Source: Niastella vici (lineage in GTDB: Bacteria > Bacteroidota > Bacteroidia > Chitinophagales > Chitinophagaceae). From it: a stretch of 64,000 nucleotides of DNA. Below, piece by piece: positions 1-64,000 of this stretch. The position numbers and the translations under genes were made by a program. Where the stretch lies: the NCBI RefSeq assembly GCF_002077945.1, contig NZ_LVYD01000002.1, forward strand, positions 186,001 to 250,000. The letters are read 5' to 3'. The notes below the pieces were generated by a model, which saw only the letters and a program-made list of their open reading frames with translations, was not told the DNA's origin and ran no database searches. Position 1 is the first letter of the stretch. Each line of letters begins with the position of its first letter.

Positions 1-929
1 GCTGCTGCCTGGGCCAGCTCCTTCTCAATAGTGCGGCCTTCGGCCCGCCATACCGGCGGCAGGTTCTGATTAAAATATTGAACGGAATAAATGTCGTCGT
101 AGCCAAGCATAATGAACTGTTCCTTCGCGATATTGTTCGTTTTAACAGGCGGTAAATTCGTACCTAATACCAATTGTTTACCGGCTACTGAAACCGGCTC
201 GCGAACAAGAAACGGCACGGCCACCTCTTCTTCTGAAATAGATTGTTCCGTTTTGGCCAGTTTTGGCGCAGCCATATACAGGTATCCCCAATCGATGCGC
301 AGATCATCGCCTTTCTTCTGTAATACCGGTTGTGCGGCGGAGCCCGCCTGTATCACCTGTAACCCATCGTTGATAAGATATTTTTTAGCAGTAACCTCCT
401 GTTCTGGTTTATTAACACAAGCGTTGGTTGATACACCCAGGTACACCTGCACATCGTGCACCTTGCCATCGTTCGATTTCAGTGTTACCGTAATATAAGA
501 TATGGGGCGCGTTAACACCGCCCAATTATTCAATAATAAGGGCGAAGTAAATTGTAACTGCAGATCGACCATACCACAGCTGAACTGGTAGCTGGTTCGC
601 GTGGCTGTAATAGTTACTTTTTTTTGTGTTGCGGCAGCAATAGGTGGCCAGTTTTCTTTTGCCAGATTTTCATTAACTACATCTTCCATCTCCTTTTTGC
701 GCTGCCCCATAAAACGATAGGTAAAACTGTCTACCCTTATCCACCCCGTCAACGGCTGTTCAGCCCCCGTCCAGTGTTTGGTAGAACCGCTAGTGAGGTC
801 ATCGGTAAATGACCAAATGCTGAAATAAGGGTCGTGCGTAATTAATGGATAAGCAGGCGCTTTTTGTAATTGCGGATAACTAATAACTGAAAAAAGCAGG
901 AAAACAGGCAGTAAAATGGTATATTTCAT
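1..929 (-). CDS. Secreted glutaminase A-like protein, 5' part only
   Basis: An uninterrupted minus-strand reading frame runs from an ATG at 929 to the window edge, so the C-terminal part is missing. The translation begins with a hydrophobic signal peptide (MKYTILLPVFLLF, then SYPQ) and continues with APAYPLITHDPYFSIWSF and KHWTGAEQPLTGWIRVD. This is the typical opening of the DUF4964/DUF5127 N-terminal part of GtaA-type glutaminases, which in this phylum are large secreted or periplasmic proteins with further DUF4965 and DUF1793 domains. About 309 residues are visible, roughly the first third of such a protein. Substrate and true activity are unproven, because many bacterial members are carried in carbohydrate loci and have not been tested as glutaminases. 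No downstream partner can be seen. Confidence 0.8.
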   Translation of the reverse strand, partial: MKYTILLPVFLLFSVISYPQLQKAPAYPLITHDPYFSIWSFTDDLTSGSTKHWTGAEQPLTGWIRVDSFTYRFMGQRKKEMEDVVNENLAKENWPPIAAATQKKVTITATRTSYQFSCGMVDLQLQFTSPLLLNNWAVLTRPISYITVTLKSNDGKVHDVQVYLGVSTNACVNKPEQEVTAKKYLINDGLQVIQAGSAAQPVLQKKGDDLRIDWGYLYMAAPKLAKTEQSISEEEVAVPFLVREPVSVAGKQLVLGTNLPPVKTNNIAKEQFIMLGYDDIYSVQYFNQNLPPVWRAEGRTIEKELAQAA

Positions 930-1164
930 ATGCAGCACAAATAATTTAGTGTATTGATTTCAATCTTCAGATGACTATAATCAGGCCGGAATATTGCATG
1001 TGTTAGTATGCAATTTAGATCAATGGCCTAATTTAAGCGTTCAGCAATTCAAAACTGTAATAATCAGTAATGAAACGTGAAATAAGTTCATCTGGCAGAC
1101 TCCTTTTATTCCCTGCGTTTCAGAATTTGCTCAATTTGTTACATTTTAAAAATTAATATTATAA

Positions 1165-3759
1165 ATGAACTGGCATACATCCACTATAGAAGCCGTTTTT
1201 AAAGAACTGCAAAGCTCCAGGGATGGTTTATTGGCCGATGAAGTTGCTAAACGAATTCAGCAATATGGCCCCAACCAGTTGCAGGAAAAAAAGAAGAAAC
1301 CGGCGTGGCTGTTGTTTGCCCTGCAGTTCAAGGATGTCATGATATTGATATTGATAGTAGCCGCGGTTGTATCGGCTATAGCCGGTGACATGAAAGATGC
1401 CATCGTAATATTGGTAATCATCATCATCAATGCCATTATTGGGTTTGCGCAGGAGTTCCGTGCCGAAAAAGCGATAGACGCCTTAAAGAAAATGGCGGCT
1501 GCTCATGTTCGGGTAAAAAGAAATAAACGGGTAGAACAAATTGCGGCAACAGCTCTTGTTCCGGGCGATATAGTATTGCTGGAAGCCGGTGATATGGTGG
1601 GCGCAGATCTCCGCATCCTGGAATGCCATTCCCTGAAAATTGAAGAAGCATCACTGACGGGCGAGTCGCATGCCATCGATAAATCGGCCGATCCATTGCA
1701 AGCTGAAGATGCCCCCCTGGGCGATCGTATCAACATGGCCTATAAAAGCACGCTGGTAACAGCCGGTAATGGTAAAGGAGTGGTGGTAGCAACCGGTATG
1801 CAAACCGAGATCGGAAAAATTGCCGGCATGCTGCAGGAACGTGAAGGCACCACGCCATTACAAAAACGCCTCGCCGACTTCAGTAAGAAATTATCGTTCA
1901 TTGTACTGGGTATTTGCGTAGTGCTATATTTCATAGGCATACTGCGCGGCGAAAAACCATTGAACATGTTGCTAACGACCATCTCCCTGGCCGTGGCAGC
2001 CATACCCGAAGCATTGCCGGCCGTTATTACCATTGCGCTGGCCCTGGGCGCTAAAAAGCTGGTGAAAAAAAACGCATTGATCCGCAAGCTGCCCGCTGTT
2101 GAAACCCTTGGCTCTGTAACCTACATCTGTACCGATAAAACCGGTACGCTTACGCAAAATCTAATGACGGTGCAGGACATTTGGCAGCATGATAAATTCG
2201 ATCTCTCCATTCCCGGGATACAAAAAGAACAGGCGCTGCTGTTGTTGATGGCATTGAACCACGACTCAAAAGAAGATCATAACGACAACAACAAACGAAA
2301 AGGCGACCCCACCGAGGTTGCCCTGGTTGAATATGCCAGCAAGCAGGAAGGCTATAACGACAACTGGAAACAACACTTTCCCCGTAAACAGGAATTACCG
2401 TTTGACAGTGACCGTAAGATGATGACCACTGTTCATGCAACGAATGGTGCATTTGTAGTGATCACCAAGGGCGCCCTGGAGTCAATATTAAATATCTGCC
2501 ATACAACAGATCACCAGCCTGTTACCCAACGAAGCGATACCATGGCCGAAGCCGGCCAACGGGTGATTGCCTATAGTTGTAAACTCATAAAACAATTACC
2601 ATCAGCCGGCGATGCCGTAGCGCTGGAAAGCGATCAACAATTTTGCGGGCTGGCGGGCATGATAGATCCACCGCGGCCCGAAGCCCGGCAGGCCATTGCA
2701 GAATGTAAAACAGCCGGCATTGTGCCGGTGCTTATCACCGGCGACCACCCCATAACAGCAGCCGCTATTGCCCGCGACATGGGCATACTGAAACAGGAAG
2801 GAGATAAAACGGTCACCGGTGTTGAACTGGGGAAGTTATCCGACGAAGACCTCAATGGTGGCATCACCCAAATGAAAGTATATGCACGCGTATCGCCTCA
2901 ACAGAAATTGCGCATTGTAAAAGCCTTGCAAAAGCAGGAACAGTTTGTGGCCATGACCGGTGATGGCGTCAATGATGCCCCCGCATTGAAACGGGCAAAC
3001 ATTGGTGTGGCCATGGGCATTACCGGTACCGATGTATCGAAGGAAGCGGCGGACATGATATTGCTCGACGACAATTTTGCCACCATTGTAAAAGCCGTAA
3101 AGGAAGGACGGCGCATTTATGATAACATCAGGAAATTCATCCGGTATGTGCTGGCCTGTAATTTTGCTGAGATCCTGACCATTTTTATGGCCCCGGTGGT
3201 GGGCTTGCCGATGCCGTTATTACCCATCCATATTTTATGGATCAACCTGGTAACAGATAGTTTGCCGGGCCTGGCACTGGCCAGTGAAAAGGCCGATGCA
3301 CAGATCATGAACCGGCCGCCACGCAGTCCTGCCGAAGGCATCTTTGCACGGGGCCTGGCAATATATACGGTTTGGGTGGGGGTGCTCATGGCCACCGTAA
3401 CCCTGGTAACCCAGGCATGGGCCATTTATATTGGTGATGCGCACTGGCAAACCATGGTGTTTACCGTTCTATGCTTTAGCCAAATGGGGCAGGCAATGGT
3501 ATCGCGCAGCGAATACGATTTCATTTATCGAATGGGCATATTTACCAATCGACCGCTCGTAGGCGCTATTGCGCTTACCTTTATTTTACAACTGGCAATA
3601 ATTTATCTTCCGGTGCTGAATAAGATATTTAACACAGCCCCGCTTACCTTAATAGAATTAGGATTATGTATGATCCTTTCCACCATCACTTTTCATGCAG
3701 TGGAACTGGAAAAATTCATTAAGAAGAAAACAGGCAATAAAGCCTATTCATTTATATAA
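1165..3759 (+). CDS. P-type cation-transporting ATPase, probably Ca2+ (P2A type)
   Basis: An 864-residue inner-membrane pump that exports a cation, most likely Ca2+, using ATP. Visible in order: N-terminal cation-ATPase domain; membrane segments near residues 45-95; actuator motif TGES at 165-168; TM4 motif PEALP at 281-285 (PEGLP-like in SERCA pumps); phosphorylation motif DKTGT with Asp324; hinge motif TGDGVND with Asp600; and a C-terminal membrane domain containing NLVTDSLPGLALASE, resembling SERCA TM6 with its Asn and Asp ligands. Length and motif order are complete. The start at 1165 places the first residues (MNWHTSTIEAVF) at the usual N-terminal helix. Its 3' end overlaps the convergent lipoprotein gene by 16 bases. 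The ion is inferred from TM4/TM6; other divalent or monovalent cations remain possible. Confidence 0.93.
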   Translation: MNWHTSTIEAVFKELQSSRDGLLADEVAKRIQQYGPNQLQEKKKKPAWLLFALQFKDVMILILIVAAVVSAIAGDMKDAIVILVIIIINAIIGFAQEFRAEKAIDALKKMAAAHVRVKRNKRVEQIAATALVPGDIVLLEAGDMVGADLRILECHSLKIEEASLTGESHAIDKSADPLQAEDAPLGDRINMAYKSTLVTAGNGKGVVVATGMQTEIGKIAGMLQEREGTTPLQKRLADFSKKLSFIVLGICVVLYFIGILRGEKPLNMLLTTISLAVAAIPEALPAVITIALALGAKKLVKKNALIRKLPAVETLGSVTYICTDKTGTLTQNLMTVQDIWQHDKFDLSIPGIQKEQALLLLMALNHDSKEDHNDNNKRKGDPTEVALVEYASKQEGYNDNWKQHFPRKQELPFDSDRKMMTTVHATNGAFVVITKGALESILNICHTTDHQPVTQRSDTMAEAGQRVIAYSCKLIKQLPSAGDAVALESDQQFCGLAGMIDPPRPEARQAIAECKTAGIVPVLITGDHPITAAAIARDMGILKQEGDKTVTGVELGKLSDEDLNGGITQMKVYARVSPQQKLRIVKALQKQEQFVAMTGDGVNDAPALKRANIGVAMGITGTDVSKEAADMILLDDNFATIVKAVKEGRRIYDNIRKFIRYVLACNFAEILTIFMAPVVGLPMPLLPIHILWINLVTDSLPGLALASEKADAQIMNRPPRSPAEGIFARGLAIYTVWVGVLMATVTLVTQAWAIYIGDAHWQTMVFTVLCFSQMGQAMVSRSEYDFIYRMGIFTNRPLVGAIALTFILQLAIIYLPVLNKIFNTAPLTLIELGLCMILSTITFHAVELEKFIKKKTGNKAYSFI

Positions 3760-4832
3760 GAATAGGGATACAACAGCACTTTCCAGCTGGAGCCCCCGTC
3801 GGCGGTGATATACAGCTTCTGGCCACCATATATGATACCGTTCTGGTCGTCCTGGAAATGCAGTTTCTTCATATTCTGGAATTCGGAATTGGTGCTGGGC
3901 ACGGTATTCCAGGTAACCCCGGTATCGATGCTTTTCCAAAGCGTTGAACTGTCCATCCCAAAAATAACCGACTGATTCAGCATAAAGGCATCGGTGAGTT
4001 TGAGCTCAGTTGTTGGCTGCTTCCAGGTTTTTCCGCTATCGACCGACATATAAGCCTTGCCAAAATCTTCCGTTGCACACAGCGTACCTTTTGTACCGGT
4101 TTGCAAACCTGTGATCACGCGTTTGGCAATTTCTACTGGTGTGCTCCAGGTACGGCCGGTATCGAGTGTTTTGGTAATGAAAGTGGCGTAAGAAGCGTTC
4201 CTGTACAGCAACATATAACCGGTTCTGTAATCAGTGAACTTTATGTTAACGGGATAAAAAGCATCGTCGAAATAAACTATGCGGGTGGCCACCTTGGTGG
4301 TAAGGTTTAATTTATAGAATTTGCGGCTATCGGCCGTTGTATACGCTTTTTGCTGATAAGCCAGCATCAGGGTATTACTGTCGATAAAGCTGGCGCAAAC
4401 CAGGTCGGTAGTATAAAAACCGGTGGTGCTGATAACCGGGTTAAATGTTGGCGTAACAGCTGTAAAGGTATTTCCGTAGTCTATTGAATAATACAACACA
4501 GGTGCTGCAGAAGTACCGGAAGCTATTACAACCGTATTGCGGTTATAACTATACGGCGCCAGTTTGGTAGTGGGCAGCGACACGCCGTTATAGGAAAAAT
4601 TCTGGAACTGGTTGCTGGTGGTAAAGAAATTACTCGTGCTAAAACCACGGATAACATTGGTGCTATCGAGCCGCACATTTATTATACTGGCATCCTTTAT
4701 TAATACCTTGGTTTCCACGTTCAGCAGCGGTGTAGCCGGCACCTGGTTAAAAAGGAACCGGTCCTTATCGCCACAACCCCACACAACCACACCCGTAAGA
4801 AAACCCATTATAAAAAAGTATAGTTTCTTCAT
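3744..4832 (-). CDS. Lipoprotein with BNR/Asp-box (sialidase-like) repeats
   Basis: A 362-residue exported protein. The N-terminus (MKKLYFFIMGF, then VVWGCGDKD) is a lipoprotein signal with lipobox Cys near residue 20. At least four Asp-box-like repeats are visible (SIDYGNTF, TLDTGRTW, SVDSGKTW, SIDTGVTW, TADGGSSW), spread through the protein, which predicts a beta-propeller of the type seen in sialidase-fold and YCF48-like proteins. No catalytic set can be assigned, so a binding or scaffold role is as likely as enzymatic activity. It starts 2 bases after the stop of the upstream outer-membrane-like gene, so the two are almost certainly cotranscribed. The last 16 bases overlap the ATPase gene on the other strand. 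Confidence 0.75.
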   Translation of the reverse strand: MKKLYFFIMGFLTGVVVWGCGDKDRFLFNQVPATPLLNVETKVLIKDASIINVRLDSTNVIRGFSTSNFFTTSNQFQNFSYNGVSLPTTKLAPYSYNRNTVVIASGTSAAPVLYYSIDYGNTFTAVTPTFNPVISTTGFYTTDLVCASFIDSNTLMLAYQQKAYTTADSRKFYKLNLTTKVATRIVYFDDAFYPVNIKFTDYRTGYMLLYRNASYATFITKTLDTGRTWSTPVEIAKRVITGLQTGTKGTLCATEDFGKAYMSVDSGKTWKQPTTELKLTDAFMLNQSVIFGMDSSTLWKSIDTGVTWNTVPSTNSEFQNMKKLHFQDDQNGIIYGGQKLYITADGGSSWKVLLYPYSYINE

Positions 4833-4834
4833 AG

Positions 4835-5584
4835 TTATTTTTTGAAATTCAGATTAACGCCTACACTAAGGTTTATTGAACTGCAATCAAATACTTTATG
4901 ATCGGGTATTGAGTAACCGGCTGCCAGCATTTCCTGCACGAGGTCAGGATTTACTTTCAGATCGGGTTTATAATATTCGTAATTGAGCTTAACATACAGA
5001 TCACCTGAACGTACGACCATGATACCGGCAGCAAATGAATAACCGGAACCTGTTAATACATTGTGCGTTGTTTTAAAGGGAGCAGTAGCATCTTTATTGG
5101 CCACCAGTTGAGTAAGCTGGCTCGATGACCAGTTCTGATCGGCTCTGAACAGGGGGAAAAAAGTATAATTCTTAACCGCAAATGCATTGTATTGCAATTC
5201 GAGACCGGCTTTAAAAGTTCGGAACGCCTCTCTTCCGGTTCCACCCCAATTAATGTTCTTAAAATAATATTTCATTCCGCCTACCGGCCGTACCCACAGC
5301 TTGTTTTTCAGGAAAGCTGTTTTTACACCAATAGAGGCGTTAACCCCGCCTTTGAAAACATCGCTTAATTCTCTGTTGTTGGGAGATGCAAATCCGGCGT
5401 CAATATCAATGGCATACTTCCATTGTTTTTTGACCTTTGGCTTTTTAGCCTGATGAGGTAAAACAACATCCGGGGCAGCCGGAACGGGTTGTTGCGTTGT
5501 GGGAGCAGCCTGAGCCTGTGCTGCCTGCTGAATAAACAATACAGAAAAGACCCATAGGATACAACGGATACAAAGGGTTTTCAT
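4835..5584 (-). CDS. Outer-membrane beta-barrel-like protein of unknown function
   Basis: A 249-residue secreted protein. A longer frame opens at 5665, but the first convincing signal peptide starts at Met 5584 (MKTLCIRCILWVFSVLF, then QQAAQAQA), so I place the start there. After a Pro/Ala/Gln-rich linker the chain has alternating short stretches typical of a small outer-membrane barrel (KYAIDIDAGF, NASIGVKTAF, DLYVKLNYEYY) and ends INLSVGVNLNFKK, with an aromatic near-terminal residue as barrel proteins often have. I do not recognise a named family. It lies 2 bases upstream of the BNR lipoprotein gene, suggesting a surface pair. Confidence 0.65.
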   Translation of the reverse strand: MKTLCIRCILWVFSVLFIQQAAQAQAAPTTQQPVPAAPDVVLPHQAKKPKVKKQWKYAIDIDAGFASPNNRELSDVFKGGVNASIGVKTAFLKNKLWVRPVGGMKYYFKNINWGGTGREAFRTFKAGLELQYNAFAVKNYTFFPLFRADQNWSSSQLTQLVANKDATAPFKTTHNVLTGSGYSFAAGIMVVRSGDLYVKLNYEYYKPDLKVNPDLVQEMLAAGYSIPDHKVFDCSSINLSVGVNLNFKK

Positions 5585-5851
5585 TGGATATTTTTTATAA
5601 ACTGCTACAAAATAAAACAAATGGGTACGAACCCGGGGGCTGTACACAATTGCCGCGCCGTACATCTACATTAATAAATATATAAAACCGGCATCAGTAA
5701 TAGTACTATATGCACGGCCTCCTGTTCAAACGCTGATTACTAGTATTTTGAGCCAGGGCGCAATGTAAAACGCTAATATCCATGCTGGTATTGTAGTGAT
5801 ACTCAATTTCAGGGAGTTTTATTGTGAAATAGAGTAGGTTATGTTGAAAAG
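5585..5851. other. Intergenic stretch, nothing recognised
   Basis: AT-rich region upstream of the barrel-protein gene. It should hold that gene's promoter, but I see no clear TAnnTTTG element, riboswitch or terminator. A short imperfect palindrome surrounds the CCCGGG near 5635-5640. The next 120 bases are occupied by a GTTACC repeat element. Confidence 0.3.
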
Positions 5852-5973
5852 GGTACCGGTTTCCAGTTACCGGTTACTGGGTCTCAAATTTATTGCAGGC
5901 TGATTACAGGCAGGCTTCCGCATTAAAGGCCTGGTAACCGGGAACCGGGAACTGGTAACTATCCGGTAACCGG
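5852..5973. repeat. GTTACC-family heptamer inverted element, copy 1
   Basis: Left arm 5852-5880 consists of degenerate 7-base units (GTTACCG, GTTTCCA type); right arm 5931-5973 is the reverse-complement type (YGGTAAC). The spacer between carries a core (CTCAAATTTATTGCAGGC, then ATTACAGGCAGG) shared with copies 2, 5 and 6. The right arm runs into the end of the gene at 5959. Confidence 0.85.
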
Positions 5974-6174
5974 CTTATCGCCCTGTTTTCCCGGCCCTTC
6001 ATCTGGTTCGGGCACAGGGATCTCGCCGGGCGAAGTTCCGCCGGGATCATCCTCAGGTACGATCTCAGGCTCTTCGAACGGACCAGTAGGATTATCGGGA
6101 ATTATTTCGGGGGTTATTTCCGGCGTTTCAGGATCAGGGACCTCTGGATTATCGGGTTTCTTTTTCTTGGCCAT
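5959..6174 (-). CDS. Small Pro/Glu/Asp-rich protein
   Basis: A 71-residue acidic low-complexity protein beginning MAKKKKPDNPEVPDPETPE and built of Pro-Glu/Asp-rich runs, with no signal peptide and no fold that I recognise. Similar short Lys-rich-then-PE-rich hypothetical proteins occur in Bacteroidota genomes, which favours a real gene. Its last residues (KPVTG) and its TAG stop are written in the arm of the neighbouring GTTACC repeat, so the tail looks repeat-derived. It is divergent from the phosphoribosyltransferase gene. The chief doubt is the low complexity. Confidence 0.5.
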   Translation of the reverse strand: MAKKKKPDNPEVPDPETPEITPEIIPDNPTGPFEEPEIVPEDDPGGTSPGEIPVPEPDEGPGKQGDKPVTG

Positions 6175-6260
6175 AGTAATTCATTTACACCCTGAAAATG
6201 CAAAAGCCATTCCAGCACACCGTAACAAAACAGCTGGCACAATTGTTCCATAAGTAAGAT

Positions 6261-6893
6261 ATGGCTAATAGTATGTTCCAGGACCGGATAGACGCAGGCC
6301 TGGCATTGAGCCGGCATTTACAACATTACAATCATGTTGATGGTATAACGTTGGCCGTTCCCCGTGGTGGCGTACCCGTAGCTTTTCCGGTTTCAAAAAT
6401 TTTACATCTTCCCCTGGAGATCATTCTGTCAAAAAAGATCGGTCATCCCATGCACAAGGAATTTGCCATTGGCGCGGTAAGCCTTACGGGGCAGGTTATT
6501 GCGCCCAACGCATTTGCCACTGATGAATATATTCAACAGCAAACCGTGAACATCAGGGAGCAATTAAAAGCCATGTACAGAAAGTATATGGGCGATAAGA
6601 AACCCACGCCGGTAAATGGCAAAATCGTTATCATTATAGATGATGGCGTGGCCACAGGGCATACATTATTAAGCACCATTGAAATGATAAGGCATGATGC
6701 GCCTAAAAAAATAGTAATTGCCGTACCCGTAGCGTCGCAACAGGCTGCAGAAAAATTAAGCGAAGTAGCCGATGAATTTATTTGTACCTGGATACCCGCC
6801 CATTTCCGTTCTGTGGGGGAATTTTATGCTGATTTTACGCAGGTGACAGATGAAGAAGTTATACAAATGCTGCATTCACCACCAGGTTCTTAA
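6261..6893 (+). CDS. Phosphoribosyltransferase-domain protein
   Basis: A 210-residue cytoplasmic protein of the type I phosphoribosyltransferase fold. The PRPP-binding loop is clear (IIIDDGVATGHTLL near residues 127-140), preceded by VPRGGVPVAFPV, a typical beta-alpha segment of this group. Members encoded beside stress genes are usually annotated only as phosphoribosyltransferase, and their base acceptor is unknown. The gene sits among a ribosome hibernation factor, a flavodoxin-like protein and a universal stress protein, so a role in stress or energy limitation is inferred. Its TAA stop shares the sequence TTAA with the stop of the convergent hibernation-factor gene, so the two ends overlap by 4 bases. 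Confidence 0.85.
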   Translation: MANSMFQDRIDAGLALSRHLQHYNHVDGITLAVPRGGVPVAFPVSKILHLPLEIILSKKIGHPMHKEFAIGAVSLTGQVIAPNAFATDEYIQQQTVNIREQLKAMYRKYMGDKKPTPVNGKIVIIIDDGVATGHTLLSTIEMIRHDAPKKIVIAVPVASQQAAEKLSEVADEFICTWIPAHFRSVGEFYADFTQVTDEEVIQMLHSPPGS

Positions 6894-7222
6894 ACTTTTA
6901 CCGTACTGGTTATTTGATCGGGCAGCCCCTGTTGCAGCCTGGCCTGCTCCTGCACTGCTTTTTCCAACTCTTCTACGGCCAAACAGGCGCTTTCGCCAAA
7001 GCTGGCCGATCGCCGATGCACAAACAACGAATCACCATACAAGGTGAGCCTGAGTTCACAGATCTTATTCTCCTGTGGAGCGGCAGCAGCATCATCACGC
7101 AGTATAATTTCGGCTTTTACAATATCTTTTATTAGATGAGAAAATGACAGCACTTTCTCTTTCACTGGTTTTAATATGGATTCATTTACTTCAGAATGCG
7201 GGGCATGAATCTCAATTATCAT
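6890..7222 (-). CDS. Ribosome hibernation promoting factor-like protein (HPF/RaiA family)
   Basis: A 110-residue protein. The frame opens further upstream at 7291, but MIIEIHAPHSEVNESI at 7222 matches the usual beginning of short HPF/RaiA proteins in Bacteroidota, so I place the start there; Met 7243 is an alternative. Features: N-terminal strand, helix with KPVKEKVLSFSHLI, a strand with AEIILRDD, and a second helix SACLAVEELEKAVQEQ, giving the beta-alpha-beta-beta-beta-alpha order of the family. It binds the ribosome decoding centre and favours inactive ribosomes under starvation (family knowledge). There is no long C-terminal dimerisation domain, so it is the short form. Confidence 0.75.
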   Translation of the reverse strand: MIIEIHAPHSEVNESILKPVKEKVLSFSHLIKDIVKAEIILRDDAAAAPQENKICELRLTLYGDSLFVHRRSASFGESACLAVEELEKAVQEQARLQQGLPDQITSTVKV

Positions 7223-7379
7223 TGACTCAAATCGGAATGCCATATAAAATGTTGTATATTCTAAGTTACGAACATAAATGCAATTAAACACGAGCCCATA
7301 TTGGGGTTTAACAGTAGGCTATTTAATCAACAACAATCACCCTTCCCTTATAACATCATGATACATAATACGTAACATT

Positions 7380-7465
7380 TTGAGATTTCGAGATTTGGGG
7401 ATTTTGAGATTTGTCGAAGGCCATGAATTAAAAGAAATCTCAAAATCACGAAATCCCTAAATCAG
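7380..7465. repeat. GAGATTTN octamer inverted element, copy 1
   Basis: Left arm about 7380-7412 has four 8-base units of the form GAGATTTN (one GGGATTTT). Right arm about 7432-7465 has the complement (AAATCTCA, AAATCACG, AAATCCCT). The right arm encodes the last residues (DLGIS) and the TGA stop of the flavodoxin-like gene. Confidence 0.75.
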
Positions 7466-8003
7466 CAATCTCATCGGCTACCAGGCCCGGCGTATCTGTT
7501 TGCAGCGCTTTCAGCGCATTTATAAGCGGAACCGCATTTTCCCGGTTCACCGCATCAAAGCCATATAGCATCCGTTGTTTTTCATCGGGGTCTTTGGTGC
7601 TTTTGGCCGCAAACTTCAGCATCAGCTTATCGAGCCAGTTAAGGTCTTTAATGACCACCCGGCCGCGCAGAAAGTGTACAACAATATGCTCACGCAATGC
7701 AGCCGGTATATTATTATTGGCGATCTGCTCAAGCACATTTTTCTTATCTGCCGGCGTGGCGCATACGATAAACAGAAAAACTTTCTTATTCTTTAATTGC
7801 TCCGCATGTTTCTTTAACCAGCCATGTAACAGTAAGCGACCCTCATATACCGAGCTGCCGATAACCAGTACATCTGCGGCAGCCAGTGTTGGTGTCAATA
7901 ATTGTTCGGGGGTATACACCGGCCATTTCAATGCCTCACCAATAAACCCGGCATAGTCACGGGTAGCGCCGTATTTCCCTTTATACAATACCAATCCTTT
8001 CAT
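7446..8003 (-). CDS. Flavodoxin-domain protein
   Basis: A 185-residue cytoplasmic protein of the Flavodoxin_5/HemG-like group. The N-terminus MKGLVLYKGKYGATRDYA supplies the FMN phosphate-binding loop (here KGKYGATRDYA, variant of T/S-x-T-x-x-x-A), followed by DVLVIGSSVYEGRLLLHGW, the next conserved strand-loop. Such proteins are FMN-dependent electron carriers or protoporphyrinogen oxidases; which one this is cannot be told. It starts 20 bases after the end of the tandem universal stress protein gene, so they form an operon. The last five residues lie inside an octamer repeat element and may not be ancestral. Confidence 0.75.
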   Translation of the reverse strand: MKGLVLYKGKYGATRDYAGFIGEALKWPVYTPEQLLTPTLAAADVLVIGSSVYEGRLLLHGWLKKHAEQLKNKKVFLFIVCATPADKKNVLEQIANNNIPAALREHIVVHFLRGRVVIKDLNWLDKLMLKFAAKSTKDPDEKQRMLYGFDAVNRENAVPLINALKALQTDTPGLVADEIADLGIS

Positions 8004-8023
8004 AAAATATTTTTTAGCGGGAA

Positions 8024-8869
8024 TTAATAATGTGTAATAAAGAAAGGCAGGTTGATGGCCTTCAAAAGCAATCCGGCAGTAGCGGGTTTAAAAAGTTCCG
8101 ACAACCAGTTGCGGCCATAGGCACCCATCACCACTATGGTATTTTTTTTGCCAAGGAGGTAGCCGAACAATTCATCAGTTGGTTTTCCCTGCAACACCTG
8201 GAAGCCGATGCTTGAGTAATGCATCCGCAGCCATTTTCCCAATTTCTCTTTTTCTGTAACAGGCAATGTGTCGTCCTTATTCACCTGCAATACAATGGCT
8301 TTTTTATCGGCCAGCTCGGGGAACAGGTAAGTGAATTGTTTGATGGCAAAAACAGCCGCCCGGCTGCCATCATAGGCAAATACAATTTCATTGATATCTT
8401 CCAGGTTCAGCGGCGCCACCAATACCGGGCATTCGGCTTCAGCGAGCACCTCTTTTACAAAACCGGTAGGCGCTTCTTCGAGCTTATCTTCAAACGTCAT
8501 GTTAGCCTGCATGATCAGGAGGTCGGCAAACCGGCTTTCCTCAATTATAGATTGGGCAGCGAACTGCGTATTGCTGCAAACAACATTACAGCGAACACCC
8601 TTCACCGCACAGGTACGCTCAAACTGGCTGATGTGCAGTTCCAGCTTTTCTTTAATGGCGGCCATGCCAGGCAGTTCTTTTACCACCAGGTTTTCAACGT
8701 ACGGCATCCCAAATGCCATGTTGATCACCTGTTCTTCTTCCCGGTAAGGGGTGATAAAAAAACCGGTGAGCGCAGAATGGGTTTGCGTGGCTATATTACA
8801 GGCAAAGTGAATGATCTCGGTGTCAACGTGATCGGCATTTATTGCCAGCAGGATCTTTTTCATGGTCAT
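8024..8869 (-). CDS. Tandem universal stress protein (two UspA domains)
   Basis: A 281-residue cytoplasmic protein with two Usp domains. The first begins MKKILLAINADHVD; the second begins near residue 152 (EIVFAYDGSRAAVFAIKQF) and ends with GAYGRNWLSELFKPATAG, the G-x-x-G-R-x-x-x-S ATP-binding signature of UspA proteins. The first domain lacks an equally clear signature, a common asymmetry in tandem Usps. Met1 at 8869 or Met3 at 8863 could start it. It is first in a two-gene unit with the flavodoxin-like gene. Role: stress or energy-limitation response, inferred from family and neighbours. Confidence 0.85.
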   Translation of the reverse strand: MTMKKILLAINADHVDTEIIHFACNIATQTHSALTGFFITPYREEEQVINMAFGMPYVENLVVKELPGMAAIKEKLELHISQFERTCAVKGVRCNVVCSNTQFAAQSIIEESRFADLLIMQANMTFEDKLEEAPTGFVKEVLAEAECPVLVAPLNLEDINEIVFAYDGSRAAVFAIKQFTYLFPELADKKAIVLQVNKDDTLPVTEKEKLGKWLRMHYSSIGFQVLQGKPTDELFGYLLGKKNTIVVMGAYGRNWLSELFKPATAGLLLKAINLPFFITHY

Positions 8870-8964
8870 TTATTTGACACCAAAGCTATCCTGCAAACTA
8901 TGAGTAAGGGATGATATTTATTAGTTGGGAAGATGATTATGGTCAAAGGGTGAGTGTTGAATCA

Positions 8965-9060
8965 GTCACCGGTTACCAGTTACCAGGACCTTAATGCGGA
9001 ATGCCCGCCAATATTTAACCTGCTGTTAATTTGAGCCCGGCAACTGGCAACTGGTAACTA
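8965..9060. repeat. GTTACC-family heptamer inverted element, copy 2
   Basis: Left arm 8965-8988, right arm 9036-9060. The spacer has the same core as copy 1 in the opposite orientation (CCTTAATGCGGAA, then TTAATTTGAG). The right arm begins exactly at the thiH stop codon, reading TAGTTACCAG on the minus strand. Confidence 0.85.
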
Positions 9061-10188
9061 AAAATGTTTCGACAAGGTCTTGTCCCAATCCTTCCACACA
9101 GGCTCATAACCTATTGACGAAATAACGCGGGCCATTTCGGCCGGTGTGCGTTCATCCGCTATTTCAAATTGCTCCAGCGATCCGGGCTCAACGGCATACC
9201 CACCCGGATTGGTCTTTGATCCGGCACTGATAGAGGTGATGCCCAACCGCATTATATGATCACGAAAGCGGGGATGCTCGCGGGTTGATAATGACAATTC
9301 CACTTCCTGGTTAAAGATGCGCCAGGCGCAGATCAGTTGCACCAGCTCGCGGTCAACCATTTCCACTTTCGGTTCCAACCCGCCCGAGAACGGGCGCAGG
9401 CGCGGAAAGGAAATGCTGTACTTTGTTTGCCAGTACGTGCGTTCCAGGTATTGCAAATGCAGGGCCGTAAAGAAAGAATCGGTGCGCCAGTCTTCCAGTC
9501 CTATCAGTATGCCCAAACCGATCTTGTACACCCCTGCCCTGCCGAGGCGGTCGGGCGTTTCAATGCGGTATTGAAAATTCGATTTCTTTCCTTTGGGATG
9601 ATGTTTTTTATAATCATCGCGGTGATAAGTTTCCTGGTACACCAGCACGGTGTGCAATCCTTCATTCACCAGCTCGCGGTAATCGGCTTCATCGAGCGGT
9701 TGCACTTCCATGGAAATATGCGCAAAATGATCTTTCAAAAGACCGATGGCATTTTTAAAATACGGCACATGCACGGTATGGTTAGCCTCGCCCGTTACCA
9801 GCAACACATGCTCATACCCCATCGATTTTATGGCCATGGCTTCCTGCACGATCTCTGTACCCGAGAGTGTTCTGCGGCGCACTTTATTATCGAGACTGAA
9901 CCCGCAATACGTACAAATATTATTGCATTCGTTGGAAAGATACATGGGCACATACATCTGTATCGTTTTCCCAAACCGCTGCTGCGTTAGTTGTTGACTC
10001 AACTGCGCCATCGGTTCCAGGTAAGCTGCCGCTACGGGCGAGATCAACGCCATAAAATCATCGAGCGTTCTGCTTTGCCTTACCAGCGCGGCTTCCACAT
10101 CGGCAGCGGTTTTGCTGTAAATGCGTTCCCTGACCTCGTCCCAGTTATACTGATCGAATATATTGATAAAACTATCCATGGTATTCAT
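9058..10188 (-). CDS. thiH: 2-iminoacetate synthase ThiH
   Basis: A 376-residue radical SAM enzyme that cleaves tyrosine to 2-iminoacetate (dehydroglycine) and p-cresol for thiazole synthesis. The radical SAM cluster motif is Cys88-x3-Cys92-x2-Cys95 in ECNNICTYC, and the length is typical. Met1 at 10188 or Met4 at 10179 may start it. The start overlaps the end of thiG by 17 bases, implying translational coupling. It is the last gene of the thiamine operon. Its TAG stop abuts a GTTACC repeat element, which may mark the transcript's 3' end. Use of ThiH instead of the glycine oxidase ThiO is consistent with an anaerobe-type or facultative pathway. Confidence 0.95.
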
Positions 10189-10945
10189 CTAAAAAAGCCG
10201 TTAATGGACTACTTGCAATTGCGGTGTTCAAGGGTTTGGCCAGCCGGGCTTCATATGCTATTCGTCCGGCTTCCACTGCCATTTTAAAGGCCCTGGCCAT
10301 TTGTACCGGTTGACCTGCTACGGCAATGGCCGTGTTCACCAGCACGGCATCGGCGCCAATCTCCAGCGCTTTGGCGGCGTCGGAAGGAGAACCGATACCG
10401 GCATCCACCACCACGGGCACTTTACTTTGTTCAATAATGATCTCCAGGAAATCAATTGTTTTTAAACCTTTGTTGCTGCCAATGGGAGAACCGAGGGGCA
10501 TTACCGCGGCAGCGCCCGCTTCTTCGAGCCGTTTGCATAATACCGGATCGGCATGAATATACGGCAACACCACAAAACCCAGCTTTACCAGTTCCTCGGT
10601 TGCACGTAAGGTTTCTACCGCATCGGGCATCAGGTATTTGGGATCGGGATGAATTTCCAGCTTCAGCCAGTTTGTTTGCAAGGCCTCCCGCGCCAGCTGT
10701 GCAGCAAATACCGCTTCTTTAGCCGTACGAACACCCGAAGTATTGGGCAATAAGTTTATATGCGCATGTTGCAGGTGACGCAGGATATCATCCTGCGGAT
10801 TGTTCATATCAACCCGTTTTAACGCCACCGTCACCAGTTCAGAACCCGATGCCAGCAAGGCGTCTTCCATTTGATCGGCAGAACTGAATTTGCCTGTACC
10901 GGTGAATAATCTTGAATTGAATGTTTTATTTGCGATCGTTAACAT
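10172..10945 (-). CDS. thiG: Thiazole synthase ThiG
   Basis: A 257-residue TIM-barrel enzyme that builds the thiazole phosphate ring from 1-deoxy-D-xylulose 5-phosphate, iminoacetate and ThiS thiocarboxylate. It begins [20 protein letters not shown], the classic ThiG start, and contains [14 protein letters not shown], whose Lys is the expected Schiff-base lysine, and the phosphate-binding segments [12 protein letters not shown] and [12 protein letters not shown]. It overlaps thiE by 20 bases and thiH by 17 bases, a tightly coupled arrangement. No truncation or missing key residue is seen. Confidence 0.96.
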
Positions 10946-11567
10946 GTTCGTAATTTTTGTTGATCAATGTAACCACAGCGGCTGCATCAACCGCATTGCT
11001 CATAGCCCCGGAAACGGCTACGCCATATACACCGGCATCTCTTAAACCAGCTACATCATCGGCCACAATGCCACCGATGGCCACAATGGGCAATTGAAAA
11101 CCCGCCGCCCGGGCCTGGTCCATTATACGTTGAAAGCCTTCGAGCCCTAAGATGGGACTTAACTTTTCTTTGGTTGCAGTAAACCGGTACGGGCCTAACC
11201 CTACATAATCAACGCCTTCATTCACCCGTTGCTTCAGCTGGTCAAAAGTGTTGGCGGTACCGCCCACGATCATTTGCGGGCCCACAATGGCGCGCACTGC
11301 ATCCACCGGCATATCCTGCAAGCCCACATGAACACCCCAGGCGCCCACGGTTTTGGCTACCTGCGGATAATCGTTGATGATCAGCTTCGAGTTATAGTGG
11401 TCACACAGAGCTTTGGCAGTTTTAGCTTGCTCCAGCACTTCTGCTTCAGATTGATTCTTTACGCGCAGCTGCACCAGCTTACAACCTGCCGCCAGCGCTT
11501 CTTCAATGGCCGCCAAATGCGTTTTTGCCGCTGTTTGCTGTGAAATGAAATACAAACGTTCTAACAT
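10926..11567 (-). CDS. thiE: Thiamine phosphate synthase ThiE
   Basis: A 213-residue TIM-barrel enzyme coupling HMP-pyrophosphate to thiazole phosphate to give thiamine phosphate. Conserved segments: [19 protein letters not shown] (the DD-like catalytic region), [32 protein letters not shown] and IVAIGGI. These match true ThiE better than the second paralogue at 12320-12970 does. It overlaps thiD by 7 bases at its start and thiG by 20 bases at its end. Confidence 0.93.
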
Positions 11568-12316
11568 ATTGAATGATATCCCAGCAATGACTGGTTACTG
11601 TTTAAAAAGTTTTCTACATATTGTTTCGCGCCGCGGCATGCCCCGGGTAAATTTTCTCCCTTCGCCAGCCGGGCAGTAATGGCGGCAGACAATACACAAC
11701 CCGATCCATGTTTGGGGAATACTTGTTGTACCCCTGCCAACAAGGTGGTGCTGCCAACCGGTTCATACAACGTATCGATGCCCAATGCATCGGGCCGATG
11801 CCCGCCTTTTAATAGAACCGCACAAAAAGCAGCGCGGTCCTCTTTTATCAATGGCTCGTCGATGATAGATTGCAGTTGCTGCAACTCATTGTAATTGGGC
11901 GTTGCCAGTGTGATGGCCGCCAGTATGGCTTCCAGGTTGTGAAAGGTATTCACCGCATGAAAATCGTAACCGGCGCTTGCTTTCAGCACGGGGTCCCACA
12001 CGATGTGTATGGCGGGATTGTATTCTTTCAAATATCTGATGATCGTTAGCAGGGTTTCGGGCGAATTGATGATCCCGATCTTGCAGGCCGACACCACAAA
12101 CTTACTGAGCAGCGGTTCTAATTGTTCAATGATCCGTTCAGCACTCAGCCAGTGAATATTCAAAAAAGTATCATCGTTTTGAACCGTTAAAGCACTGCAA
12201 ACCCCAAAGCCATACACGCCATGCTGTTCAAAGGTCTTGCAATCAGCCAGCACCCCTGCCCCGCCGCTGGGGTCAAAACCCGCTATTGTCAATACATATG
12301 GTCGTAGTGATTGCAT
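11561..12316 (-). CDS. thiD: Hydroxymethylpyrimidine/phosphomethylpyrimidine kinase ThiD
   Basis: A 251-residue ribokinase-fold enzyme phosphorylating HMP and HMP-phosphate. The substrate loop TIAGFDPSGGAGVLAD is at residues 10-25, KIGI and WDPVLKASAG follow, and the catalytic GSGC motif (KHGSGCVLSAAI) lies near residues 203-214. It starts 3 bases after the stop of the tenI/thiE-like gene and overlaps thiE by 7 bases. No thiE fusion is present; the two enzymes are separate proteins here. Confidence 0.95.
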   Translation of the reverse strand: MQSLRPYVLTIAGFDPSGGAGVLADCKTFEQHGVYGFGVCSALTVQNDDTFLNIHWLSAERIIEQLEPLLSKFVVSACKIGIINSPETLLTIIRYLKEYNPAIHIVWDPVLKASAGYDFHAVNTFHNLEAILAAITLATPNYNELQQLQSIIDEPLIKEDRAAFCAVLLKGGHRPDALGIDTLYEPVGSTTLLAGVQQVFPKHGSGCVLSAAITARLAKGENLPGACRGAKQYVENFLNSNQSLLGYHSIC

Positions 12317-12319
12317 TTT

Positions 12320-12970
12320 TTACGATTGTCCTTTCTTTGATTTGGGACAGAATTGTTGCCGCCAGATCAATTCCTGTTGCTTTTTTAATAATTTAAAATT
12401 GTCAACTGCCTTCGCCGGTTCATTCCAGATGATTCCCAATACCGCCGCTCCATCAAAATTCATGTCGGCCACCTTTTCCATATTATCTGCATCGATACCG
12501 CCCAGTGCAATCACCGGCACCGGTTTATATTCCTGACTGAGATAAAAACCATCTTCTGCAAATCCTTTATAACCGGGTTTCGACAAACTATCGAACACCG
12601 GTGAAAAAAAGGTATACCAGAAATAATGCGATAACGTTTCCAGCTCAGAAAGCTCATGTACAGAAGTGCTCAGCCTATAATCTTCGTCTCTCAGTTGCGA
12701 CAATCTTGCTGAATCTGTTTCCCGGCGGTGTTCTTCTGTAAAATGCAAGTGGCGAATATCATATTCCTTTGCCAGCTGATGAAAGCTATGCAAGGCAATG
12801 CGATCATGATACATAGATGGAATGGCATCGAGCAATGCTCCTATTGCCCGTTCATCTGCATCGGGTTTGCGCAGGTGAAAAATTTCCAGTCCTGCTTCAA
12901 ACAATTGCTGAATGATGGCCGCTTCACCAGGAAGCATAGTTGGTTGTGATATGACTATTAATGAAAACAT
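12320..12970 (-). CDS. Second ThiE/TenI-family protein
   Basis: A 216-residue TIM-barrel protein of the thiamine phosphate synthase/TenI family. It shows EIFHLRKPDADERA, HLHFTEEHR, TFFSPVFDSLSKPGYKGF and VIALGGIDADNM, but the HMP-PP/Mg site of true ThiE is weakly kept. Bacteroidota thiamine operons often carry two ThiE-like genes, and the divergent one may act as a TenI-type thiazole tautomerase. That role is inference. It lies between thiC and thiD, with a 127-base gap filled by a GTTACC repeat element upstream and 3 bases downstream. Confidence 0.8.
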   Translation of the reverse strand: MFSLIVISQPTMLPGEAAIIQQLFEAGLEIFHLRKPDADERAIGALLDAIPSMYHDRIALHSFHQLAKEYDIRHLHFTEEHRRETDSARLSQLRDEDYRLSTSVHELSELETLSHYFWYTFFSPVFDSLSKPGYKGFAEDGFYLSQEYKPVPVIALGGIDADNMEKVADMNFDGAAVLGIIWNEPAKAVDNFKLLKKQQELIWRQQFCPKSKKGQS

Positions 12971-12987
12971 AGCGCAACAAAAGGTAC

Positions 12988-13097
12988 AGTTACCGGTTGC
13001 CAGTTACCAGATACCAGGGCTTGAATGTCGATCACCCTGCCAGGAGCCGGGGTCTCCGATTTTTTTTGCCCGGTAACCGGAATCCGGTAACCGGTAA

Positions 13098-13100
<3 letters not shown>
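12988..13100. repeat. GTTACC-family heptamer inverted element, copy 3
   Basis: Left arm 12988-13018, right arm 13069-13100, inside the thiamine operon between thiC and the tenI-like gene. The right arm starts exactly at the thiC stop codon (TAGTTACCGG on the minus strand). The spacer differs from the core of copies 1, 2, 5 and 6. Confidence 0.85.
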
Positions 13101-14993
<1,893 letters not shown>

Positions 14994-15019
14994 TTAAGTC
15001 GTGAATTGTGATTGTTGCT

Positions 15020-15137
15020 GTTACCGGGTACCAGTTACCAGTTTCCAGTTTCCAGGCGAAAAATTTGGGGAGCCCGATTACCTGCAGAGTGCCCGAAATT
15101 TAAATCCTGGCAACCGGCACCCTGTAACCGGAAACTG
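15020..15137. repeat. GTTACC-family heptamer inverted element, copy 4
   Basis: Left arm 15020-15056 (GTTACCG, GTTACCA, GTTTCCA units), right arm 15106-15137. It sits between thiS and thiC in the thiamine operon, about 20 bases after the thiS stop. Confidence 0.85.
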
Positions 15138-15156
15138 TATTCCATTATCAAATTAC

Positions 15157-15360
15157 TTATCCTCCTTGTGTTGCTCTTATTAACATTACATTATCTGCTT
15201 CACATAACATATATGCCGGCCATTCGGTGCTGGGAATAACGGTTTGATCAACCGCTACCGCCAAACCGGCCACCGGTATGCCTAATACCTGGGTAAGCAA
15301 TTGCTCCAATGAACAGGAATCGGGAATGTCCCTGGATTGTTGATTGATAAGAATGTTCAT
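15157..15360 (-). CDS. thiS: Sulfur carrier protein ThiS
   Basis: A 67-residue ubiquitin-fold sulfur carrier. A longer frame opens at 15480, but that would lie within the TPP aptamer; the true start is Met 15360 (MNILINQQSRDIPDSC). It ends in Gly-Gly (RATQGG), the site of adenylation and thiocarboxylation. The segment GLAVAVDQTVIPSTEW is typical of ThiS. It is the first gene of the operon, about 80 bases downstream of the riboswitch. The activating enzyme ThiF is not encoded in the operon. Confidence 0.9.
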   Translation of the reverse strand: MNILINQQSRDIPDSCSLEQLLTQVLGIPVAGLAVAVDQTVIPSTEWPAYMLCEADNVMLIRATQGG

Positions 15361-15441
15361 ACCTACGAATTTTAAATACACTTCAGGGAATGAACATGCA
15401 GCAAAAGAGAGTAAAAGAGAAAGAAAATAAAAGAAGACTTT

Positions 15442-15522
15442 CACTTTTCCCTTCGGCAGTACGAACTGCATCAGGTTCAAAGGGTATTATCTCAGTCCGC
15501 TTAATGGACACCCCTAAAGTGC
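15442..15522 (-). promoter_or_regulatory. TPP riboswitch (THI element) controlling the thiamine operon
   Basis: On the minus strand the sequence shows GGGGTGTCC, CTGAGA, ACCCTTTGAACCTGATGCAG and ACTGCCGAAGGGAA, the conserved THI-box elements in the right order. Closing stem P1 pairs CACTTT near 15516-15521 with AAAGTG at 15442-15447. It lies directly upstream of thiS, so the whole operon should be repressed by thiamine pyrophosphate. I cannot tell whether control is by termination or by translation initiation; no strong U-tract hairpin is evident before thiS. Confidence 0.95.
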
Positions 15523-15858
15523 CGTAAAGGTAACCAAAAATTGGAATTACAAAACTTTTTTGCTGGCACGGTTATTTTTAGGCCCAAAATCAACGATCCT
15601 GTCATATCTGCGTTCATCATGCTGATGTTACTAATTTATAACCCACTGAACACAAAACAGCTATTTAAATGAGAGGACAACAGGTGTACAAATGACATTT
15701 TTATTTATCCACTTGAGGTTCCGGGGCATAAAATGAGTTATATTAGTGTACGCTTAAGAGTTACAAGCATAGGAATTAACGATTGCCAATTGTCATTAGA
15801 GCCGCATAAAGTGGGCCGATTGACCATTGACCATTCACATTTCACCCAAACAAGTCAT
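15523..15858. other. Divergent intergenic region between the thiamine operon and the GH16 gene
   Basis: It should hold the thiamine operon promoter (minus strand, just beyond the aptamer) and the GH16 promoter. I see no clear TAnnTTTG element on either strand. The only repeat structure is the ATTGACC heptamer run at 15781-15846. Confidence 0.3.
15781..15846. repeat. ATTGACC-type heptamer run upstream of GH16
   Basis: Two clusters in the same orientation: ATTGCCA, ATTGTCA at 15782-15795 and ATTGACC, ATTGACC, ATTCAC at 15819-15837. The unit is shared, in reverse complement, with the left arm at 54077-54103. An over-long start for the GH16 gene would read through this repeat, which supports the later start. 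Confidence 0.55.
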
Positions 15859-16689
15859 ATGAAAAAAATGAGACCATTCATCCTGGCCATTCCATTGGCA
15901 TTACTATTGGTTCAATGTAAAAAAACGATCAAAGAACCCACAACATCCGGCGAAAACAGAACAGGCATCCCCGAAGCTTTTGAAACCGTTATCGACAACA
16001 CCTTCGCCAATTACACCACGTTTGAACAGTACTGGAATTATTTGTATCCCTGGGGATCCGATCACAATGGCACGGCCCGGATGTATGGCAGTTCAACCGA
16101 TCACAATCACATTTATCTCGATGCATCGGGCGTGCTCCATATTAAAGCAGCCTACATAACCTGGAATGAAGGCAACAGCAGTTCATCGCCTTACCTGCCC
16201 ATTCATTATCATTCCGGGGCCATCAATGCCAAATTCCAGGTGCTGGTGAACGACCAGTTCCCCAATTATGAGATCAGGGGAGAATTTCAGGCGCCCTCTG
16301 TAAAGGGTTCCTGGCCTGCATTCTGGCTTACCGGCGTAAACAGCTGGCCGCCCGAAAGCGATATCATGGAGTTCAAGGGAAATACCAATGTATGGCAGAA
16401 TACCTTCCGTACCTCAAGCGATGTATCTTCTATCATTACTAATGTATCATCACCGGGCAGCTGGCATCAGTATCGCATCTGGATGACAAAATCCACTGCC
16501 ACCGATGTAACCATTCATTACTATATCGATGGCGTTTGGAAAGGCCAGCACACAGGCAATTTCGTAGGCAAGCCCATGTATATCATAATCAATATGCAAA
16601 TGGAAGGATCAAGTGGTTCGCCGGGCCCCACCGCCGATACCTACCTGAATGTGCGGAATGTGTATGTGGGAAGAACAAGAGCTTTCTAA
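15859..16689 (+). CDS. GH16-family glycoside hydrolase, lipoprotein
   Basis: A 276-residue surface or periplasmic lipoprotein. The frame opens at 15733, but the signal peptide starts at Met 15859 (MKKMRPFILAIPLALLLVQC), with lipobox Cys20. The catalytic beta-bulge motif is E-x-D-x-x-E in PPESDIMEF: Glu166, Asp168, Glu171, matching nucleophile, assistant and acid/base of GH16. WPAFWLTGVNSWP upstream of it is also typical. GH16 enzymes cleave beta-1,3/1,4-glucans or galactans such as laminarin, agar or carrageenan; this one cannot be assigned a substrate. It stands alone on the plus strand and is followed by a repeat element. Confidence 0.88.
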   Translation: MKKMRPFILAIPLALLLVQCKKTIKEPTTSGENRTGIPEAFETVIDNTFANYTTFEQYWNYLYPWGSDHNGTARMYGSSTDHNHIYLDASGVLHIKAAYITWNEGNSSSSPYLPIHYHSGAINAKFQVLVNDQFPNYEIRGEFQAPSVKGSWPAFWLTGVNSWPPESDIMEFKGNTNVWQNTFRTSSDVSSIITNVSSPGSWHQYRIWMTKSTATDVTIHYYIDGVWKGQHTGNFVGKPMYIIINMQMEGSSGSPGPTADTYLNVRNVYVGRTRAF

Positions 16690-16714
16690 TATCAACCAAT
16701 ACATAGAACACCTG

Positions 16715-16800
16715 AGAGTCGGGAAGTCAGTAAAGTCCGGAATAAGAAAGTTAGTTACAGAGAGGGTTTCTTTCGAACCTCCGGACTTTCCGACTTTCAG
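16715..16800. repeat. Inverted element with AAAGTCCGG-type arms
   Basis: Left arm 16715-16740 (GAGTCGGGAAGTC, then AAAGTCCGG) and right arm about 16779-16800 (CCGGACTTTCCGACTTTC). It lies 25 bases after the GH16 stop. Same two-armed plan as the other families but with different units. Confidence 0.65.
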
Positions 16801-16886
16801 CCCTGGCCTCCATCAGTTTGGCAGTACCCCCCGTCGTTATTGACTGCCACTCTTTTGGTTGCCCTTCGTGTCAGGGTTGCCAGGCT
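16799..16886. ncRNA. Candidate three-way-junction structured RNA (strand unknown)
   Basis: Nested pairings readable by eye: outer stem AGC-CCTGGC (16799-16807) with GCCAGGCT (16879-16886); a perfect 7-bp stem TGGCAGT (16819-16825) with ACTGCCA (16843-16849); and CCCT (16862-16865) with AGGG (16873-16876). I do not recognise a known riboswitch. It could be an RNA element or simply an inverted-repeat mobile element. Confidence 0.3.
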
Positions 16887-17052
16887 TTCCCGTTTCAATT
16901 TCACCGATTACTTAAAAATCTATAACACACTAACAATTACAATCCAAAAGTACATACACCTGAAAATGATGCCCCTGATATAAGACAGGAAATTATATGA
17001 CATATATCAATAGCTAATCTGATAATTTTCAACCATTTTATTCGTTTACCTG

Positions 17053-17060
17053 ATATCTTT
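17053..17060 (+). promoter_or_regulatory. Probable Bacteroidota -7 promoter element TATCTTTG
   Basis: TATCTTTG matches the TAnnTTTG -7 consensus for the primary sigma factor in Bacteroidota. It lies 19 bases before the TTG start of the metal-uptake operon, implying a very short leader. No clear -33 TTG partner is seen. The 166 bases before it (16887-17052) hold nothing else that I recognise. Confidence 0.5.
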
Positions 17061-17078
17061 GCCGGAAATTACCGTGTT

Positions 17079-17450
17079 TTGAACAAATGGTGGACGATAG
17101 TATTTTTGATTGGCATGCTGGGGCAAACCTTTAGCAAAGGCCTGATCGTCCTGAATTTCAGGATGAATCAAAAGACTATCGCTGCCACTTTATGTGTGAA
17201 CCGCACCAAGCCAAGATCCTGCTGCCACGGTAAATGCTATTTAAATAAGCAGCTGAATAAAGACGAGAAATCACAGGACACTCCACTGAATGGTGGCTCC
17301 AATCTCAAGTTCGAGGTTGTACTGTATAGTGAAAAGAAAGCCGAAACCATCCACCCTGTTATCAACGAACAACCGGTACATATATCGCGGTATACCGAAC
17401 CCATCTCTCAAAAGGTAATAGACGCCGTTTTCCATCCGCCGCAACTATAG
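17079..17450 (+). CDS. Small Cys-containing membrane or secreted protein of a metal-uptake operon
   Basis: A 123-residue protein read from a TTG start at 17079 (no ATG precedes the hydrophobic segment). The N-terminus NKWWTIVFLIGMLGQTF is a signal peptide or membrane anchor. It holds the motif LCVNRTKPRSCCHGKCYL; small Bacteroidota proteins with a C-V-N-R-x-K-P then C-x-G-x-C pattern are often encoded just upstream of iron or copper TonB receptors. The cysteines suggest metal binding or a redox role; function is unknown. It heads an operon with a TonB-dependent receptor and a PepSY protein. A probable promoter lies 19 bases upstream. Confidence 0.7.
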   Translation: MNKWWTIVFLIGMLGQTFSKGLIVLNFRMNQKTIAATLCVNRTKPRSCCHGKCYLNKQLNKDEKSQDTPLNGGSNLKFEVVLYSEKKAETIHPVINEQPVHISRYTEPISQKVIDAVFHPPQL

Positions 17451-17645
17451 TTGCGCACCTTACTTCATCTTAACAACACATTCCTGATCTTCCTGTAAGC
17501 ATTGTATGCCTTTTATTGGCATGCTGTAAACTTTACCTGAATAGGTAAACCTGTTCCTGCTTCGTTCTAATACTTCAACCAACGCATGCCCAGGCATTGG
17601 CAGGCTTTTTATTGCCCTGTACAACCTGCGGTATGCACCAACGTT

Positions 17646-19949
17646 ATGACTATGAAACTCTTTATAAACTGTGTGATCGCATTTTTGATCATATTGACAG
17701 GCACCCGTTCCTATGCCCAAACCAACTGCACCGGCAAAGTGATCGATGCCGCTACGCATGAACCCGTGGTCAATGCATCTGTGATGATCAGAAACACCAC
17801 CCAGGGCACTGTTACCAATAATAAGGGAGATTTCAATTTACCGCTTAACAATACCGCGAACGACCTCATTATTACTTCATTAGGCTATCAACCAGTAACA
17901 ATAATGAACGCTGCCGTCCAGAACCGGTTGCTGATCAACTTACAAACTACCAACAACAGCCTGCAGGAAATTGTGATCAGCGCCAGCAGAACCGCGCAGA
18001 AACGCAGTGAAGCGCCGGTAGCCATTGCCACCATCAGCAAGCAAACCATGGAAGACGCCAAAGCCATTCGCATAGATCAGCTGGTGAATAAAGTAAGCGG
18101 TGTAAACATGGTAAACCTCGGCAATGAGCAGCATGAAATGAGCATCCGCCAGCCCATGACCACCAAAAGCCTGTTCCTGTACCTCGAAGATGGAATTCCC
18201 ATTCGCACCACCGGCGTGTATAATCACAATGCCTTACTGGAAATGAACATGCCAGCCGCCCGCCAGATAGAGATCATTAAAGGGCCCTCTTCTTCTTTAT
18301 ATGGAGCCGAAGCTATTGGTGGCGCCATAAATATTATTACACAAGCCCCGCCGGCTGTTTTTACCGGACAGGCAAGTGTACAGGCAACCAATACCGGTTA
18401 CAAAAGAGCCGAGGTGCAGGTGGGACAAACCTTTGGCAAATTCGGTTTACTTATAAGCGGTTATTATGCCAACCGCCACAATGGTCCTGTTGACCACAGC
18501 GATTTTCATAAGACCGGCATTACCCTTCGCGGCGATTACGCCATCAGCGAAAAAACAAAGTGGGTGAACGACATTACGTATGTGAACTATTACAGCGACA
18601 TGCTGGGCTCGCTCGACAGCGCTCATTTTGCCAATAAAGATTACAGCACACCACAAACATTTACCTATCGCAAAGTGCCGGCCATCCGGTATAAATCTCA
18701 ATTATTCCATCAATGGAATAGCAACAGCACTACCCAGGTATCGTTTGTATACCGCGATAATTCGGTGCAACAAAACCCCTCGTATCGCGTAAAGAATTCC
18801 GCCACCAATCCATCCCTGGCATTCGGAGAAACGAATGAAAGCTCGTTCAATACGTATATGCTGATTGCCCAGCATCAGCAATCATTCAATTTTTTGAACA
18901 GCAAATTGATCACCGGTATCTCTGTCGACAACAGTCCATCGAAATACATCAGTAATTTCATCAACATTCAGCGTGACGGCCGCGGCTATTATGTAAGCTA
19001 TGCCACCACCGACTCTGTGCTTAGTAAGTATACAACCGGCATCAACAACCTGGCTTCCTATATTCATTATGAAGCAGCGCTGGTGAAAGGGTTGAAACTG
19101 ACTGCCGCCCTGCGGTACGATTTCTATCATTATGATTTTGAAAATGCCCTGCCGCCTTCTGCCTATACCGGCGCGCCTTCCACCAAAAACAATTTCAAAC
19201 GCTTTTCACCCAAAGTGGGCGCTACCTATAATTACAAAGGCACCGGCCTGTATGCTAATTACAGCGAAGGCTTTGTACCCCCGCAGATCAGCGAGTTGTA
19301 CACAGGTGTAAAAGTGCCCTACCTGGGCCCCCAAACGTTTTATAATTATGAAGTAGGCGGCTGGTTCTCTTTGTTAAAAAATAAATTGTATGCCGACTGG
19401 AGCTGGTACCTGCTCAATGGCACCAATGAGATCATCAGTGTAAAGAACCCCGACGGCTCCACCGAGAACCAGAATGCCGGCAAAACAAAACACACCGGTA
19501 TTGAATATGGTATCACTTACCGGCCCGTGAGTGGGCTGAGTGTACGCTTCAGTGCTGCCAACAGCAAACATACCTTTGGCGACTATGTTGAAAAAGGCGT
19601 TGCCTATAACAACAATGAGCTGGCGGGTGGCCCGCGGTTTATTGCCAATGCAGAAATAATGTACAAACCTGTTTTTGTAAGAGGTTTGCGTGTAGGCGCC
19701 GAATGGCAGCATATTGGCTCTTATTTTATGGATAATACCAATACCAAAAAATATGGCGGTTATGATCTGCTGAACCTGCGCGCAGGTTATATTATCAGGC
19801 AGTTTGAAATTTGGGTAAATGCCATGAATGCCACCAATACCTATTACTCTACCTATGCCAGCAAATCGGGTAGCACGCTCAGTTATAACCTTGGCGATCC
19901 AAGGGAGTTTAATGTGGGAATTGCGTACAGATTTGGGGCTAAACGATAA
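17646..19949 (+). CDS. TonB-dependent outer-membrane receptor, metal or siderophore type
   Basis: A 767-residue outer-membrane receptor. The frame is open from 17586, but the signal peptide starts at Met 17646 or 17652 (MTMKLFINCVIAFLIILTG, ending SYAQ). Order: CarboxypepD_reg-like domain with GKVIDAATHEPVVNASVMI near residues 28-110, plug domain with IDQLVNKVSGVN and EIIKGPSSSLYGAEAIGGA, then a 22-strand barrel ending GIAYRFGAKR with a penultimate-region aromatic. It is shorter than SusC proteins and has no SusD partner, so it resembles siderophore or metal receptors. The following PepSY protein and the preceding Cys protein point to iron or copper uptake. The ligand is not identifiable. Confidence 0.9.
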   Translation: MTMKLFINCVIAFLIILTGTRSYAQTNCTGKVIDAATHEPVVNASVMIRNTTQGTVTNNKGDFNLPLNNTANDLIITSLGYQPVTIMNAAVQNRLLINLQTTNNSLQEIVISASRTAQKRSEAPVAIATISKQTMEDAKAIRIDQLVNKVSGVNMVNLGNEQHEMSIRQPMTTKSLFLYLEDGIPIRTTGVYNHNALLEMNMPAARQIEIIKGPSSSLYGAEAIGGAINIITQAPPAVFTGQASVQATNTGYKRAEVQVGQTFGKFGLLISGYYANRHNGPVDHSDFHKTGITLRGDYAISEKTKWVNDITYVNYYSDMLGSLDSAHFANKDYSTPQTFTYRKVPAIRYKSQLFHQWNSNSTTQVSFVYRDNSVQQNPSYRVKNSATNPSLAFGETNESSFNTYMLIAQHQQSFNFLNSKLITGISVDNSPSKYISNFINIQRDGRGYYVSYATTDSVLSKYTTGINNLASYIHYEAALVKGLKLTAALRYDFYHYDFENALPPSAYTGAPSTKNNFKRFSPKVGATYNYKGTGLYANYSEGFVPPQISELYTGVKVPYLGPQTFYNYEVGGWFSLLKNKLYADWSWYLLNGTNEIISVKNPDGSTENQNAGKTKHTGIEYGITYRPVSGLSVRFSAANSKHTFGDYVEKGVAYNNNELAGGPRFIANAEIMYKPVFVRGLRVGAEWQHIGSYFMDNTNTKKYGGYDLLNLRAGYIIRQFEIWVNAMNATNTYYSTYASKSGSTLSYNLGDPREFNVGIAYRFGAKR

Positions 19950-19952
19950 AGG

Positions 19953-20069
19953 GTTCCCGGTTACCAGTTTCCGGTTACCCGGCCCTTATTGCAAGGCGCT
20001 TGCCAATAATCAGACTGCCCTTAATTTAGGCCCCGGCAACTGGTACCAGGTAACTGGCAACCGGCAACT
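19953..20069. repeat. GTTACC-family heptamer inverted element, copy 5
   Basis: Left arm 19953-19982, right arm 20031-20069, between the TonB receptor and the PepSY gene. The spacer has the shared core (CCCTTATTGC, then CCCTTAATTTAGG) in the orientation of copy 2. Confidence 0.85.
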
Positions 20070-20100
20070 TTAATTACACTACCTATTCTAATCAACACAA

Positions 20101-21663
20101 ATGTTTCGTAAGAAAATATACTCTCTCCATCGCACCTTATCGTTGATCGTTGCCATACCGGTATTGCTGTGGGCCGCAAGTGGGTTCATGCATCCGTTGA
20201 TGACAAACATAAAGCCCCAGGTGGCTACACAAAAATTATCACCCGTAGCAATTGACAGCAACGCCATAAGGGTACCATTGACAGTTGCCCTGCAGAAAAA
20301 TAACATCACCGCTTTTCACAGTGTACGGCTGATCCATATTGACACCAAATTCTTTTACCAGGTACAACCCGAGGTAAATAAAGCGCCTGTTTATTTAAGC
20401 ACCGTTAACGGCAAGCTATTACCATCGGGCGACTGGTTGTATGCGCAATACCTGGCCCGGCAGTTCCTCGATGGGCCTAAGGACCCAACCCCTGCAGCTA
20501 CTGCCATTCCGGTGGCAATGGTGGAAGAAGGCCATGATTGTTGCAATGCAGCCACTTCCTGTGTGCTGAACAACAATACCGGCAGCAAAGTGGCCAATGT
20601 ATCACGACTAACAACATTCGACAAAGAATACAAATATGTGAACCGGTTATTACCTGTTTACAAAGTGGCCTTTCGCCGACCCGATGGCATCAGGGTGTAC
20701 GTAGAAACAACGCAGGACCGGTTTGCATTTGCCATGGACAATAAGCGGGCAGTGTTTGACACCATCTTTCAATGGCTGCATACCTGGTCGTGGTTAGATG
20801 CATGGGGGAATTTCAAACTGGTATTGATCATTGCCATTGCATTGATGGCATTTTTTACCGCAGTGCTGGGCATCTATATTTTTTGTATCACCAAAACAAA
20901 AAAAGCAAACGGCCATGCGTTGGTAAGGGCCCGGCGCAATCACCGGTATACCGCTATTGTTGGGGCACTGTTCACCCTGGCCTGGTCGTTCAGCGGCGCG
21001 TACCATGCATTTGCAAAATTCAAAACAGATGACCGGGATGCGTTCTTTATCAGCAATCAATTTGCCCCGGATGTTGAACTTAACTTTGGGCAACTGCAAA
21101 CGATCATTAACAAACCGGTCAGTAATATTAGTCTGGTAAAAATGGATGAACAACCCTGGTGGCGGGTTATCACTATGGCTAACAAACCTCCTGCCCTGCA
21201 TGTGAAAGTCATGAAAAACATGGAGGCGCCCATGCCGGCAGTTACATTCATTAATGCAAATGATTATTCCATACTTCCACAAGGCGAAGAGAAATATGCA
21301 GCCTGGTTAGCCGCACAATTCAGCCATAATGCAGCCAGCAGCATACGATCGGTGACACCCGTTACCAAATTCAATGATGAATACAATTTTGCCGACAAAC
21401 GTTTACCGGTTTGGAAAGTAAGCTATAACCTGCACAACAATGAGCGGTACTTTATAGAAACTTCAACAGGTAAATTATCGGCGCGGGTCAATGACAGCGA
21501 ACTGGCCGAAGGCTATTCATTTGCCCTGTTGCATAAACATCATTTTATGGATTGGGCGGGAAAAACGGCTCGGGACTGGAGCACGATGGTATGGGCTTTT
21601 GTTCAAATGGCGATCATTGTTATTGGATTGGTCCTTTGGTGGCGCGCGAAAAAACCGAAGTAG
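20101..21663 (+). CDS. PepSY-associated transmembrane protein
   Basis: A 520-residue inner-membrane protein. It opens with MFRKKIYSLHRTLSLIVAIP, the conserved first helix of the PepSY_TM group (K-x-x-x-x-L-H-x-x-L). Further membrane segments lie near residues 238-265 (NFKLVLIIAIALMAFFTAV), 285-305 and 495-517. Two PepSY-like extracytoplasmic parts end with similar DKEYKYVNRLLPVYKVAF and DEYNFADKRLPVWKVSY segments, indicating an internal duplication. An unusual HDCCNAATSC cluster sits near residue 143. Such proteins act with siderophore receptors, probably in ferric reduction. It ends at a TAG that is the first unit of a GAAGTA repeat. Confidence 0.85.
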   Translation: MFRKKIYSLHRTLSLIVAIPVLLWAASGFMHPLMTNIKPQVATQKLSPVAIDSNAIRVPLTVALQKNNITAFHSVRLIHIDTKFFYQVQPEVNKAPVYLSTVNGKLLPSGDWLYAQYLARQFLDGPKDPTPAATAIPVAMVEEGHDCCNAATSCVLNNNTGSKVANVSRLTTFDKEYKYVNRLLPVYKVAFRRPDGIRVYVETTQDRFAFAMDNKRAVFDTIFQWLHTWSWLDAWGNFKLVLIIAIALMAFFTAVLGIYIFCITKTKKANGHALVRARRNHRYTAIVGALFTLAWSFSGAYHAFAKFKTDDRDAFFISNQFAPDVELNFGQLQTIINKPVSNISLVKMDEQPWWRVITMANKPPALHVKVMKNMEAPMPAVTFINANDYSILPQGEEKYAAWLAAQFSHNAASSIRSVTPVTKFNDEYNFADKRLPVWKVSYNLHNNERYFIETSTGKLSARVNDSELAEGYSFALLHKHHFMDWAGKTARDWSTMVWAFVQMAIIVIGLVLWWRAKKPK

Positions 21664-21805
21664 GAAGTAAGAAGTAGGAAGTAGGAAATACAGTTTTCGA
21701 ATTCAGTTATTAAGTACGAATATCGGAGGCCCTCTTACTTCTTACTTCTTACTTCTTACTTCTTACTTCTTACTTCTTACTTCTTACCTCCTACTTCTTA
21801 CTTCT
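21663..21805. repeat. GAAGTAR heptamer inverted element, copy 1
   Basis: Left arm 21663-21688 has units GAAGTAA/GAAGTAG; right arm about 21733-21805 has some ten units of TTACTTC type, unusually long. It lies between two convergent genes and includes the stop codon of each: TAG at 21661-21663 on the plus strand and TAG at 21804-21806 on the minus strand. Confidence 0.85.
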
Positions 21806-22712
21806 AATCTTTCTTCTGAGATCTATACTGCTTAGGTGATAATCCAATTATCTTACGGAACCGCTTTGAAAAATAATACGGATCATCAAACCCCATGCTT
21901 AAGGCGATATCTTTCACCGAGTTGGTACTGAAATCGAGCTGCTGGCTGGCCTTTTGCATTTTCATCTGAATAAAATAATCAATAGGCGCATAACCCGTTT
22001 TTTGTTTGAACAGGCTTGAGAATCGCGAAGCGGAATAATTGTAATGACTGCTGAGGTCCTGCAGTGAAATATTTTCATTAATATGCTCCTGCATATACAA
22101 AATGGCGCTGTCGACCACATCGAGCTTGTCGTTCGGACTAACGGTTGTATGCTTCGAATTATAAATGAACAGGCTCAAAAAATGCGGCAGGCACATATTG
22201 GCGAAAATGAGGTTATCGGTACTGTAACCCAGTTCCAGCGCTTTGTACATGCGGGAGAACATGGTAACAATTTCCCCGCTGCTCTTTATATAAAATGGTT
22301 TGAAATGTTTTTGCACCGCGTGCAGCTCATTAAACTGCGGTAATGATTCACCACCAAAATGGATCCAGTAAATGCTCCAGGGATTGTCTTCGGTGCTGGC
22401 ATAAGCATGCTCCACATTCTGCGGTAAAATAAAAAACTGATTGGGCCCCACTTCCGATTTCTTATCTCCTATCTGGTACCAACCCGCGCCATCGACGCAA
22501 TAAAATAAAAAGTTCTCGGGCAACCCCTTCTTACGGTATGTATAGTGACCACGTGCATTCGGATAATAACCCAGGCTGCAAACGTATAGCTGATTCAACA
22601 AAGCGTTAGGTTGTACCTTTTGCTTCAGTACTGTTTTCGGTATCTCAATTCGCTGGCGGCCTATGCCATACCAGATGTTCTTATGGCTACCCTCTTTATT
22701 TTTTGCGTTCAT
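21804..22712 (-). CDS. AraC-family transcriptional regulator
   Basis: A 302-residue regulator. Residues about 40-190 form the AraC cupin ligand-binding domain (PENFLFYCVDGAGWYQIG, then PNQFFILPQNVEHAYAS), as in RhaS/MelR-like proteins. The C-terminal helix-turn-helix pair covers about 205-300 (ISLQDLSSHYNYSASRFSSL, then GYAPIDYFIQMKMQKA and MGFDDPYYFSKRFRKIIG), the typical AraC signature. It is divergent from the DUF5703 gene, whose upstream region holds a palindrome. It is the only sugar-type regulator visible near the large carbohydrate locus and may control it. Confidence 0.9.
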   Translation of the reverse strand: MNAKNKEGSHKNIWYGIGRQRIEIPKTVLKQKVQPNALLNQLYVCSLGYYPNARGHYTYRKKGLPENFLFYCVDGAGWYQIGDKKSEVGPNQFFILPQNVEHAYASTEDNPWSIYWIHFGGESLPQFNELHAVQKHFKPFYIKSSGEIVTMFSRMYKALELGYSTDNLIFANMCLPHFLSLFIYNSKHTTVSPNDKLDVVDSAILYMQEHINENISLQDLSSHYNYSASRFSSLFKQKTGYAPIDYFIQMKMQKASQQLDFSTNSVKDIALSMGFDDPYYFSKRFRKIIGLSPKQYRSQKKD

Positions 22713-22786
22713 ATGGTATAACAGTAGAATTTACGGCAAGATACTTACATTCGCTGATTCTCAGTTCCCGGATTTATCAAGATGTT

Positions 22787-22808
22787 AATATCCCGAACCG
22801 GGAATATT
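22787..22808. promoter_or_regulatory. Palindrome between divergent araC-type and DUF5703 genes
   Basis: Imperfect inverted repeat AATATCCCG-AAC-CGGGAATATT in a 113-base divergent promoter region, 18 bases before the DUF5703 start. It is a candidate operator. AraC proteins more often use direct repeats, so another dyad-binding factor is possible. Confidence 0.35.
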
Positions 22809-22825
22809 GAATTGTACTACAGCCC

Positions 22826-25165
22826 ATGAATACAAAGAGCCTACTTCTTGTTACTGGCATTTTCGCATGCAGCCTGTTACCGTTGGTTGTGTTGGCGCAA
22901 CCTGTTCTCCCCTCCTATAACATAACCTGGAATTCGCAAAGCGCGAATGCAGGCAGCTCAATGCCCTGCGGCGGCGGTGATATTGGTTTAAATGTATGGG
23001 TTCAAAATGGGGAACTGCTGCTATACATTGCTAAAAGCGGCAGCTTCGATGAAAACAATGCTTTATTAAAATCAGGCCGAATACGTGTCAAATGCACACC
23101 GAACGCCTTTGAGGGTGAATACTTTAAGCAGGAATTAAAACTGCAGGAGGGCTATATACAGATCGATGGCCGCAATAACAAGCTTCAAACAACCATAAAA
23201 GTATGGGTCGATGTTTTTCGACCGGCGATACATATTGATATTACAGGTAATGCACCGGTGAAAGCCGATGTGGCTTATGAAAACTGGCGTTATACCAACC
23301 GCACCAATACCGGCAAAGCCAATAATGCCAACTCGTTTAAATGGGCCCCGCCCGCCCCGGTCATTACTAATAAAGATAATATAAGCTTCGATGGTAATAT
23401 AGTCAGGTTTTATCATCGTAACCGAACTGATACCGCAACGGTTTTTGATGTTACGGTAAAGCAACAGGGCCTTGAAGGGGTAAAGGATAAGTTATACAAT
23501 CCACTTGCCAATCTTACTTTCGGCGGCATGTTATGGGGCGACAACCTGCAGACAGCCGGAACCTATACCGGTACTTATATGGACACCGATTTCATGGGCT
23601 GGAAATTGCAAAGCAGGAAAGCCACCCGCGACCATCGCATTACTGTTCTGTTACATACTGCCCAAACCCCTTCTCCCGAAGACTGGCTATCCGGACTTCG
23701 ACAGGTAGCCGCTGATGCCGTAAAACAAACAGCTACCGCCTGGCAGCAAACCCGCAACTGGTGGAAGCAATACTGGGAACGCAGCTTTATTTACATACAA
23801 CCCAACCGGCCCGATACCGGTTCTGTCCTTTGGCAAAGCGGCCGCAATTACCAGCTGTTCCGGTATATGCTTGGTTGCAACGCCGTTGGTAATTATCCTA
23901 CCAAATTCAATGGCGGACTGTTCACGTATGATCCCGCATTAACCGACAGCAGCTTACGGTTCACCCCCGATTTCCGGAATTGGGGTGGCGGCATACATAC
24001 CGCCCAGAACCAGCGGCTTGTTTATTTTCCCATGCTGAAGAGTGGCGATTATGACCTTATGAAACCGCAGTTTGATTTTTACCTGCGCCTACTGCAAACG
24101 GCCGAACTCCGCAGTGAAATTTACTGGAACCATAAAGGCGCCTGTTTTGCCGAACAACTCGAAAATTTCGGTCTGCCCAATTGTACAGAATATGGCTGGA
24201 AGCGGCCTGCAGATTCCGACAAAGGCGTTGAATACAATGCCTGGCTCGAATATGAGTGGGATACCGTGCTGGAGTTTTGTTTAATGATGCTGGAAACAGA
24301 ACGGTATGGCGGCAACAATATCGCAGCATACATTCCATTTATTGAAAGCTGTTTGCGTTTCTTTAATGAACACTATCAATACCTGGCCGGGAAGCGGGGA
24401 AGAAAAACACTGGATGGCAATGGCCAACTCATCATTTATCCCGGCTCCGCTGCTGAAACTTATAAGATGGCTTATAACCCCAGCAGTACCGTGGCTGGTT
24501 TGCGAACGGTATTGACAAGGTTACTGGAATTGCCTGCAACCTACCTCAGCGATTCAGCACGCTCCCAATGGCAATTGATGCTGTCGCGCATTCCGCCCAT
24601 CAGTTTCCGTCAAATGGGTAGCTATACCACAATTGCGCCGGCCAAATTGTGGGAACGGGTGAACAATACAGAATGCCCGCAGCTGTACCCGGTTTTTCCC
24701 TGGGGCATCTATGGCGTTGGAAAACCGGGGCTCGACACCGCCATCAATACCTTCATACATGATACGGATGCCATCAGGTTCAGAAGTCATGTAGGCTGGA
24801 AACAGGATAATATTTTTGCAGCCCGATTAGGTTTAGCCAGTGAAGCCCTTGAACTCACCACAAAAAAATTACAGAACAGCGGCCGCCGCTTTCCGGCTTT
24901 CTGGGGACCAGGCTACGACTGGACACCCGATCACAACTGGGGCGGCAGCGGCATGACCGGGTTACAGGAAATGCTACTGCAGGCCGATGGCAGAAAGATC
25001 TACCTCTTTCCTGCATGGCCCAACAACCAGGACGTGCATTTTAAATTACACGCCCCCTATAACACAACCGTAGAAGCATCTGTTGTAAATGGCAAACTGC
25101 AATCACTCATCGTAATTCCGGAAGAAAGGAAGAAAGATGTGATTGATCTGTTGCCGGCACATTAA
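22826..25165 (+). CDS. Secreted DUF5703-family glycosidase-like protein (GH95-like architecture)
   Basis: A 779-residue exported protein with signal peptide (MNTKSLLLVTGIFACSLLP, then VLAQ). The N-terminal NITWNSQSANAGSSMPCGGG and GLNVWVQNGELLLYIAKSG match the DUF5703 domain, which resembles the N-terminal sandwich of GH95 enzymes. An (alpha/alpha)6-like central part (NYPTKFNGGLFTYDP, GGIHTAQNQRLVYFPMLKSG, YEWDTVLEFCLMMLE) and a C-terminal beta domain follow. GH95 enzymes are alpha-L-fucosidases or alpha-L-galactosidases, so a related exo-activity on plant polysaccharide is plausible but unproven. It is probably regulated by the divergent AraC protein and cotranscribed with the next gene 20 bases downstream. 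Confidence 0.75.
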   Translation: MNTKSLLLVTGIFACSLLPLVVLAQPVLPSYNITWNSQSANAGSSMPCGGGDIGLNVWVQNGELLLYIAKSGSFDENNALLKSGRIRVKCTPNAFEGEYFKQELKLQEGYIQIDGRNNKLQTTIKVWVDVFRPAIHIDITGNAPVKADVAYENWRYTNRTNTGKANNANSFKWAPPAPVITNKDNISFDGNIVRFYHRNRTDTATVFDVTVKQQGLEGVKDKLYNPLANLTFGGMLWGDNLQTAGTYTGTYMDTDFMGWKLQSRKATRDHRITVLLHTAQTPSPEDWLSGLRQVAADAVKQTATAWQQTRNWWKQYWERSFIYIQPNRPDTGSVLWQSGRNYQLFRYMLGCNAVGNYPTKFNGGLFTYDPALTDSSLRFTPDFRNWGGGIHTAQNQRLVYFPMLKSGDYDLMKPQFDFYLRLLQTAELRSEIYWNHKGACFAEQLENFGLPNCTEYGWKRPADSDKGVEYNAWLEYEWDTVLEFCLMMLETERYGGNNIAAYIPFIESCLRFFNEHYQYLAGKRGRKTLDGNGQLIIYPGSAAETYKMAYNPSSTVAGLRTVLTRLLELPATYLSDSARSQWQLMLSRIPPISFRQMGSYTTIAPAKLWERVNNTECPQLYPVFPWGIYGVGKPGLDTAINTFIHDTDAIRFRSHVGWKQDNIFAARLGLASEALELTTKKLQNSGRRFPAFWGPGYDWTPDHNWGGSGMTGLQEMLLQADGRKIYLFPAWPNNQDVHFKLHAPYNTTVEASVVNGKLQSLIVIPEERKKDVIDLLPAH

Positions 25166-25185
25166 TAATTAAAACGGGGAAACCA

Positions 25186-25881
25186 ATGCGATCGCTATTC
25201 ACTACATTATTGTTTTGTTTGCTGCTTGGCATGGCGCAGGCGCAATCGCCCTGTGAAAAAATAAAGTACCTCGATAAGCTGGCGATGGCGCCCGGTGAAT
25301 TGCCTATCCAGGATTTCAAACGGTTCGACTATAACCAGATCCCAGACTCCGTGAAGGCGCGGCTACAAAGCGAGATCATCAAAGAAACCTCGGCGGCATT
25401 TTTTAAAAGCCTTCAGGTAAAAAGCGTAAAGTACCTCGACTCAGCCATCAACGAAAAGTTATTCTCGCCGGTTGTAGTGTATGACACCGACAACAACCCC
25501 GTGAACTTTATATATGTCATTTTTTATGAAATGCAATTCAAAGGAAATATTCCCTTTGTGTTCAAGCTGGAGATCAAACAGAATGGGGAGCTGTTAAAGA
25601 AAGGACAGTTTGAAGGAATTGTTGACCAGAAAAAAAAGATCATTCCCTGCACCAAAGCGTTGTCAATTGCAGCCACCGATAAAGAAGCACCCATTACCAA
25701 ACCGGGCGATATTTATATTTACTACAATCAAAACTTTAAAACCATTGTGTGGCAGATCATGGAAGCCGATAACACTACAAGCGATAGCCAGCATGTAACC
25801 GTGATCAATGTGTTTGATGGGGAGATACTGGAGCGGAATGAGTTTTTGAAGGGTATGTCGGAGTTTGATAACGACCAGTAG
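25186..25881 (+). CDS. Small secreted protein of unknown function
   Basis: A 231-residue exported protein with a signal peptide (MRSLFTTLLFCLLLGMAQAQ). I recognise no domain. The mature part is soluble and mixed alpha/beta; it contains VVVYDTDNNPVNFIYVIFYE and FVFKLEIKQNGELLKKGQF, which look like strands of an antiparallel sheet. It follows the DUF5703 gene by 20 bases, so the two probably share a transcript, but the sequence gives no hint of catalysis. Confidence 0.6.
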   Translation: MRSLFTTLLFCLLLGMAQAQSPCEKIKYLDKLAMAPGELPIQDFKRFDYNQIPDSVKARLQSEIIKETSAAFFKSLQVKSVKYLDSAINEKLFSPVVVYDTDNNPVNFIYVIFYEMQFKGNIPFVFKLEIKQNGELLKKGQFEGIVDQKKKIIPCTKALSIAATDKEAPITKPGDIYIYYNQNFKTIVWQIMEADNTTSDSQHVTVINVFDGEILERNEFLKGMSEFDNDQ

Positions 25882-25915
25882 GGTCGTAATTATATGAAGG
25901 AAGTAAAATATCAAT

Positions 25916-26009
25916 TTCTGATTTTGAGATTTAGAGATTTTGAGATTTCCACAGGTTTGAACTTCCCGACAAATCCCAAAATCTCTAAATCCAGAAATCT
26001 CTAAATTCC
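25916..26009. repeat. GAGATTTN octamer inverted element, copy 2
   Basis: Left arm about 25919-25949 (GATTTTGA, GATTTAGA units), right arm about 25970-26009 (complement). It lies between convergent genes, 5 bases from the GH127 stop and about 35 bases from the other. Confidence 0.75.
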
Positions 26010-26014
26010 TGGTT

Positions 26015-28033
26015 TTACTTTCTCACCCACACCGTCATATCAGACTTTCCTCTATTTCCCCAGGCATAATACGGGATCAGTGTAATTTTTACCGGTGTTT
26101 CGGTTGCACGCACTTCTTTATACAATGCATTTGACCAGTCTGTTTTTGGTTGCAACAAAGCGGTGCCCTGCAACGTAGCGATCTTACTGTGACTAATGGT
26201 TGTAAATACCGGTTTCAGATCGTTCTTTACAGGCAGTGTTATATCAAATACGTTTGTACCCTTTGGCAGGTCGGTCGATTCCAGGCAATACACGATGGGC
26301 CCGCGTTTTACAGCCAGCTGGTTCCGGGTTTCTTCTACCAGCGGATTGCTTTCAATCAACGTTACCGGCATGCTAAGGTTCAGCTCCACTACATCACCTG
26401 TTTTCCAGCTGCGGTTTATTTCAGCGTATTGCGCCGCTTTTGCCGTAACAGCTACCGGTTTACCATTTACCAGTAAGCTGGCTTTTTTACACCAGCCGGG
26501 TATGCGCAGGAACAAGGAGAAAGGAGCTTTCGCCGCTTTGTTTATAGTGAATTTAATATGTCCATCCCAGGGATAATTGCTCACTTGCTCTACTTGCACC
26601 TCACTGCCATCTTTTAATTGGGTACTTAAATTATTGCCGCCATATAAATGCACCCACACCCCTTTATCGGAAGTGGTGTACGCATAATCACTCACCTCGG
26701 TCATAGTGCGTACCGTATTGGGCGGACAACAATTTGACAAACTGATATAAGGGATGCGGCCACCGGCCCAACGTAAAGTATAAGGAAACTCTGCTGATGC
26801 ACTCAGCGGATTGGTATAGAAGAAATTATTACCATCGAGGCTGATGCCCGACAAGATAGCATTATACAATTCCAGCTCCATAACGTCAGCGTATTTTGCA
26901 TCGCCCGACAATAACAGCATGCGCCAGTTCCATAACAGGTTACCAATATTGGCGCAGGTTTCGTTATGCGCTGTCATGTTCGGCAACTGGTAAGCCCGTC
27001 CATAGGCCTGATGTGTTTTTTGAATGTAAGGCGGTTGATAAGAAATGCCGTAGGGCGATACGCCATCATACAGGGCGCCACAACCACCGGTCACATACAT
27101 TTTACGGTACACCACATCGTCCCAGATATGATGTAAACAATCCATCAGGGAATCATCACCGGTTTCAGCATATACGTCGGCCACACCGGCATATAAATAG
27201 TTTGCCCGTACCGCATGCCCCATCGCCGTTTTTTGTTGACGGAAAGGAACCCGGTCCTGGTTATCATCGGTACCACTATCAACCAGCCCGCGAATATTGA
27301 TGAGGTTGATGGCCAGTTGCAGGTATTTGGGGTCTTTGGTGGTGCGGTATAGTTCAATAACGCCCATATAATGGGAGGGGCAGATTGCATTACGCGCCAG
27401 TTCAGGGGAAGAACGCTTGTAGAAAGCGTCCAGATAATCGGCTGCTTTAATGGCGATGTTCAGCAATGTTTTTTTACCGGTGACACGATAGTGCACACAG
27501 CCGGCCGTCATCAGGTGACCTAAATTGTAGGTCTCAAAATTCAACCGGTCTTCAAAGGCTTTTGTTTTACCTGAGTTTTTTTCCGCGATAATTACGGGTG
27601 TATGAATATAGCCATCTGCCCGCTGACATTGCGCAATGGTGGCGATGGCGGTATCCATCATTACATCCAGCTTTGGATCTTTGGTAACTGCATACAAACC
27701 GGCTACCGCTTCGAGCAATTTATAAAAATCACCATCATGAAATGGCGGGCCTTTATGGGTGCCGGTATCCTTACCTGCTGCTATTTCAAAGTTCTTATAG
27801 GCATGGGCCACATTGGCATCGGTATAAGTGCGCCACAGATGCGGCACCATGGAATCTTTACATACCTGCATGCGTTCGCCCCAAAAACCACCCGTCCACT
27901 TTACCGAGTTGATATCAACCGGATGCAGTTTTACATGCGCACTGTTGCTGGTATTCACCAGGCTGTTGTTCTGGCTGTACACACAATCTCCCGCTACCAA
28001 CAGGACGAGGAAAAGATGAATACGTTTATACAT
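26015..28033 (-). CDS. GH127 family glycosidase (DUF1680; beta-L-arabinofuranosidase type)
   Basis: A 672-residue secreted protein with signal peptide (MYKRIHLFLVLLVAGDCVYS). The (alpha/alpha)6 barrel and beta domains of GH127 are recognisable. The zinc-thiolate centre of this family is intact: Glu358 and Cys360 (AHNETCANIG), Cys435 and Cys436 (SNCCPPN), corresponding to Glu338, Cys340, Cys417 (nucleophile) and Cys418 of HypBA1. The expected acid/base Glu, 16 residues before the zinc Glu in HypBA1, appears to be Gln342 here. GH127 also contains an aceric acid hydrolase of the B. thetaiotaomicron RG-II system, so substrate could be beta-L-Araf or an acidic relative. It lies 16 bases downstream of the GH106 gene. 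Confidence 0.9.
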   Translation of the reverse strand: MYKRIHLFLVLLVAGDCVYSQNNSLVNTSNSAHVKLHPVDINSVKWTGGFWGERMQVCKDSMVPHLWRTYTDANVAHAYKNFEIAAGKDTGTHKGPPFHDGDFYKLLEAVAGLYAVTKDPKLDVMMDTAIATIAQCQRADGYIHTPVIIAEKNSGKTKAFEDRLNFETYNLGHLMTAGCVHYRVTGKKTLLNIAIKAADYLDAFYKRSSPELARNAICPSHYMGVIELYRTTKDPKYLQLAINLINIRGLVDSGTDDNQDRVPFRQQKTAMGHAVRANYLYAGVADVYAETGDDSLMDCLHHIWDDVVYRKMYVTGGCGALYDGVSPYGISYQPPYIQKTHQAYGRAYQLPNMTAHNETCANIGNLLWNWRMLLLSGDAKYADVMELELYNAILSGISLDGNNFFYTNPLSASAEFPYTLRWAGGRIPYISLSNCCPPNTVRTMTEVSDYAYTTSDKGVWVHLYGGNNLSTQLKDGSEVQVEQVSNYPWDGHIKFTINKAAKAPFSLFLRIPGWCKKASLLVNGKPVAVTAKAAQYAEINRSWKTGDVVELNLSMPVTLIESNPLVEETRNQLAVKRGPIVYCLESTDLPKGTNVFDITLPVKNDLKPVFTTISHSKIATLQGTALLQPKTDWSNALYKEVRATETPVKITLIPYYAWGNRGKSDMTVWVRK

Positions 28034-28049
28034 AACTCAAATAAAATTT

Positions 28050-31000
28050 TCAATTTTTAATACTATGTTCTATTTGCAAAGTTACCGGTCCCAGCAAACC
28101 CGCCGGCAACAACGGTTTATTCTTTGGATATAAAGACGCCGCATTAATCCAGGTAATGCGTGCTGACTGTGGCAATGCAGCATCACCTTTCAATCGATTG
28201 AACCAGGTATTGGTTACTTCAATCCTTAATTCATTTTTACCAGGGCGCAACGCTTTCGTAATATCAACCTGGTAAGGAGCAGTCCACACTACACCGCAGT
28301 CAATTCCATTTACGTATACGGTTGCCAGGTTGGCAACTGAACCCACATTCAGCCGCACTTTTTCTTCTGCTGCTTTCGTAAAATCCAAATTCGTTGTGTA
28401 TGCAGCTGTACCGGAATAGTATTTAATAGCATTGTTGTCATCGGTTGACCAGTCTTTCAATTGTTCAAAAATCACGGGTTGTGCAGGGCCACCTTTTGTG
28501 GTATCGAAGCTAACGGTCCAGGGATTGTTTATAGCTATTGTTCTTATATCCGGATCTTTCCCATGCGGAAGAACGCCAGCTAATTCTATCTTTTTCCGCA
28601 GCACAATGAAGGCAGAACCATTTGCAGCCAGTTGCAATGGCGCTATCATACAACCGTTCTGAGAATTAAAGGTTGCAGGAATGGAATGCTCTCCAGTAAC
28701 CGGGTCCCAGATCTCCGGCAAACAGTCTTTTACCCGCAACGTAACATCTATCCTTCTTTCTTCATTACGCTGGTTGCTTATAAAGTAAATATCAATACTA
28801 TCCTTTTTCCTATGCGTCCAGGTAATATCTTTAGCCGGTTTGCCTGTAGCATCCATAGCGACCAGATCTTTTGGAATTCCAATAGGCTCAAAAGAACTTT
28901 CTTTATACGGCCCCTGCACCACCGTCCCCTTCCCTACTTTCCATTTCATCAATTTGCCGGCCGGTACTTTTTTCCAGATTGTTCCCGCAACAGCTTTCAC
29001 CTGTTTATCAGCAACAGCCGCCTGTTCCAGACTGTACGATTTTTCAGGCGCATCATTTACTATTATGGTTGCACCGGCCTGAACCAGTTCCGCAATTTTT
29101 TTTGCAATGGCCGGCGTCATGCGTTTAGCAGTGGGTGATAAAGAATGCGGTTGTGGTAATACGAGCAGCTTATAACTCGCACCACCCGGCAACTCGATCC
29201 GGCCATTGCGAACAGCCGCTTTTAGCAATGCATCGGGATTAATACAATCATAAGCATAGCCATGCAATGGATCAACCCAGTTTTCAGGATCGGCCATATT
29301 GGCTGTATGTGTAACGCCTTCGGGCATTGCCCTTAATGGATTACCGGCATTGGTCAATCGCTTTTTTTCTGCCTGTACAATAGAGTCGCCAAAAATTCCC
29401 GGCAACGTGCTTACCAGGCGATCGGGCAATACAGAACGGCGGGGAATTTCTTCACCGGTAAACACCGCTACATCCACTACCGGTTTTCCCTGTTGTAACA
29501 ACGCCTGGCAGCGTTGCGCATATTCAACCCAGGCTTTTGCGGGCTTCCACCAGGTTTGATCGCGCTGAAAAAAACTTCCCACCCCACCTAAAGTAATCCC
29601 CGGTTGGCGGTTAAGCCAGGGGTTGTGAACGAACACATGATACACCAGCCGGTTTACACCCATTGCATAATTCCTGTCGCCCAGGGTTTTCATAAGTCCG
29701 GGATGCTCGTCCCATGCCATGCGCAATTCGGTAAAGGCTTCGGCCTGTATCAACTGCTTGCCATAGATATGCGCGCCTGAAATGGCATCGAACATATCAT
29801 TAGGTTTATCGTGTGTAGGGCTGCGTAACCAAAATTCACCCATGGGGATATCGGTTACCTGAAAATGCAGCAGGGCGTCGCTGGTCATGGTGGGCGCTAC
29901 GTTTTCGGCAGTCATCACACAACCTTTTTCAGCCGCCAGCTTTTTAAGGGTCACAAAGAAATTATCTTTTACGAGCTCAGTAATTGTTTGGCGAACATCA
30001 TACAAAAACCGTTCAGATACATCGGCGCTTTGCACCGGCACGCCCGTCATGGCAATAAGATACGGCAGGCAATCATAGCCGCGGCGCTTTTTAAATTCTG
30101 CCCTGAAAACCGGCGACCAGTTCTGGCTGCCGCACTCCCAGCTATCAATATAAAATGTCTTTAATACTTCTTTCGTTGTTTCGGTTCCAACCTGGCGAAT
30201 AGCTGCTGCAAACCAACTATCAAATTGAAGGCGCACTGCTTCCGGATTGAACTTATCGCACTCCAACCCTTTACCGCCCCCACCGGTTGCATTGGTATGG
30301 CCGGTTGATGTATGACCTATCCGCATAATGGTCCAGTTACCATCGGGCACCTCCCATACCAACCGGCCATCGGGGGTCATTTTGTTGGTAAGATCAATGA
30401 TGCGGTTCAATGGCACGCATAATGAATCGGGCGCCTGCGCAGCAGTTGTTCGTTCACTCACCCGCCAAACGGCACCACTCTTTCCTTCATATTGGTGTAT
30501 CACCGGTTCGCCATACAACAGGATGCTATTCACCTTCAAAACAGGTTTCCATTTGGCGGCGTCCAGGTCTTCCGAGCCCGGTTCCAACCCTTCTTTATTA
30601 TATTCAAAGCGAAAATAACGGGCGGTGGTTGACTTAATGGCATAAGTTACATCGGCATCGGTATCCTGCCAGCCATGCCGGGGCGATTGCATCCGTTCAA
30701 TTTCATGGAACTGTTTGCCATCATTACTCACCAGGATCTTTAACCGGCGCGATGAATAATTGTTACCTCCAGTTTTGATCACAATCGACCGGCAGGTGAA
30801 CGGTTTAAGATAAGTATATTGTATCCAGCAGGTGCTGTCACTTTTGAAGCTCTGCCGGCTGCGCTTGTCGGTGAGGAATTGTGGCGATATCCCCATCACA
30901 CTGCTGGTGACCACCGGCACCAGGGCGGTATCGGCAATGCTTTTTTTGATCATGGTAGGATACGCGAACACCGCTATATCGCGATAATAGTTTTCATTGC

Positions 31001-31523
31001 TCTCCGGTTGAGGCAAAATATCATTGAACGTTTTTTTACCTGCCGTGTAAATCTTTGTACTTACAACGCGCTGCATCGACATTTCGGGCTTGATCCACGG
31101 CCCGCCTGCCAGTGCAAAGCCATCGCTCATATGCAGACCCAGTTGCAAATTCAACCGCTTCGCTTCCTGCATGGCAAATTTTACCAGGCTCCACCAATGC
31201 GGCGTCAATTGCTGAGCGGGCGGGTTTATCAATGGCACGCTGTCGGCCCCTTTTATAAACACCATATAGGCGCCGCCAATACCATTCGATTTCATGGCTT
31301 CCAGATCGGCCGTAATGCCTTCTTTCGAAGCGGCGGCCTGCATCCAGTACCAGAGCACGAAAGGCTTTGCCTGTTCGGGCGGATGACGGAACAGCTCATC
31401 GATCGAGGTATCTGACAAGCGTGTTGCATCGTTCAATGCAACACGTCCTGGGAAATTTGTTGCGTGCGGGAACATTAATAATGCGCCTAAACAACTTAGT
31501 AATATGATCGTACTTTTTTTCAT
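28050..31523 (-). CDS. GH106-family alpha-L-rhamnosidase
   Basis: A 1157-residue secreted enzyme. The frame opens at 31565 inside a repeat; the signal peptide starts at Met 31523 (MKKSTIILLSCLGALLMF). Family marks: PFVLWYWMQAAASKEGIT then DLEAMKSNGIGGAYMVF near residues 55-85, and YIDSWECGSQNWSPVF near 455-470, where the Glu after DSW is a likely catalytic residue. The C-terminal part holds jelly-roll domains (VRLNVGSVANLATVYVNG). GH106 enzymes remove alpha-L-rhamnose from plant glycans, including RG-II. It is followed by GH127 after 16 bases and preceded by a GAAGTA repeat element. Confidence 0.92.
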   Translation of the reverse strand: MKKSTIILLSCLGALLMFPHATNFPGRVALNDATRLSDTSIDELFRHPPEQAKPFVLWYWMQAAASKEGITADLEAMKSNGIGGAYMVFIKGADSVPLINPPAQQLTPHWWSLVKFAMQEAKRLNLQLGLHMSDGFALAGGPWIKPEMSMQRVVSTKIYTAGKKTFNDILPQPESNENYYRDIAVFAYPTMIKKSIADTALVPVVTSSVMGISPQFLTDKRSRQSFKSDSTCWIQYTYLKPFTCRSIVIKTGGNNYSSRRLKILVSNDGKQFHEIERMQSPRHGWQDTDADVTYAIKSTTARYFRFEYNKEGLEPGSEDLDAAKWKPVLKVNSILLYGEPVIHQYEGKSGAVWRVSERTTAAQAPDSLCVPLNRIIDLTNKMTPDGRLVWEVPDGNWTIMRIGHTSTGHTNATGGGGKGLECDKFNPEAVRLQFDSWFAAAIRQVGTETTKEVLKTFYIDSWECGSQNWSPVFRAEFKKRRGYDCLPYLIAMTGVPVQSADVSERFLYDVRQTITELVKDNFFVTLKKLAAEKGCVMTAENVAPTMTSDALLHFQVTDIPMGEFWLRSPTHDKPNDMFDAISGAHIYGKQLIQAEAFTELRMAWDEHPGLMKTLGDRNYAMGVNRLVYHVFVHNPWLNRQPGITLGGVGSFFQRDQTWWKPAKAWVEYAQRCQALLQQGKPVVDVAVFTGEEIPRRSVLPDRLVSTLPGIFGDSIVQAEKKRLTNAGNPLRAMPEGVTHTANMADPENWVDPLHGYAYDCINPDALLKAAVRNGRIELPGGASYKLLVLPQPHSLSPTAKRMTPAIAKKIAELVQAGATIIVNDAPEKSYSLEQAAVADKQVKAVAGTIWKKVPAGKLMKWKVGKGTVVQGPYKESSFEPIGIPKDLVAMDATGKPAKDITWTHRKKDSIDIYFISNQRNEERRIDVTLRVKDCLPEIWDPVTGEHSIPATFNSQNGCMIAPLQLAANGSAFIVLRKKIELAGVLPHGKDPDIRTIAINNPWTVSFDTTKGGPAQPVIFEQLKDWSTDDNNAIKYYSGTAAYTTNLDFTKAAEEKVRLNVGSVANLATVYVNGIDCGVVWTAPYQVDITKALRPGKNELRIEVTNTWFNRLKGDAALPQSARITWINAASLYPKNKPLLPAGLLGPVTLQIEHSIKN

Positions 31524-31563
31524 TCTTTTTGAATACAAGTGAACCCTACGAAATAACTGGAAC

Positions 31564-31686
31564 AAGAAGTAAGAAGTAGGATGTAAGAAGAGTTTGAATT
31601 TTATAACTCATAACTTATACTTTTTAGTTCCTAATTCTTTCCTCCTACTTCTTACTTCTTACTTCCTACCTCATACTTCCTATTTC
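31564..31686. repeat. GAAGTAR heptamer inverted element, copy 2
   Basis: Left arm 31564-31590, right arm 31641-31686. The right arm encodes the final residues (EIGSMR) and TAG stop of the BASS transporter gene, so the transporter's tail is repeat-derived. Confidence 0.8.
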
Positions 31687-33012
31687 TGCTACTTTGTGCA
31701 CCTCTGGCACACCGCTTTTAATTGATAATCCTACTTCCTCAACATTCACCGGCCGCCTGCGCCAGTAATTGGCAAGTATAGAACCGGCGATATTCATCCA
31801 GGGACTGAATACGGCCGCAGGCAATCCCAGCGTACCGAGTTTGCCCATGCCCGCTGCAATGCCTGAAGCCATGCCTGCATTTTGCAAACCCACTTCAAAA
31901 GCAACGGTACGGGCCGAGTTCTTATCGAGCCGGAACAACCGGCCTAACCAGTAACCAAAAAAGAAACCGGCGGCATTATGAATTACCGAGCAAAGGAACA
32001 ACAATAAGCCTGTTTTTAACAGGTTATCGTGCCCCGCTGCTGTAGTAACAGTGGTAAAATAAATTATACCGAACATGGAGCACAACGGCATAATGGAATC
32101 CAGTTTTTTATACTGCTGCGCCAACTGGTGATACAAGACACCCGCAATGATCGCGCCCAATAAAAATCCAAATATTTCCAGCGATTGCAGGAACGATTCT
32201 CCGGCAAAATGAGAACTCAAAAAATTCCACCAGCCTAATGGCAATGCGGCCAGCCAGCAGGCAGCGATGACAAACAATATGGTAACAACCCGCACCCCTT
32301 TGGGTGAAGCGCTTTTTAAAAAATCGTGCAGCAATGCGGCGCCAATTGGCACAATAACGATCTTGATGATCTCCATCATCATATTGAGCACTTTCACCTG
32401 TACCAGGGTACCGGCCAGTAATTTCATCAACAGCGGCGTAAAGAAGGGCGCTGCCATAGTGGCCATGGCCGTAACCACTACCGATAATACGAGATTGGCC
32501 CGGGCCAGATATACCATTACGTTAGAAGCCAGTCCACTCGAGGTAGAACCAATGAGTATAATGCCGGCTGCGATCTCCGGTTCAAAATGAAAGATGCGCG
32601 TGAGCAGCAATCCCATCAGGGGCATAATGGAAAAATGGCACATTAAACCAATAACCACACCCCGGCCGGTCTTTGCCACCCCGGTGAAATCTTCCAGTTT
32701 CATTTGAATACCCATACCAAACATCACCAGTTGAATAATGATCAGCATTAACCATTTATTCCGCAGGTCAATGGGTCCCCAATGTGTAAACGAAGCCGGA
32801 TACATCATGCCCGCCACAACGGCGGCAATGATCCAGGCAGTATACTGATATCCCTTTAAGGCCGGCACGGCGCCCAAACCGATCGCCACACATACAGCCG
32901 AACCAACCGCTGCAGGTTTGTACAGGAACGGCAGCTGCATTAATACACCGAACAGCAACGCACCGAGGCCCGTTACACCAGCCATTAAGAACAAATGGGA
33001 TATCTTTTTCAT
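31666..33012 (-). CDS. BASS-family (bile acid:Na+ symporter-like) organic anion transporter
   Basis: A 448-residue inner-membrane transporter with about ten helices. BASS marks are GSTSSGLASNVMVYLA, a discontinuous-helix motif near residues 152-167, and FEVGLQNAGMASGIA near residues 375-390. It has an extra N-terminal pair of helices (PFLYKPAAVGSAVCVAIG) and a short C-terminal extension. BASS proteins carry organic anions with Na+. Clustered with a DUF1537 acid-sugar kinase and a RuBisCO-like protein, it is a good candidate importer of an acid sugar such as D-apionate; this is inference. The last six residues are encoded by a GAAGTA repeat. Confidence 0.85.
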   Translation of the reverse strand: MKKISHLFLMAGVTGLGALLFGVLMQLPFLYKPAAVGSAVCVAIGLGAVPALKGYQYTAWIIAAVVAGMMYPASFTHWGPIDLRNKWLMLIIIQLVMFGMGIQMKLEDFTGVAKTGRGVVIGLMCHFSIMPLMGLLLTRIFHFEPEIAAGIILIGSTSSGLASNVMVYLARANLVLSVVVTAMATMAAPFFTPLLMKLLAGTLVQVKVLNMMMEIIKIVIVPIGAALLHDFLKSASPKGVRVVTILFVIAACWLAALPLGWWNFLSSHFAGESFLQSLEIFGFLLGAIIAGVLYHQLAQQYKKLDSIMPLCSMFGIIYFTTVTTAAGHDNLLKTGLLLFLCSVIHNAAGFFFGYWLGRLFRLDKNSARTVAFEVGLQNAGMASGIAAGMGKLGTLGLPAAVFSPWMNIAGSILANYWRRRPVNVEEVGLSIKSGVPEVHKVAEIGSMR

Positions 33013-33024
33013 ATGGGTTTAATT

Positions 33025-33141
33025 GGGTACCGGGTACCAGTTGCCAGTTGCCAGTTGCCGGTACTCAAATTAATAGCCAGCTGATTACAGGCGGGCATCT
33101 CGCACTAAGTTCCGGGTAACAGGAAACCGGTAACAGGTAAC
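33025..33141. repeat. GTTACC-family heptamer inverted element, copy 6
   Basis: Left arm 33025-33061, right arm 33112-33141, between the racemase-fold gene and the transporter gene. The spacer carries the shared core (CTCAAATTAATAGCCAGC, then ATTACAGGCGGGC) in the orientation of copy 1. Confidence 0.85.
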
Positions 33142-33148
33142 GTTACTT

Positions 33149-33808
33149 TTATAAAACTGAAGCGATGTGTTGTATCGCAATGCCTGGACTGGCCAGAATA
33201 GGTACCTTTTTATCTTCGGGCGCCAGGCTATCGGCAACACGGGCCATAGAAGCCTGGGCCAGTACAATGACGTCGGTTTTGGCGGATAATTCGCGCAATG
33301 CTTTTGCCACCATGGCATCATGCCTGGCTGCATCACCGCTCATCAGGGCGTCAAAAGCGCCTTCACATAAAACGGTTTCCAGCGCTATGGTTTTACCGGC
33401 AGCGGCGGCACGGCGTTTTACCAGGTCGCTGGTCGGTTGCAGCGTGGTTGACAGGGTTGCCACTACGCCGATCCTTTTTCCGGTTTGCACGGCTTTATCG
33501 GCCATTGGCTGATCAACCCGCAATACCGGTACGCTGGTCAATGCGGCAGCAGCTTCCACCGCCGCGCCAATAGAAGAACAGGTTACCAGAATAAAATCGG
33601 CCCCGGCCACTTCTGCCGAACCCACATAGTTCACCACCCGGCGGGCATTGGTGGGCGTTAACCCGCCACAACTGATCACGTTTTTGATGAGGCTGTCATC
33701 TACAATATTGAACACTTTTACCTGCGGCAAATACTCACTGCACAATTGCTGAAATACCGGTACCAATGTGGCAGAAGTGTGTATAAGCCCTAATGTTTTT
33801 TGTTGCAT
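33149..33808 (-). CDS. Asp/Glu racemase-fold protein lacking the second catalytic Cys
   Basis: A 219-residue cytoplasmic protein of the Asp/Glu/hydantoin racemase superfamily. The first catalytic Cys is present (Cys77 in VTCSSIGA). At the second site, where racemases have LxCT, the sequence reads VLAQASMARV near residues 182-191, without Cys. A two-cysteine racemisation is therefore unlikely; single-Cys members of the superfamily do other chemistry (arylmalonate decarboxylase retains one). The gene lies 29 bases downstream of the DUF1537 kinase and upstream of the BASS transporter, so a step in acid-sugar breakdown is inferred. No activity can be named. Confidence 0.8.
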   Translation of the reverse strand: MQQKTLGLIHTSATLVPVFQQLCSEYLPQVKVFNIVDDSLIKNVISCGGLTPTNARRVVNYVGSAEVAGADFILVTCSSIGAAVEAAAALTSVPVLRVDQPMADKAVQTGKRIGVVATLSTTLQPTSDLVKRRAAAAGKTIALETVLCEGAFDALMSGDAARHDAMVAKALRELSAKTDVIVLAQASMARVADSLAPEDKKVPILASPGIAIQHIASVL

Positions 33809-33837
33809 ACTATACTATTGTTTTACTTATGTTCAAA

Positions 33838-35193
33838 TCAATTCAGGCTGCCGTTCATCAGCACCTCAAAATAATTTTCACCGCCTACCTGTCCGCCCTT
33901 GAAATTCACCTGCAACCCATTGATCGAAGAACCGGGCGCAGTGGCTTTACATAAGGGTGCACCGGGCACCAGCGGCGCTATCATTTCCACCGCTTCAATG
34001 CCCATGGCCCTTGCCGCATAACTACTGGTGTCGCCCCCTGCAATTACAATGCGCTGAACGGTGCTCTGGGCCGCTGTTTCACTGGCAATAGCACCCAATG
34101 CAGTGCCCAGTTTATCGGCAGGCAGGTTAGCGGTTTGTTGATGCCCCGCGCCACCTGTATGAATAATTACGTGCTGTCCATTATTCAGGCATTCAACCGC
34201 TTTATCAATGGCAGCGTGAATAGACTCAACATCGTTATCGCATACTGCCGGTGCATCGATCAGGATCTCTTCAAATCCTTTTGCCTTGGCGCAAATGATC
34301 TGTCCGGCAGTCACCGGCGAGCAGCTTCCTGCTATCACCAGTAAGGGCGTTGCCTTGCCGGGATGTTTCCATTCTTTCACTTGTTGCAATTTATCAGAAG
34401 CATTCCAGTATTGCCCCAGGGCCATTTCAATGCCTGATGAACCTGCCGAGAACAAAGTGCCCTCGTTCGCCTGTGCATCTATCAACTCACCAATGGTGGT
34501 TAACTGCTCCTGGTACAAAGCATCGAACAGCACAATATCAAAATCCTGCTGAACGAGCTGCGCCCAATCGTTTTTGAGGGAAGCTGCGTTGCCTGATAAT
34601 TGCAAAATATCTATCAACCCAATTTGCTTTGTGGTTTGTTTTGACAAATGCACCCGCAGATCGCTTTCACCGGCCGGGGTTACCGGGTGACGGCTCATGG
34701 AAGGATGGCGGTCGAGCCGGTAGATCTTTCCATTGCTGCCAATACCCATGCGGGCAAATAAATTACCGAACATACAATAGCGGCCCAGCATGGGTGCAGC
34801 CACCAGCAACGGTATACATTTATTTTTAAAAACAGCCGCGCCGGTATCGATGGCTTTTCCAATACTTCCGGTGGTTGGGGAAGAATCGAAGGTGGAGCAT
34901 ACTTTATAATGTACGTGACGCGCACCGGTCAATTTTAATTTTTCAAATGCCGGTAATAAGGTTTGTTCCATTTCACCGGGCGCCATGGCCCGCGTTTTAC
35001 CGGCAACGCCAAACGCATTGAGACCGGGATATTTCTTCAACTGTTCAGCAGTTGGCGGCTCAATGAACAGCGCTGTCTTCGCCCCTGCCCTGGTGAGAAA
35101 TTCCAGGGCATCGGTTGAACCGGTGAAATCGTCACCGTAAAAGGCCAGTAATATGTTTTTACTTGAATCCATTGTGATGAAGTGTTCCTTCAT
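33838..35193 (-). CDS. Four-carbon acid sugar kinase family protein (DUF1537; OiaK/OtnK-like)
   Basis: A 451-residue cytoplasmic kinase with both domains of the family: N-terminal sugar-binding domain with FYGDDFTGSTDAL at residues 18-30 and HYKVCSTFDSSPTTGSIG near 95-112, and a C-terminal nucleotide-binding domain with IHTGGAGHQQ and VIAGGDTSSYAA. Known members phosphorylate D-threonate, D-erythronate or 3-oxo-isoapionate. Immediate association with a RuBisCO-like protein favours the last (OiaK of D-apionate catabolism), but that is inference. Met8 at 35172 is an alternative start. A GTTACC element occupies the gap to the upstream RLP gene. Confidence 0.9.
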   Translation of the reverse strand: MKEHFITMDSSKNILLAFYGDDFTGSTDALEFLTRAGAKTALFIEPPTAEQLKKYPGLNAFGVAGKTRAMAPGEMEQTLLPAFEKLKLTGARHVHYKVCSTFDSSPTTGSIGKAIDTGAAVFKNKCIPLLVAAPMLGRYCMFGNLFARMGIGSNGKIYRLDRHPSMSRHPVTPAGESDLRVHLSKQTTKQIGLIDILQLSGNAASLKNDWAQLVQQDFDIVLFDALYQEQLTTIGELIDAQANEGTLFSAGSSGIEMALGQYWNASDKLQQVKEWKHPGKATPLLVIAGSCSPVTAGQIICAKAKGFEEILIDAPAVCDNDVESIHAAIDKAVECLNNGQHVIIHTGGAGHQQTANLPADKLGTALGAIASETAAQSTVQRIVIAGGDTSSYAARAMGIEAVEMIAPLVPGAPLCKATAPGSSINGLQVNFKGGQVGGENYFEVLMNGSLN

Positions 35194-35208
35194 TGGTGAA
35201 TGTGATCT

Positions 35209-35295
35209 GTTACCGGTTACCTGTTTCCGGTTACCGGGAAATACAAGAGCATAGACTTCCGCGCCCCTGGTAACTGGTAACTGGCAACCGGCACC
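35209..35295. repeat. GTTACC-family heptamer inverted element, copy 7
   Basis: Left arm 35209-35238, right arm 35264-35295, with a short 25-base spacer lacking the shared core. It lies 5 bases after the RLP stop, inside the predicted operon. Confidence 0.8.
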
Positions 35296-35300
35296 TAATT

Positions 35301-36545
35301 CTATTTCTTGCCGAATTGCTTCACTGACTCTGCAAACTCTTTATACGTTGCAGCAGCCTGTTCTACGCTCAACCCTTCAACCGCGGCCTGCCATGCCTGT
35401 TGTAAGGCTACCACTCCCGCAGCGGCACCCATGGGATGGGCCATAATACCCCCACCGGCCATATACAACAGATCAACTGTATTTGTACGGCGGTAGGTTT
35501 CCGGTGCCTGTCCCCCCCACTGCCCTGAAGACACTACCGGTAATACCGGCTGGTGGTTATAGAAAGGCGTGAGACATGCTTTTATAGATGACACTACCGA
35601 ATCGTCTGATTCCCAGAATTTATTTTGAATACCATTCACATGCAACTGATCAACCCCGGCCAGCCGCCATACATGCTGATAGGCCCTGAAATCAATACCC
35701 AGCAAGGGATGACGCGTCAACATGCCCCAGCCATTGCGATGTGCATGTATGGCAAGCTGCCGCTGGTCACAGATCTTTTTAACCCCGGACATGCCTACAC
35801 TGTTTATGCTTACCATGGCGCAGGTTCCCCCGCTCTTTACTATTTTCTCATAGCGTTGCAGCATTTCATCTATTTCGCCACTGATATTAAATGCATACAT
35901 CACTTTTTTACCGGTTGCATCGGCATGGGCATTGATCACTTTCATAATGGCATCAACGCGGTCATTGAACAATGAATTGGCCGACTCGGCCAACAGTTCA
36001 TCATCTTTTATAAAATCAATGCCGGCGCCCACCAGCGTTTTAACCATGCCGGCAGTTTGCTGTGGCGTTAACCCAATGCTTGGTTTTATGATGGTGCCAA
36101 TCAATGGCCTGTTTTGTACATTAGTGAGTTTACGGCAACCTTTGATCCCAAAGGCGGGGCCTTTGTAATACCGGGCATAGGATGGCGGCAATTCAATATC
36201 CATCAGCTTTAAACCCGTAAACTGGCGCAATTCATACAAATTCCCCTGCAGGGTACTGATCAATACCGGCAGGTTATAACCGAAATTCTCCACACTCCAG
36301 GACACCTTGATCTCAGCCCGGTTGTATTGCCCGCTGCTGCTGGCGGCGCCGGGCATGGCCGGTGTTGATACGGTTTCCAGTGGCGTTACCTTTTCAACCC
36401 TTGCGGCAAACCGCTGTTTCAGTTCTTCCGTTTCACCCGGAACCGCTATGAAGGTGCCTGACGATTGTTCGCCGGCCAGAACTTCCGCGGCTTTTTCCGG
36501 AGCCAATGGTGTTTCTATATAGTATGTAGCTAATATTCTTTCCAT
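35301..36545 (-). CDS. RuBisCO-like protein (form IV), probable acid-sugar phosphate enzyme
   Basis: A 414-residue cytoplasmic protein of the RuBisCO large-chain superfamily. By motif alignment the catalytic residues are largely kept: Lys154 (spinach Lys175), carbamylation Lys180 with Asp182 and Glu183 (Lys201/Asp203/Glu204) in GIDFIKDDE, His269 and Arg270 (His294/Arg295), His302 (His327), Lys309 (Lys334), Ser340 (Ser379) and Gly365-Gly366. Lys177 is replaced by Ser156. In D-apionate catabolism RuBisCO-like enzymes (OiaC, OiaX) act on 3-oxo-isoapionate 4-phosphate, the product of a DUF1537 kinase like its neighbour. It starts 3 bases after the upstream GH78 gene's stop. Carboxylation of RuBP is not implied. 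Confidence 0.92.
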   Translation of the reverse strand: MERILATYYIETPLAPEKAAEVLAGEQSSGTFIAVPGETEELKQRFAARVEKVTPLETVSTPAMPGAASSSGQYNRAEIKVSWSVENFGYNLPVLISTLQGNLYELRQFTGLKLMDIELPPSYARYYKGPAFGIKGCRKLTNVQNRPLIGTIIKPSIGLTPQQTAGMVKTLVGAGIDFIKDDELLAESANSLFNDRVDAIMKVINAHADATGKKVMYAFNISGEIDEMLQRYEKIVKSGGTCAMVSINSVGMSGVKKICDQRQLAIHAHRNGWGMLTRHPLLGIDFRAYQHVWRLAGVDQLHVNGIQNKFWESDDSVVSSIKACLTPFYNHQPVLPVVSSGQWGGQAPETYRRTNTVDLLYMAGGGIMAHPMGAAAGVVALQQAWQAAVEGLSVEQAAATYKEFAESVKQFGKK

Positions 36546-36548
36546 AAA

Positions 36549-38741
36549 CTAGTTCTTATAATTGATCACGTATTCCTTACCTGCTTCAACAGTCATTTCA
36601 TACGCATTATTTCCTTTACTGTTTATCACCACGCCTTTACAAACCGGTTTCTTCTGACTTTTGAACCGCAGTGTTCCGGTTCCTTCACTCCCCTTTATTT
36701 TTATTTGCGTGGTGCTGCAATATACCTCGATGTCGCCTTGCGGTGTAGGCACTTTTCCATCCATCCATTGCAAGCCACCCAATACCGGCTCGGCCACCCA
36801 GGTAGCATAACCCGGCGAGGTTGGTTGCACGCCAAGGTAATATTTACCCAACAGGTAAATGGGACTGGCGCCCCAGGCGTGGCAAAGGCTTTTATCAAAC
36901 GGACGGCCATACATGGCATAATGTTCTGCGCCCTGTTTGGCCGGATTGTATTCTTCCCAAAAGGAAGTAGCGCCTTCTTTCAGCATGCCACCCCAGTAAC
37001 TTTTCATTTCATTCAACACATATTTTTGCTCACCCATCGCGCACAATGCTTCCAGCTCATAAAACCGCATATACGGTGTGGTGATCTTTTGAATAGCATC
37101 ATTTAACAGCACGTGCTGTTTCACCAACTGTTTCTGCGTTGAATCAAAATAATTAAAGAAGATGGCAAACATGTTGGCGTAGCGGGTCACGTTATCGGTT
37201 GGTTTTCCATCGACCCGGCTGTGCACCAACGCATGTTTGGCATCGCTCCAGTAAATGGAAAACAATTTCGCTTTCATATCGGCAGCGAGCTGTTTGTACA
37301 ACGCTGCATTCTTTGTATCATTCACCATACCGGCGCAAAGCGCCATGGTTTCGAGGCTGCGGCAGAAAAGCAATTGCTCAAAACTCACCTCTCCTTTTTT
37401 ACTTAAGCCGTTGGCCCAGTCAATAAAGATCCAGTCACCGGGCAATCCCTGCATCATACCGGCTGCATTTCGCCGGCTGAGGCAATAGTCCATCAGGCTT
37501 TGCATGCGCGGGTAAAATTGCCTGATGAAAGTTTTATCGCCTGTGTACTGGTAATAATCATAAATGCCCAGAAACCAGTAAAAAGTATAATCCATGATGG
37601 TATTGATATGGCTGGTCACCGGGTCTTTACCGCGCAACGCCATCAGCGTGCGGGAAACCGTGGGCCTGTCAAAGAACAGGTAATAGTTCATCAGGTAGCT
37701 CTGATACGCATCGCCACTCCAGATCCATCGGTCGCGTTTAATGCCATCGATGAAGAATTCACGGGTATTAAGGTGCAAAGTGTATGCAGCCACATCCCAG
37801 ATCTTATTGATAGCTGAATCTGAACAACGGAAAGAACCGCGGTTCGCCACCGGTAAATACTCGTATAACATCGAAACAGAATCAACCGTTGCACCACCTT
37901 CGGCCTGAATATTCACAAAACGGAAAGCTTTTGTCAACGGCATCAGGGAATCTGTTTTCGATCCCTGGTTCACCTCCAGCCGGTCGAGGGTTTCGCAGGT
38001 ACCGGTGGCCAGCGCCTCTTCTTTCGATTCTCCATAATATAACGACAGTTTTCCTTTTCCCTGCAAGCCGTGTAATTTTATAAAGCCGAATGTTTCTTTT
38101 CCAAAATCTACCAGTAAGGACCCGTTATCTTTTGTAGTGGTCACTGCTGATTGGGGTTGAACCGCCAGCCTGAACGCAGAAGGGCGTTGTGCGGGTTCAT
38201 TGAAATTCCAGCTGCCGGCATTCAACCAGGTAGTGGCGGAAATATCAGACGTTTTCCCGGTTTCATCGATCCATTCCTTGTCTTCATACGTTACCAGCCA
38301 TGACGAATCAGATGCGATGGTTTTTCCCTTCACATAAATAGCCGGCACATTATCGCGGCTGAATACTTTTACATTGATGCGGTGTTTACCGGCAGGTATG
38401 GTTACCTGTTGCGGCATGCCTTCATACCCTTTCCCATCCAGTTTAAGGATATACTTCCCTTCTACCAATACCTCGATCTGTTCGGCTTCGGTTACCTCAA
38501 CATCTTTATGAAAATCCATCAGTACATAATGGTTATCGAGTTTCCAGAAAGGCGGAAAGAAGGAACCACGTTCTGTACGGCGGTTCTGCATATTGTTACC
38601 CAGCCAGATCTCAAAATCGCCGGGATACCAGATCCAGGTAGCCTGGTTGGTTAGCTTTGGCGCTGCCTCCCCTTTATAAGCCGGTTGCGCCCCGGCCGTG
38701 CCGGCGATCAATAATAAGAGTATCCAAATCGAGTGTTGCAT
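36549..38741 (-). CDS. GH78-like alpha-L-rhamnosidase family protein
   Basis: A 730-residue secreted protein. The frame opens at 38786, but a signal peptide starts at Met 38741 (MQHSIWILLLLIAGTAGAQ). An N-terminal beta domain (IEVLVEGKYILKLDG) is followed by an (alpha/alpha)6 barrel with DGIKRDRWIWSGDAYQ, the region holding the acid residue in GH78, and EGATSFWEEYNPAK, the region of the base. A small C-terminal domain ends the chain. It diverges from typical GH78 (no CPQRNER motif), so another deoxy-sugar is possible. Only 3 bases separate it from the RuBisCO-like gene, tying polymer breakdown and acid-sugar metabolism to one transcript. Confidence 0.82.
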   Translation of the reverse strand: MQHSIWILLLLIAGTAGAQPAYKGEAAPKLTNQATWIWYPGDFEIWLGNNMQNRRTERGSFFPPFWKLDNHYVLMDFHKDVEVTEAEQIEVLVEGKYILKLDGKGYEGMPQQVTIPAGKHRINVKVFSRDNVPAIYVKGKTIASDSSWLVTYEDKEWIDETGKTSDISATTWLNAGSWNFNEPAQRPSAFRLAVQPQSAVTTTKDNGSLLVDFGKETFGFIKLHGLQGKGKLSLYYGESKEEALATGTCETLDRLEVNQGSKTDSLMPLTKAFRFVNIQAEGGATVDSVSMLYEYLPVANRGSFRCSDSAINKIWDVAAYTLHLNTREFFIDGIKRDRWIWSGDAYQSYLMNYYLFFDRPTVSRTLMALRGKDPVTSHINTIMDYTFYWFLGIYDYYQYTGDKTFIRQFYPRMQSLMDYCLSRRNAAGMMQGLPGDWIFIDWANGLSKKGEVSFEQLLFCRSLETMALCAGMVNDTKNAALYKQLAADMKAKLFSIYWSDAKHALVHSRVDGKPTDNVTRYANMFAIFFNYFDSTQKQLVKQHVLLNDAIQKITTPYMRFYELEALCAMGEQKYVLNEMKSYWGGMLKEGATSFWEEYNPAKQGAEHYAMYGRPFDKSLCHAWGASPIYLLGKYYLGVQPTSPGYATWVAEPVLGGLQWMDGKVPTPQGDIEVYCSTTQIKIKGSEGTGTLRFKSQKKPVCKGVVINSKGNNAYEMTVEAGKEYVINYKN

Positions 38742-38789
38742 TATGGCATGCCTGCAATTCATCAAGGTTAGTTTTATAGAATGCAAAAA

Positions 38790-40370
38790 TTAATGTCCGT
38801 TAAAGAGTATATACAATCCCAACATTACCGCGAACAATAGGCCCCACATAGCCCATACCTGTTTACCAGGTTTGGCCAGGCTTTTATAATAAACGGCCTG
38901 CTGTATTTGCAAGGCGCCTTTTTTATCAAATAGGGAGACCAGGTATGTCATGGCGCTTAATACCACAAACAGATAGAACGACAGCAACAGGAAGTGCGGC
39001 CAGTTGCTGGATGGGATCACCCATAAATTCAGGATACCCACCAGCAAACAAAAAGCAGTTCCTGCAGTCAGTACATAATTGATGGCTTTGGGTGTTGTCT
39101 TTTTCCAAAGTACACCAAATAAAAATGCCACTGTCATCGGCGGCGCCAGAAAGCCCAGTACCGACTGAAATACGTTGAACAGGTTCAGTCCTTTTATATT
39201 ATCAATGGCCAGGGTTACCGTTACCGATATCAGGGCTCCGGCCACTGTAACGATACGGCCTATTCGCATGATCTCCCGGTTGGAAGCCTGCGGCCGGTAT
39301 TTTTTTACATAAATATCCATGGTAAAAACCGTACTCACCGAATTAAGCGAAGCGCCGATCGTACTTATTAAACAAGCCACCAGCACCACGATGATGAGCC
39401 CTTTCATCCCCGGCGGAAATAAATTGGTTACCATTACCAGGTAGGCTTCGTCAGGATTTTTTAAATGCGGATATAGTACAAAACAGATCACGCCCGGAAT
39501 GATAAACAGGGGCACATCCAGAATTTTCAACCAGCCAATAAAGTTAGCGCCCAGTTGTCCCTGTTTTAAACTTTTGGCGCCTAATACAGATTGCACCATC
39601 GATTGTTCTGTACACCAGAACCAAACGCCCATGATGGGATAACCCAGCAGAATAGCCGGCCAGGGACAATTTTTATCACTGGCAGGCTGAAACAGGTTCC
39701 AGAAATTTGAGGGCGTTTTTTCATAAATAGCGGAGATGCCGCCGGCTTTTGACACGCCGAGCACCACGAGTATCAATGATACAGCGATCAATAACAACAT
39801 CTGGAATACACTGGTATATGCAATGGTCTTTAAACCACCCGCTACTACAAACAGCGTGGATACTACTACCATGACCATCACGGAAAGCAACATATCCAAT
39901 CCCAGCAATTGTTTGATGAGCACCCCACCGGCAAATAATCCCAACGACAACCAGGAGATCAAAATGGTGATCAGGGTATACCAGGCCAGAATATTACGGG
40001 TATGCTCGCCAAACCGTTTTCCTAAGAACTCAGGGAGTGTTGATACATTGGCGCCCAGGTAACGGGGCGCAAAAACCACGGCCAGCATAAGGATAAACAC
40101 AAACGCATACCAGGCATAATTGCCCGCCACTATACCGGTTTGATAACCGGCGCTGGCCGAAGCTACCAGCATGGAGGGACCAACATTGGTTCCCCACATG
40201 GTAAAGCCGATACTGGCCCAGCCCAGTGAACGGTTGGCCAGGAACAGGTTTTCTTCCTTATTCTTTTTTTGCATGTAACTTACCCAGAACCCGATAGCGA
40301 TCAGGATGAACAGGTAAATTCCCACTATAACAAAATCGACCGGTTTTAGCAGATCATAGATGGCATTCAT
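38790..40370 (-). CDS. Sodium/solute symporter (SSS/SLC5 family)
   Basis: A 526-residue inner-membrane transporter with about 14 helices. It begins with a helix near residues 11-31, then RSLGWASIGFTMWGTNVGPSM, the conserved region of SGLT-like carriers near the first sodium site, and keeps ISTIGASLNSVSTVFTMDIY near residues 340-360, the SSS signature. SGLT-like carriers in Bacteroidota polysaccharide loci import released monosaccharides with Na+. Which sugar is unknown; apiose, rhamnose or galacturonate would suit the locus. It lies 48 bases upstream of the GH78 start and 36 bases downstream of the Gfo/Idh gene. Confidence 0.9.
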   Translation of the reverse strand: MNAIYDLLKPVDFVIVGIYLFILIAIGFWVSYMQKKNKEENLFLANRSLGWASIGFTMWGTNVGPSMLVASASAGYQTGIVAGNYAWYAFVFILMLAVVFAPRYLGANVSTLPEFLGKRFGEHTRNILAWYTLITILISWLSLGLFAGGVLIKQLLGLDMLLSVMVMVVVSTLFVVAGGLKTIAYTSVFQMLLLIAVSLILVVLGVSKAGGISAIYEKTPSNFWNLFQPASDKNCPWPAILLGYPIMGVWFWCTEQSMVQSVLGAKSLKQGQLGANFIGWLKILDVPLFIIPGVICFVLYPHLKNPDEAYLVMVTNLFPPGMKGLIIVVLVACLISTIGASLNSVSTVFTMDIYVKKYRPQASNREIMRIGRIVTVAGALISVTVTLAIDNIKGLNLFNVFQSVLGFLAPPMTVAFLFGVLWKKTTPKAINYVLTAGTAFCLLVGILNLWVIPSSNWPHFLLLSFYLFVVLSAMTYLVSLFDKKGALQIQQAVYYKSLAKPGKQVWAMWGLLFAVMLGLYILFNGH

Positions 40371-40383
40371 CGTTATACCCCCC

Positions 40384-40402
40384 AGCCCCCTAAAGGGGGA
40401 GT
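40384..40402. repeat. CCCCCTAAAGGGGG hairpin element, copy 1
   Basis: Perfect stem CCCCC (40386-40390) and GGGGG (40395-40399) with loop TAAA, in the 36-base gap between the Gfo/Idh and symporter genes. Very similar short elements are common in Bacteroidota genomes. Confidence 0.7.
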
Positions 40403-40406
40403 TTTA

Positions 40407-41474
40407 TTAAGACAATCCATGCGTTTTTAATATTTCACTCACTTTTACCGGCGCACCCGTTTTCAAAGATCTATCCATTGCCTGCAATAAGGCGATCGTT
40501 CCAATACCTTCTTTCAGATCAGGATAAGCCGTGGTATTGTTGGTGATGCTGTCGGCAAAATATTCCAGGTAATTCTGGTATTCACCGGCATGATGGCTTT
40601 GGCCTTCAAAACGGAAATAATATTTAATGGTCTTATCGCCCCATTGCACTATTTTTTCTTCACCGGTCTTATCAGTAATTGCGTAACGCAGTTCATGATA
40701 ATCGGCCTGGGAGGCGCCTTCGGTGCCCCGTACGATCACGCTCATGCCGCTATCTCTTTGTGCAGGTTGTATAGGCCCGGTGTAAGCGCCGCTTACCCGC
40801 GCAATGCGGCCATCTGTAGCCCTGAAGATAAAATGCATGGTATCTTCGTTCTTCAATCCGGCTGCTTTTCCATTACTACTGATCATTCCATATCCCATTA
40901 CTTCTTCAATATCGGGCAGGTACCAACGAATAAAATCTACCGGATGGCTTAACCCGCCATAGAGCCATTTGAACGAACTTTCCAAGGCCCATGATTTTTC
41001 TAAAAACCAGCGATGATCGGCGTGGTAATGACTTTCCACGGTAATGAGCTCACCCAGCAAACCAGCTTCAAAATCTTTTCGCTGTCTTTTGGCCGGCTCA
41101 AAGAACCGGGAGCTTTGACCTACAAATAGCTTTTTGCCGGTTTTATTCTGCAGATCGAGCAACTCTTTTGCCTTTGACAGGTCATCGATCAGCGGCTTGG
41201 TACAAACCACATGTTTGTTAGCCAGCAAAGCCTGTTTTATATGTTCGGCATGCCATTTATCAGGTGTATAAATGGCAATGCTATCAATCTCCGGATCGTT
41301 CAGCATGTCTTCATACTTTGTTGTATAATTGAAGAATTGAAACTCTTTGCTCCGGTGTTTGCACAGGTCTTCATTGAGGTCGCAGATCGTTTTTAATTTC
41401 ACCTTACTGCTGTTCAGTGCGGCAGACATGGTGCTGCGGCCTTCGCCTAATCCCAGTATTCCCAATGTAAGCAT
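40407..41474 (-). CDS. Gfo/Idh/MocA-family sugar dehydrogenase
   Basis: A 355-residue cytoplasmic NAD(P)-dependent oxidoreductase. The frame opens at 41519 across a CCCCCTGAAGGGGG hairpin; the true start is Met 41474 (MLTLGILGLGEGRST), giving the Rossmann loop at residues 5-11. The catalytic Lys is in VVCTKPLID (canonical EKP, here TKP), and GGLSHPVDFIRWY supplies the His and Asp of the substrate site. D-apiose dehydrogenase (ApsD) is a Gfo/Idh/MocA enzyme, so oxidation of apiose is an attractive role here, but the family is broad and this is inference from context. Confidence 0.87.
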   Translation of the reverse strand: MLTLGILGLGEGRSTMSAALNSSKVKLKTICDLNEDLCKHRSKEFQFFNYTTKYEDMLNDPEIDSIAIYTPDKWHAEHIKQALLANKHVVCTKPLIDDLSKAKELLDLQNKTGKKLFVGQSSRFFEPAKRQRKDFEAGLLGELITVESHYHADHRWFLEKSWALESSFKWLYGGLSHPVDFIRWYLPDIEEVMGYGMISSNGKAAGLKNEDTMHFIFRATDGRIARVSGAYTGPIQPAQRDSGMSVIVRGTEGASQADYHELRYAITDKTGEEKIVQWGDKTIKYYFRFEGQSHHAGEYQNYLEYFADSITNNTTAYPDLKEGIGTIALLQAMDRSLKTGAPVKVSEILKTHGLS

Positions 41475-41490
41475 ATAATTTGTTTTACCC

Positions 41491-41508
41491 CCAACCCCCT
41501 GAAGGGGG
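41491..41508. repeat. CCCCCTGAAGGGGG hairpin element, copy 2
   Basis: Perfect stem CCCCC (41495-41499) and GGGGG (41504-41508) with loop TGAA, in the 104-base gap upstream of the Gfo/Idh gene. Same orientation as copy 1. Confidence 0.7.
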
Positions 41509-41578
41509 CGAGCATTCATTGATTGTTATTGTTCCTTTTTAACCCCACAATTTGTTATGCCCCTCCATTTTTATACGC

Positions 41579-43450
41579 CTAATCCTTTATTCCCTTATAC
41601 CCCGCTTCCAAACCAGCCGCATTCTTTATACTATCTGCCACCATTGGCCCATTGTTCTCCCAGGTATTACCAGGCCCATTGGAATTCTTCATGAACTTCT
41701 CCACTTCACAATAATTATCCTTTAAAGTAATATAAGCCGACCCTTCATCGAGGTACATATAAAAGAAATGGTTGGGATCATGCGCATACGGCGCTTTCAG
41801 TATCGTATGTATGTAGTTTTCACTGATCACCGAACCGGGTTGTGCCGATAGCGTATATAAACCGCCCACATCATACATATGCTTTGCATAGTGATGCACC
41901 AGGTTGGCATGCACCCGGTTATTCTTCATGGCGTTGATCGATTTCGTCCACCCCCAGCCCACGCAAATACCGCTATAAGCGACATCGCTTACTTCGTTGT
42001 GATCGATATTAATGCCCTGCACATAACCGGCACTAATGCCCACACAACCCCAGTCTTCATTGGCGCAATTGGTGATGAAACAATTGCTGATGGTGAGTTG
42101 GCGGCATAACTCGCGCGCATCGGAGGGGTTATAGGGCAGATGCGTTTCAAAAGCCGGATCAGAAAATATGCCTGCCTGTATGCCTGTTCCGGCAATGTCG
42201 CGGAAGGTGCAGCCGGTGATGGAATCATCCTGGGTGCCCTTAATATAATCCAACGCCGTGGCTGCCATGTGTGTGAAATTGCAACGTTCAAAACCGGTGT
42301 TGTGTACAAACTGCAATTCAACACCAGCCGGTTGACGGCCGATCCAGGCCTGGTTCTCCAATCCTTTTTTATCGGGTGTGCCGGGGATCTTTAATTTGTA
42401 GGCATCCAGCAAAAACATGCCGGCCTGTAAGGGCACATGCCCGGCCTGCGAAGGCCGCAACCAGGTAGTATGTTTAAAATCGATGCCTTTGAAATATACA
42501 TGCGATACGGGGTTATCGATCATTCCTTCAACCCGCACAATGTTTTGCAGATAAGGCGCTACCACCTGTGCAGTACGCATGTCTTCTCCATTCCGCGGCC
42601 AGTAAATGAGTTTTTGTTGCTGTACATCGAGGAACCATTCGCCCGGTTCATCCAGGAATTGAATGGCATTGGTTAGAAAGAAGGCCGAGTTACCGGTCTT
42701 TTGCGAGATCCACGGCGCGGGCCAGGGATGTTCACTCTGAATACGGCTTTCAGGTTGCTGAAAGCTGAGCAGGGCACTATCACCCTTTACTGTAACCGAT
42801 CTTATACGAAGGATGGCAATTGCCCACCACTGGTGAATGACCATTTCCAGGCCGGCCGCTTTTTCCCAACCGGCCACAGCCGGTTTGGGGATCCAGCATT
42901 GTTCGGTTTGGTGATCCCAGGAAAGAATGCGGTTCATGCTATCGGCGTTGCGGTCACGTGCGCGAATAGCTTTTGCATCGTTGATCCATAGCTGCCTGAA
43001 ATCGAGCAGGCGTCCCGCTTCTGCAGGCGCCTCCGTTACCCATACTTTTCCCTGCGCAACAGCCGGCAATCCGGGTATTTTTTCCGTGGCCCTGTGCCAG
43101 CCTTTGACCGGCAATCCACCGCTGAACACGGGTTTGGCGCCCGGTGCGGCTTCTATAATGGTAGGGCTGGCTGGCGTTCCGGAATCTTCGGGCCGTACAA
43201 ATAATGGTTCATTGAATGTATATACGCCGGCTGCAACAATGATATGAATACCGTTTGCAATAGCCGGATCGTTCAACCGGCGCATTTCCCGGGCTTTGCG
43301 CAAGGCCATGGCCACAGTAGCCATGGGCTTTTCCTTTGTACCTGCATTTGCATCGGAACCACCGGGCGCCACCCAAATATCAGCTGCCCGGGCCGTACTA
43401 CAGCAGGCCAGCAACAGCAACGCAAACGCGCAATTAAAAAGTTGTTTCAT
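41579..43450 (-). CDS. Right-handed beta-helix glycosidase-like protein (possibly GH141)
   Basis: A 623-residue secreted protein with signal peptide (MKQLFNCAFALLLLACCSTA). The opening IWVAPGGSDANAGTKEKP and HIIVAAGVYTFNEPLF is the usual N-terminal coil of right-handed parallel beta-helix enzymes. Repeated coils follow (GFERCNFTHMAATALDY, ITGCTFRDIAGTGIQ, INIDHNEVSDVAYSGICVGW). Length and fold suit GH141, whose B. thetaiotaomicron member BT1002 is an alpha-L-fucosidase acting on RG-II; other beta-helix families remain possible. It follows the TIM-barrel lipoprotein gene after 21 bases. Confidence 0.75.
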   Translation of the reverse strand: MKQLFNCAFALLLLACCSTARAADIWVAPGGSDANAGTKEKPMATVAMALRKAREMRRLNDPAIANGIHIIVAAGVYTFNEPLFVRPEDSGTPASPTIIEAAPGAKPVFSGGLPVKGWHRATEKIPGLPAVAQGKVWVTEAPAEAGRLLDFRQLWINDAKAIRARDRNADSMNRILSWDHQTEQCWIPKPAVAGWEKAAGLEMVIHQWWAIAILRIRSVTVKGDSALLSFQQPESRIQSEHPWPAPWISQKTGNSAFFLTNAIQFLDEPGEWFLDVQQQKLIYWPRNGEDMRTAQVVAPYLQNIVRVEGMIDNPVSHVYFKGIDFKHTTWLRPSQAGHVPLQAGMFLLDAYKLKIPGTPDKKGLENQAWIGRQPAGVELQFVHNTGFERCNFTHMAATALDYIKGTQDDSITGCTFRDIAGTGIQAGIFSDPAFETHLPYNPSDARELCRQLTISNCFITNCANEDWGCVGISAGYVQGINIDHNEVSDVAYSGICVGWGWTKSINAMKNNRVHANLVHHYAKHMYDVGGLYTLSAQPGSVISENYIHTILKAPYAHDPNHFFYMYLDEGSAYITLKDNYCEVEKFMKNSNGPGNTWENNGPMVADSIKNAAGLEAGYKGIKD

Positions 43451-43471
43451 GTGTATCTAAAAAATAAACGG

Positions 43472-44359
43472 CTATTGAAAGATCGATTTCATATAGGCGG
43501 TGTTAGCGCCAAAATTCTTCTTTACGTTACGTGGATCTTTTGCATCTCTTGACCGCTCGATCACCAGCCAGCCTTTCCAGCCCATGTTATCCAAAGTTTG
43601 TTTCACCCGTTTCATATCTATCTGCGGGTCGTTCTGTAACCACACACTGTCTTTATTGGTGCAATGGATCTGACAAATACGGTCCCTGCCTAAAATGGCC
43701 AGTTCATTATACAGATCCCGCCCAGCCTGCAATGGGTTCGAAAAATTGAAATAGATCCGGATGGCAGGCGACCCAATATCTTTTAACAGCTTCACTTCTT
43801 CCGCAGCGTTCAGCGCCGTTTCAATGCCAACGATCACGCCTGCTTCTTTAGCTATTTTCCCTACTTCCTTCAAACGGGCTACCACTGCAGGTCTTAATTC
43901 GGGGTATTTGATGAGGTCGCCTTTTACGCCCAATGGCAGGAAAGCAACTTTTACATTCATTTGCTTCATGGTATTGATGCAATCCTGTACAGCTCTTACG
44001 GCAGTAGGTCTTTCAGGAAATGATTGCGCATAAAAACCCGTCATCCCCAGCGAAGGGATCTCGAGGTTCAGCTCCCTGGCTTTAGTTAAAAATTGCTGGC
44101 GTACCGAATCTATCGCCAACTGATTATCGAAGGTTTCGCGTTGCCCAAGCCCGCCCATATCAACTTCTACCCCATCGGCGCCAATATCTTTTGTCAATTG
44201 AAAAGCACCCAGCTTTTGCCGTTTCAGGATCATAAGGTCAACCACGGCAATTTTGTACCCCTTTTCATCGTTCTTTGTTTGCTTTTGCTTCGAAGTAGTA
44301 GCACAGCCAGCCAGCAAAGAAGCCAGTAATCCAATAGTAAATAATCTTTTTTGAGTCAT
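43472..44359 (-). CDS. Lipoprotein with xylose-isomerase-like TIM barrel
   Basis: A 295-residue protein of the AP endonuclease 2/sugar phosphate isomerase-epimerase TIM-barrel superfamily. Unlike cytoplasmic members it has a lipoprotein signal (MTQKRLFTIGLLASLLAGC) with lipobox Cys19, so it is exported. Barrel landmarks are DGVEVDMGGLG, VAFLPLGVKG, VIVGIETALN, IRIYFNFSNP and ICQIHCTNKD, carrying the usual Glu, Asp and His ligands for a divalent metal. A keto-aldose isomerase or epimerase acting on free sugar in the periplasm is possible. It lies between the esterase (28-base gap) and beta-helix genes. Confidence 0.78.
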   Translation of the reverse strand: MTQKRLFTIGLLASLLAGCATTSKQKQTKNDEKGYKIAVVDLMILKRQKLGAFQLTKDIGADGVEVDMGGLGQRETFDNQLAIDSVRQQFLTKARELNLEIPSLGMTGFYAQSFPERPTAVRAVQDCINTMKQMNVKVAFLPLGVKGDLIKYPELRPAVVARLKEVGKIAKEAGVIVGIETALNAAEEVKLLKDIGSPAIRIYFNFSNPLQAGRDLYNELAILGRDRICQIHCTNKDSVWLQNDPQIDMKRVKQTLDNMGWKGWLVIERSRDAKDPRNVKKNFGANTAYMKSIFQ

Positions 44360-44387
44360 ACTATGAAAGGTTAACGGGAATGGTCAA

Positions 44388-45776
44388 TCACTTTTTTACC
44401 TCAAATATCGCTTTCAGTTTATCAAAACCATGGATGGCATTGACAGGCAGTTTTTCTCCATGCTCCCCGAATACATATAATGCGGTTTGAGGCTCAATGG
44501 TCACTTTGCTTTCATCTATTTTACCGGCCTGGTCTTTTACCGCTTTCATATCGCAATGAAAATACTTTCCGATAAATTCATATAAGGCAATCCGTTTGTT
44601 AATGCCAAAGTCATGGTCTTCTTCGGGCAGGTGTACATTCTCAACCAGTTCCTGTTTACCATAATATCCATACATCTTTTTCAGATAGGGAAATTCAATC
44701 TCGGGTACAGTAGCCGTCCAGTCCTTTCCGTCTGAGATAACCAGTTGCGGGTGTGGGGCCGCCATGGCAGCCAATTCTGCATTATTGGTTCCTCCACCGC
44801 AAAAATGCACCGGCATGCCGCTTTCGCAGGGACAACCGCCGCTGTGATACGATGACAAAGACACTACCGGAGCACTTAGTTTGATGCGATCGTCCAGGGC
44901 CGCCATCAGGATGGTATGATTGCCGCCACCCGATCCACCGCTGATGGCTACGCGGCTGGTATCGGCCTCTTTTAACTGTAGCAAATAATCCAGGATGCGA
45001 AATGCACCCAGGGTTTGCACCGTCATGGCCAAACTATGCTGGTGATCTTCATATTTGAACTGCAGCATTGATTCGCCCCAGGCAAACAGATCATAACTGA
45101 TGGCGATACAACCCATACGGGCCAGCGTAGCGCAACGATACTGGCAATCGGCCCGGTACCGGTGCTTGTCCCAATGCCCGTCGGGACACAATATTACCGG
45201 CACCTTCCCTTTTATTTTAGCCGGGCGGTATAATGACCCACAGGTGTATACACCAGGCAGTACTTCAAAGGCAATGTTTTCTACTGTATACCCATCCATT
45301 TTACGCACCGGGGTGACAATGGGTTTCGACGCAGGAGCTGCCGGCATGGGTGATAACTGCAATGCCGAATACATACAGGCACGCATGGCGGCTTTGCGGT
45401 TTTCCCAACTGGCCACATCATGATACAAAGAAGAAAGATATTCGAGCTGCGCCTTTCCTTCTTCCACCGTCTTTAAATGATACTTATACGTGTTGAGCTT
45501 ATAACGTTTATCGCCTAATTTGGTGAATGAAAGATCCTGGGAAGCCAGCACATTCTCCAGCGTCTTCTCTACATCGGTCCTGAAACGCCAGCGGGCATAG
45601 GTTACCCAACGGTTGCTCACCATCGTGTCCTTATATTTGATCTGGATGCCGTATTGTTGTTCAATCTCCGTCAACACCTGCTTCAACGGCTCGCGATAAG
45701 CTTCGTCTGAGGTCTGGCTGAAAGAGTGTATGCACACGACCAGACTACAGATGAAAAAAATTAGTTTTTGTATCAT
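44388..45776 (-). CDS. Secreted alpha/beta-hydrolase (esterase) with N-terminal STN-like domain
   Basis: A 462-residue secreted protein with signal peptide (MIQKLIFFICSLVVCIHSFS). Residues about 28-92 (LTEIEQQYGIQIKYKD, then RTDVEKTLENVLASQDLSF) look like an STN (secretin/TonB N-terminal) domain, an odd partner for a hydrolase. The alpha/beta-hydrolase domain covers about 130-440: the nucleophile Ser lies in SGGSGGGNHT near residue 280, and EEDHDFG near residue 396 supplies a likely His. VPVILCPDGHWDKHRY is the oxyanion-side strand. It resembles acetyl-xylan-esterase-like families. An acetyl or methyl esterase for pectic substrate is a fair guess. It is followed at 28 bases by the TIM-barrel gene. 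Confidence 0.75.
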   Translation of the reverse strand: MIQKLIFFICSLVVCIHSFSQTSDEAYREPLKQVLTEIEQQYGIQIKYKDTMVSNRWVTYARWRFRTDVEKTLENVLASQDLSFTKLGDKRYKLNTYKYHLKTVEEGKAQLEYLSSLYHDVASWENRKAAMRACMYSALQLSPMPAAPASKPIVTPVRKMDGYTVENIAFEVLPGVYTCGSLYRPAKIKGKVPVILCPDGHWDKHRYRADCQYRCATLARMGCIAISYDLFAWGESMLQFKYEDHQHSLAMTVQTLGAFRILDYLLQLKEADTSRVAISGGSGGGNHTILMAALDDRIKLSAPVVSLSSYHSGGCPCESGMPVHFCGGGTNNAELAAMAAPHPQLVISDGKDWTATVPEIEFPYLKKMYGYYGKQELVENVHLPEEDHDFGINKRIALYEFIGKYFHCDMKAVKDQAGKIDESKVTIEPQTALYVFGEHGEKLPVNAIHGFDKLKAIFEVKK

Positions 45777-45802
45777 TACTATTTTTATTAAACGTGAAAG
45801 AT

Positions 45803-45884
45803 ACCAGTTACCGGTTTCCAGTTACCGGTTACCGGGAAAGCCAAATACCGGCCTGGCCAACTGGCAACCGGTAACTGGCAACTG
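45803..45884. repeat. GTTACC-family heptamer inverted element, copy 8
   Basis: Left arm 45803-45836, right arm 45853-45884, spacer only about 16 bases. It is between the GH78-sialidase fusion and esterase genes, 11 bases after the former's stop. Confidence 0.85.
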
Positions 45885-45894
45885 ACTTTTTCTA

Positions 45895-48800
45895 TCACAG
45901 GTCCTCACCTCCACGCTCATTGCCGCTTTTAAAACTTTCAATTGGCATTAATTCCAGCTTCGACGGATCTATTTTCACATATTTAATACGCTGGCGGCGC
46001 CAGGTGTATACAATGTGTATCATGCCATCGGCTGATTGTATCACGGCGGGATACGAATACTGGCTCACCGGTGAATCTTCCAACACCAAGGCCGCGCTCC
46101 ATTGTTTACCATCGGATGAAATGGCAACATTCAACGGTGTACGGGCGCCCTTGGGAGCTCCCTTTGGCGTTTTTACATGATTGTATACGATCAACTGACG
46201 GCCATCTTTTAAAGTCACGGCATCAGTACCTGAATTATTGTTCGGCAACGTTGTTTCAGCCAGTGGCGTCCAGGTCTTTCCGTTATCAAATGACCAGGAT
46301 TCCACCACCGCAGCGTTCCTGCTACGGCACAGGATCTGCAGCCTGCCATCTTTATATACCAGCACGCTGGGTTGAATGGCATTGATCTTTTTATCGGGGT
46401 TGATGGGCCCCACCATTTTCCAGGTTTTGCCAAAATCGGGTGTTACTTCAAAGTGAACCGTCCAGCCATTGCCCTCCTTACTCGAAGGGCAAATGAGCTC
46501 GCCATTGTTTAACAACACCGGTTTGTTCTTTACGGGTCCAATGAATCCATCGGGCATGGCTTGTGGCTGGCTCCAGGTTACACCATTGTCGGCAGACCGA
46601 AGTATCCAGGCTTTCCAGCCGGCAACATTAGGACCTACTTTATAGAACAATAACAGTTCGCCATTGGGCACCTGGTATAAAACGGGGTTCCAGCAGGCAT
46701 ACCGCACCGTATCATTGACTTTGCCATTGGCCACTTCTACCGGTTCCGTCCATTCGTTATTTACCTGGCGGCTTACCCAAATACCTACATCCGGATTTCT
46801 TTCTTTGGTTCCGCCAAACCAGGCAGTAACCAGTCCCTTTGGCGTTTCTGCAATGGTAGCCGCATGGCTTTCGGGGAATGATGTTTTATTGAAGATGAAT
46901 TCATCTGTAACAATTCCAGCTCTCCATTTGTATCTGGAAACAAAAGAATATTCGCCTGAACCGGCTTCAAACACTGCTTTCTTTCCTTCCATGCGGATAA
47001 AGCGGATGCCTTCTGATTCTGTGACGGGTTTATTATTTTCAAAAATGTGTTGCACATCATCGGCCGGAATATACAGCAAGGCGGTTGTATTGGCGGGGAT
47101 GGTCACCTGCCAGTTGAAACGGTCAAGCTCATTCTTCCAGGAACTTTTTATTAGCCCATGCACCGAATTGTAAGCAGCATTTACATACTGCAACCCATCT
47201 AACGGTGTGGGGCGCATGATGATCTTTTTGAACGCGGTAGCCGAATCATCTGATCTAATTCCTGCAGCGTTCTCATACATCCATACCAGCAGATCGCCCA
47301 GCAGCATCACATGGTTCTGTGAATTCATACTGGGGTTCGCCGTGTTGCCATTCCATAATTCCCAAATGGTGGTAGCACCCTGCTTTACCATATAGCCCCA
47401 TGATGGATAGGTAGTATCGGAGATCAGCGTATACGCCAGATCGGGCAACTGATACTCACTCAAACAACGCATCAGCCATTGGGTGCCAATAACCCCGGTG
47501 CTGATGTGGCCATGGTTTTCTGTCCAGATCTTATTTGAAATGTTATTAAAAACCCCTGCCCGCAAACTATCGGGCGTTATTCCAAAATACAAAGGCAGCA
47601 GGTTGGCAGTTACTGTATTGTTGCTATAGCGCTTATTTTTCGCGTTGAGGAAACGTTTGTTGAACGCATCCCTGATATTGTTACCCAGCGCTGCAAAAGC
47701 GTTGGCATCTTCGGGTTTGTTCAGCAAACCGGCGAAGCGCTGCATATACCCTAACAGGCGGTAATAATAAGCGGTTGCAATGAGGGCGCCGTCGGTGTTG
47801 CGCAAACTGTCTTTTGAATGGATGAGTTCCGGTGATTCGGGCGGCACGCACCAATCGCCATATTTATCTTTGGCAATGATGTAATCCTTCATGAACTTAT
47901 TCTGCATATAGGCCAGCCATTTTTTCATGGAAGCATAATGCTTTTCAATAACCCGTTTATCGCCATACTGTTTGTACAGCATATCTGCAATGATCAGGTA
48001 GGTACCGGGCCAGGTGATATTATCGCTGTAGTAATTCCAGTAAGCGGGGGTAACATCCGGAATTGAACCTTCTGCCGTTTGCGCCTCTTCAATATCCTGC
48101 AGCCATTTGGCATACAGGTTTCCATTTCCAAATAAAAAGCTTTCGCCTAATGAACCTGCTGCATGATCGGCCAGCCAGGGCATGCGCTCGTTGCGTTGCG
48201 GACAATCGAGCGGCATGCCCTTGTAATTACTGCTTATACCCCACCAGGCATTTTTATGAATGCGGTTTACGATCCCGTTGGAGGTTTCAAAAGTTCCGGT
48301 TGTTGCCAGGTCGTCGTAGATCACCTTGCCTTCAAAATCATTTACGTTGGGAGTGCCGGGATAACCGGTGATCTCCACATACCTGAAACCATGGTATACA
48401 AAAGTGGGTTGCCAGGTTTCTACTCCATTCCCATTAGCGGTGTACCGGTCGGTTACCCTGGCATCGCGCAAATTGGCCACATACAATTCTCCAGTGGGTT
48501 GCAGGCTTTCTGCAAAACGCAATTGCACCTGCTGGCCCTTGCCGGCCTGTACACGTAGCTGTAACCGGCCCACCATGTTCTGCCCCATATCCATAATGAA
48601 CACGCCCGGCTTTAGCCGGGTAATGTTCACTGGTTTTATGGTTTGCATTATTTTAATGGGTTCGTTCATTTGCGCAGTCAGGCGGCCACCGGGCGCCTGC
48701 ACCAACTGCGGTTGCTGCCAGCTGTTATCGTTGAACCCGGTATTGTTCCACCCGGTCATCTCCTTATTGGCATCATATTCTTCCCCATCATATTCGTTAT

Positions 48801-49686
48801 TGGTGCGTATGGGACCATCGGCGGTCATTTTCCAGGAGCCATCGGTGACAATACGTTGCTTTGTTCCGTTGGTATATTCAATTTCCAGTTGTAACAGTAG
48901 CTTGGGAAAACCAAAGGTCCTGATCTTTTTGGGTTTGTAATTCTGCCGCATGGTAAAGAAACGGCCATTCCCCAATACCGCGGCAATAGCATTATTCCCT
49001 TTCTTCAATTGCGCAGTTACATCATATGTATTATACAATACAGACCTGGTGTAATCGGTGGCCCCCGGCGCCAACACCCGGTCGCCTATACGCTGTGCGT
49101 TTATGTACAGCTCATACAAACCCAAACCGGAAACATAGACCGTTGCTTTCTTTACTGCCAATGGAGAAGTAAATGATTTCCGGAAATACCGGGCGCTTAA
49201 CCGGGAGAACTGGGTAAGGCTATCCCAGGGCATGCCTTTATCGAGCCCGATCCATTTCGCCTTCCAGTCATTGGGCGATAATAAACCCATGCTAAAGGAA
49301 GCGGCTTCACTCCACCCCGTTTCGCCTTTGGTGGTGAAGCATTTTACTTTCCAGTAACAGGCGGCGCGGCTGGTGAGTGGTTTGCCTTTGTATACTATAT
49401 GGATGGACTCATTTGCATTTACCTTGCCTGAATTCCATAGATCTCCTTCCTGTTTGGCCAGCTTCTCCCGTGAAGAAGCTACTAATATCTGATATGCGGT
49501 CTGTTGAATATTGCGGGCCTTCCCGTTCAACTGCCAGCTCAGCCGCGGTTGCGTTACATCGATGCCAGCCGGATTGTTCAGCATTTCACATTGCAGGTGC
49601 TGTACGCTTACCTGTGCGTGTACAGTAGTGACAGCTATCAACCATGCTGCAGTTAAAACAAGCCTGTATTTATTTAAGCTTTTCAT
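45895..49686 (-). CDS. GH78 alpha-L-rhamnosidase fused to a sialidase-fold (BNR) domain
   Basis: A 1263-residue secreted protein with signal peptide (MKSLNKYRLVLTAAWLIAVT, then VHAQ). Residues about 25-915 are a full GH78: N-terminal Bac_rhamnosid_N domains, MPLDCPQRNERMPWLADHA with the acid region, GATTIWELWNGNTANPS with the base Glu, and the C-terminal sandwich. From about 920 to the end is a sialidase-fold domain (SHAATIAETPKGLVTAWFGG, WNPVLYQVPNGELLLFYKVG, QILCRSRNAAVVESWSFDNG) with Asp-boxes SADNGVTW, SFDNGKTW. RG-II side chain C is rhamnose on Kdo, a sialic-acid-like ketose, so the fusion could act on both bonds; that is a hypothesis. The GH2 gene ends 7 bases upstream. Confidence 0.88.
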   Translation of the reverse strand: MKSLNKYRLVLTAAWLIAVTTVHAQVSVQHLQCEMLNNPAGIDVTQPRLSWQLNGKARNIQQTAYQILVASSREKLAKQEGDLWNSGKVNANESIHIVYKGKPLTSRAACYWKVKCFTTKGETGWSEAASFSMGLLSPNDWKAKWIGLDKGMPWDSLTQFSRLSARYFRKSFTSPLAVKKATVYVSGLGLYELYINAQRIGDRVLAPGATDYTRSVLYNTYDVTAQLKKGNNAIAAVLGNGRFFTMRQNYKPKKIRTFGFPKLLLQLEIEYTNGTKQRIVTDGSWKMTADGPIRTNNEYDGEEYDANKEMTGWNNTGFNDNSWQQPQLVQAPGGRLTAQMNEPIKIMQTIKPVNITRLKPGVFIMDMGQNMVGRLQLRVQAGKGQQVQLRFAESLQPTGELYVANLRDARVTDRYTANGNGVETWQPTFVYHGFRYVEITGYPGTPNVNDFEGKVIYDDLATTGTFETSNGIVNRIHKNAWWGISSNYKGMPLDCPQRNERMPWLADHAAGSLGESFLFGNGNLYAKWLQDIEEAQTAEGSIPDVTPAYWNYYSDNITWPGTYLIIADMLYKQYGDKRVIEKHYASMKKWLAYMQNKFMKDYIIAKDKYGDWCVPPESPELIHSKDSLRNTDGALIATAYYYRLLGYMQRFAGLLNKPEDANAFAALGNNIRDAFNKRFLNAKNKRYSNNTVTANLLPLYFGITPDSLRAGVFNNISNKIWTENHGHISTGVIGTQWLMRCLSEYQLPDLAYTLISDTTYPSWGYMVKQGATTIWELWNGNTANPSMNSQNHVMLLGDLLVWMYENAAGIRSDDSATAFKKIIMRPTPLDGLQYVNAAYNSVHGLIKSSWKNELDRFNWQVTIPANTTALLYIPADDVQHIFENNKPVTESEGIRFIRMEGKKAVFEAGSGEYSFVSRYKWRAGIVTDEFIFNKTSFPESHAATIAETPKGLVTAWFGGTKERNPDVGIWVSRQVNNEWTEPVEVANGKVNDTVRYACWNPVLYQVPNGELLLFYKVGPNVAGWKAWILRSADNGVTWSQPQAMPDGFIGPVKNKPVLLNNGELICPSSKEGNGWTVHFEVTPDFGKTWKMVGPINPDKKINAIQPSVLVYKDGRLQILCRSRNAAVVESWSFDNGKTWTPLAETTLPNNNSGTDAVTLKDGRQLIVYNHVKTPKGAPKGARTPLNVAISSDGKQWSAALVLEDSPVSQYSYPAVIQSADGMIHIVYTWRRQRIKYVKIDPSKLELMPIESFKSGNERGGEDL

Positions 49687-49693
49687 TGTTCAA

Positions 49694-52495
49694 TTACTCC
49701 TTTCCAGAAAAATCAAAGAATAAGGTTATATCCTTTGCATACATCGGGTCTTTGCCATAATCATAGAACATATGCTTCTGCCCCATGGGCCCCATCTTCT
49801 CTGGTTTCTGCGACTTGGTACCAATGGGTGAAATGCCATGCATAAACGACAGATCGCCGGTTGGGAAAACAGGCGCGGTGTTGAATGGCGTTACCGAAAA
49901 CTTCGGCGTAAATAACCGCAGGAAAATGTCTTCATTATTGCACACCACTGTCAACAGCTGACCGGTAGTATTCAATTTCATCCAGTAGAAGTTTGAATAA
50001 TAGCCCTTGAACTCGGGATAGATCAATGTGCCTTCACCGGTTGATGTATTGTTGTAGTCCTTATTCCAAACATTCAGGGTACCGCCTTTCATCCGGTTCT
50101 TCCAAACGCGGTAAGGCCCGGCGCCCATCCATTGTACTGATTTCACCATGCTTTCAGGGAACGAAAAGTTAATGCCCACCAACGAGGTCTCATATTCTTT
50201 CGGGAAATACTTCACCTGCATTTTCACCCAGCCCGATGGATATACGGTCCACTCCAATAACTGGCAAAGACTTTTCTTTTGAAATTCGGCTGCAATCACC
50301 TGGGCATTTCCTTCTTTGCGGGTATTCCATTTTACAAAGCCGGTTTCGCCTTCACACAATACCGGGCCATTGCTCAATGGAATAATACCGTTGCCGTTTT
50401 GCACGGTTTGTAATAAGCCGGTCTTTGTATGAAAAGTAAGGCTTACATCACCGGCAGTAGCTACGATCAGGGAATCCTTTTCAGCAACCGTAACTTCAGT
50501 TTTGCCTTCTGTTTGTACGAAGATCCGCGCAACGTCAACAGGCAATTTAATTGGCCAGCTCCAGGTATATATTTCATGTTGATTCACGTCGTATGCAGTT
50601 ACATATAGCACACTGTATTGTTGCCAGTTAGCCGGCAGATTACAGGTGATGGCCCCTGTTGTACCCGGCTTAATATCCGGTACAGTCACTGTTCCGATAG
50701 CGTCGCTATTGAGGCCGTCCAGGGAAGTAAGTTTAAAGGTGAATTTACATTGATTGAGGTTGGTGAAATGATACCGGTTCTCAACACGTAATTGTCCGGT
50801 AAATGCGGGCGTAATGTCTTTCTTTTCAAAATGTACCGGCGCCCATATTTCTTTAATAGCATAATAACTGCCTTCTTTTTCATGATATGGCCCTACAATT
50901 CCATCGGGGGCATGATTGCCATCGGTATCAATACTGTCGTTTTTGTCTTTCCGCACCACGCCTTCATCGGCAAACACCCACAGGAAACCGCCGGCCGATA
51001 AGGGATGATGCCACATCAGCTCCCAGTAATCTTCCAGCGCTGCGCCTAAACCGCCATCGTATAAGCCATGTAAGAATTCAGTGGGGAAGGTGATCTTATG
51101 CCCGTGCAGGTGGGTTTCATTGCCATAATCGTAATTGATATAATGCTGGGTATCGAACTGGCGAAACACCTGCCAGGGATGGATCAATGGCCGTTGTTGA
51201 ATGTCCAACTCATCGAACCAATGATCGAGCTCAAAATTATGACCGCCTTCATTCCCATTATCCCAAACAATAATGGAAGGGTGATTGCAATCGTGCGCGA
51301 TCATCTCATGCACCAGCTTTGTTCCTACCTGGGTATCGTATGCTTTATGCCAGCCGCCCAATTCATCGAGCACCATTAAGCCCAGCGAATCGCAGGCATT
51401 CAGGAAATGCGCATCGGGCGGATAATGCGACATGCGCACGGCATTCATGTTCATGTCTTTTATCATCAGCACATCTTCAATGCTGCGCGTTTCATTCATG
51501 GCCCGGGCGGTAGTGGGCCAGAAAGAATGCCGGTTCACGCCTTTGAATTTTATTTTTACTCCGTTTAAATAAATGCCATCGCGTTCGCGCACTTCTACCG
51601 TGCGGAAACCAAACTTCTCCTGTATGGTATGCACCGGTTTGCCATTGGCCAGTAAGGTAAATTCAACCCGGTACCGGTTGGGGAATTCGGGCGTCCACAA
51701 CAAGGGCGATGCCAGGGTAGTTTGCAGGGTGGCTATGGAGTCGCCGCTTTTTATTTTAGTAGAAAATGCATTCCCTGCCTTTTGGCCATCCATGGTATAC
51801 AGCTGGGCAGTTACTTCATTTGCCTGCGCTAAGGCGGCCAGTTTTACTTTGGCAGTAAAAGCGCCGGTTGCTTTTCCATCTACGGCTACATGCGCCATAT
51901 GTTCAACCGGAAGCGCCTGTAAGAAAACCGGTCTGAAGATGCCGCCGAAGATCCAGTAGTCACCCCGGCGCTCGGCCCCATTCACCGATTCATTGGCAGA
52001 ATGCTTGCTCACCGTTACTTCCAGCAAATTCTTCTTACCATATTTCAACAGCTTCGTGATATCGTACAAAAAGCTATAGAAGGAACCCTGGTGGGTTTCG
52101 CCGGCCGATCTACCGTTGATCTTCACCTCGGTATCGGTCATGGAACCTTCAAAAACAATATTGATCGTCTTTCCCTGCCAGTTAGCGGGAACCATAAAGT
52201 TGTATTTATATAAACCCTGTTCTTTTCCGCGAACAGAATCTTTATCGAGCCCGTAATTGTATTTTCCAAAACCCTGCACTTCCCAGTTGGAAGGCACGGG
52301 AATGGTTGTCCATTTACCCGAATTGCGACCCGCTGTACAAAAGAACTGCCAGTTAACGGTTTTGTCGCTGCCCGTACCCGACAGGTATTGGATAGCGGTT
52401 TGTTGAGCGAATGAAATGCTGCAGGCTGCCAACGAAAGGCCACCAACCAACCCTTTTAATAAATTCCTTTTAATATTAGATTTCATGATCATCAT
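49694..52495 (-). CDS. GH2-family glycosidase (beta-galactosidase type)
   Basis: A 933-residue secreted enzyme. Met1 at 52495 or Met4 at 52486 starts the signal peptide (MKSNIKRNLLKGLVGGLSLA). Domain order is that of GH2: jelly-roll, immunoglobulin-like, TIM barrel (about 305-580), then C-terminal sandwiches including a Bgal_small_N-like domain. The acid/base is Glu416 in WDNGNEGG; the nucleophile is probably Glu473 in FPTEFLHGLYDGG. GH2 members include beta-galactosidases, beta-glucuronidases and mannosidases; all of the first two linkages occur in RG-II. It starts 5 bases after the upstream (alpha/alpha)6 gene ends. Confidence 0.9.
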   Translation of the reverse strand: MMIMKSNIKRNLLKGLVGGLSLAACSISFAQQTAIQYLSGTGSDKTVNWQFFCTAGRNSGKWTTIPVPSNWEVQGFGKYNYGLDKDSVRGKEQGLYKYNFMVPANWQGKTINIVFEGSMTDTEVKINGRSAGETHQGSFYSFLYDITKLLKYGKKNLLEVTVSKHSANESVNGAERRGDYWIFGGIFRPVFLQALPVEHMAHVAVDGKATGAFTAKVKLAALAQANEVTAQLYTMDGQKAGNAFSTKIKSGDSIATLQTTLASPLLWTPEFPNRYRVEFTLLANGKPVHTIQEKFGFRTVEVRERDGIYLNGVKIKFKGVNRHSFWPTTARAMNETRSIEDVLMIKDMNMNAVRMSHYPPDAHFLNACDSLGLMVLDELGGWHKAYDTQVGTKLVHEMIAHDCNHPSIIVWDNGNEGGHNFELDHWFDELDIQQRPLIHPWQVFRQFDTQHYINYDYGNETHLHGHKITFPTEFLHGLYDGGLGAALEDYWELMWHHPLSAGGFLWVFADEGVVRKDKNDSIDTDGNHAPDGIVGPYHEKEGSYYAIKEIWAPVHFEKKDITPAFTGQLRVENRYHFTNLNQCKFTFKLTSLDGLNSDAIGTVTVPDIKPGTTGAITCNLPANWQQYSVLYVTAYDVNQHEIYTWSWPIKLPVDVARIFVQTEGKTEVTVAEKDSLIVATAGDVSLTFHTKTGLLQTVQNGNGIIPLSNGPVLCEGETGFVKWNTRKEGNAQVIAAEFQKKSLCQLLEWTVYPSGWVKMQVKYFPKEYETSLVGINFSFPESMVKSVQWMGAGPYRVWKNRMKGGTLNVWNKDYNNTSTGEGTLIYPEFKGYYSNFYWMKLNTTGQLLTVVCNNEDIFLRLFTPKFSVTPFNTAPVFPTGDLSFMHGISPIGTKSQKPEKMGPMGQKHMFYDYGKDPMYAKDITLFFDFSGKE

Positions 52496-52500
52496 AGCTA

Positions 52501-54051
52501 TTATTCTATTGTTCCGGTAACGCGTTGCAGGTGCTCAGCCGAAGCCTTTTTCTTTCCATTCACCCATACACTCAGCCCCCTGCCCTTTTTATATTTAGCG
52601 CCTGTTTTGTCCCAGATGATGGTCACCAGTTTACCGTGGTACGATACATTGTCGAGACAAAACCAGTCCCATTTTTTTTCAGGGACCAGCGGGTTTACTT
52701 CTATTGTATTATCTGCACGCGGGCGCAAGCCTACCAAACCGGTTATCACCAGGTCGTTATAGGTGGAGTGGTTATAATAGCGGCTGCGCTCCTGGTCGCC
52801 TTTTAACCAATAGCCGGTCTTTTCATCGAGGTACTCGCCGATGTAAGGACGGCCGCGGTAGTATTGCGATTCTACATACAACTCCATCAACCGGAAATAC
52901 ACCGAATCATTTACTACGGTCTGTTTGTAGTTGTTCATTAAATTGGCCATGGCAGTCATGGTTTGCGCGGTGGCATAGGGCCAAACGGCGCCATCCCATT
53001 CGCATTTGCAACAACCATGGGTACGGAATTGCGGATGACTTCTTTCAGCAGTGGTAAGGCCAAATGGTGCACAGAAGCCGCTCTCCTCGGTTATCTTTTT
53101 CCAGGCCGCTTCATAACCCGTATCGGGCAGGTTGAAATACCAGGGAATAAATCCTATTTCTTCGCGCACATTGGCCATTGTATCGGCCTGCTTGCGGGTT
53201 TCAAAAAATGTATCTTTCGCATTCCAGAGAAGTTGCTGAACCCCTTTTTTAATACTGTCGGCCTTTGATGCATACAGCCCGGCCTTGGCTTTGTTACCGG
53301 CCAGGGTTTCCATATACGATAATGCCATTGCATTGCCATACATATAGCTGTTGATGGTTGGCCGCGCATTCTTTTCCTTTCTACCGCCGCTGATGGTTTC
53401 TTCCATACCATCTCTTACATCCGATTGCCAGAACAATCCGTTGGGCAAACGCTTTTCCATTTCCCATTTGGTATAATCTGTTTCCAGATCGGGCAGCAGA
53501 TCCAGTAAATAGCTGCTGTCGCCATTTACCAGGTAGCGGTTGTACAACGCATAGCTGTTCCAGCTGCTGAACCAATGCAATTTGTTCATGGCTTTGCCCT
53601 CGTTACCACGATACCAGATATGCAGGTAATCATTCAGGTATTTGTTATCGCGCAACCAGCGGGCTTCATATATATGATGGCCCAGCGCACTGCCAATGAG
53701 GTTGTATTTATCGGCATAGTTCCGGTTTATCAGGAATTCGGTAAACGCGTAGCCTGCCGGGGTTTGTTTCAGGTGTTTGCGCAAGGTCCACCAGCGGTAA
53801 TACCAGATCTCTTCAAAGTTCTGTTGCGGACATTCAAACAGGGGAATATTCACTTTCAGCCAGTCCCATGCCTGTGCATTGGGAACTGCCTGGGCAATAT
53901 TCTCCTCTTCCATGGTATTGAAATAATCCACATAATGACGGAACTGCTCCGCCTTCAATACAGCGCCGCCCGCAGCTTTGCTTTTTTGCGCAACAACGGT
54001 GCTTACACATAAGACAAACAAAAATGTTAATATACCTGCCCTTTGGTTCAT
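52501..54051 (-). CDS. (alpha/alpha)6 glycosidase, MGH1-like; possibly GH142
   Basis: A 516-residue secreted protein with signal peptide (MNQRAGILTFLFVLCVSTVVA). The body is an (alpha/alpha)6 toroid: EEIWYYRWWTLRKHLKQTP, HWFSSWNSYALYNRYLVNGD, DVRDGMEETISGG, RPTINSYMYGNAMALS, CCKCEWDGAVWPYATAQT and YNDLVITGLVGLRP are helix-loop motifs typical of MGH1/GH63-like enzymes. The next upstream gene encodes a sialidase-fold protein. Together they match, in order and total size, the bimodular BT1020 protein (GH143-GH142) of B. thetaiotaomicron, so I suspect GH142 beta-L-arabinofuranosidase activity. That assignment rests on architecture, not on alignment. Confidence 0.75.
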   Translation of the reverse strand: MNQRAGILTFLFVLCVSTVVAQKSKAAGGAVLKAEQFRHYVDYFNTMEEENIAQAVPNAQAWDWLKVNIPLFECPQQNFEEIWYYRWWTLRKHLKQTPAGYAFTEFLINRNYADKYNLIGSALGHHIYEARWLRDNKYLNDYLHIWYRGNEGKAMNKLHWFSSWNSYALYNRYLVNGDSSYLLDLLPDLETDYTKWEMEKRLPNGLFWQSDVRDGMEETISGGRKEKNARPTINSYMYGNAMALSYMETLAGNKAKAGLYASKADSIKKGVQQLLWNAKDTFFETRKQADTMANVREEIGFIPWYFNLPDTGYEAAWKKITEESGFCAPFGLTTAERSHPQFRTHGCCKCEWDGAVWPYATAQTMTAMANLMNNYKQTVVNDSVYFRLMELYVESQYYRGRPYIGEYLDEKTGYWLKGDQERSRYYNHSTYNDLVITGLVGLRPRADNTIEVNPLVPEKKWDWFCLDNVSYHGKLVTIIWDKTGAKYKKGRGLSVWVNGKKKASAEHLQRVTGTIE

Positions 54052-54076
54052 TTGTTTATTATTTCATTCAAACAGG

Positions 54077-54152
54077 TGAATGGTCAATGGTCAATGGTCA
54101 ATGAATATCTGCTATTTGGACTCGCGACTACTATTCACTGCTCACTATTCAA
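54077..54152. repeat. Heptamer element with unlike arms (GGTCAAT and ACTATTC)
   Basis: Left arm 54077-54103 has three to four GGTCAAT units; right arm 54128-54152 has ACTATTC, ACTGCTC, ACTATTC. The two arms are not reverse complements of each other. It fills the gap between the GH143-like and GH142-like genes. Confidence 0.65.
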
Positions 54153-54157
54153 GCATC

Positions 54158-56008
54158 CTACAATTCTTTTTTAGTTTTCAATGACTTAATACAATACGCT
54201 GCCGGTTTGGCCTGCACGCCGGGGTTGGCCAAATCGTACATTTGATCGGTAGGCGTATCGGCATCGGGAAAGCGGCGTATATCGCCGGTCCTGAATGTAA
54301 TGCGTTGCACATTTTCGATGGGCGCAAAGAAGATCTGGTTGCCCCCCTCCTGCTTTCCATTTACGGTTACAGTATAAAACCGGTTTGTGGTATTCAACGA
54401 CACGGTGATCTCATACTGTTTTCCGGCTTCGTATTTAATGATGTTCCTGTTCCTGTAGCCGGCCTTTACGATCAAAGTGCCTGTTGAATCAAATACCAGC
54501 CTGATGCCTGCATTGCCTTTTGCATCCTGAAACTCAATGTGCAGGTTACCATGGTCATTTTGTTGGGGAATAACCGTAAACGTAGCCTTCATTTTTTGGG
54601 CAGCTGGCAATACGTGCTCGGCTTTTCCATAATCAAAGGGATCTTTGTCTTTTATAGCCAACACCTGTGTTCCATCAGCCCCTTTTTCTATTGCTACCGG
54701 CGCCCACAGCGGACTGTAAATATTCCATTCTTTTAAGGCACTGGCAGCCGGCAGTGTGGTGAAATCATCATTCACATCCTGGTCAACTTTATCTTTCACC
54801 GGAATGGGAATGTTTGTAACCCAAATATCTTCTTTGTTCATGCTGTACGATACCCAGCAATTGCCATCGGGTGACTGGGCGCCTGCTTCGAGGCCACGTA
54901 CATATTGCGGTCCATAACTTTTGTAGTTGCCGCCATAACGCATGGAGGTGATATCGCCATTCACCAGCAACAGGTTCTTATAGTTCAATCCATCGTCACT
55001 TACCGATAATGCCAATGGCCAGCGGAACTCGGAGGGATTGTATACAGTGAGGTATTTTCCATCTGATGTACGTTGTCCCCAGATCTTGGCATTGCTGTTC
55101 ACGAAATGCGGCGCCCGTACCGGATTGTACAACCAGCTTTTGCCTTTATCGGTACTAATGGAGGTTAATGCAAGCTTCCACAAACCTACCGTGCGGCCAT
55201 CGGGCAACTGGTAAAAATTGAATGCTTTATAATTGTCATTATGTAATGTGAGCAATGGATCATTGCGGTCTGCTTCTTCAATCCATTGCAGCACCAGCAG
55301 GCTATTGCCCAACACTTCTTTACAGGCCTCTACAAATCCTTTGTCCCTGCTTTTTTCAAAGAATGGATACGCGGTATTTTTTTCATTGAACGCATGGTTG
55401 TAGCGGATGAAATAGATGGGTCCCAATGTGCCGTCCTTATAAATTTCCCGTACCACGCGGCCAATACCATTTCCATCATTGGGATCATCGTGGGGGCCCA
55501 ATACCAGGCCATAATAACCCAACATCAGCAAACGGTTTTTGGTGGAAATATAAAAACCCATGCGCTGGTGCATCACTGCCGAAAGGTTGTTGGCCACGCC
55601 ATTGTATCCTTCTTTGGTAGTACCATCGGGAATTTTATAAATTGGAAACGAGATCTTTGGCGCCGTCCAGTGATAACCGTCCTTAGAGGTCATCAGGAGC
55701 GATTGGCCCGGTGGCACGTGTTCGCCCACGGGGTTGCTCAGGTATTCGAGGTAGAAAGTATTGTTCCAGTACGTAAGCAGTGGCTGATGGTTATACGTCC
55801 AGCCAAAACCGGTGGTCGAATCTTTGATATCGCGGTTGGCCCGCATTACCTGGATGTTGTGTACGCCAACAGCCGGTGACAACTGGCCATGATGATAATC
55901 TACATTCGAGAGGGTAGTTCCAATATAACGCACGGTATCCTGGGCAGTAAGTTGTAAACTGCTCAGGACTATAAAGGTTGCTATTGATATTTTATAAATA
56001 CAATTCAT
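54158..56008 (-). CDS. Sialidase-fold secreted protein with C-terminal jelly roll; possibly GH143
   Basis: A 616-residue exported protein with signal peptide (MNCIYKISIATFIVLSSLQL). Residues about 25-400 have the beta-propeller pattern of sialidase-like enzymes (FGWTYNHQPLLTYWNNTFYL, MTSKDGYHWTAP, SISTDKGKSWLYNP, LALSVSDDGLNYKNLLL). Residues about 420-600 form a LamG-like jelly roll (NLHIEFQDAKGNAGIRLVF). Annotators usually call such proteins exo-alpha-sialidase, but sialic acid is unlikely in this locus. The BT1020 sialidase-fold module (GH143) hydrolyses Dha, a ketose of RG-II side chain D, and this gene plus the next reproduces that architecture in two proteins. The repeat-filled gap between them is 106 bases. 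Confidence 0.75.
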   Translation of the reverse strand: MNCIYKISIATFIVLSSLQLTAQDTVRYIGTTLSNVDYHHGQLSPAVGVHNIQVMRANRDIKDSTTGFGWTYNHQPLLTYWNNTFYLEYLSNPVGEHVPPGQSLLMTSKDGYHWTAPKISFPIYKIPDGTTKEGYNGVANNLSAVMHQRMGFYISTKNRLLMLGYYGLVLGPHDDPNDGNGIGRVVREIYKDGTLGPIYFIRYNHAFNEKNTAYPFFEKSRDKGFVEACKEVLGNSLLVLQWIEEADRNDPLLTLHNDNYKAFNFYQLPDGRTVGLWKLALTSISTDKGKSWLYNPVRAPHFVNSNAKIWGQRTSDGKYLTVYNPSEFRWPLALSVSDDGLNYKNLLLVNGDITSMRYGGNYKSYGPQYVRGLEAGAQSPDGNCWVSYSMNKEDIWVTNIPIPVKDKVDQDVNDDFTTLPAASALKEWNIYSPLWAPVAIEKGADGTQVLAIKDKDPFDYGKAEHVLPAAQKMKATFTVIPQQNDHGNLHIEFQDAKGNAGIRLVFDSTGTLIVKAGYRNRNIIKYEAGKQYEITVSLNTTNRFYTVTVNGKQEGGNQIFFAPIENVQRITFRTGDIRRFPDADTPTDQMYDLANPGVQAKPAAYCIKSLKTKKEL

Positions 56009-56081
56009 TTTAAAAATTCCTTTTCGTGAATCGGCAATCGGCAGTTCCCGACAGGTCGGGACATGCTGGCAATCGTGAAAT

Positions 56082-56172
56082 CAGTTACCGGTCGCCGGTT
56101 CCCAGTTACCAGGGGCGCGGCCTTCATTGTCTTTGTATTTCCCGGTAACCGGCAACTGGTAACCTGTAACCC
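56082..56172. repeat. GTTACC-family heptamer inverted element, copy 9
   Basis: Left arm 56082-56115, right arm 56141-56172, 2 bases after the GH43 stop. Just outside it, 56047-56060 forms a small perfect hairpin (CCCGAC-AG-GTCGGG) preceded by two AATCGGC heptamers near 56030-56043. Confidence 0.8.
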
Positions 56173-56174
56173 AC

Positions 56175-57074
56175 TCATTTCCCATTCAACATTCTTTTCA
56201 ACTCTTTCTTTGTTGCCATAAAAATGGTCCCATGTTTATGACCCACAGGCACTGATACGGCGGCTGAATCAAAATGGATAAAATCGGTTGTCTTTACGGC
56301 TTCATAGGTTTTGTTGCGATACGCATCGAAATAGATCAACCATTCGTTACCCACTTTTTCCACTGAAGGGCCCTCGGTAAAATTTTCGGTAAAGGGTGCG
56401 CTCACCTTATTCCAGGGGCCTAGCGGATTGTTGCCAAACGCCACTTTTATATTTCTGTTAGGGCGGGTATTGTCTTTATGCACCAGTACATAATCTTTCG
56501 GGCCTCTTTTTACGATCACTGCATCGATCACGCTGAAGCCGGGATCGAAATAAAGTTTCGAAGGGGAGAAAGTTTTGAAATCTTTGGTCACCGTATAATA
56601 CAGGCGGTGGTTATTGTTCTCCTCTTCCCCGCCTTTGGGGAACCGGAAAGGAATGGTAGAAGCCCAAACAATGATGAACTGATCGTTCTCCTCATCAAAG
56701 AACACTTCCGGCGCCCATACATTCACCACGTTCGAATCGTTTTCCATAACGGGAATGAATGCAGGAGCTGACCAATGTACCAGGTCTTTTGAATGGGCAT
56801 AGCCAAAGCCTTTGTCCCTGTTCCAGCCGCTGGTCCATACCAGGTGGTATTCGCCATCGGCGCCTTTGGCAATGGAAGGGTCGCGCATTACTTTGGAACC
56901 TACTTCGGGTTTTACAAAGCTGCGGCCCACATCGGTCCATTTATAACCATCGTAGCTATATAAAAAACGTAACCCGTCTGTAGCGGGTTCGTTAAATGAC
57001 GTGAACATGTACACGGGTTTGCCCGCCGTGCAGGAAAGAAGAAAGAAACAGGTTACGTATAATAAGTGTCGCAT
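56175..57074 (-). CDS. GH43-family lipoprotein (arabinofuranosidase/xylosidase-like)
   Basis: A 299-residue surface or periplasmic lipoprotein; the signal MRHLLYVTCFFLLSC has lipobox Cys15. It is a five-bladed propeller with the expected residues: Asp65 (VMRDPSIAK) is a candidate base, Asp184 (FSVIDAVIVK) the pKa modulator, and Glu234 (FTEGPSVEK) the acid. Short length without an accessory sandwich is like small GH43 subfamilies. Substrate is probably an L-arabinofuranosyl or D-xylosyl side group of pectin, but galactan-type activities also occur in GH43. Repeat elements lie at both ends of the gene. Confidence 0.85.
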   Translation of the reverse strand: MRHLLYVTCFFLLSCTAGKPVYMFTSFNEPATDGLRFLYSYDGYKWTDVGRSFVKPEVGSKVMRDPSIAKGADGEYHLVWTSGWNRDKGFGYAHSKDLVHWSAPAFIPVMENDSNVVNVWAPEVFFDEENDQFIIVWASTIPFRFPKGGEEENNNHRLYYTVTKDFKTFSPSKLYFDPGFSVIDAVIVKRGPKDYVLVHKDNTRPNRNIKVAFGNNPLGPWNKVSAPFTENFTEGPSVEKVGNEWLIYFDAYRNKTYEAVKTTDFIHFDSAAVSVPVGHKHGTIFMATKKELKRMLNGK

Positions 57075-57091
57075 GATCGTTTATCAAGAAT

Positions 57092-57177
57092 CAGTTACCA
57101 GTTACCGGTTGCCAGTTACCAGGGACTGCTCATATTTTGGTTTTCCCGGTAACCGGAAACTGGTAACCGGCAACCAG
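57092..57177. repeat. GTTACC-family heptamer inverted element, copy 10
   Basis: Left arm 57092-57126, right arm 57145-57177, spacer about 18 bases. It occupies the gap between GH140 and GH43 genes, 23 bases after the GH140 stop. Confidence 0.85.
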
Positions 57178-57200
57178 TTTCACAAATCAAAACCAGGATA

Positions 57201-58589
57201 CTACAAGTAATCCAGTACCAACACCCAATCATTCCCCTCTTTCACCTCCCCCGGTGCATCGAACTCCTGCACGCCTTTATTCGCAAAGGAACCGATAGTC
57301 GTATACTTTCCGTCGCGAGGATTGTACCACGATGCTTTGATGCTTTTACCGGTGAGTTTATCCATCTTTACTGAAATGTTTCGGCCGGTATAGGTATACA
57401 CCATCGCATAATGCCGGCCACGGGTAGCAAACAGGCGGTCATATTTCTCCCCAGCCTCTCCTGCTATCAACGACTGATCGGGCACGCGGTCGAAATATGA
57501 TCTCGACAGCATCAGGTCTTTGAGATATCCCATTTGTGCGGCGCCGGGCGCGTTGATGGCTTCATACCAATAATTGGTCACCCCATAATTGCCATCGGTA
57601 TCGTTGGGCCGGTGCATTTGCATTACGGCATTGTTGCCATACGTATAACCACAGCCGCCGGCAAATACACTCCACCAGGCATACCGCCGTACATCATTGG
57701 CGTTCCACCTTACTTCAAGCGAGTCATGCAATCCCTGGGGGATCTCTTCATACGATGGCTCTCCATCGAATGTTGGCTTCGCCGGCTTTTTACGAAGATC
57801 CATTTCTATGTATTTCCAGTTGTCTTCGCCATAATGCAGCTCACCGGCGCTGGTGTCCTGGTTATAACGGCGGTGACCACTTTGAAACATGTTGAACTGC
57901 AACCAGGGCTCATTGTGGAACCAGATAGAGGAGGTGGTGCGGCCACGCGGATGAAAAGTGATCAAATGACCGGGATCTTTTTCATGCAATGTTTTACCGA
58001 TCATTTGCCATACGGCCATAGAATCTGAACCTTTGATATCGCCGCCATTCATCCACACTATATTGCTTTGCGACCTATAGCGGTTTGCCAGGAAGGTTGC
58101 GTATTGGTTTGCCTGGGCCGGTGTTACCTTGCCTGCTTTTACTTCGCTGCCCCAAATAGGCACCATCGCTATGTAAATGCCTCTTTCTGCGGCGGCTTTG
58201 ATCACAAAGTCTACATGGTCCCAGTAGTCGTATTGCGCGGCATCACCGGCATTATTGCCCGGTGTGGTGATGGGCATGGCCACATTAGCTTCTTTTAAAG
58301 CAGCGTCGCCATAGGCATTCACTACTTTGGTGGTATGCAGCACCATTACCTGTATCACATTAAACCCTTTTTGTTTGCGATCATCCAGGTATTTAATAAC
58401 TTCTTCCCGTTTCAGTTTTGAGAACAATAACCAGCCGGTATCGCCCAACCAGAAGAAAGGCTTTCCATCGGCCGTCATAAAATAGCGGCCATTGGGCGAC
58501 ACTTTCAATGGCTGCAGCTCAGCCAGCGCCGTTGAACAAACAAACAACAATAAAACCGGGATGATCCTTAACATATTTGTACGCTTCAC
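57201..58589 (-). CDS. GH140-family apiosidase (DUF4038 with C-terminal collagen-binding-like domain)
   Basis: A 462-residue secreted enzyme with signal peptide (MKRTNMLRIIPVLLLFVCST). The opening PNGRYFMTADGKPFFWLGDT is diagnostic of DUF4038 TIM barrels. Asp184 (WMNGGDIKG) and Glu277 (TFDGEPSYEE) are the probable acid/base and nucleophile, with spacing like that recalled for BT1012 (Asp187, Glu284). The C-terminal part (SWYNPRDGKYTTIG) is the small beta domain labelled putative collagen-binding. GH140 cleaves the apiose-galacturonic acid link at the base of RG-II side chains A and B. This is the key gene for reading the locus as RG-II or apiogalacturonan degradation. Confidence 0.88.
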   Translation of the reverse strand: MKRTNMLRIIPVLLLFVCSTALAELQPLKVSPNGRYFMTADGKPFFWLGDTGWLLFSKLKREEVIKYLDDRKQKGFNVIQVMVLHTTKVVNAYGDAALKEANVAMPITTPGNNAGDAAQYDYWDHVDFVIKAAAERGIYIAMVPIWGSEVKAGKVTPAQANQYATFLANRYRSQSNIVWMNGGDIKGSDSMAVWQMIGKTLHEKDPGHLITFHPRGRTTSSIWFHNEPWLQFNMFQSGHRRYNQDTSAGELHYGEDNWKYIEMDLRKKPAKPTFDGEPSYEEIPQGLHDSLEVRWNANDVRRYAWWSVFAGGCGYTYGNNAVMQMHRPNDTDGNYGVTNYWYEAINAPGAAQMGYLKDLMLSRSYFDRVPDQSLIAGEAGEKYDRLFATRGRHYAMVYTYTGRNISVKMDKLTGKSIKASWYNPRDGKYTTIGSFANKGVQEFDAPGEVKEGNDWVLVLDYL

Positions 58590-58647
58590 GTCTATGCTGT
58601 TTTAATTTTTCGAGGTGAGCCGCCCTACAAGGGGGCCCACCGTTAAA

Positions 58648-61600
58648 CTAGGCCTTCCGTATCCACGCTACCACAGTTCCTTCTTTACCACTTTTCAACG
58701 TAACGGGTTTTCCGCCTTTTACTTTTTCTTCTTTGCCGATCAGCTGTCCCGTAGCGGCATCGAACCATTTTACTTTGAAGCTGGCCGGTACATTGGTAAG
58801 ATCAACCTGCACATCGCCTTTGCCGTAAACGATATACCCATTGCCGGCATTTGCTAACGTATATTGATCTTTAAACCCATCAACCGGTTTCATGGTAGCT
58901 GCGGCCGTTACAAATGCGGCGTCGGCCATCACCGGAATATTTGCCAGTGAGCCCCCGGCCATAAATACGGCCCAGCCCAAATTGTCGTAACTGTCGCCGG
59001 AATAGATGACCGCTTTGCCGGTAAATTTATCGCGGTATTCCCTAACTGCCCGGTATACCTGCTCAAAAGAGGTCCTTTTTGGTTTGAACTGGCGGGCCTG
59101 CTGCCGGGGAGCCAGGCTTTGTCCGCCCAGCGGCGCATATGCCGAACCATCCTGCTGATAATGCCAGTAGCGGATATCAATGCAATCAATAACCGCTGCG
59201 CGGGTGGCATCGGCTAAAATGGCATCCTGTACATCTTTGGTAGCGCTTAACCCGATCAGTGGCTTTTTACCCGTTTCCTGTTCCCATTCTTTTATTACAT
59301 CTATCCAGAACTGTACAAAATGCAAAGGACCGGTGAATTCGGCCCCGGTCAGTTGTATCACGCCATTGTTGGCGGCGAAGTTATTCAAACATTGACGAAT
59401 ATACGCCCGGTGCAACGCACGGCGTACGGGATGGGTAACATCATAAAATTGTTCGGCCATAAACACCCGCTTATCACCGGCAAAGGGTACCGGTTCGGGG
59501 AAACCGGTATTGTTAATGTTATTCACCGGCCGCCAGGGAAAATCGGCATAATGGGCGCCGGCTTCAATAATATTATGTTGAAAATAATTTTGATGTACCA
59601 GCACCAGTCCTTTCTGATCGGCCAGATCGGCAAATTGTTTCAGGCGGCTCCAGTACCAGGTATTATACTTTGTAAGATCGTATTTGCTTAAACCATCCCA
59701 GGCCGTGTCTTTACCGCTGCGGGCAAATGGCAGTTCATAAAACGGTAACCATACATCGCCATCCATCCGGCGGATGCGTTCGTGATCATCGCGGCGGCGC
59801 TCATACCACAAAGCATAATTCTGTTCAAATGCCACTTCGTGATTTGCCTTCATGGAATCGGTCAAAACGCAAAGGTCATCAGTTAGTCCGGTACCGGTTT
59901 TGCCGGGAATAAAACGCGTGATGGCCGGTTTGGCATCTGCCATGGCATACGGCCTTGCGCTGCCGTTCCACCAGGGCGATTCGGCCCTGGTTCCGGTAAG
60001 GATAGCATTGCCGCGCACCAGCCAGCTGTTTTGCACATGCATGGCAGCCATGGGTTGAACCGGCGCGGGTTGTTTGAACCCGAGCTCATCGATGGTTTTT
60101 ACACCGGCCGCTGAAACAGGTATGGGTTGCCGTTTGGCCGCATCATCAATATATTTTGAAACGGTTGGCTGCGGAGCTACCGACATGGCCGTTAACTCAG
60201 CGGCCTGCGCTACGGTTGGGCTGCTGGTAGCATCGGAATTAATCAGCAGCAATTGCACCCTGCCGGTAATATCTTCTTTTAACCGTTCTTTTAATTGCGC
60301 ATAATACAAACTGCGGGGCTCTATGGTGTTGTTTGATTCGCCCCAGTAACCATCACCTGAAAACTGCGCCCAGCTGCCAAATGACCAGTTCTGCGCGGTG
60401 GGTGGCTGATAACAATCAACGCGGGCGGCCGTACAATTCCAGAGTACGCTATTGGCCACATTCCACCCTGCCCCATTGCCCTCCATACCACGGTTCATAA
60501 AACTGATCGCCTGCCCGTCGATGGTCACCATATCGAACAACACACCGGAAGCCCAGCTATCGAGGCCACCGCTGAAACCATACGGTTTGTAGGAATCGCA
60601 TTGTACAAAAGCGTTCGGGCCGGGTGCACAAAACCCCGTGGCAAAATCATGATTGCCATATTCAGTATACAGGCGTTGGAACAGGGTTTGCTGACCGGTG
60701 GTATAAAATGTATACCGGCGAAAACCGCCGATCTCCGAAACGGGGGCCAGCGATTTACAATCTTCAACCGTAACGCGTTTACTGGTTTCTGTTACAAATA
60801 CCGCAGAACCGGCAAAGTGTTCAAATACCACCTGCCGTACCCAGGCATCGGTGCTATTCTCTATAGAGATCGCCATCCAGCGATGGGCTTCGTCTTTGGG
60901 ATTGTTTACATCATATTCCGATACACAATGGATATTTTCAACGCCCACATCCTGTATACGGCCGGGCCAGGTATAAGCAGCGATGAGGCCGCCACCGTAT
61001 TGCTCATCGAGCGCGGTTGTCACCGGCGCATCCAATTCTATGGTTCCTCCATTTACAGCCACCACAGTGCGGTCCCAGAAAATATCACGCTGACCGGGTT
61101 TCCAGGCCAACGCAGTAATGCCACCGCCAAAATGAGCAGTGTGCAGGTCATGGATCCAGTTGGCGGTTGATGGCCGGTGTATTATTACTTTATCGCCGGT
61201 TTTGAAATTATGGGGTGTTGCTACGTTGAGCGTAACACTGTTTACCGGTATATATTTATCGGTGAGTTTGATTTCGGTGGTTGATTGCCGGTCGTTCTTT
61301 CCTGCTATGGCAATAAGGGTTTGCCGGTCGTTTCCGGTTCCCTTCAATATTGTTCCCTGGTCGCCGTAACCGCTGCCGCGTAACACCACGCCAGATGCAT
61401 GAATGACCAACTGGCCGGCTACTTCATAAAGGCCTGGCTGTAATAGAACAGCACCACGCAAATTGTCTTTCCCTGCAGGCAATGCCGCTACATAATCAAG
61501 TGCTGCCTGAATGCGGCGGGTAGCATCGCCTGCTTTTACAGGCACCACTATACGAACGGGCGCATCGGGGATGGCCTTATCGCCGGCCTTATAACCACAA

Positions 61601-61773
61601 TAAGAAAAATCGGGGACCCGGTTACCGAGTGAGTCGGCGGTATAGTTCAGCTTCCCTTTTTCGGCTGACAGGGGAAGAACCGGCCGTTTGCCTTTCTGGG
61701 AATAGCCTGTACCTGCCAACAGCAACAGGCTGATAATAAAAAATGATCTTACTTGTCTGATTGTTAAAAACAT
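58648..61773 (-). CDS. Large secreted fusion: beta-helix domain plus DUF6298-like domain
   Basis: A 1041-residue secreted protein with signal peptide (MFLTIRQVRSFFIISLLLLA). Residues about 75-520 are a right-handed beta-helix (RRIQAALDYVAALPAG, VVLRGSGYGDQGTILKGTG, RVTVEDCKSLAPVSEIGGFR), like polysaccharide lyase-type and DUF4955 proteins. Residues about 590-1000 form a probable TIM-barrel glycosidase module (WYERRRDDHERIRRMDGDVW, GLVLVHQNYFQHNIIEAG, GVIQLTGAEFTGPLHFVQFW with candidate acidic residues), which I relate to DUF6298. I know of no assigned activity for this architecture. It lies between the PL1 lyase and GH140 genes, so it is a good candidate for a new pectin-active enzyme. Confidence 0.72.
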   Translation of the reverse strand: MFLTIRQVRSFFIISLLLLAGTGYSQKGKRPVLPLSAEKGKLNYTADSLGNRVPDFSYCGYKAGDKAIPDAPVRIVVPVKAGDATRRIQAALDYVAALPAGKDNLRGAVLLQPGLYEVAGQLVIHASGVVLRGSGYGDQGTILKGTGNDRQTLIAIAGKNDRQSTTEIKLTDKYIPVNSVTLNVATPHNFKTGDKVIIHRPSTANWIHDLHTAHFGGGITALAWKPGQRDIFWDRTVVAVNGGTIELDAPVTTALDEQYGGGLIAAYTWPGRIQDVGVENIHCVSEYDVNNPKDEAHRWMAISIENSTDAWVRQVVFEHFAGSAVFVTETSKRVTVEDCKSLAPVSEIGGFRRYTFYTTGQQTLFQRLYTEYGNHDFATGFCAPGPNAFVQCDSYKPYGFSGGLDSWASGVLFDMVTIDGQAISFMNRGMEGNGAGWNVANSVLWNCTAARVDCYQPPTAQNWSFGSWAQFSGDGYWGESNNTIEPRSLYYAQLKERLKEDITGRVQLLLINSDATSSPTVAQAAELTAMSVAPQPTVSKYIDDAAKRQPIPVSAAGVKTIDELGFKQPAPVQPMAAMHVQNSWLVRGNAILTGTRAESPWWNGSARPYAMADAKPAITRFIPGKTGTGLTDDLCVLTDSMKANHEVAFEQNYALWYERRRDDHERIRRMDGDVWLPFYELPFARSGKDTAWDGLSKYDLTKYNTWYWSRLKQFADLADQKGLVLVHQNYFQHNIIEAGAHYADFPWRPVNNINNTGFPEPVPFAGDKRVFMAEQFYDVTHPVRRALHRAYIRQCLNNFAANNGVIQLTGAEFTGPLHFVQFWIDVIKEWEQETGKKPLIGLSATKDVQDAILADATRAAVIDCIDIRYWHYQQDGSAYAPLGGQSLAPRQQARQFKPKRTSFEQVYRAVREYRDKFTGKAVIYSGDSYDNLGWAVFMAGGSLANIPVMADAAFVTAAATMKPVDGFKDQYTLANAGNGYIVYGKGDVQVDLTNVPASFKVKWFDAATGQLIGKEEKVKGGKPVTLKSGKEGTVVAWIRKA

Positions 61774-61847
61774 GGTTCCCGGATGATTAAATGATAAATG
61801 AGCAAACCTGAAAGAAGTGCAAGGTCGTATAATAGGTTTATGAATTA

Positions 61848-61913
61848 AGAGGTAAGAAGTAGGAAGTAAGAAGCGCCTGAATTTCTTACCTCTTACTTCT
61901 TACTTCCTACCTC
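61848..61913. repeat. GAAGTAR heptamer inverted element, copy 3
   Basis: Left arm 61848-61873 (GGTAAGAAGTAGGAAGTAAG), right arm 61882-61913, spacer about 8 bases, so the element could fold into a long hairpin. It lies 70 bases after the PL1 stop in a 210-base gap that holds nothing else I recognise. Confidence 0.8.
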
Positions 61914-61983
61914 AAACCACTACATTCTGTTCATTTCACAAGTCACCCACATTCCTGTCTTTCATGGCTAAACTCGTAAGAGC

Positions 61984-63645
61984 TTATTTCCTGGCCGTTT
62001 TATTGATCCCGGGTCTTACATTGCTCATGGGTACCACGCTGTTCAGATACTCTTCGATATTCGTATATCCATCCTTGTCTTTATCCTGAGAAGCATCTGC
62101 TGCGTTCTTCGGGTTCAACCCATGTTTTATCTCATAATCATCGGGCATGCCATCGTTATCGCTATCCTTATAGGGCGTGCCTTTGTATTCGGGGTAACCG
62201 CCTACCTGTATGGGATCGGTGATAATACCCATTTTGTAGGAATCAATAGGCAATTTACGATGTTCAAATTGTTTTGTGGGCAGGGGTACGCCTTCTTTAT
62301 AAACGATCTTCCCGGTTCTTACCTGCTCGGCAATACGCGTGTCAACCGCATCGCGTTTGGGTAAAGTAGCGCCGGCATTCTTAACTACATAGCCATAGGC
62401 TTCGTTGGCCGATACAATGGTCATTTTGGGCATGGGCAGGGGCTCATTCCATTTGATGAAATCGGTGTATTCGCCGGCAGTATTCTCTTCTTCAACCTGT
62501 ACACCACCAGCCCAGTTGTTTTTAGTGATCTCATCGTAGCCTTCCATTACGTTGCCATGTACATAGGCACGGCCATACACTTTGTATTTTAATTTGCTGC
62601 GGCCGCTCTCCGGCTTCAGGAAACGGTGGCCTACAGGTGAATTTTTAGGCGTAACCGGCCCCGGCTTATAATAGTTGTTGATGAAATTATACATAGCGCG
62701 ATAGTCGCCGCCATCGCTTGAACGGTGCATCCAGTTGAACACTACGTTGTTTACGAAATTGAAGGTACCGTTCCAGCCTACTGAAGGGTTACGGCCGGTA
62801 TTGTTCGCCCACATATTGCGCATAAAGGTGCAATTTTCACCACCCAGTGTGCTGCCGAATGAGTGGTTATAGGTATCCAGCGCTTCTGCAAAAATGGAAT
62901 TCTGGATGGTGATATTCACCGTTCCCAGTTTTTGCTCAGGAATACCGGTGCTGTCGTTGTACATATGACGGTACATACTCATATTTTCATCGAGGCCCCA
63001 GCTGGCCGATACGTGGTCGATCATGATATTGCCCACGGGGTTGCCACCGATGGCATCATCGCGACGGCCCACATTGGTTTCGCCCCTGCGGAAGCGCATA
63101 TAGCGGATCACTACGTCATGGGTATTGAGCCACACCGACTCCCCGGCGATACACACGCCATCGCCAGGCGCTGTTTGTCCCTCAATGGTGATATAGGGCG
63201 CCCTGATGATAACAGGCGTTTGAAGATGAACGATACCGGCTACGTTAAACACCACAATACGGGCGCCACCGGTTTCGCATGCTTCGCGGAAAGTGCCCGG
63301 ACCTCTGTCTTCCAGACTGGTGACAACAATTACTTTACCACCACGGCCGCCAAAGCTGTAAGCGCCGCCACCTTCTGCACCGGGAAATGCGGGAATAGCT
63401 GCCTGGGGAAGATCGTACGGACGGGCAGCCCAGGGAATATAGGGTTTACCGGCTCTTGCTTCTTTTTCAATAATGGGGAATGCTTTGGCCCATGCTTCAT
63501 CAGAATGTTTGGCTTCTGCTTCCAGTAAAGAATCCGACCACTTCTTCACATCTGCCGGAATGGTAGGATATTGCGCCAGTGCCGGCTGCACCAATCCCAG
63601 TGCTGAAATCAATAATAAGTTGTGAAACGTTTTCATAATCTTCAT
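61984..63645 (-). CDS. PL1-family pectate lyase with C-terminal calcium-binding repeats
   Basis: A 553-residue secreted enzyme; Met1 at 63645 or Met4 starts the signal peptide (MKTFHNLLLISALGLVQPAL). The parallel beta-helix of PL1 is clear: AIPAFPGAEGGGAYSFGGRG, IVVFNVAGIVHLQTPVII, DHVSASWGLDENMSMY and ENCTFMRNMWANNTGRNPSV with its Arg-x-Pro catalytic site. The C-terminus holds thrombospondin type 3-like calcium loops (DSDNDGMPDDYE, DKDKDGYTNIEE). It cleaves demethylated homogalacturonan by beta-elimination and is the most upstream gene of the minus-strand locus. A strong palindrome lies 97 bases before the start. Confidence 0.92.
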   Translation of the reverse strand: MKIMKTFHNLLLISALGLVQPALAQYPTIPADVKKWSDSLLEAEAKHSDEAWAKAFPIIEKEARAGKPYIPWAARPYDLPQAAIPAFPGAEGGGAYSFGGRGGKVIVVTSLEDRGPGTFREACETGGARIVVFNVAGIVHLQTPVIIRAPYITIEGQTAPGDGVCIAGESVWLNTHDVVIRYMRFRRGETNVGRRDDAIGGNPVGNIMIDHVSASWGLDENMSMYRHMYNDSTGIPEQKLGTVNITIQNSIFAEALDTYNHSFGSTLGGENCTFMRNMWANNTGRNPSVGWNGTFNFVNNVVFNWMHRSSDGGDYRAMYNFINNYYKPGPVTPKNSPVGHRFLKPESGRSKLKYKVYGRAYVHGNVMEGYDEITKNNWAGGVQVEEENTAGEYTDFIKWNEPLPMPKMTIVSANEAYGYVVKNAGATLPKRDAVDTRIAEQVRTGKIVYKEGVPLPTKQFEHRKLPIDSYKMGIITDPIQVGGYPEYKGTPYKDSDNDGMPDDYEIKHGLNPKNAADASQDKDKDGYTNIEEYLNSVVPMSNVRPGINKTARK

Positions 63646-64000
63646 TAACTTTTTTCAAATCATGGTGTGTAAAAGAACCATTACCGGTCGATCTTCTTTC
63701 GGGTCAACAAGGTTTACATCAAGGTAAGGTATCTTAAAAATACAGGGAGGATAAAATATCCCCCCTGTGCTTAATTTATTTAAAACTGCTGATCCGTTTT
63801 TTTCGGTTGGTTTTTCAAGGACAGTTCCCGATCAATTAAAAGGGACCAGCGGTTATGAGCCGGGACGATGCAATTACCAGACGTTCAATTAGTATTCGGG
63901 GTTGCACCCAATCAATGAATTAATCACTTTTTATTCATAAATCTAAATATATGTTTAAATGACAATTACCTTATCGTACCATCGTTTCGGCAGCAAATGA
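63646..64000. other. Region upstream of the pectate lyase, to the window edge
   Basis: Presumed promoter region for the 20-gene minus-strand locus. I see no open reading frame of interest and no clear TAnnTTTG element on the minus strand. The one strong structure is the palindrome at 63742-63768. Confidence 0.35.
63742..63768 (-). promoter_or_regulatory. Twelve-base inverted repeat upstream of the pectate lyase gene
   Basis: ACAGGGAGGATA, a 3-base loop AAA, then TATCCCCCCTGT: 11 of 12 positions pair, and on the minus-strand RNA the remaining pair is a G-U wobble. No U-run follows, so it is more likely an operator or a 5' leader hairpin than a simple terminator. Confidence 0.45.

Follow-up and report, generated by a model that had tools for sequence, protein, structure and literature searches.

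The window analysed here, a stretch of 64,000 nt from Niastella vici (GCF_002077945.1, contig NZ_LVYD01000002.1, positions 186,001-250,000 of the forward strand), contains a rhamnogalacturonan-II (RG-II) locus, and the sugar-acid module of this locus is a four-gene cassette. The cassette encodes a RuBisCO-like protein (RLP, 414 aa, 35301-36545; PF00016, E 2.4e-66), a DUF1537 acid-sugar kinase (KIN, 451 aa, 33838-35193; PF07005/PF17042), an Asp/Glu-racemase-fold protein (RACE, 219 aa, 33149-33808) and a BASS-family anion symporter (448 aa, 31666-33012; PF01758). It is followed by the genes of a GH106 alpha-L-rhamnosidase (28050-31565; PF17132, E 2.8e-172) and of an aceric acid hydrolase of the GH127 family, BT1003 type (26015-28033; NF049879, PF07944), while a GH140 apiosidase gene lies at 57201-58589 (PF13204, E 1.1e-115). 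Between the RLP and GH140 genes, the interval 36549-56008 encodes, according to Pfam matches, two alpha-rhamnosidases, which we take to be GH78, an SSF transporter, a GH141, an esterase, presumably BT1017-like, and GH2, MGH1-like and BT1020-like proteins; a Gfo/Idh/MocA oxidoreductase (PF01408) and a xylose-isomerase-like TIM-barrel protein (43472-44359; PF01261) are encoded there as well. All these genes were found on the minus strand, some of them nearly contiguous (3 bp between RLP and GH78, 3 bp between GH78 and SSF, and 5 bp between GH2 and MGH1). An earlier note on this DNA had described this arrangement correctly, including the GH140, RLP and kinase genes, and required only small corrections elsewhere: the Gfo/Idh end that it gave, 41474, corresponds to a later start in a longest ORF of 40407-41519, and the BASS gene that it counted in the run lies just beyond its interval of 33149-58589. 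It also named the racemase-fold protein, but missed the aceric acid hydrolase, which is outside that interval, and the conservation of the four-gene set. The RG-II degradation genes of Bacteroides thetaiotaomicron are presumably those of the BT1001-BT1021 region. That system (PMC7939467) shares with the window locus the aceric acid hydrolase, GH140, GH106, GH141, the esterase and the BT1020-like protein.

The conservation of the cassette was followed in the neighbourhoods, up to 10 kb on each side, of the best 80 of at least 570 RLPs, and in a draw of 375 Bacteroidota genomes, the two sets overlapping in part (the genome G406, which holds the locus L067, has the hydrolase and GH140 at the same places as G021). 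Among these best 80 loci, the kinase is near the RLP in 76 and the BASS gene is present in 75. An RLP of the cassette clade occurs in 8 of the 375 genomes, the cassette genomes, and RACE was found in exactly those 8. RLP, kinase, RACE and BASS are probably gained or lost as a block. G138 has no cassette beside its hydrolase whereas G080, of the same genus, has one, and G269 is without the cassette and one GH2 gene in comparison with G150 of the same family. At one locus (L009) the RLP stands without kinase, RACE or BASS within 10 kb on either side. The cassette was seen in Bacteroidota and, as the sequence records are titled, in Verrucomicrobiota. Unlike the window locus, the Bacteroides control genome of B. 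ihuae encodes a hydrolase over the cut-off and is not one of the controls with an RLP match.

Among the NCBIfam models, the RLP and the kinase come closest to OiaX (NF042437, 526.7 bits) and OiaK (NF042436, 405.1 bits), in line with the kinship suggested by the earlier note, and the RLP scores far under the cut-offs of the MTRu-1-P enolases, a kinship that the note had named as contrary to its reading. Both scores remain under the cut-offs of 700; the annotated OiaX of locus L084 reaches 777.3 bits, and the OiaK cut-off is strict, since an OiaX-linked kinase of Rhizobium attains just 472.2 bits to NF042436. Cassette RLPs form a separate clade marked by S84, Q100, Y232, I321 and M362, and the window RLP is 45-53% identical to 18 RLPs of proteobacterial and haloarchaeal plasmids that served as references. 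In RuBisCO residue numbering, all 82 members of the clade keep E60, T65, N123, T173, K175, K201, D203, E204, H294, R295, H327, K334 and S379. At positions 60, 123 and 327, the E/N/H of the 82 clade RLPs, the window's included, contrasts with D/G/Q in 6 of 6 annotated OiaX examined, a pattern that was derived in this analysis and is no published criterion. Such a residue pattern is compatible with an OiaT-like transcarboxylase/hydrolase, and one relative (P0002) bears a JGI name of the OiaT kind, although searches for a verified OiaT reference found none. The predicted substrate of the RLP is the ketose 1-phosphate of aceric acid, and the kinase is predicted to act on the C1-OH. RACE has the fold of the Asp/Glu racemase superfamily, but keeps only C77 of the two catalytic cysteines; where 1jfl has Cys194 and the superfamily, as in 1jfl and hydantoin racemase, a second catalytic Cys, the RACE family has Ala (A186); of 76 sequences, at least 98% carry C77 and at least 98% A186. 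It is predicted to be an aldose-ketose isomerase, although no sugar isomerase of the racemase fold is known to us, which counts against the route proposed below. The BASS protein, nearest to PanS (216.4 bits, under the cut-off of 400), is predicted to import sugar acids.

By adjacency and co-occurrence, the cassette is associated with the aceric acid hydrolase. The window hydrolase scores 1154.5 bits against NF049879 (cut-off 950), which places it in that family, and its N-terminus resembles a signal sequence. Among the best 80 of at least 570 RLPs, a GH127 of this type is near 41. Window-family genes occur in 63 loci, and in 30 of these the GH127 gene is the closest of them; in 25 it lies at most 160 bp away. 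A scan of 37 such proteins, namely 35 of those 41, the window's and that of locus L108, matched 32 to NF049879 at E 1e-283. The hydrolase was not found within up to 10 kb in the other 39 of these best 80 loci; 38 of the 39 corresponding genomes encode one elsewhere, 34 of them over the cut-off, and the 4 of the 39 that gave no GH140 match at 1e-90 nevertheless encode a homologue of the hydrolase (844-911 bits, under the cut-off). In the draw, 19 of 375 genomes have a hydrolase over the cut-off, including all 8 cassette genomes. Several observations speak against aceric acid: the GH106 gene separates the cassette from the hydrolase gene in the window, 11 of those 19 genomes have no cassette RLP, one genome, G376, encodes GH140 but gave no match to the hydrolase, 39 of the best 80 loci are without a local hydrolase, some cassettes adjoin genes of other kinds (described below), and at L009 the RLP is alone. 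The order GH127, RLP, kinase in Croceibacterium (L108) was considered as independent support and is retained as a hint only, its GH127 being about 25% identical and not reaching the NF049879 threshold.

Based on these findings, we propose that the substrate of the cassette is probably aceric acid, the RG-II sugar acid that the GH127 hydrolase encoded in this locus sets free. Aceric acid is 3-C-carboxy-5-deoxy-L-xylose, and its ketose isomer is 3-oxo-isoapionate with CHOH-CH3 replacing one CH2OH. Carter et al. (2018), a study cited in PMC6302742 and PMC10176493, reportedly described pathways for D-apionate that employ OiaK and either OiaX or OiaT. These pathways resemble our proposal in that a DUF1537 kinase and then an RLP act on a phosphorylated 2-hydroxy-2-carboxy-3-keto sugar, but differ in using ApnO, ApnL and ApsD, which were not found here, in the place of RACE and BASS, and in their RLP and kinase, as the window proteins fall below the OiaX and OiaK cut-offs and the RLP into a clade of its own. 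We infer the reactions of the four proteins as follows. BASS would import aceric acid, RACE, which retains a single catalytic cysteine where its fold has two, would isomerise the aldose to HOCH2-CO-C(OH)(COOH)-CHOH-CH3, and the kinase would phosphorylate C1 of the ketose. The RLP, keeping RuBisCO catalytic residues absent in annotated OiaX, could then act like OiaT through decarboxylation, recarboxylation on C2 and hydrolysis, giving 3-phosphoglycerate and L-lactate, the latter with a stereochemistry that we presume. This redox-neutral four-protein route from aceric acid and ATP to 3-phosphoglycerate and L-lactate, in which the carboxyl would change place without leaving the enzyme and overall no CO2 would be lost, is put forward tentatively, as a possibility rather than an expectation. 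Isomerisation would be redox-neutral, which would fit a cassette without a dehydrogenase. TIGR00273, which we take to be a model of L-lactate oxidation, has a match in each of the 8 cassette genomes, over the cut-off in 5, and also in 10 of the 11 others, so that this match is non-specific.

Aceric acid could also be consumed by a variant in which the RLP merely decarboxylates to a 5-deoxy-pentulose-1-phosphate, and an aldolase of the rhamnulose-1-phosphate type splits this 5-deoxy-L-xylulose-1-phosphate into DHAP and acetaldehyde. Decarboxylating RLPs of the family are known (PMC6302742), and a RhaEW aldolase/dehydrogenase is reported for Bacteroidetes (PMC3870299). However, the cassette is without an aldolase, and the E60/N123/H327 set missing from the 6 annotated OiaX is kept throughout the clade; a search for classical RhaD (TIGR02624) gave no match in any of the 8 cassette genomes. 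We regard this variant as somewhat unlikely, and its share is already counted in our assessment of aceric acid as the substrate.

Alternatively, the cassette might serve some other branched or hydroxy acid, derived from RG-II or from a different source, such as one of the hamamelose type, and the tie to RG-II loci would then reflect a plant-polymer lifestyle. Some cassettes stand alone, away from recognised RG-II genes, or adjoin housekeeping genes (L040 beside metA), and others are beside CoA-transferase/MaoC genes (L015 and L028); a D-hamamelose pathway with an RLP acting as oxygenase has been published, to judge from a title cited in PMC10176493. Against such an acid stand the hydrolases carried elsewhere in 38 of the 39 genomes without a local one, and the fact that, among the best 80 of at least 570 loci, no other recognised gene adjoins the cassette directly as often as the hydrolase type does. 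Moreover, aceric acid is, to our knowledge, the sole RG-II sugar with the right branched hydroxy-acid skeleton, and we consider another acid unlikely.

The earlier note had read the locus as apiose and apionate catabolism, wherein GH140 frees apiose, the Gfo/Idh protein oxidises it, the kinase and RLP process 3-oxo-isoapionate, and unrecognised proteins stand in for the lactonase and oxidoisomerase. The likeness of RLP and kinase to OiaX and OiaK agrees with it, as do G376 and the presence of GH140 in every cassette genome of the draw (8 of 8) and in 35 of the 39 without a local hydrolase. However, GH140 is near only 4 of the RLPs in the survey of the best 80 of at least 570, and belongs to the RG-II degradation set, outside the cassette. 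Genome-level co-occurrence cannot separate apiose from aceric acid, because GH140 (21 of 375 genomes) and the hydrolase over the cut-off (19) share 18 genomes and both sets include all 8 cassette genomes; the three genomes with GH140 and no hydrolase over the cut-off (G035, G219 and G253) have no clade RLP. Hypergeometric values computed for the co-occurrence take no account of relatedness and are given no weight here. The Gfo/Idh and TIM-barrel proteins do not belong to the cassette. Identity between the Gfo/Idh protein and ApsD-type enzymes chosen by gene context amounts to 20-24% and covers only a portion of the protein, whereas three of these references are 45-65% identical to the fourth, that of L084. 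The Gfo/Idh gene occurs in 14 of the best 80 loci and stays in G269, where the cassette is missing. The TIM-barrel protein, suggested as a missing apionate enzyme, occurs in 9 of those 80 and is probably non-cytosolic, since its N-terminus, as we read it, has a lipoprotein-type signal sequence.

Searches with positive controls at E 0.001 matched an ApnO-type protein in 0 of 19 Bacteroidota genomes and 2 of 2 control plasmids, the reference being chosen by gene context; the names ApnO and ApsD for genes of these plasmid references are our assignments. An ApnL-type protein was matched in none of the 8 cassette genomes, with a reference itself under the ApnL cut-off (NF049900, 312.8 bits against 750). 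As an ApnO-type gene adjoins the RLP in just 5 of 19 annotated plasmid loci examined, its local absence is unremarkable, and more weight attaches to its absence from whole genomes. Transketolase halves (L037 and L080) and a glycerol-kinase-like FGGY kinase (L044 and L080) lie near some cassettes; a split transketolase offers apiose no general answer, its C-terminal half being so rare (2 of 22 genomes at 1e-60, absent from the window's genome). Apionate to 3-oxo-isoapionate would by our reasoning be an oxidation, yet the cassette has no dehydrogenase, and we judge the pathway quite improbable; since GH140 co-occurs genome-wide about as well as the hydrolase, however, the findings above make apiose unlikely as the cassette substrate and nothing stronger.

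If the assignment to aceric acid is right, it would give a RuBisCO relative a new substrate and the racemase fold a new reaction, and would account for a cassette of Bacteroidota and Verrucomicrobiota, with three small soluble enzymes that make the prediction testable.

Between roughly 26 and 64 kb, the window (on contig C2 of the 10.06 Mb genome G000) looks like an RG-II degradation locus, with genes for a GH127 aceric acid hydrolase (26015-28033) exceeding its NCBIfam cut-off (NF049879, 950 bits), GH106, two alpha-rhamnosidases, GH141, an esterase, GH2, a BT1020-like protein, GH140 and others. BT1003 is described as an aceric acid hydrolase (PMC5698469). Every gene named in the earlier note was found in the window by gene calls and Pfam. 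Four minus-strand genes, encoding a BASS anion symporter (31666-33012), an Asp/Glu-racemase-fold protein (33149-33808), a DUF1537 kinase (33838-35193) and a RuBisCO-like protein (RLP, 35301-36545), are here called the cassette.

With the window RLP as query, genome contigs yielded at least 570 stretches with a relative, of which the best 80 (66-91% identity) were taken, leaving out the window's own genome (L001); by label these are mostly Bacteroidota and some Verrucomicrobiota, and the nearest named relatives among the matches listed are Niastella, Longitalea and other Chitinophagaceae. Within up to 10 kb on either side of the RLP in these best 80 of at least 570 loci, the kinase occurred in 76, the racemase-fold protein and BASS in 75 each, and the GH127 hydrolase type in 41. 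Rarer than the cassette partners were GH2 (23/80), GH106 (19/80), the Gfo/Idh protein (40407-41519; 14/80), the TIM-barrel protein (43472-44359; 9/80) and GH140 (4/80), whose pairing with the RLP the earlier note had put forward. A DUF5703 protein (22826-25165) lies near the cassette in 17/80. Several loci without some cassette members are short contigs. The full-length L009 holds the RLP without kinase, racemase-fold protein or BASS, and L013 is missing the kinase; in both, the RLP is flanked by a GH127 hydrolase on one side and a BT1020-like gene on the other, no kinase was detected nearby, and the cassette seems split or incomplete. L053 bears the label Williamsia, an actinobacterium, but its cassette resembles those of Bacteroidota and comes with RG-II-type genes; it is probably a mislabelled metagenome bin.

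The cassette is regarded as a unit because of two natural comparisons. G080 has the order BASS, racemase-fold protein, kinase, RLP, hydrolase, GH106, and the corresponding stretch of G138, of the same genus, runs from hydrolase to GH106 with the cassette absent; in G150 the cassette and one GH2 gene separate GH106 from the hydrolase, and its family relative G269 lacks the cassette and this GH2 gene but keeps GH78, SSF and the Gfo/Idh gene. Genome-wide, G138 and G269 had no RLP of the window clade and no racemase-fold protein, and the absence of kinase and BASS covers that stretch. Among 375 Bacteroidota genomes drawn from the phylum, an RLP of the window clade (>640 bits) occurred in 8, and the racemase-fold protein (E 1e-20) in exactly the same 8. 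A ninth RLP (G087, contig C26, 60297-61529) is 30% identical, in a genome without the racemase-fold protein at 1e-20.

Within the best 80 of at least 570 loci, 63 had at least one window-family gene near the cassette, and in 30 of these the nearest was the GH127 hydrolase type. It lay within 160 bp of the cassette in 25 loci and, in 25 of 70 orderable loci, was the RLP's immediate upstream neighbour on the same strand; GH140 was nearest in none. When 37 GH127 proteins were scanned (35 of the 41 from the loci, the window's and that of L108), 32 matched NF049879 at E 1e-283 or better, our own stand-in for the 950-bit cut-off. Among the 39 cassette genomes from these loci without a local hydrolase, 38 carry the gene at another place in the genome, with 34 scoring over the cut-off. 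G376, which holds the short contig L007, is the one that had no hydrolase match, and it has GH140. GH140 is present in 35 of the 39, and the other four are the same four whose hydrolase falls below the cut-off (844-911 bits). On L108, a Croceibacterium plasmid, an alphaproteobacterial RLP-kinase pair (5175-9528) lies immediately downstream of a distant GH127 that shares about 25% identity with the aceric acid hydrolase; annotated fucosidase, beta-galactosidase and sialidase-family genes are close by, and no annotated racemase adjoins the pair.

We propose that the cassette probably serves aceric acid catabolism by the reactions predicted here. Aceric acid, 3-C-carboxy-5-deoxy-L-xylose, would be isomerised to the ketose HOCH2-CO-C(OH)(COOH)-CHOH-CH3, whose skeleton, by inferred chemistry, is that of the OiaX/OiaT substrates, P-O-CH2-CO-C(OH)(COOH)-CH2OH, with one methyl group more. 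In such a route each cassette gene would have one role, as carboxylate transporter, isomerase, kinase or RLP, and no redox cofactor would be needed, whereas apionate in the known pathway would have to be oxidised before entry. Titles and abstracts among the literature matches listed, with subscription papers mostly outside reach, included none on aceric acid catabolism.

The 82 RLPs of the window clade (the window's, the 80 loci and a Rufibacter plasmid) all keep the RuBisCO catalytic residues tested; W66 and K177 are replaced by F and S, respectively. The 12 non-OiaX references share this pattern, except L119 with N at the K177 position, and all six annotated OiaX examined have D60, G123 and Q327. 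Rooting a single FastTree tree on OiaX placed the window clade (support 0.976) as sister to the 12 references (0.957; joint node 0.997), a set without a verified OiaT. Because the catalytic residues are kept and the clade lies beside non-OiaX RLPs, its sequences suggest an OiaT-like reaction that would yield 3-phosphoglycerate and L-lactate. TIGR00273, which we take to model L-lactate oxidation, was matched in 8/8 cassette genomes, five over cut-off, and in 18/19 genomes overall. The full predicted route from aceric acid to lactate is nevertheless tentative. RLPs of decarboxylase and transcarboxylase types are both described in PMC6302742. A variant of the same aceric acid proposal, in which the RLP decarboxylates and an aldolase follows, is somewhat less likely than the full route to lactate: it is weakened by a search confined to the classical RhaD model, which matched 0/8 cassette genomes, but PMC3870299 reports the RhaEW type in Bacteroidetes.

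The genes observed in the earlier note are confirmed and its apiose/apionate interpretation is partly supported; the locus does not match the known apionate pathway. The ApnO reference matched 0/19 Bacteroidota genomes and the ApnL reference 0/8 cassette genomes, with control plasmids matched 2/2 in each search; ApnL gave a partial match in G190, a genome without the cassette. The Gfo/Idh protein, proposed as ApsD-type, is 20-24% identical to ApsD-type references over part of its length, and the TIM-barrel protein, suggested as a stand-in for the lactonase or oxidoisomerase, has a lipoprotein-like N-terminus. On plasmids L084 and L089 the RLP-kinase pair is grouped with a phosphogluconate-dehydrogenase-C-terminal protein and a Gfo/Idh protein, presumably ApnO and ApsD, and on L089 also with a protein whose match to the ApnL model stays under the cut-off; L120 has the first two at its pair. 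An ApnO-type gene adjoins the RLP in 5 of 19 annotated plasmid loci examined (L084, L087, L088, L089, L120), and is therefore a frequent, not a fixed, partner in apionate-type loci.

Other settings were also observed. Split transketolase halves lie beside the cassette in L080 (132-6732, with ribose-type ABC transporter genes) and L037 (2-3729), and a glycerol-kinase-like FGGY kinase in L044 (16505-18049) and L080, a set that we take to resemble the apulose transketolase route for apiose. CoA-transferase III, MaoC and Gfo/Idh genes adjoin it in L015 (3361-9995), L028 and L034 (the latter two assigned by sequence cluster only), with a solute-binding protein and MFS transporter in L015 and L028, possibly a second operon for some acid. 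RLP-kinase pairs with an SDR-type dehydrogenase, a KDG permease (L086, 7989-12644) or a TRAP transporter (L107, L111, L118), stretches with no annotated ApnO-type gene, may belong to a different branched-acid pathway, e.g. hamamelose.

In the phylum draw the hydrolase is over the cut-off in 8/8 cassette genomes, and GH140 is likewise present in all 8; the aceric acid case thus rests on adjacency, the missing apionate enzymes and the chemistry, not on genome co-occurrence. The cassette RLP is absent from 11 further hydrolase genomes of the 375, so organisms that use RG-II can do without the cassette.
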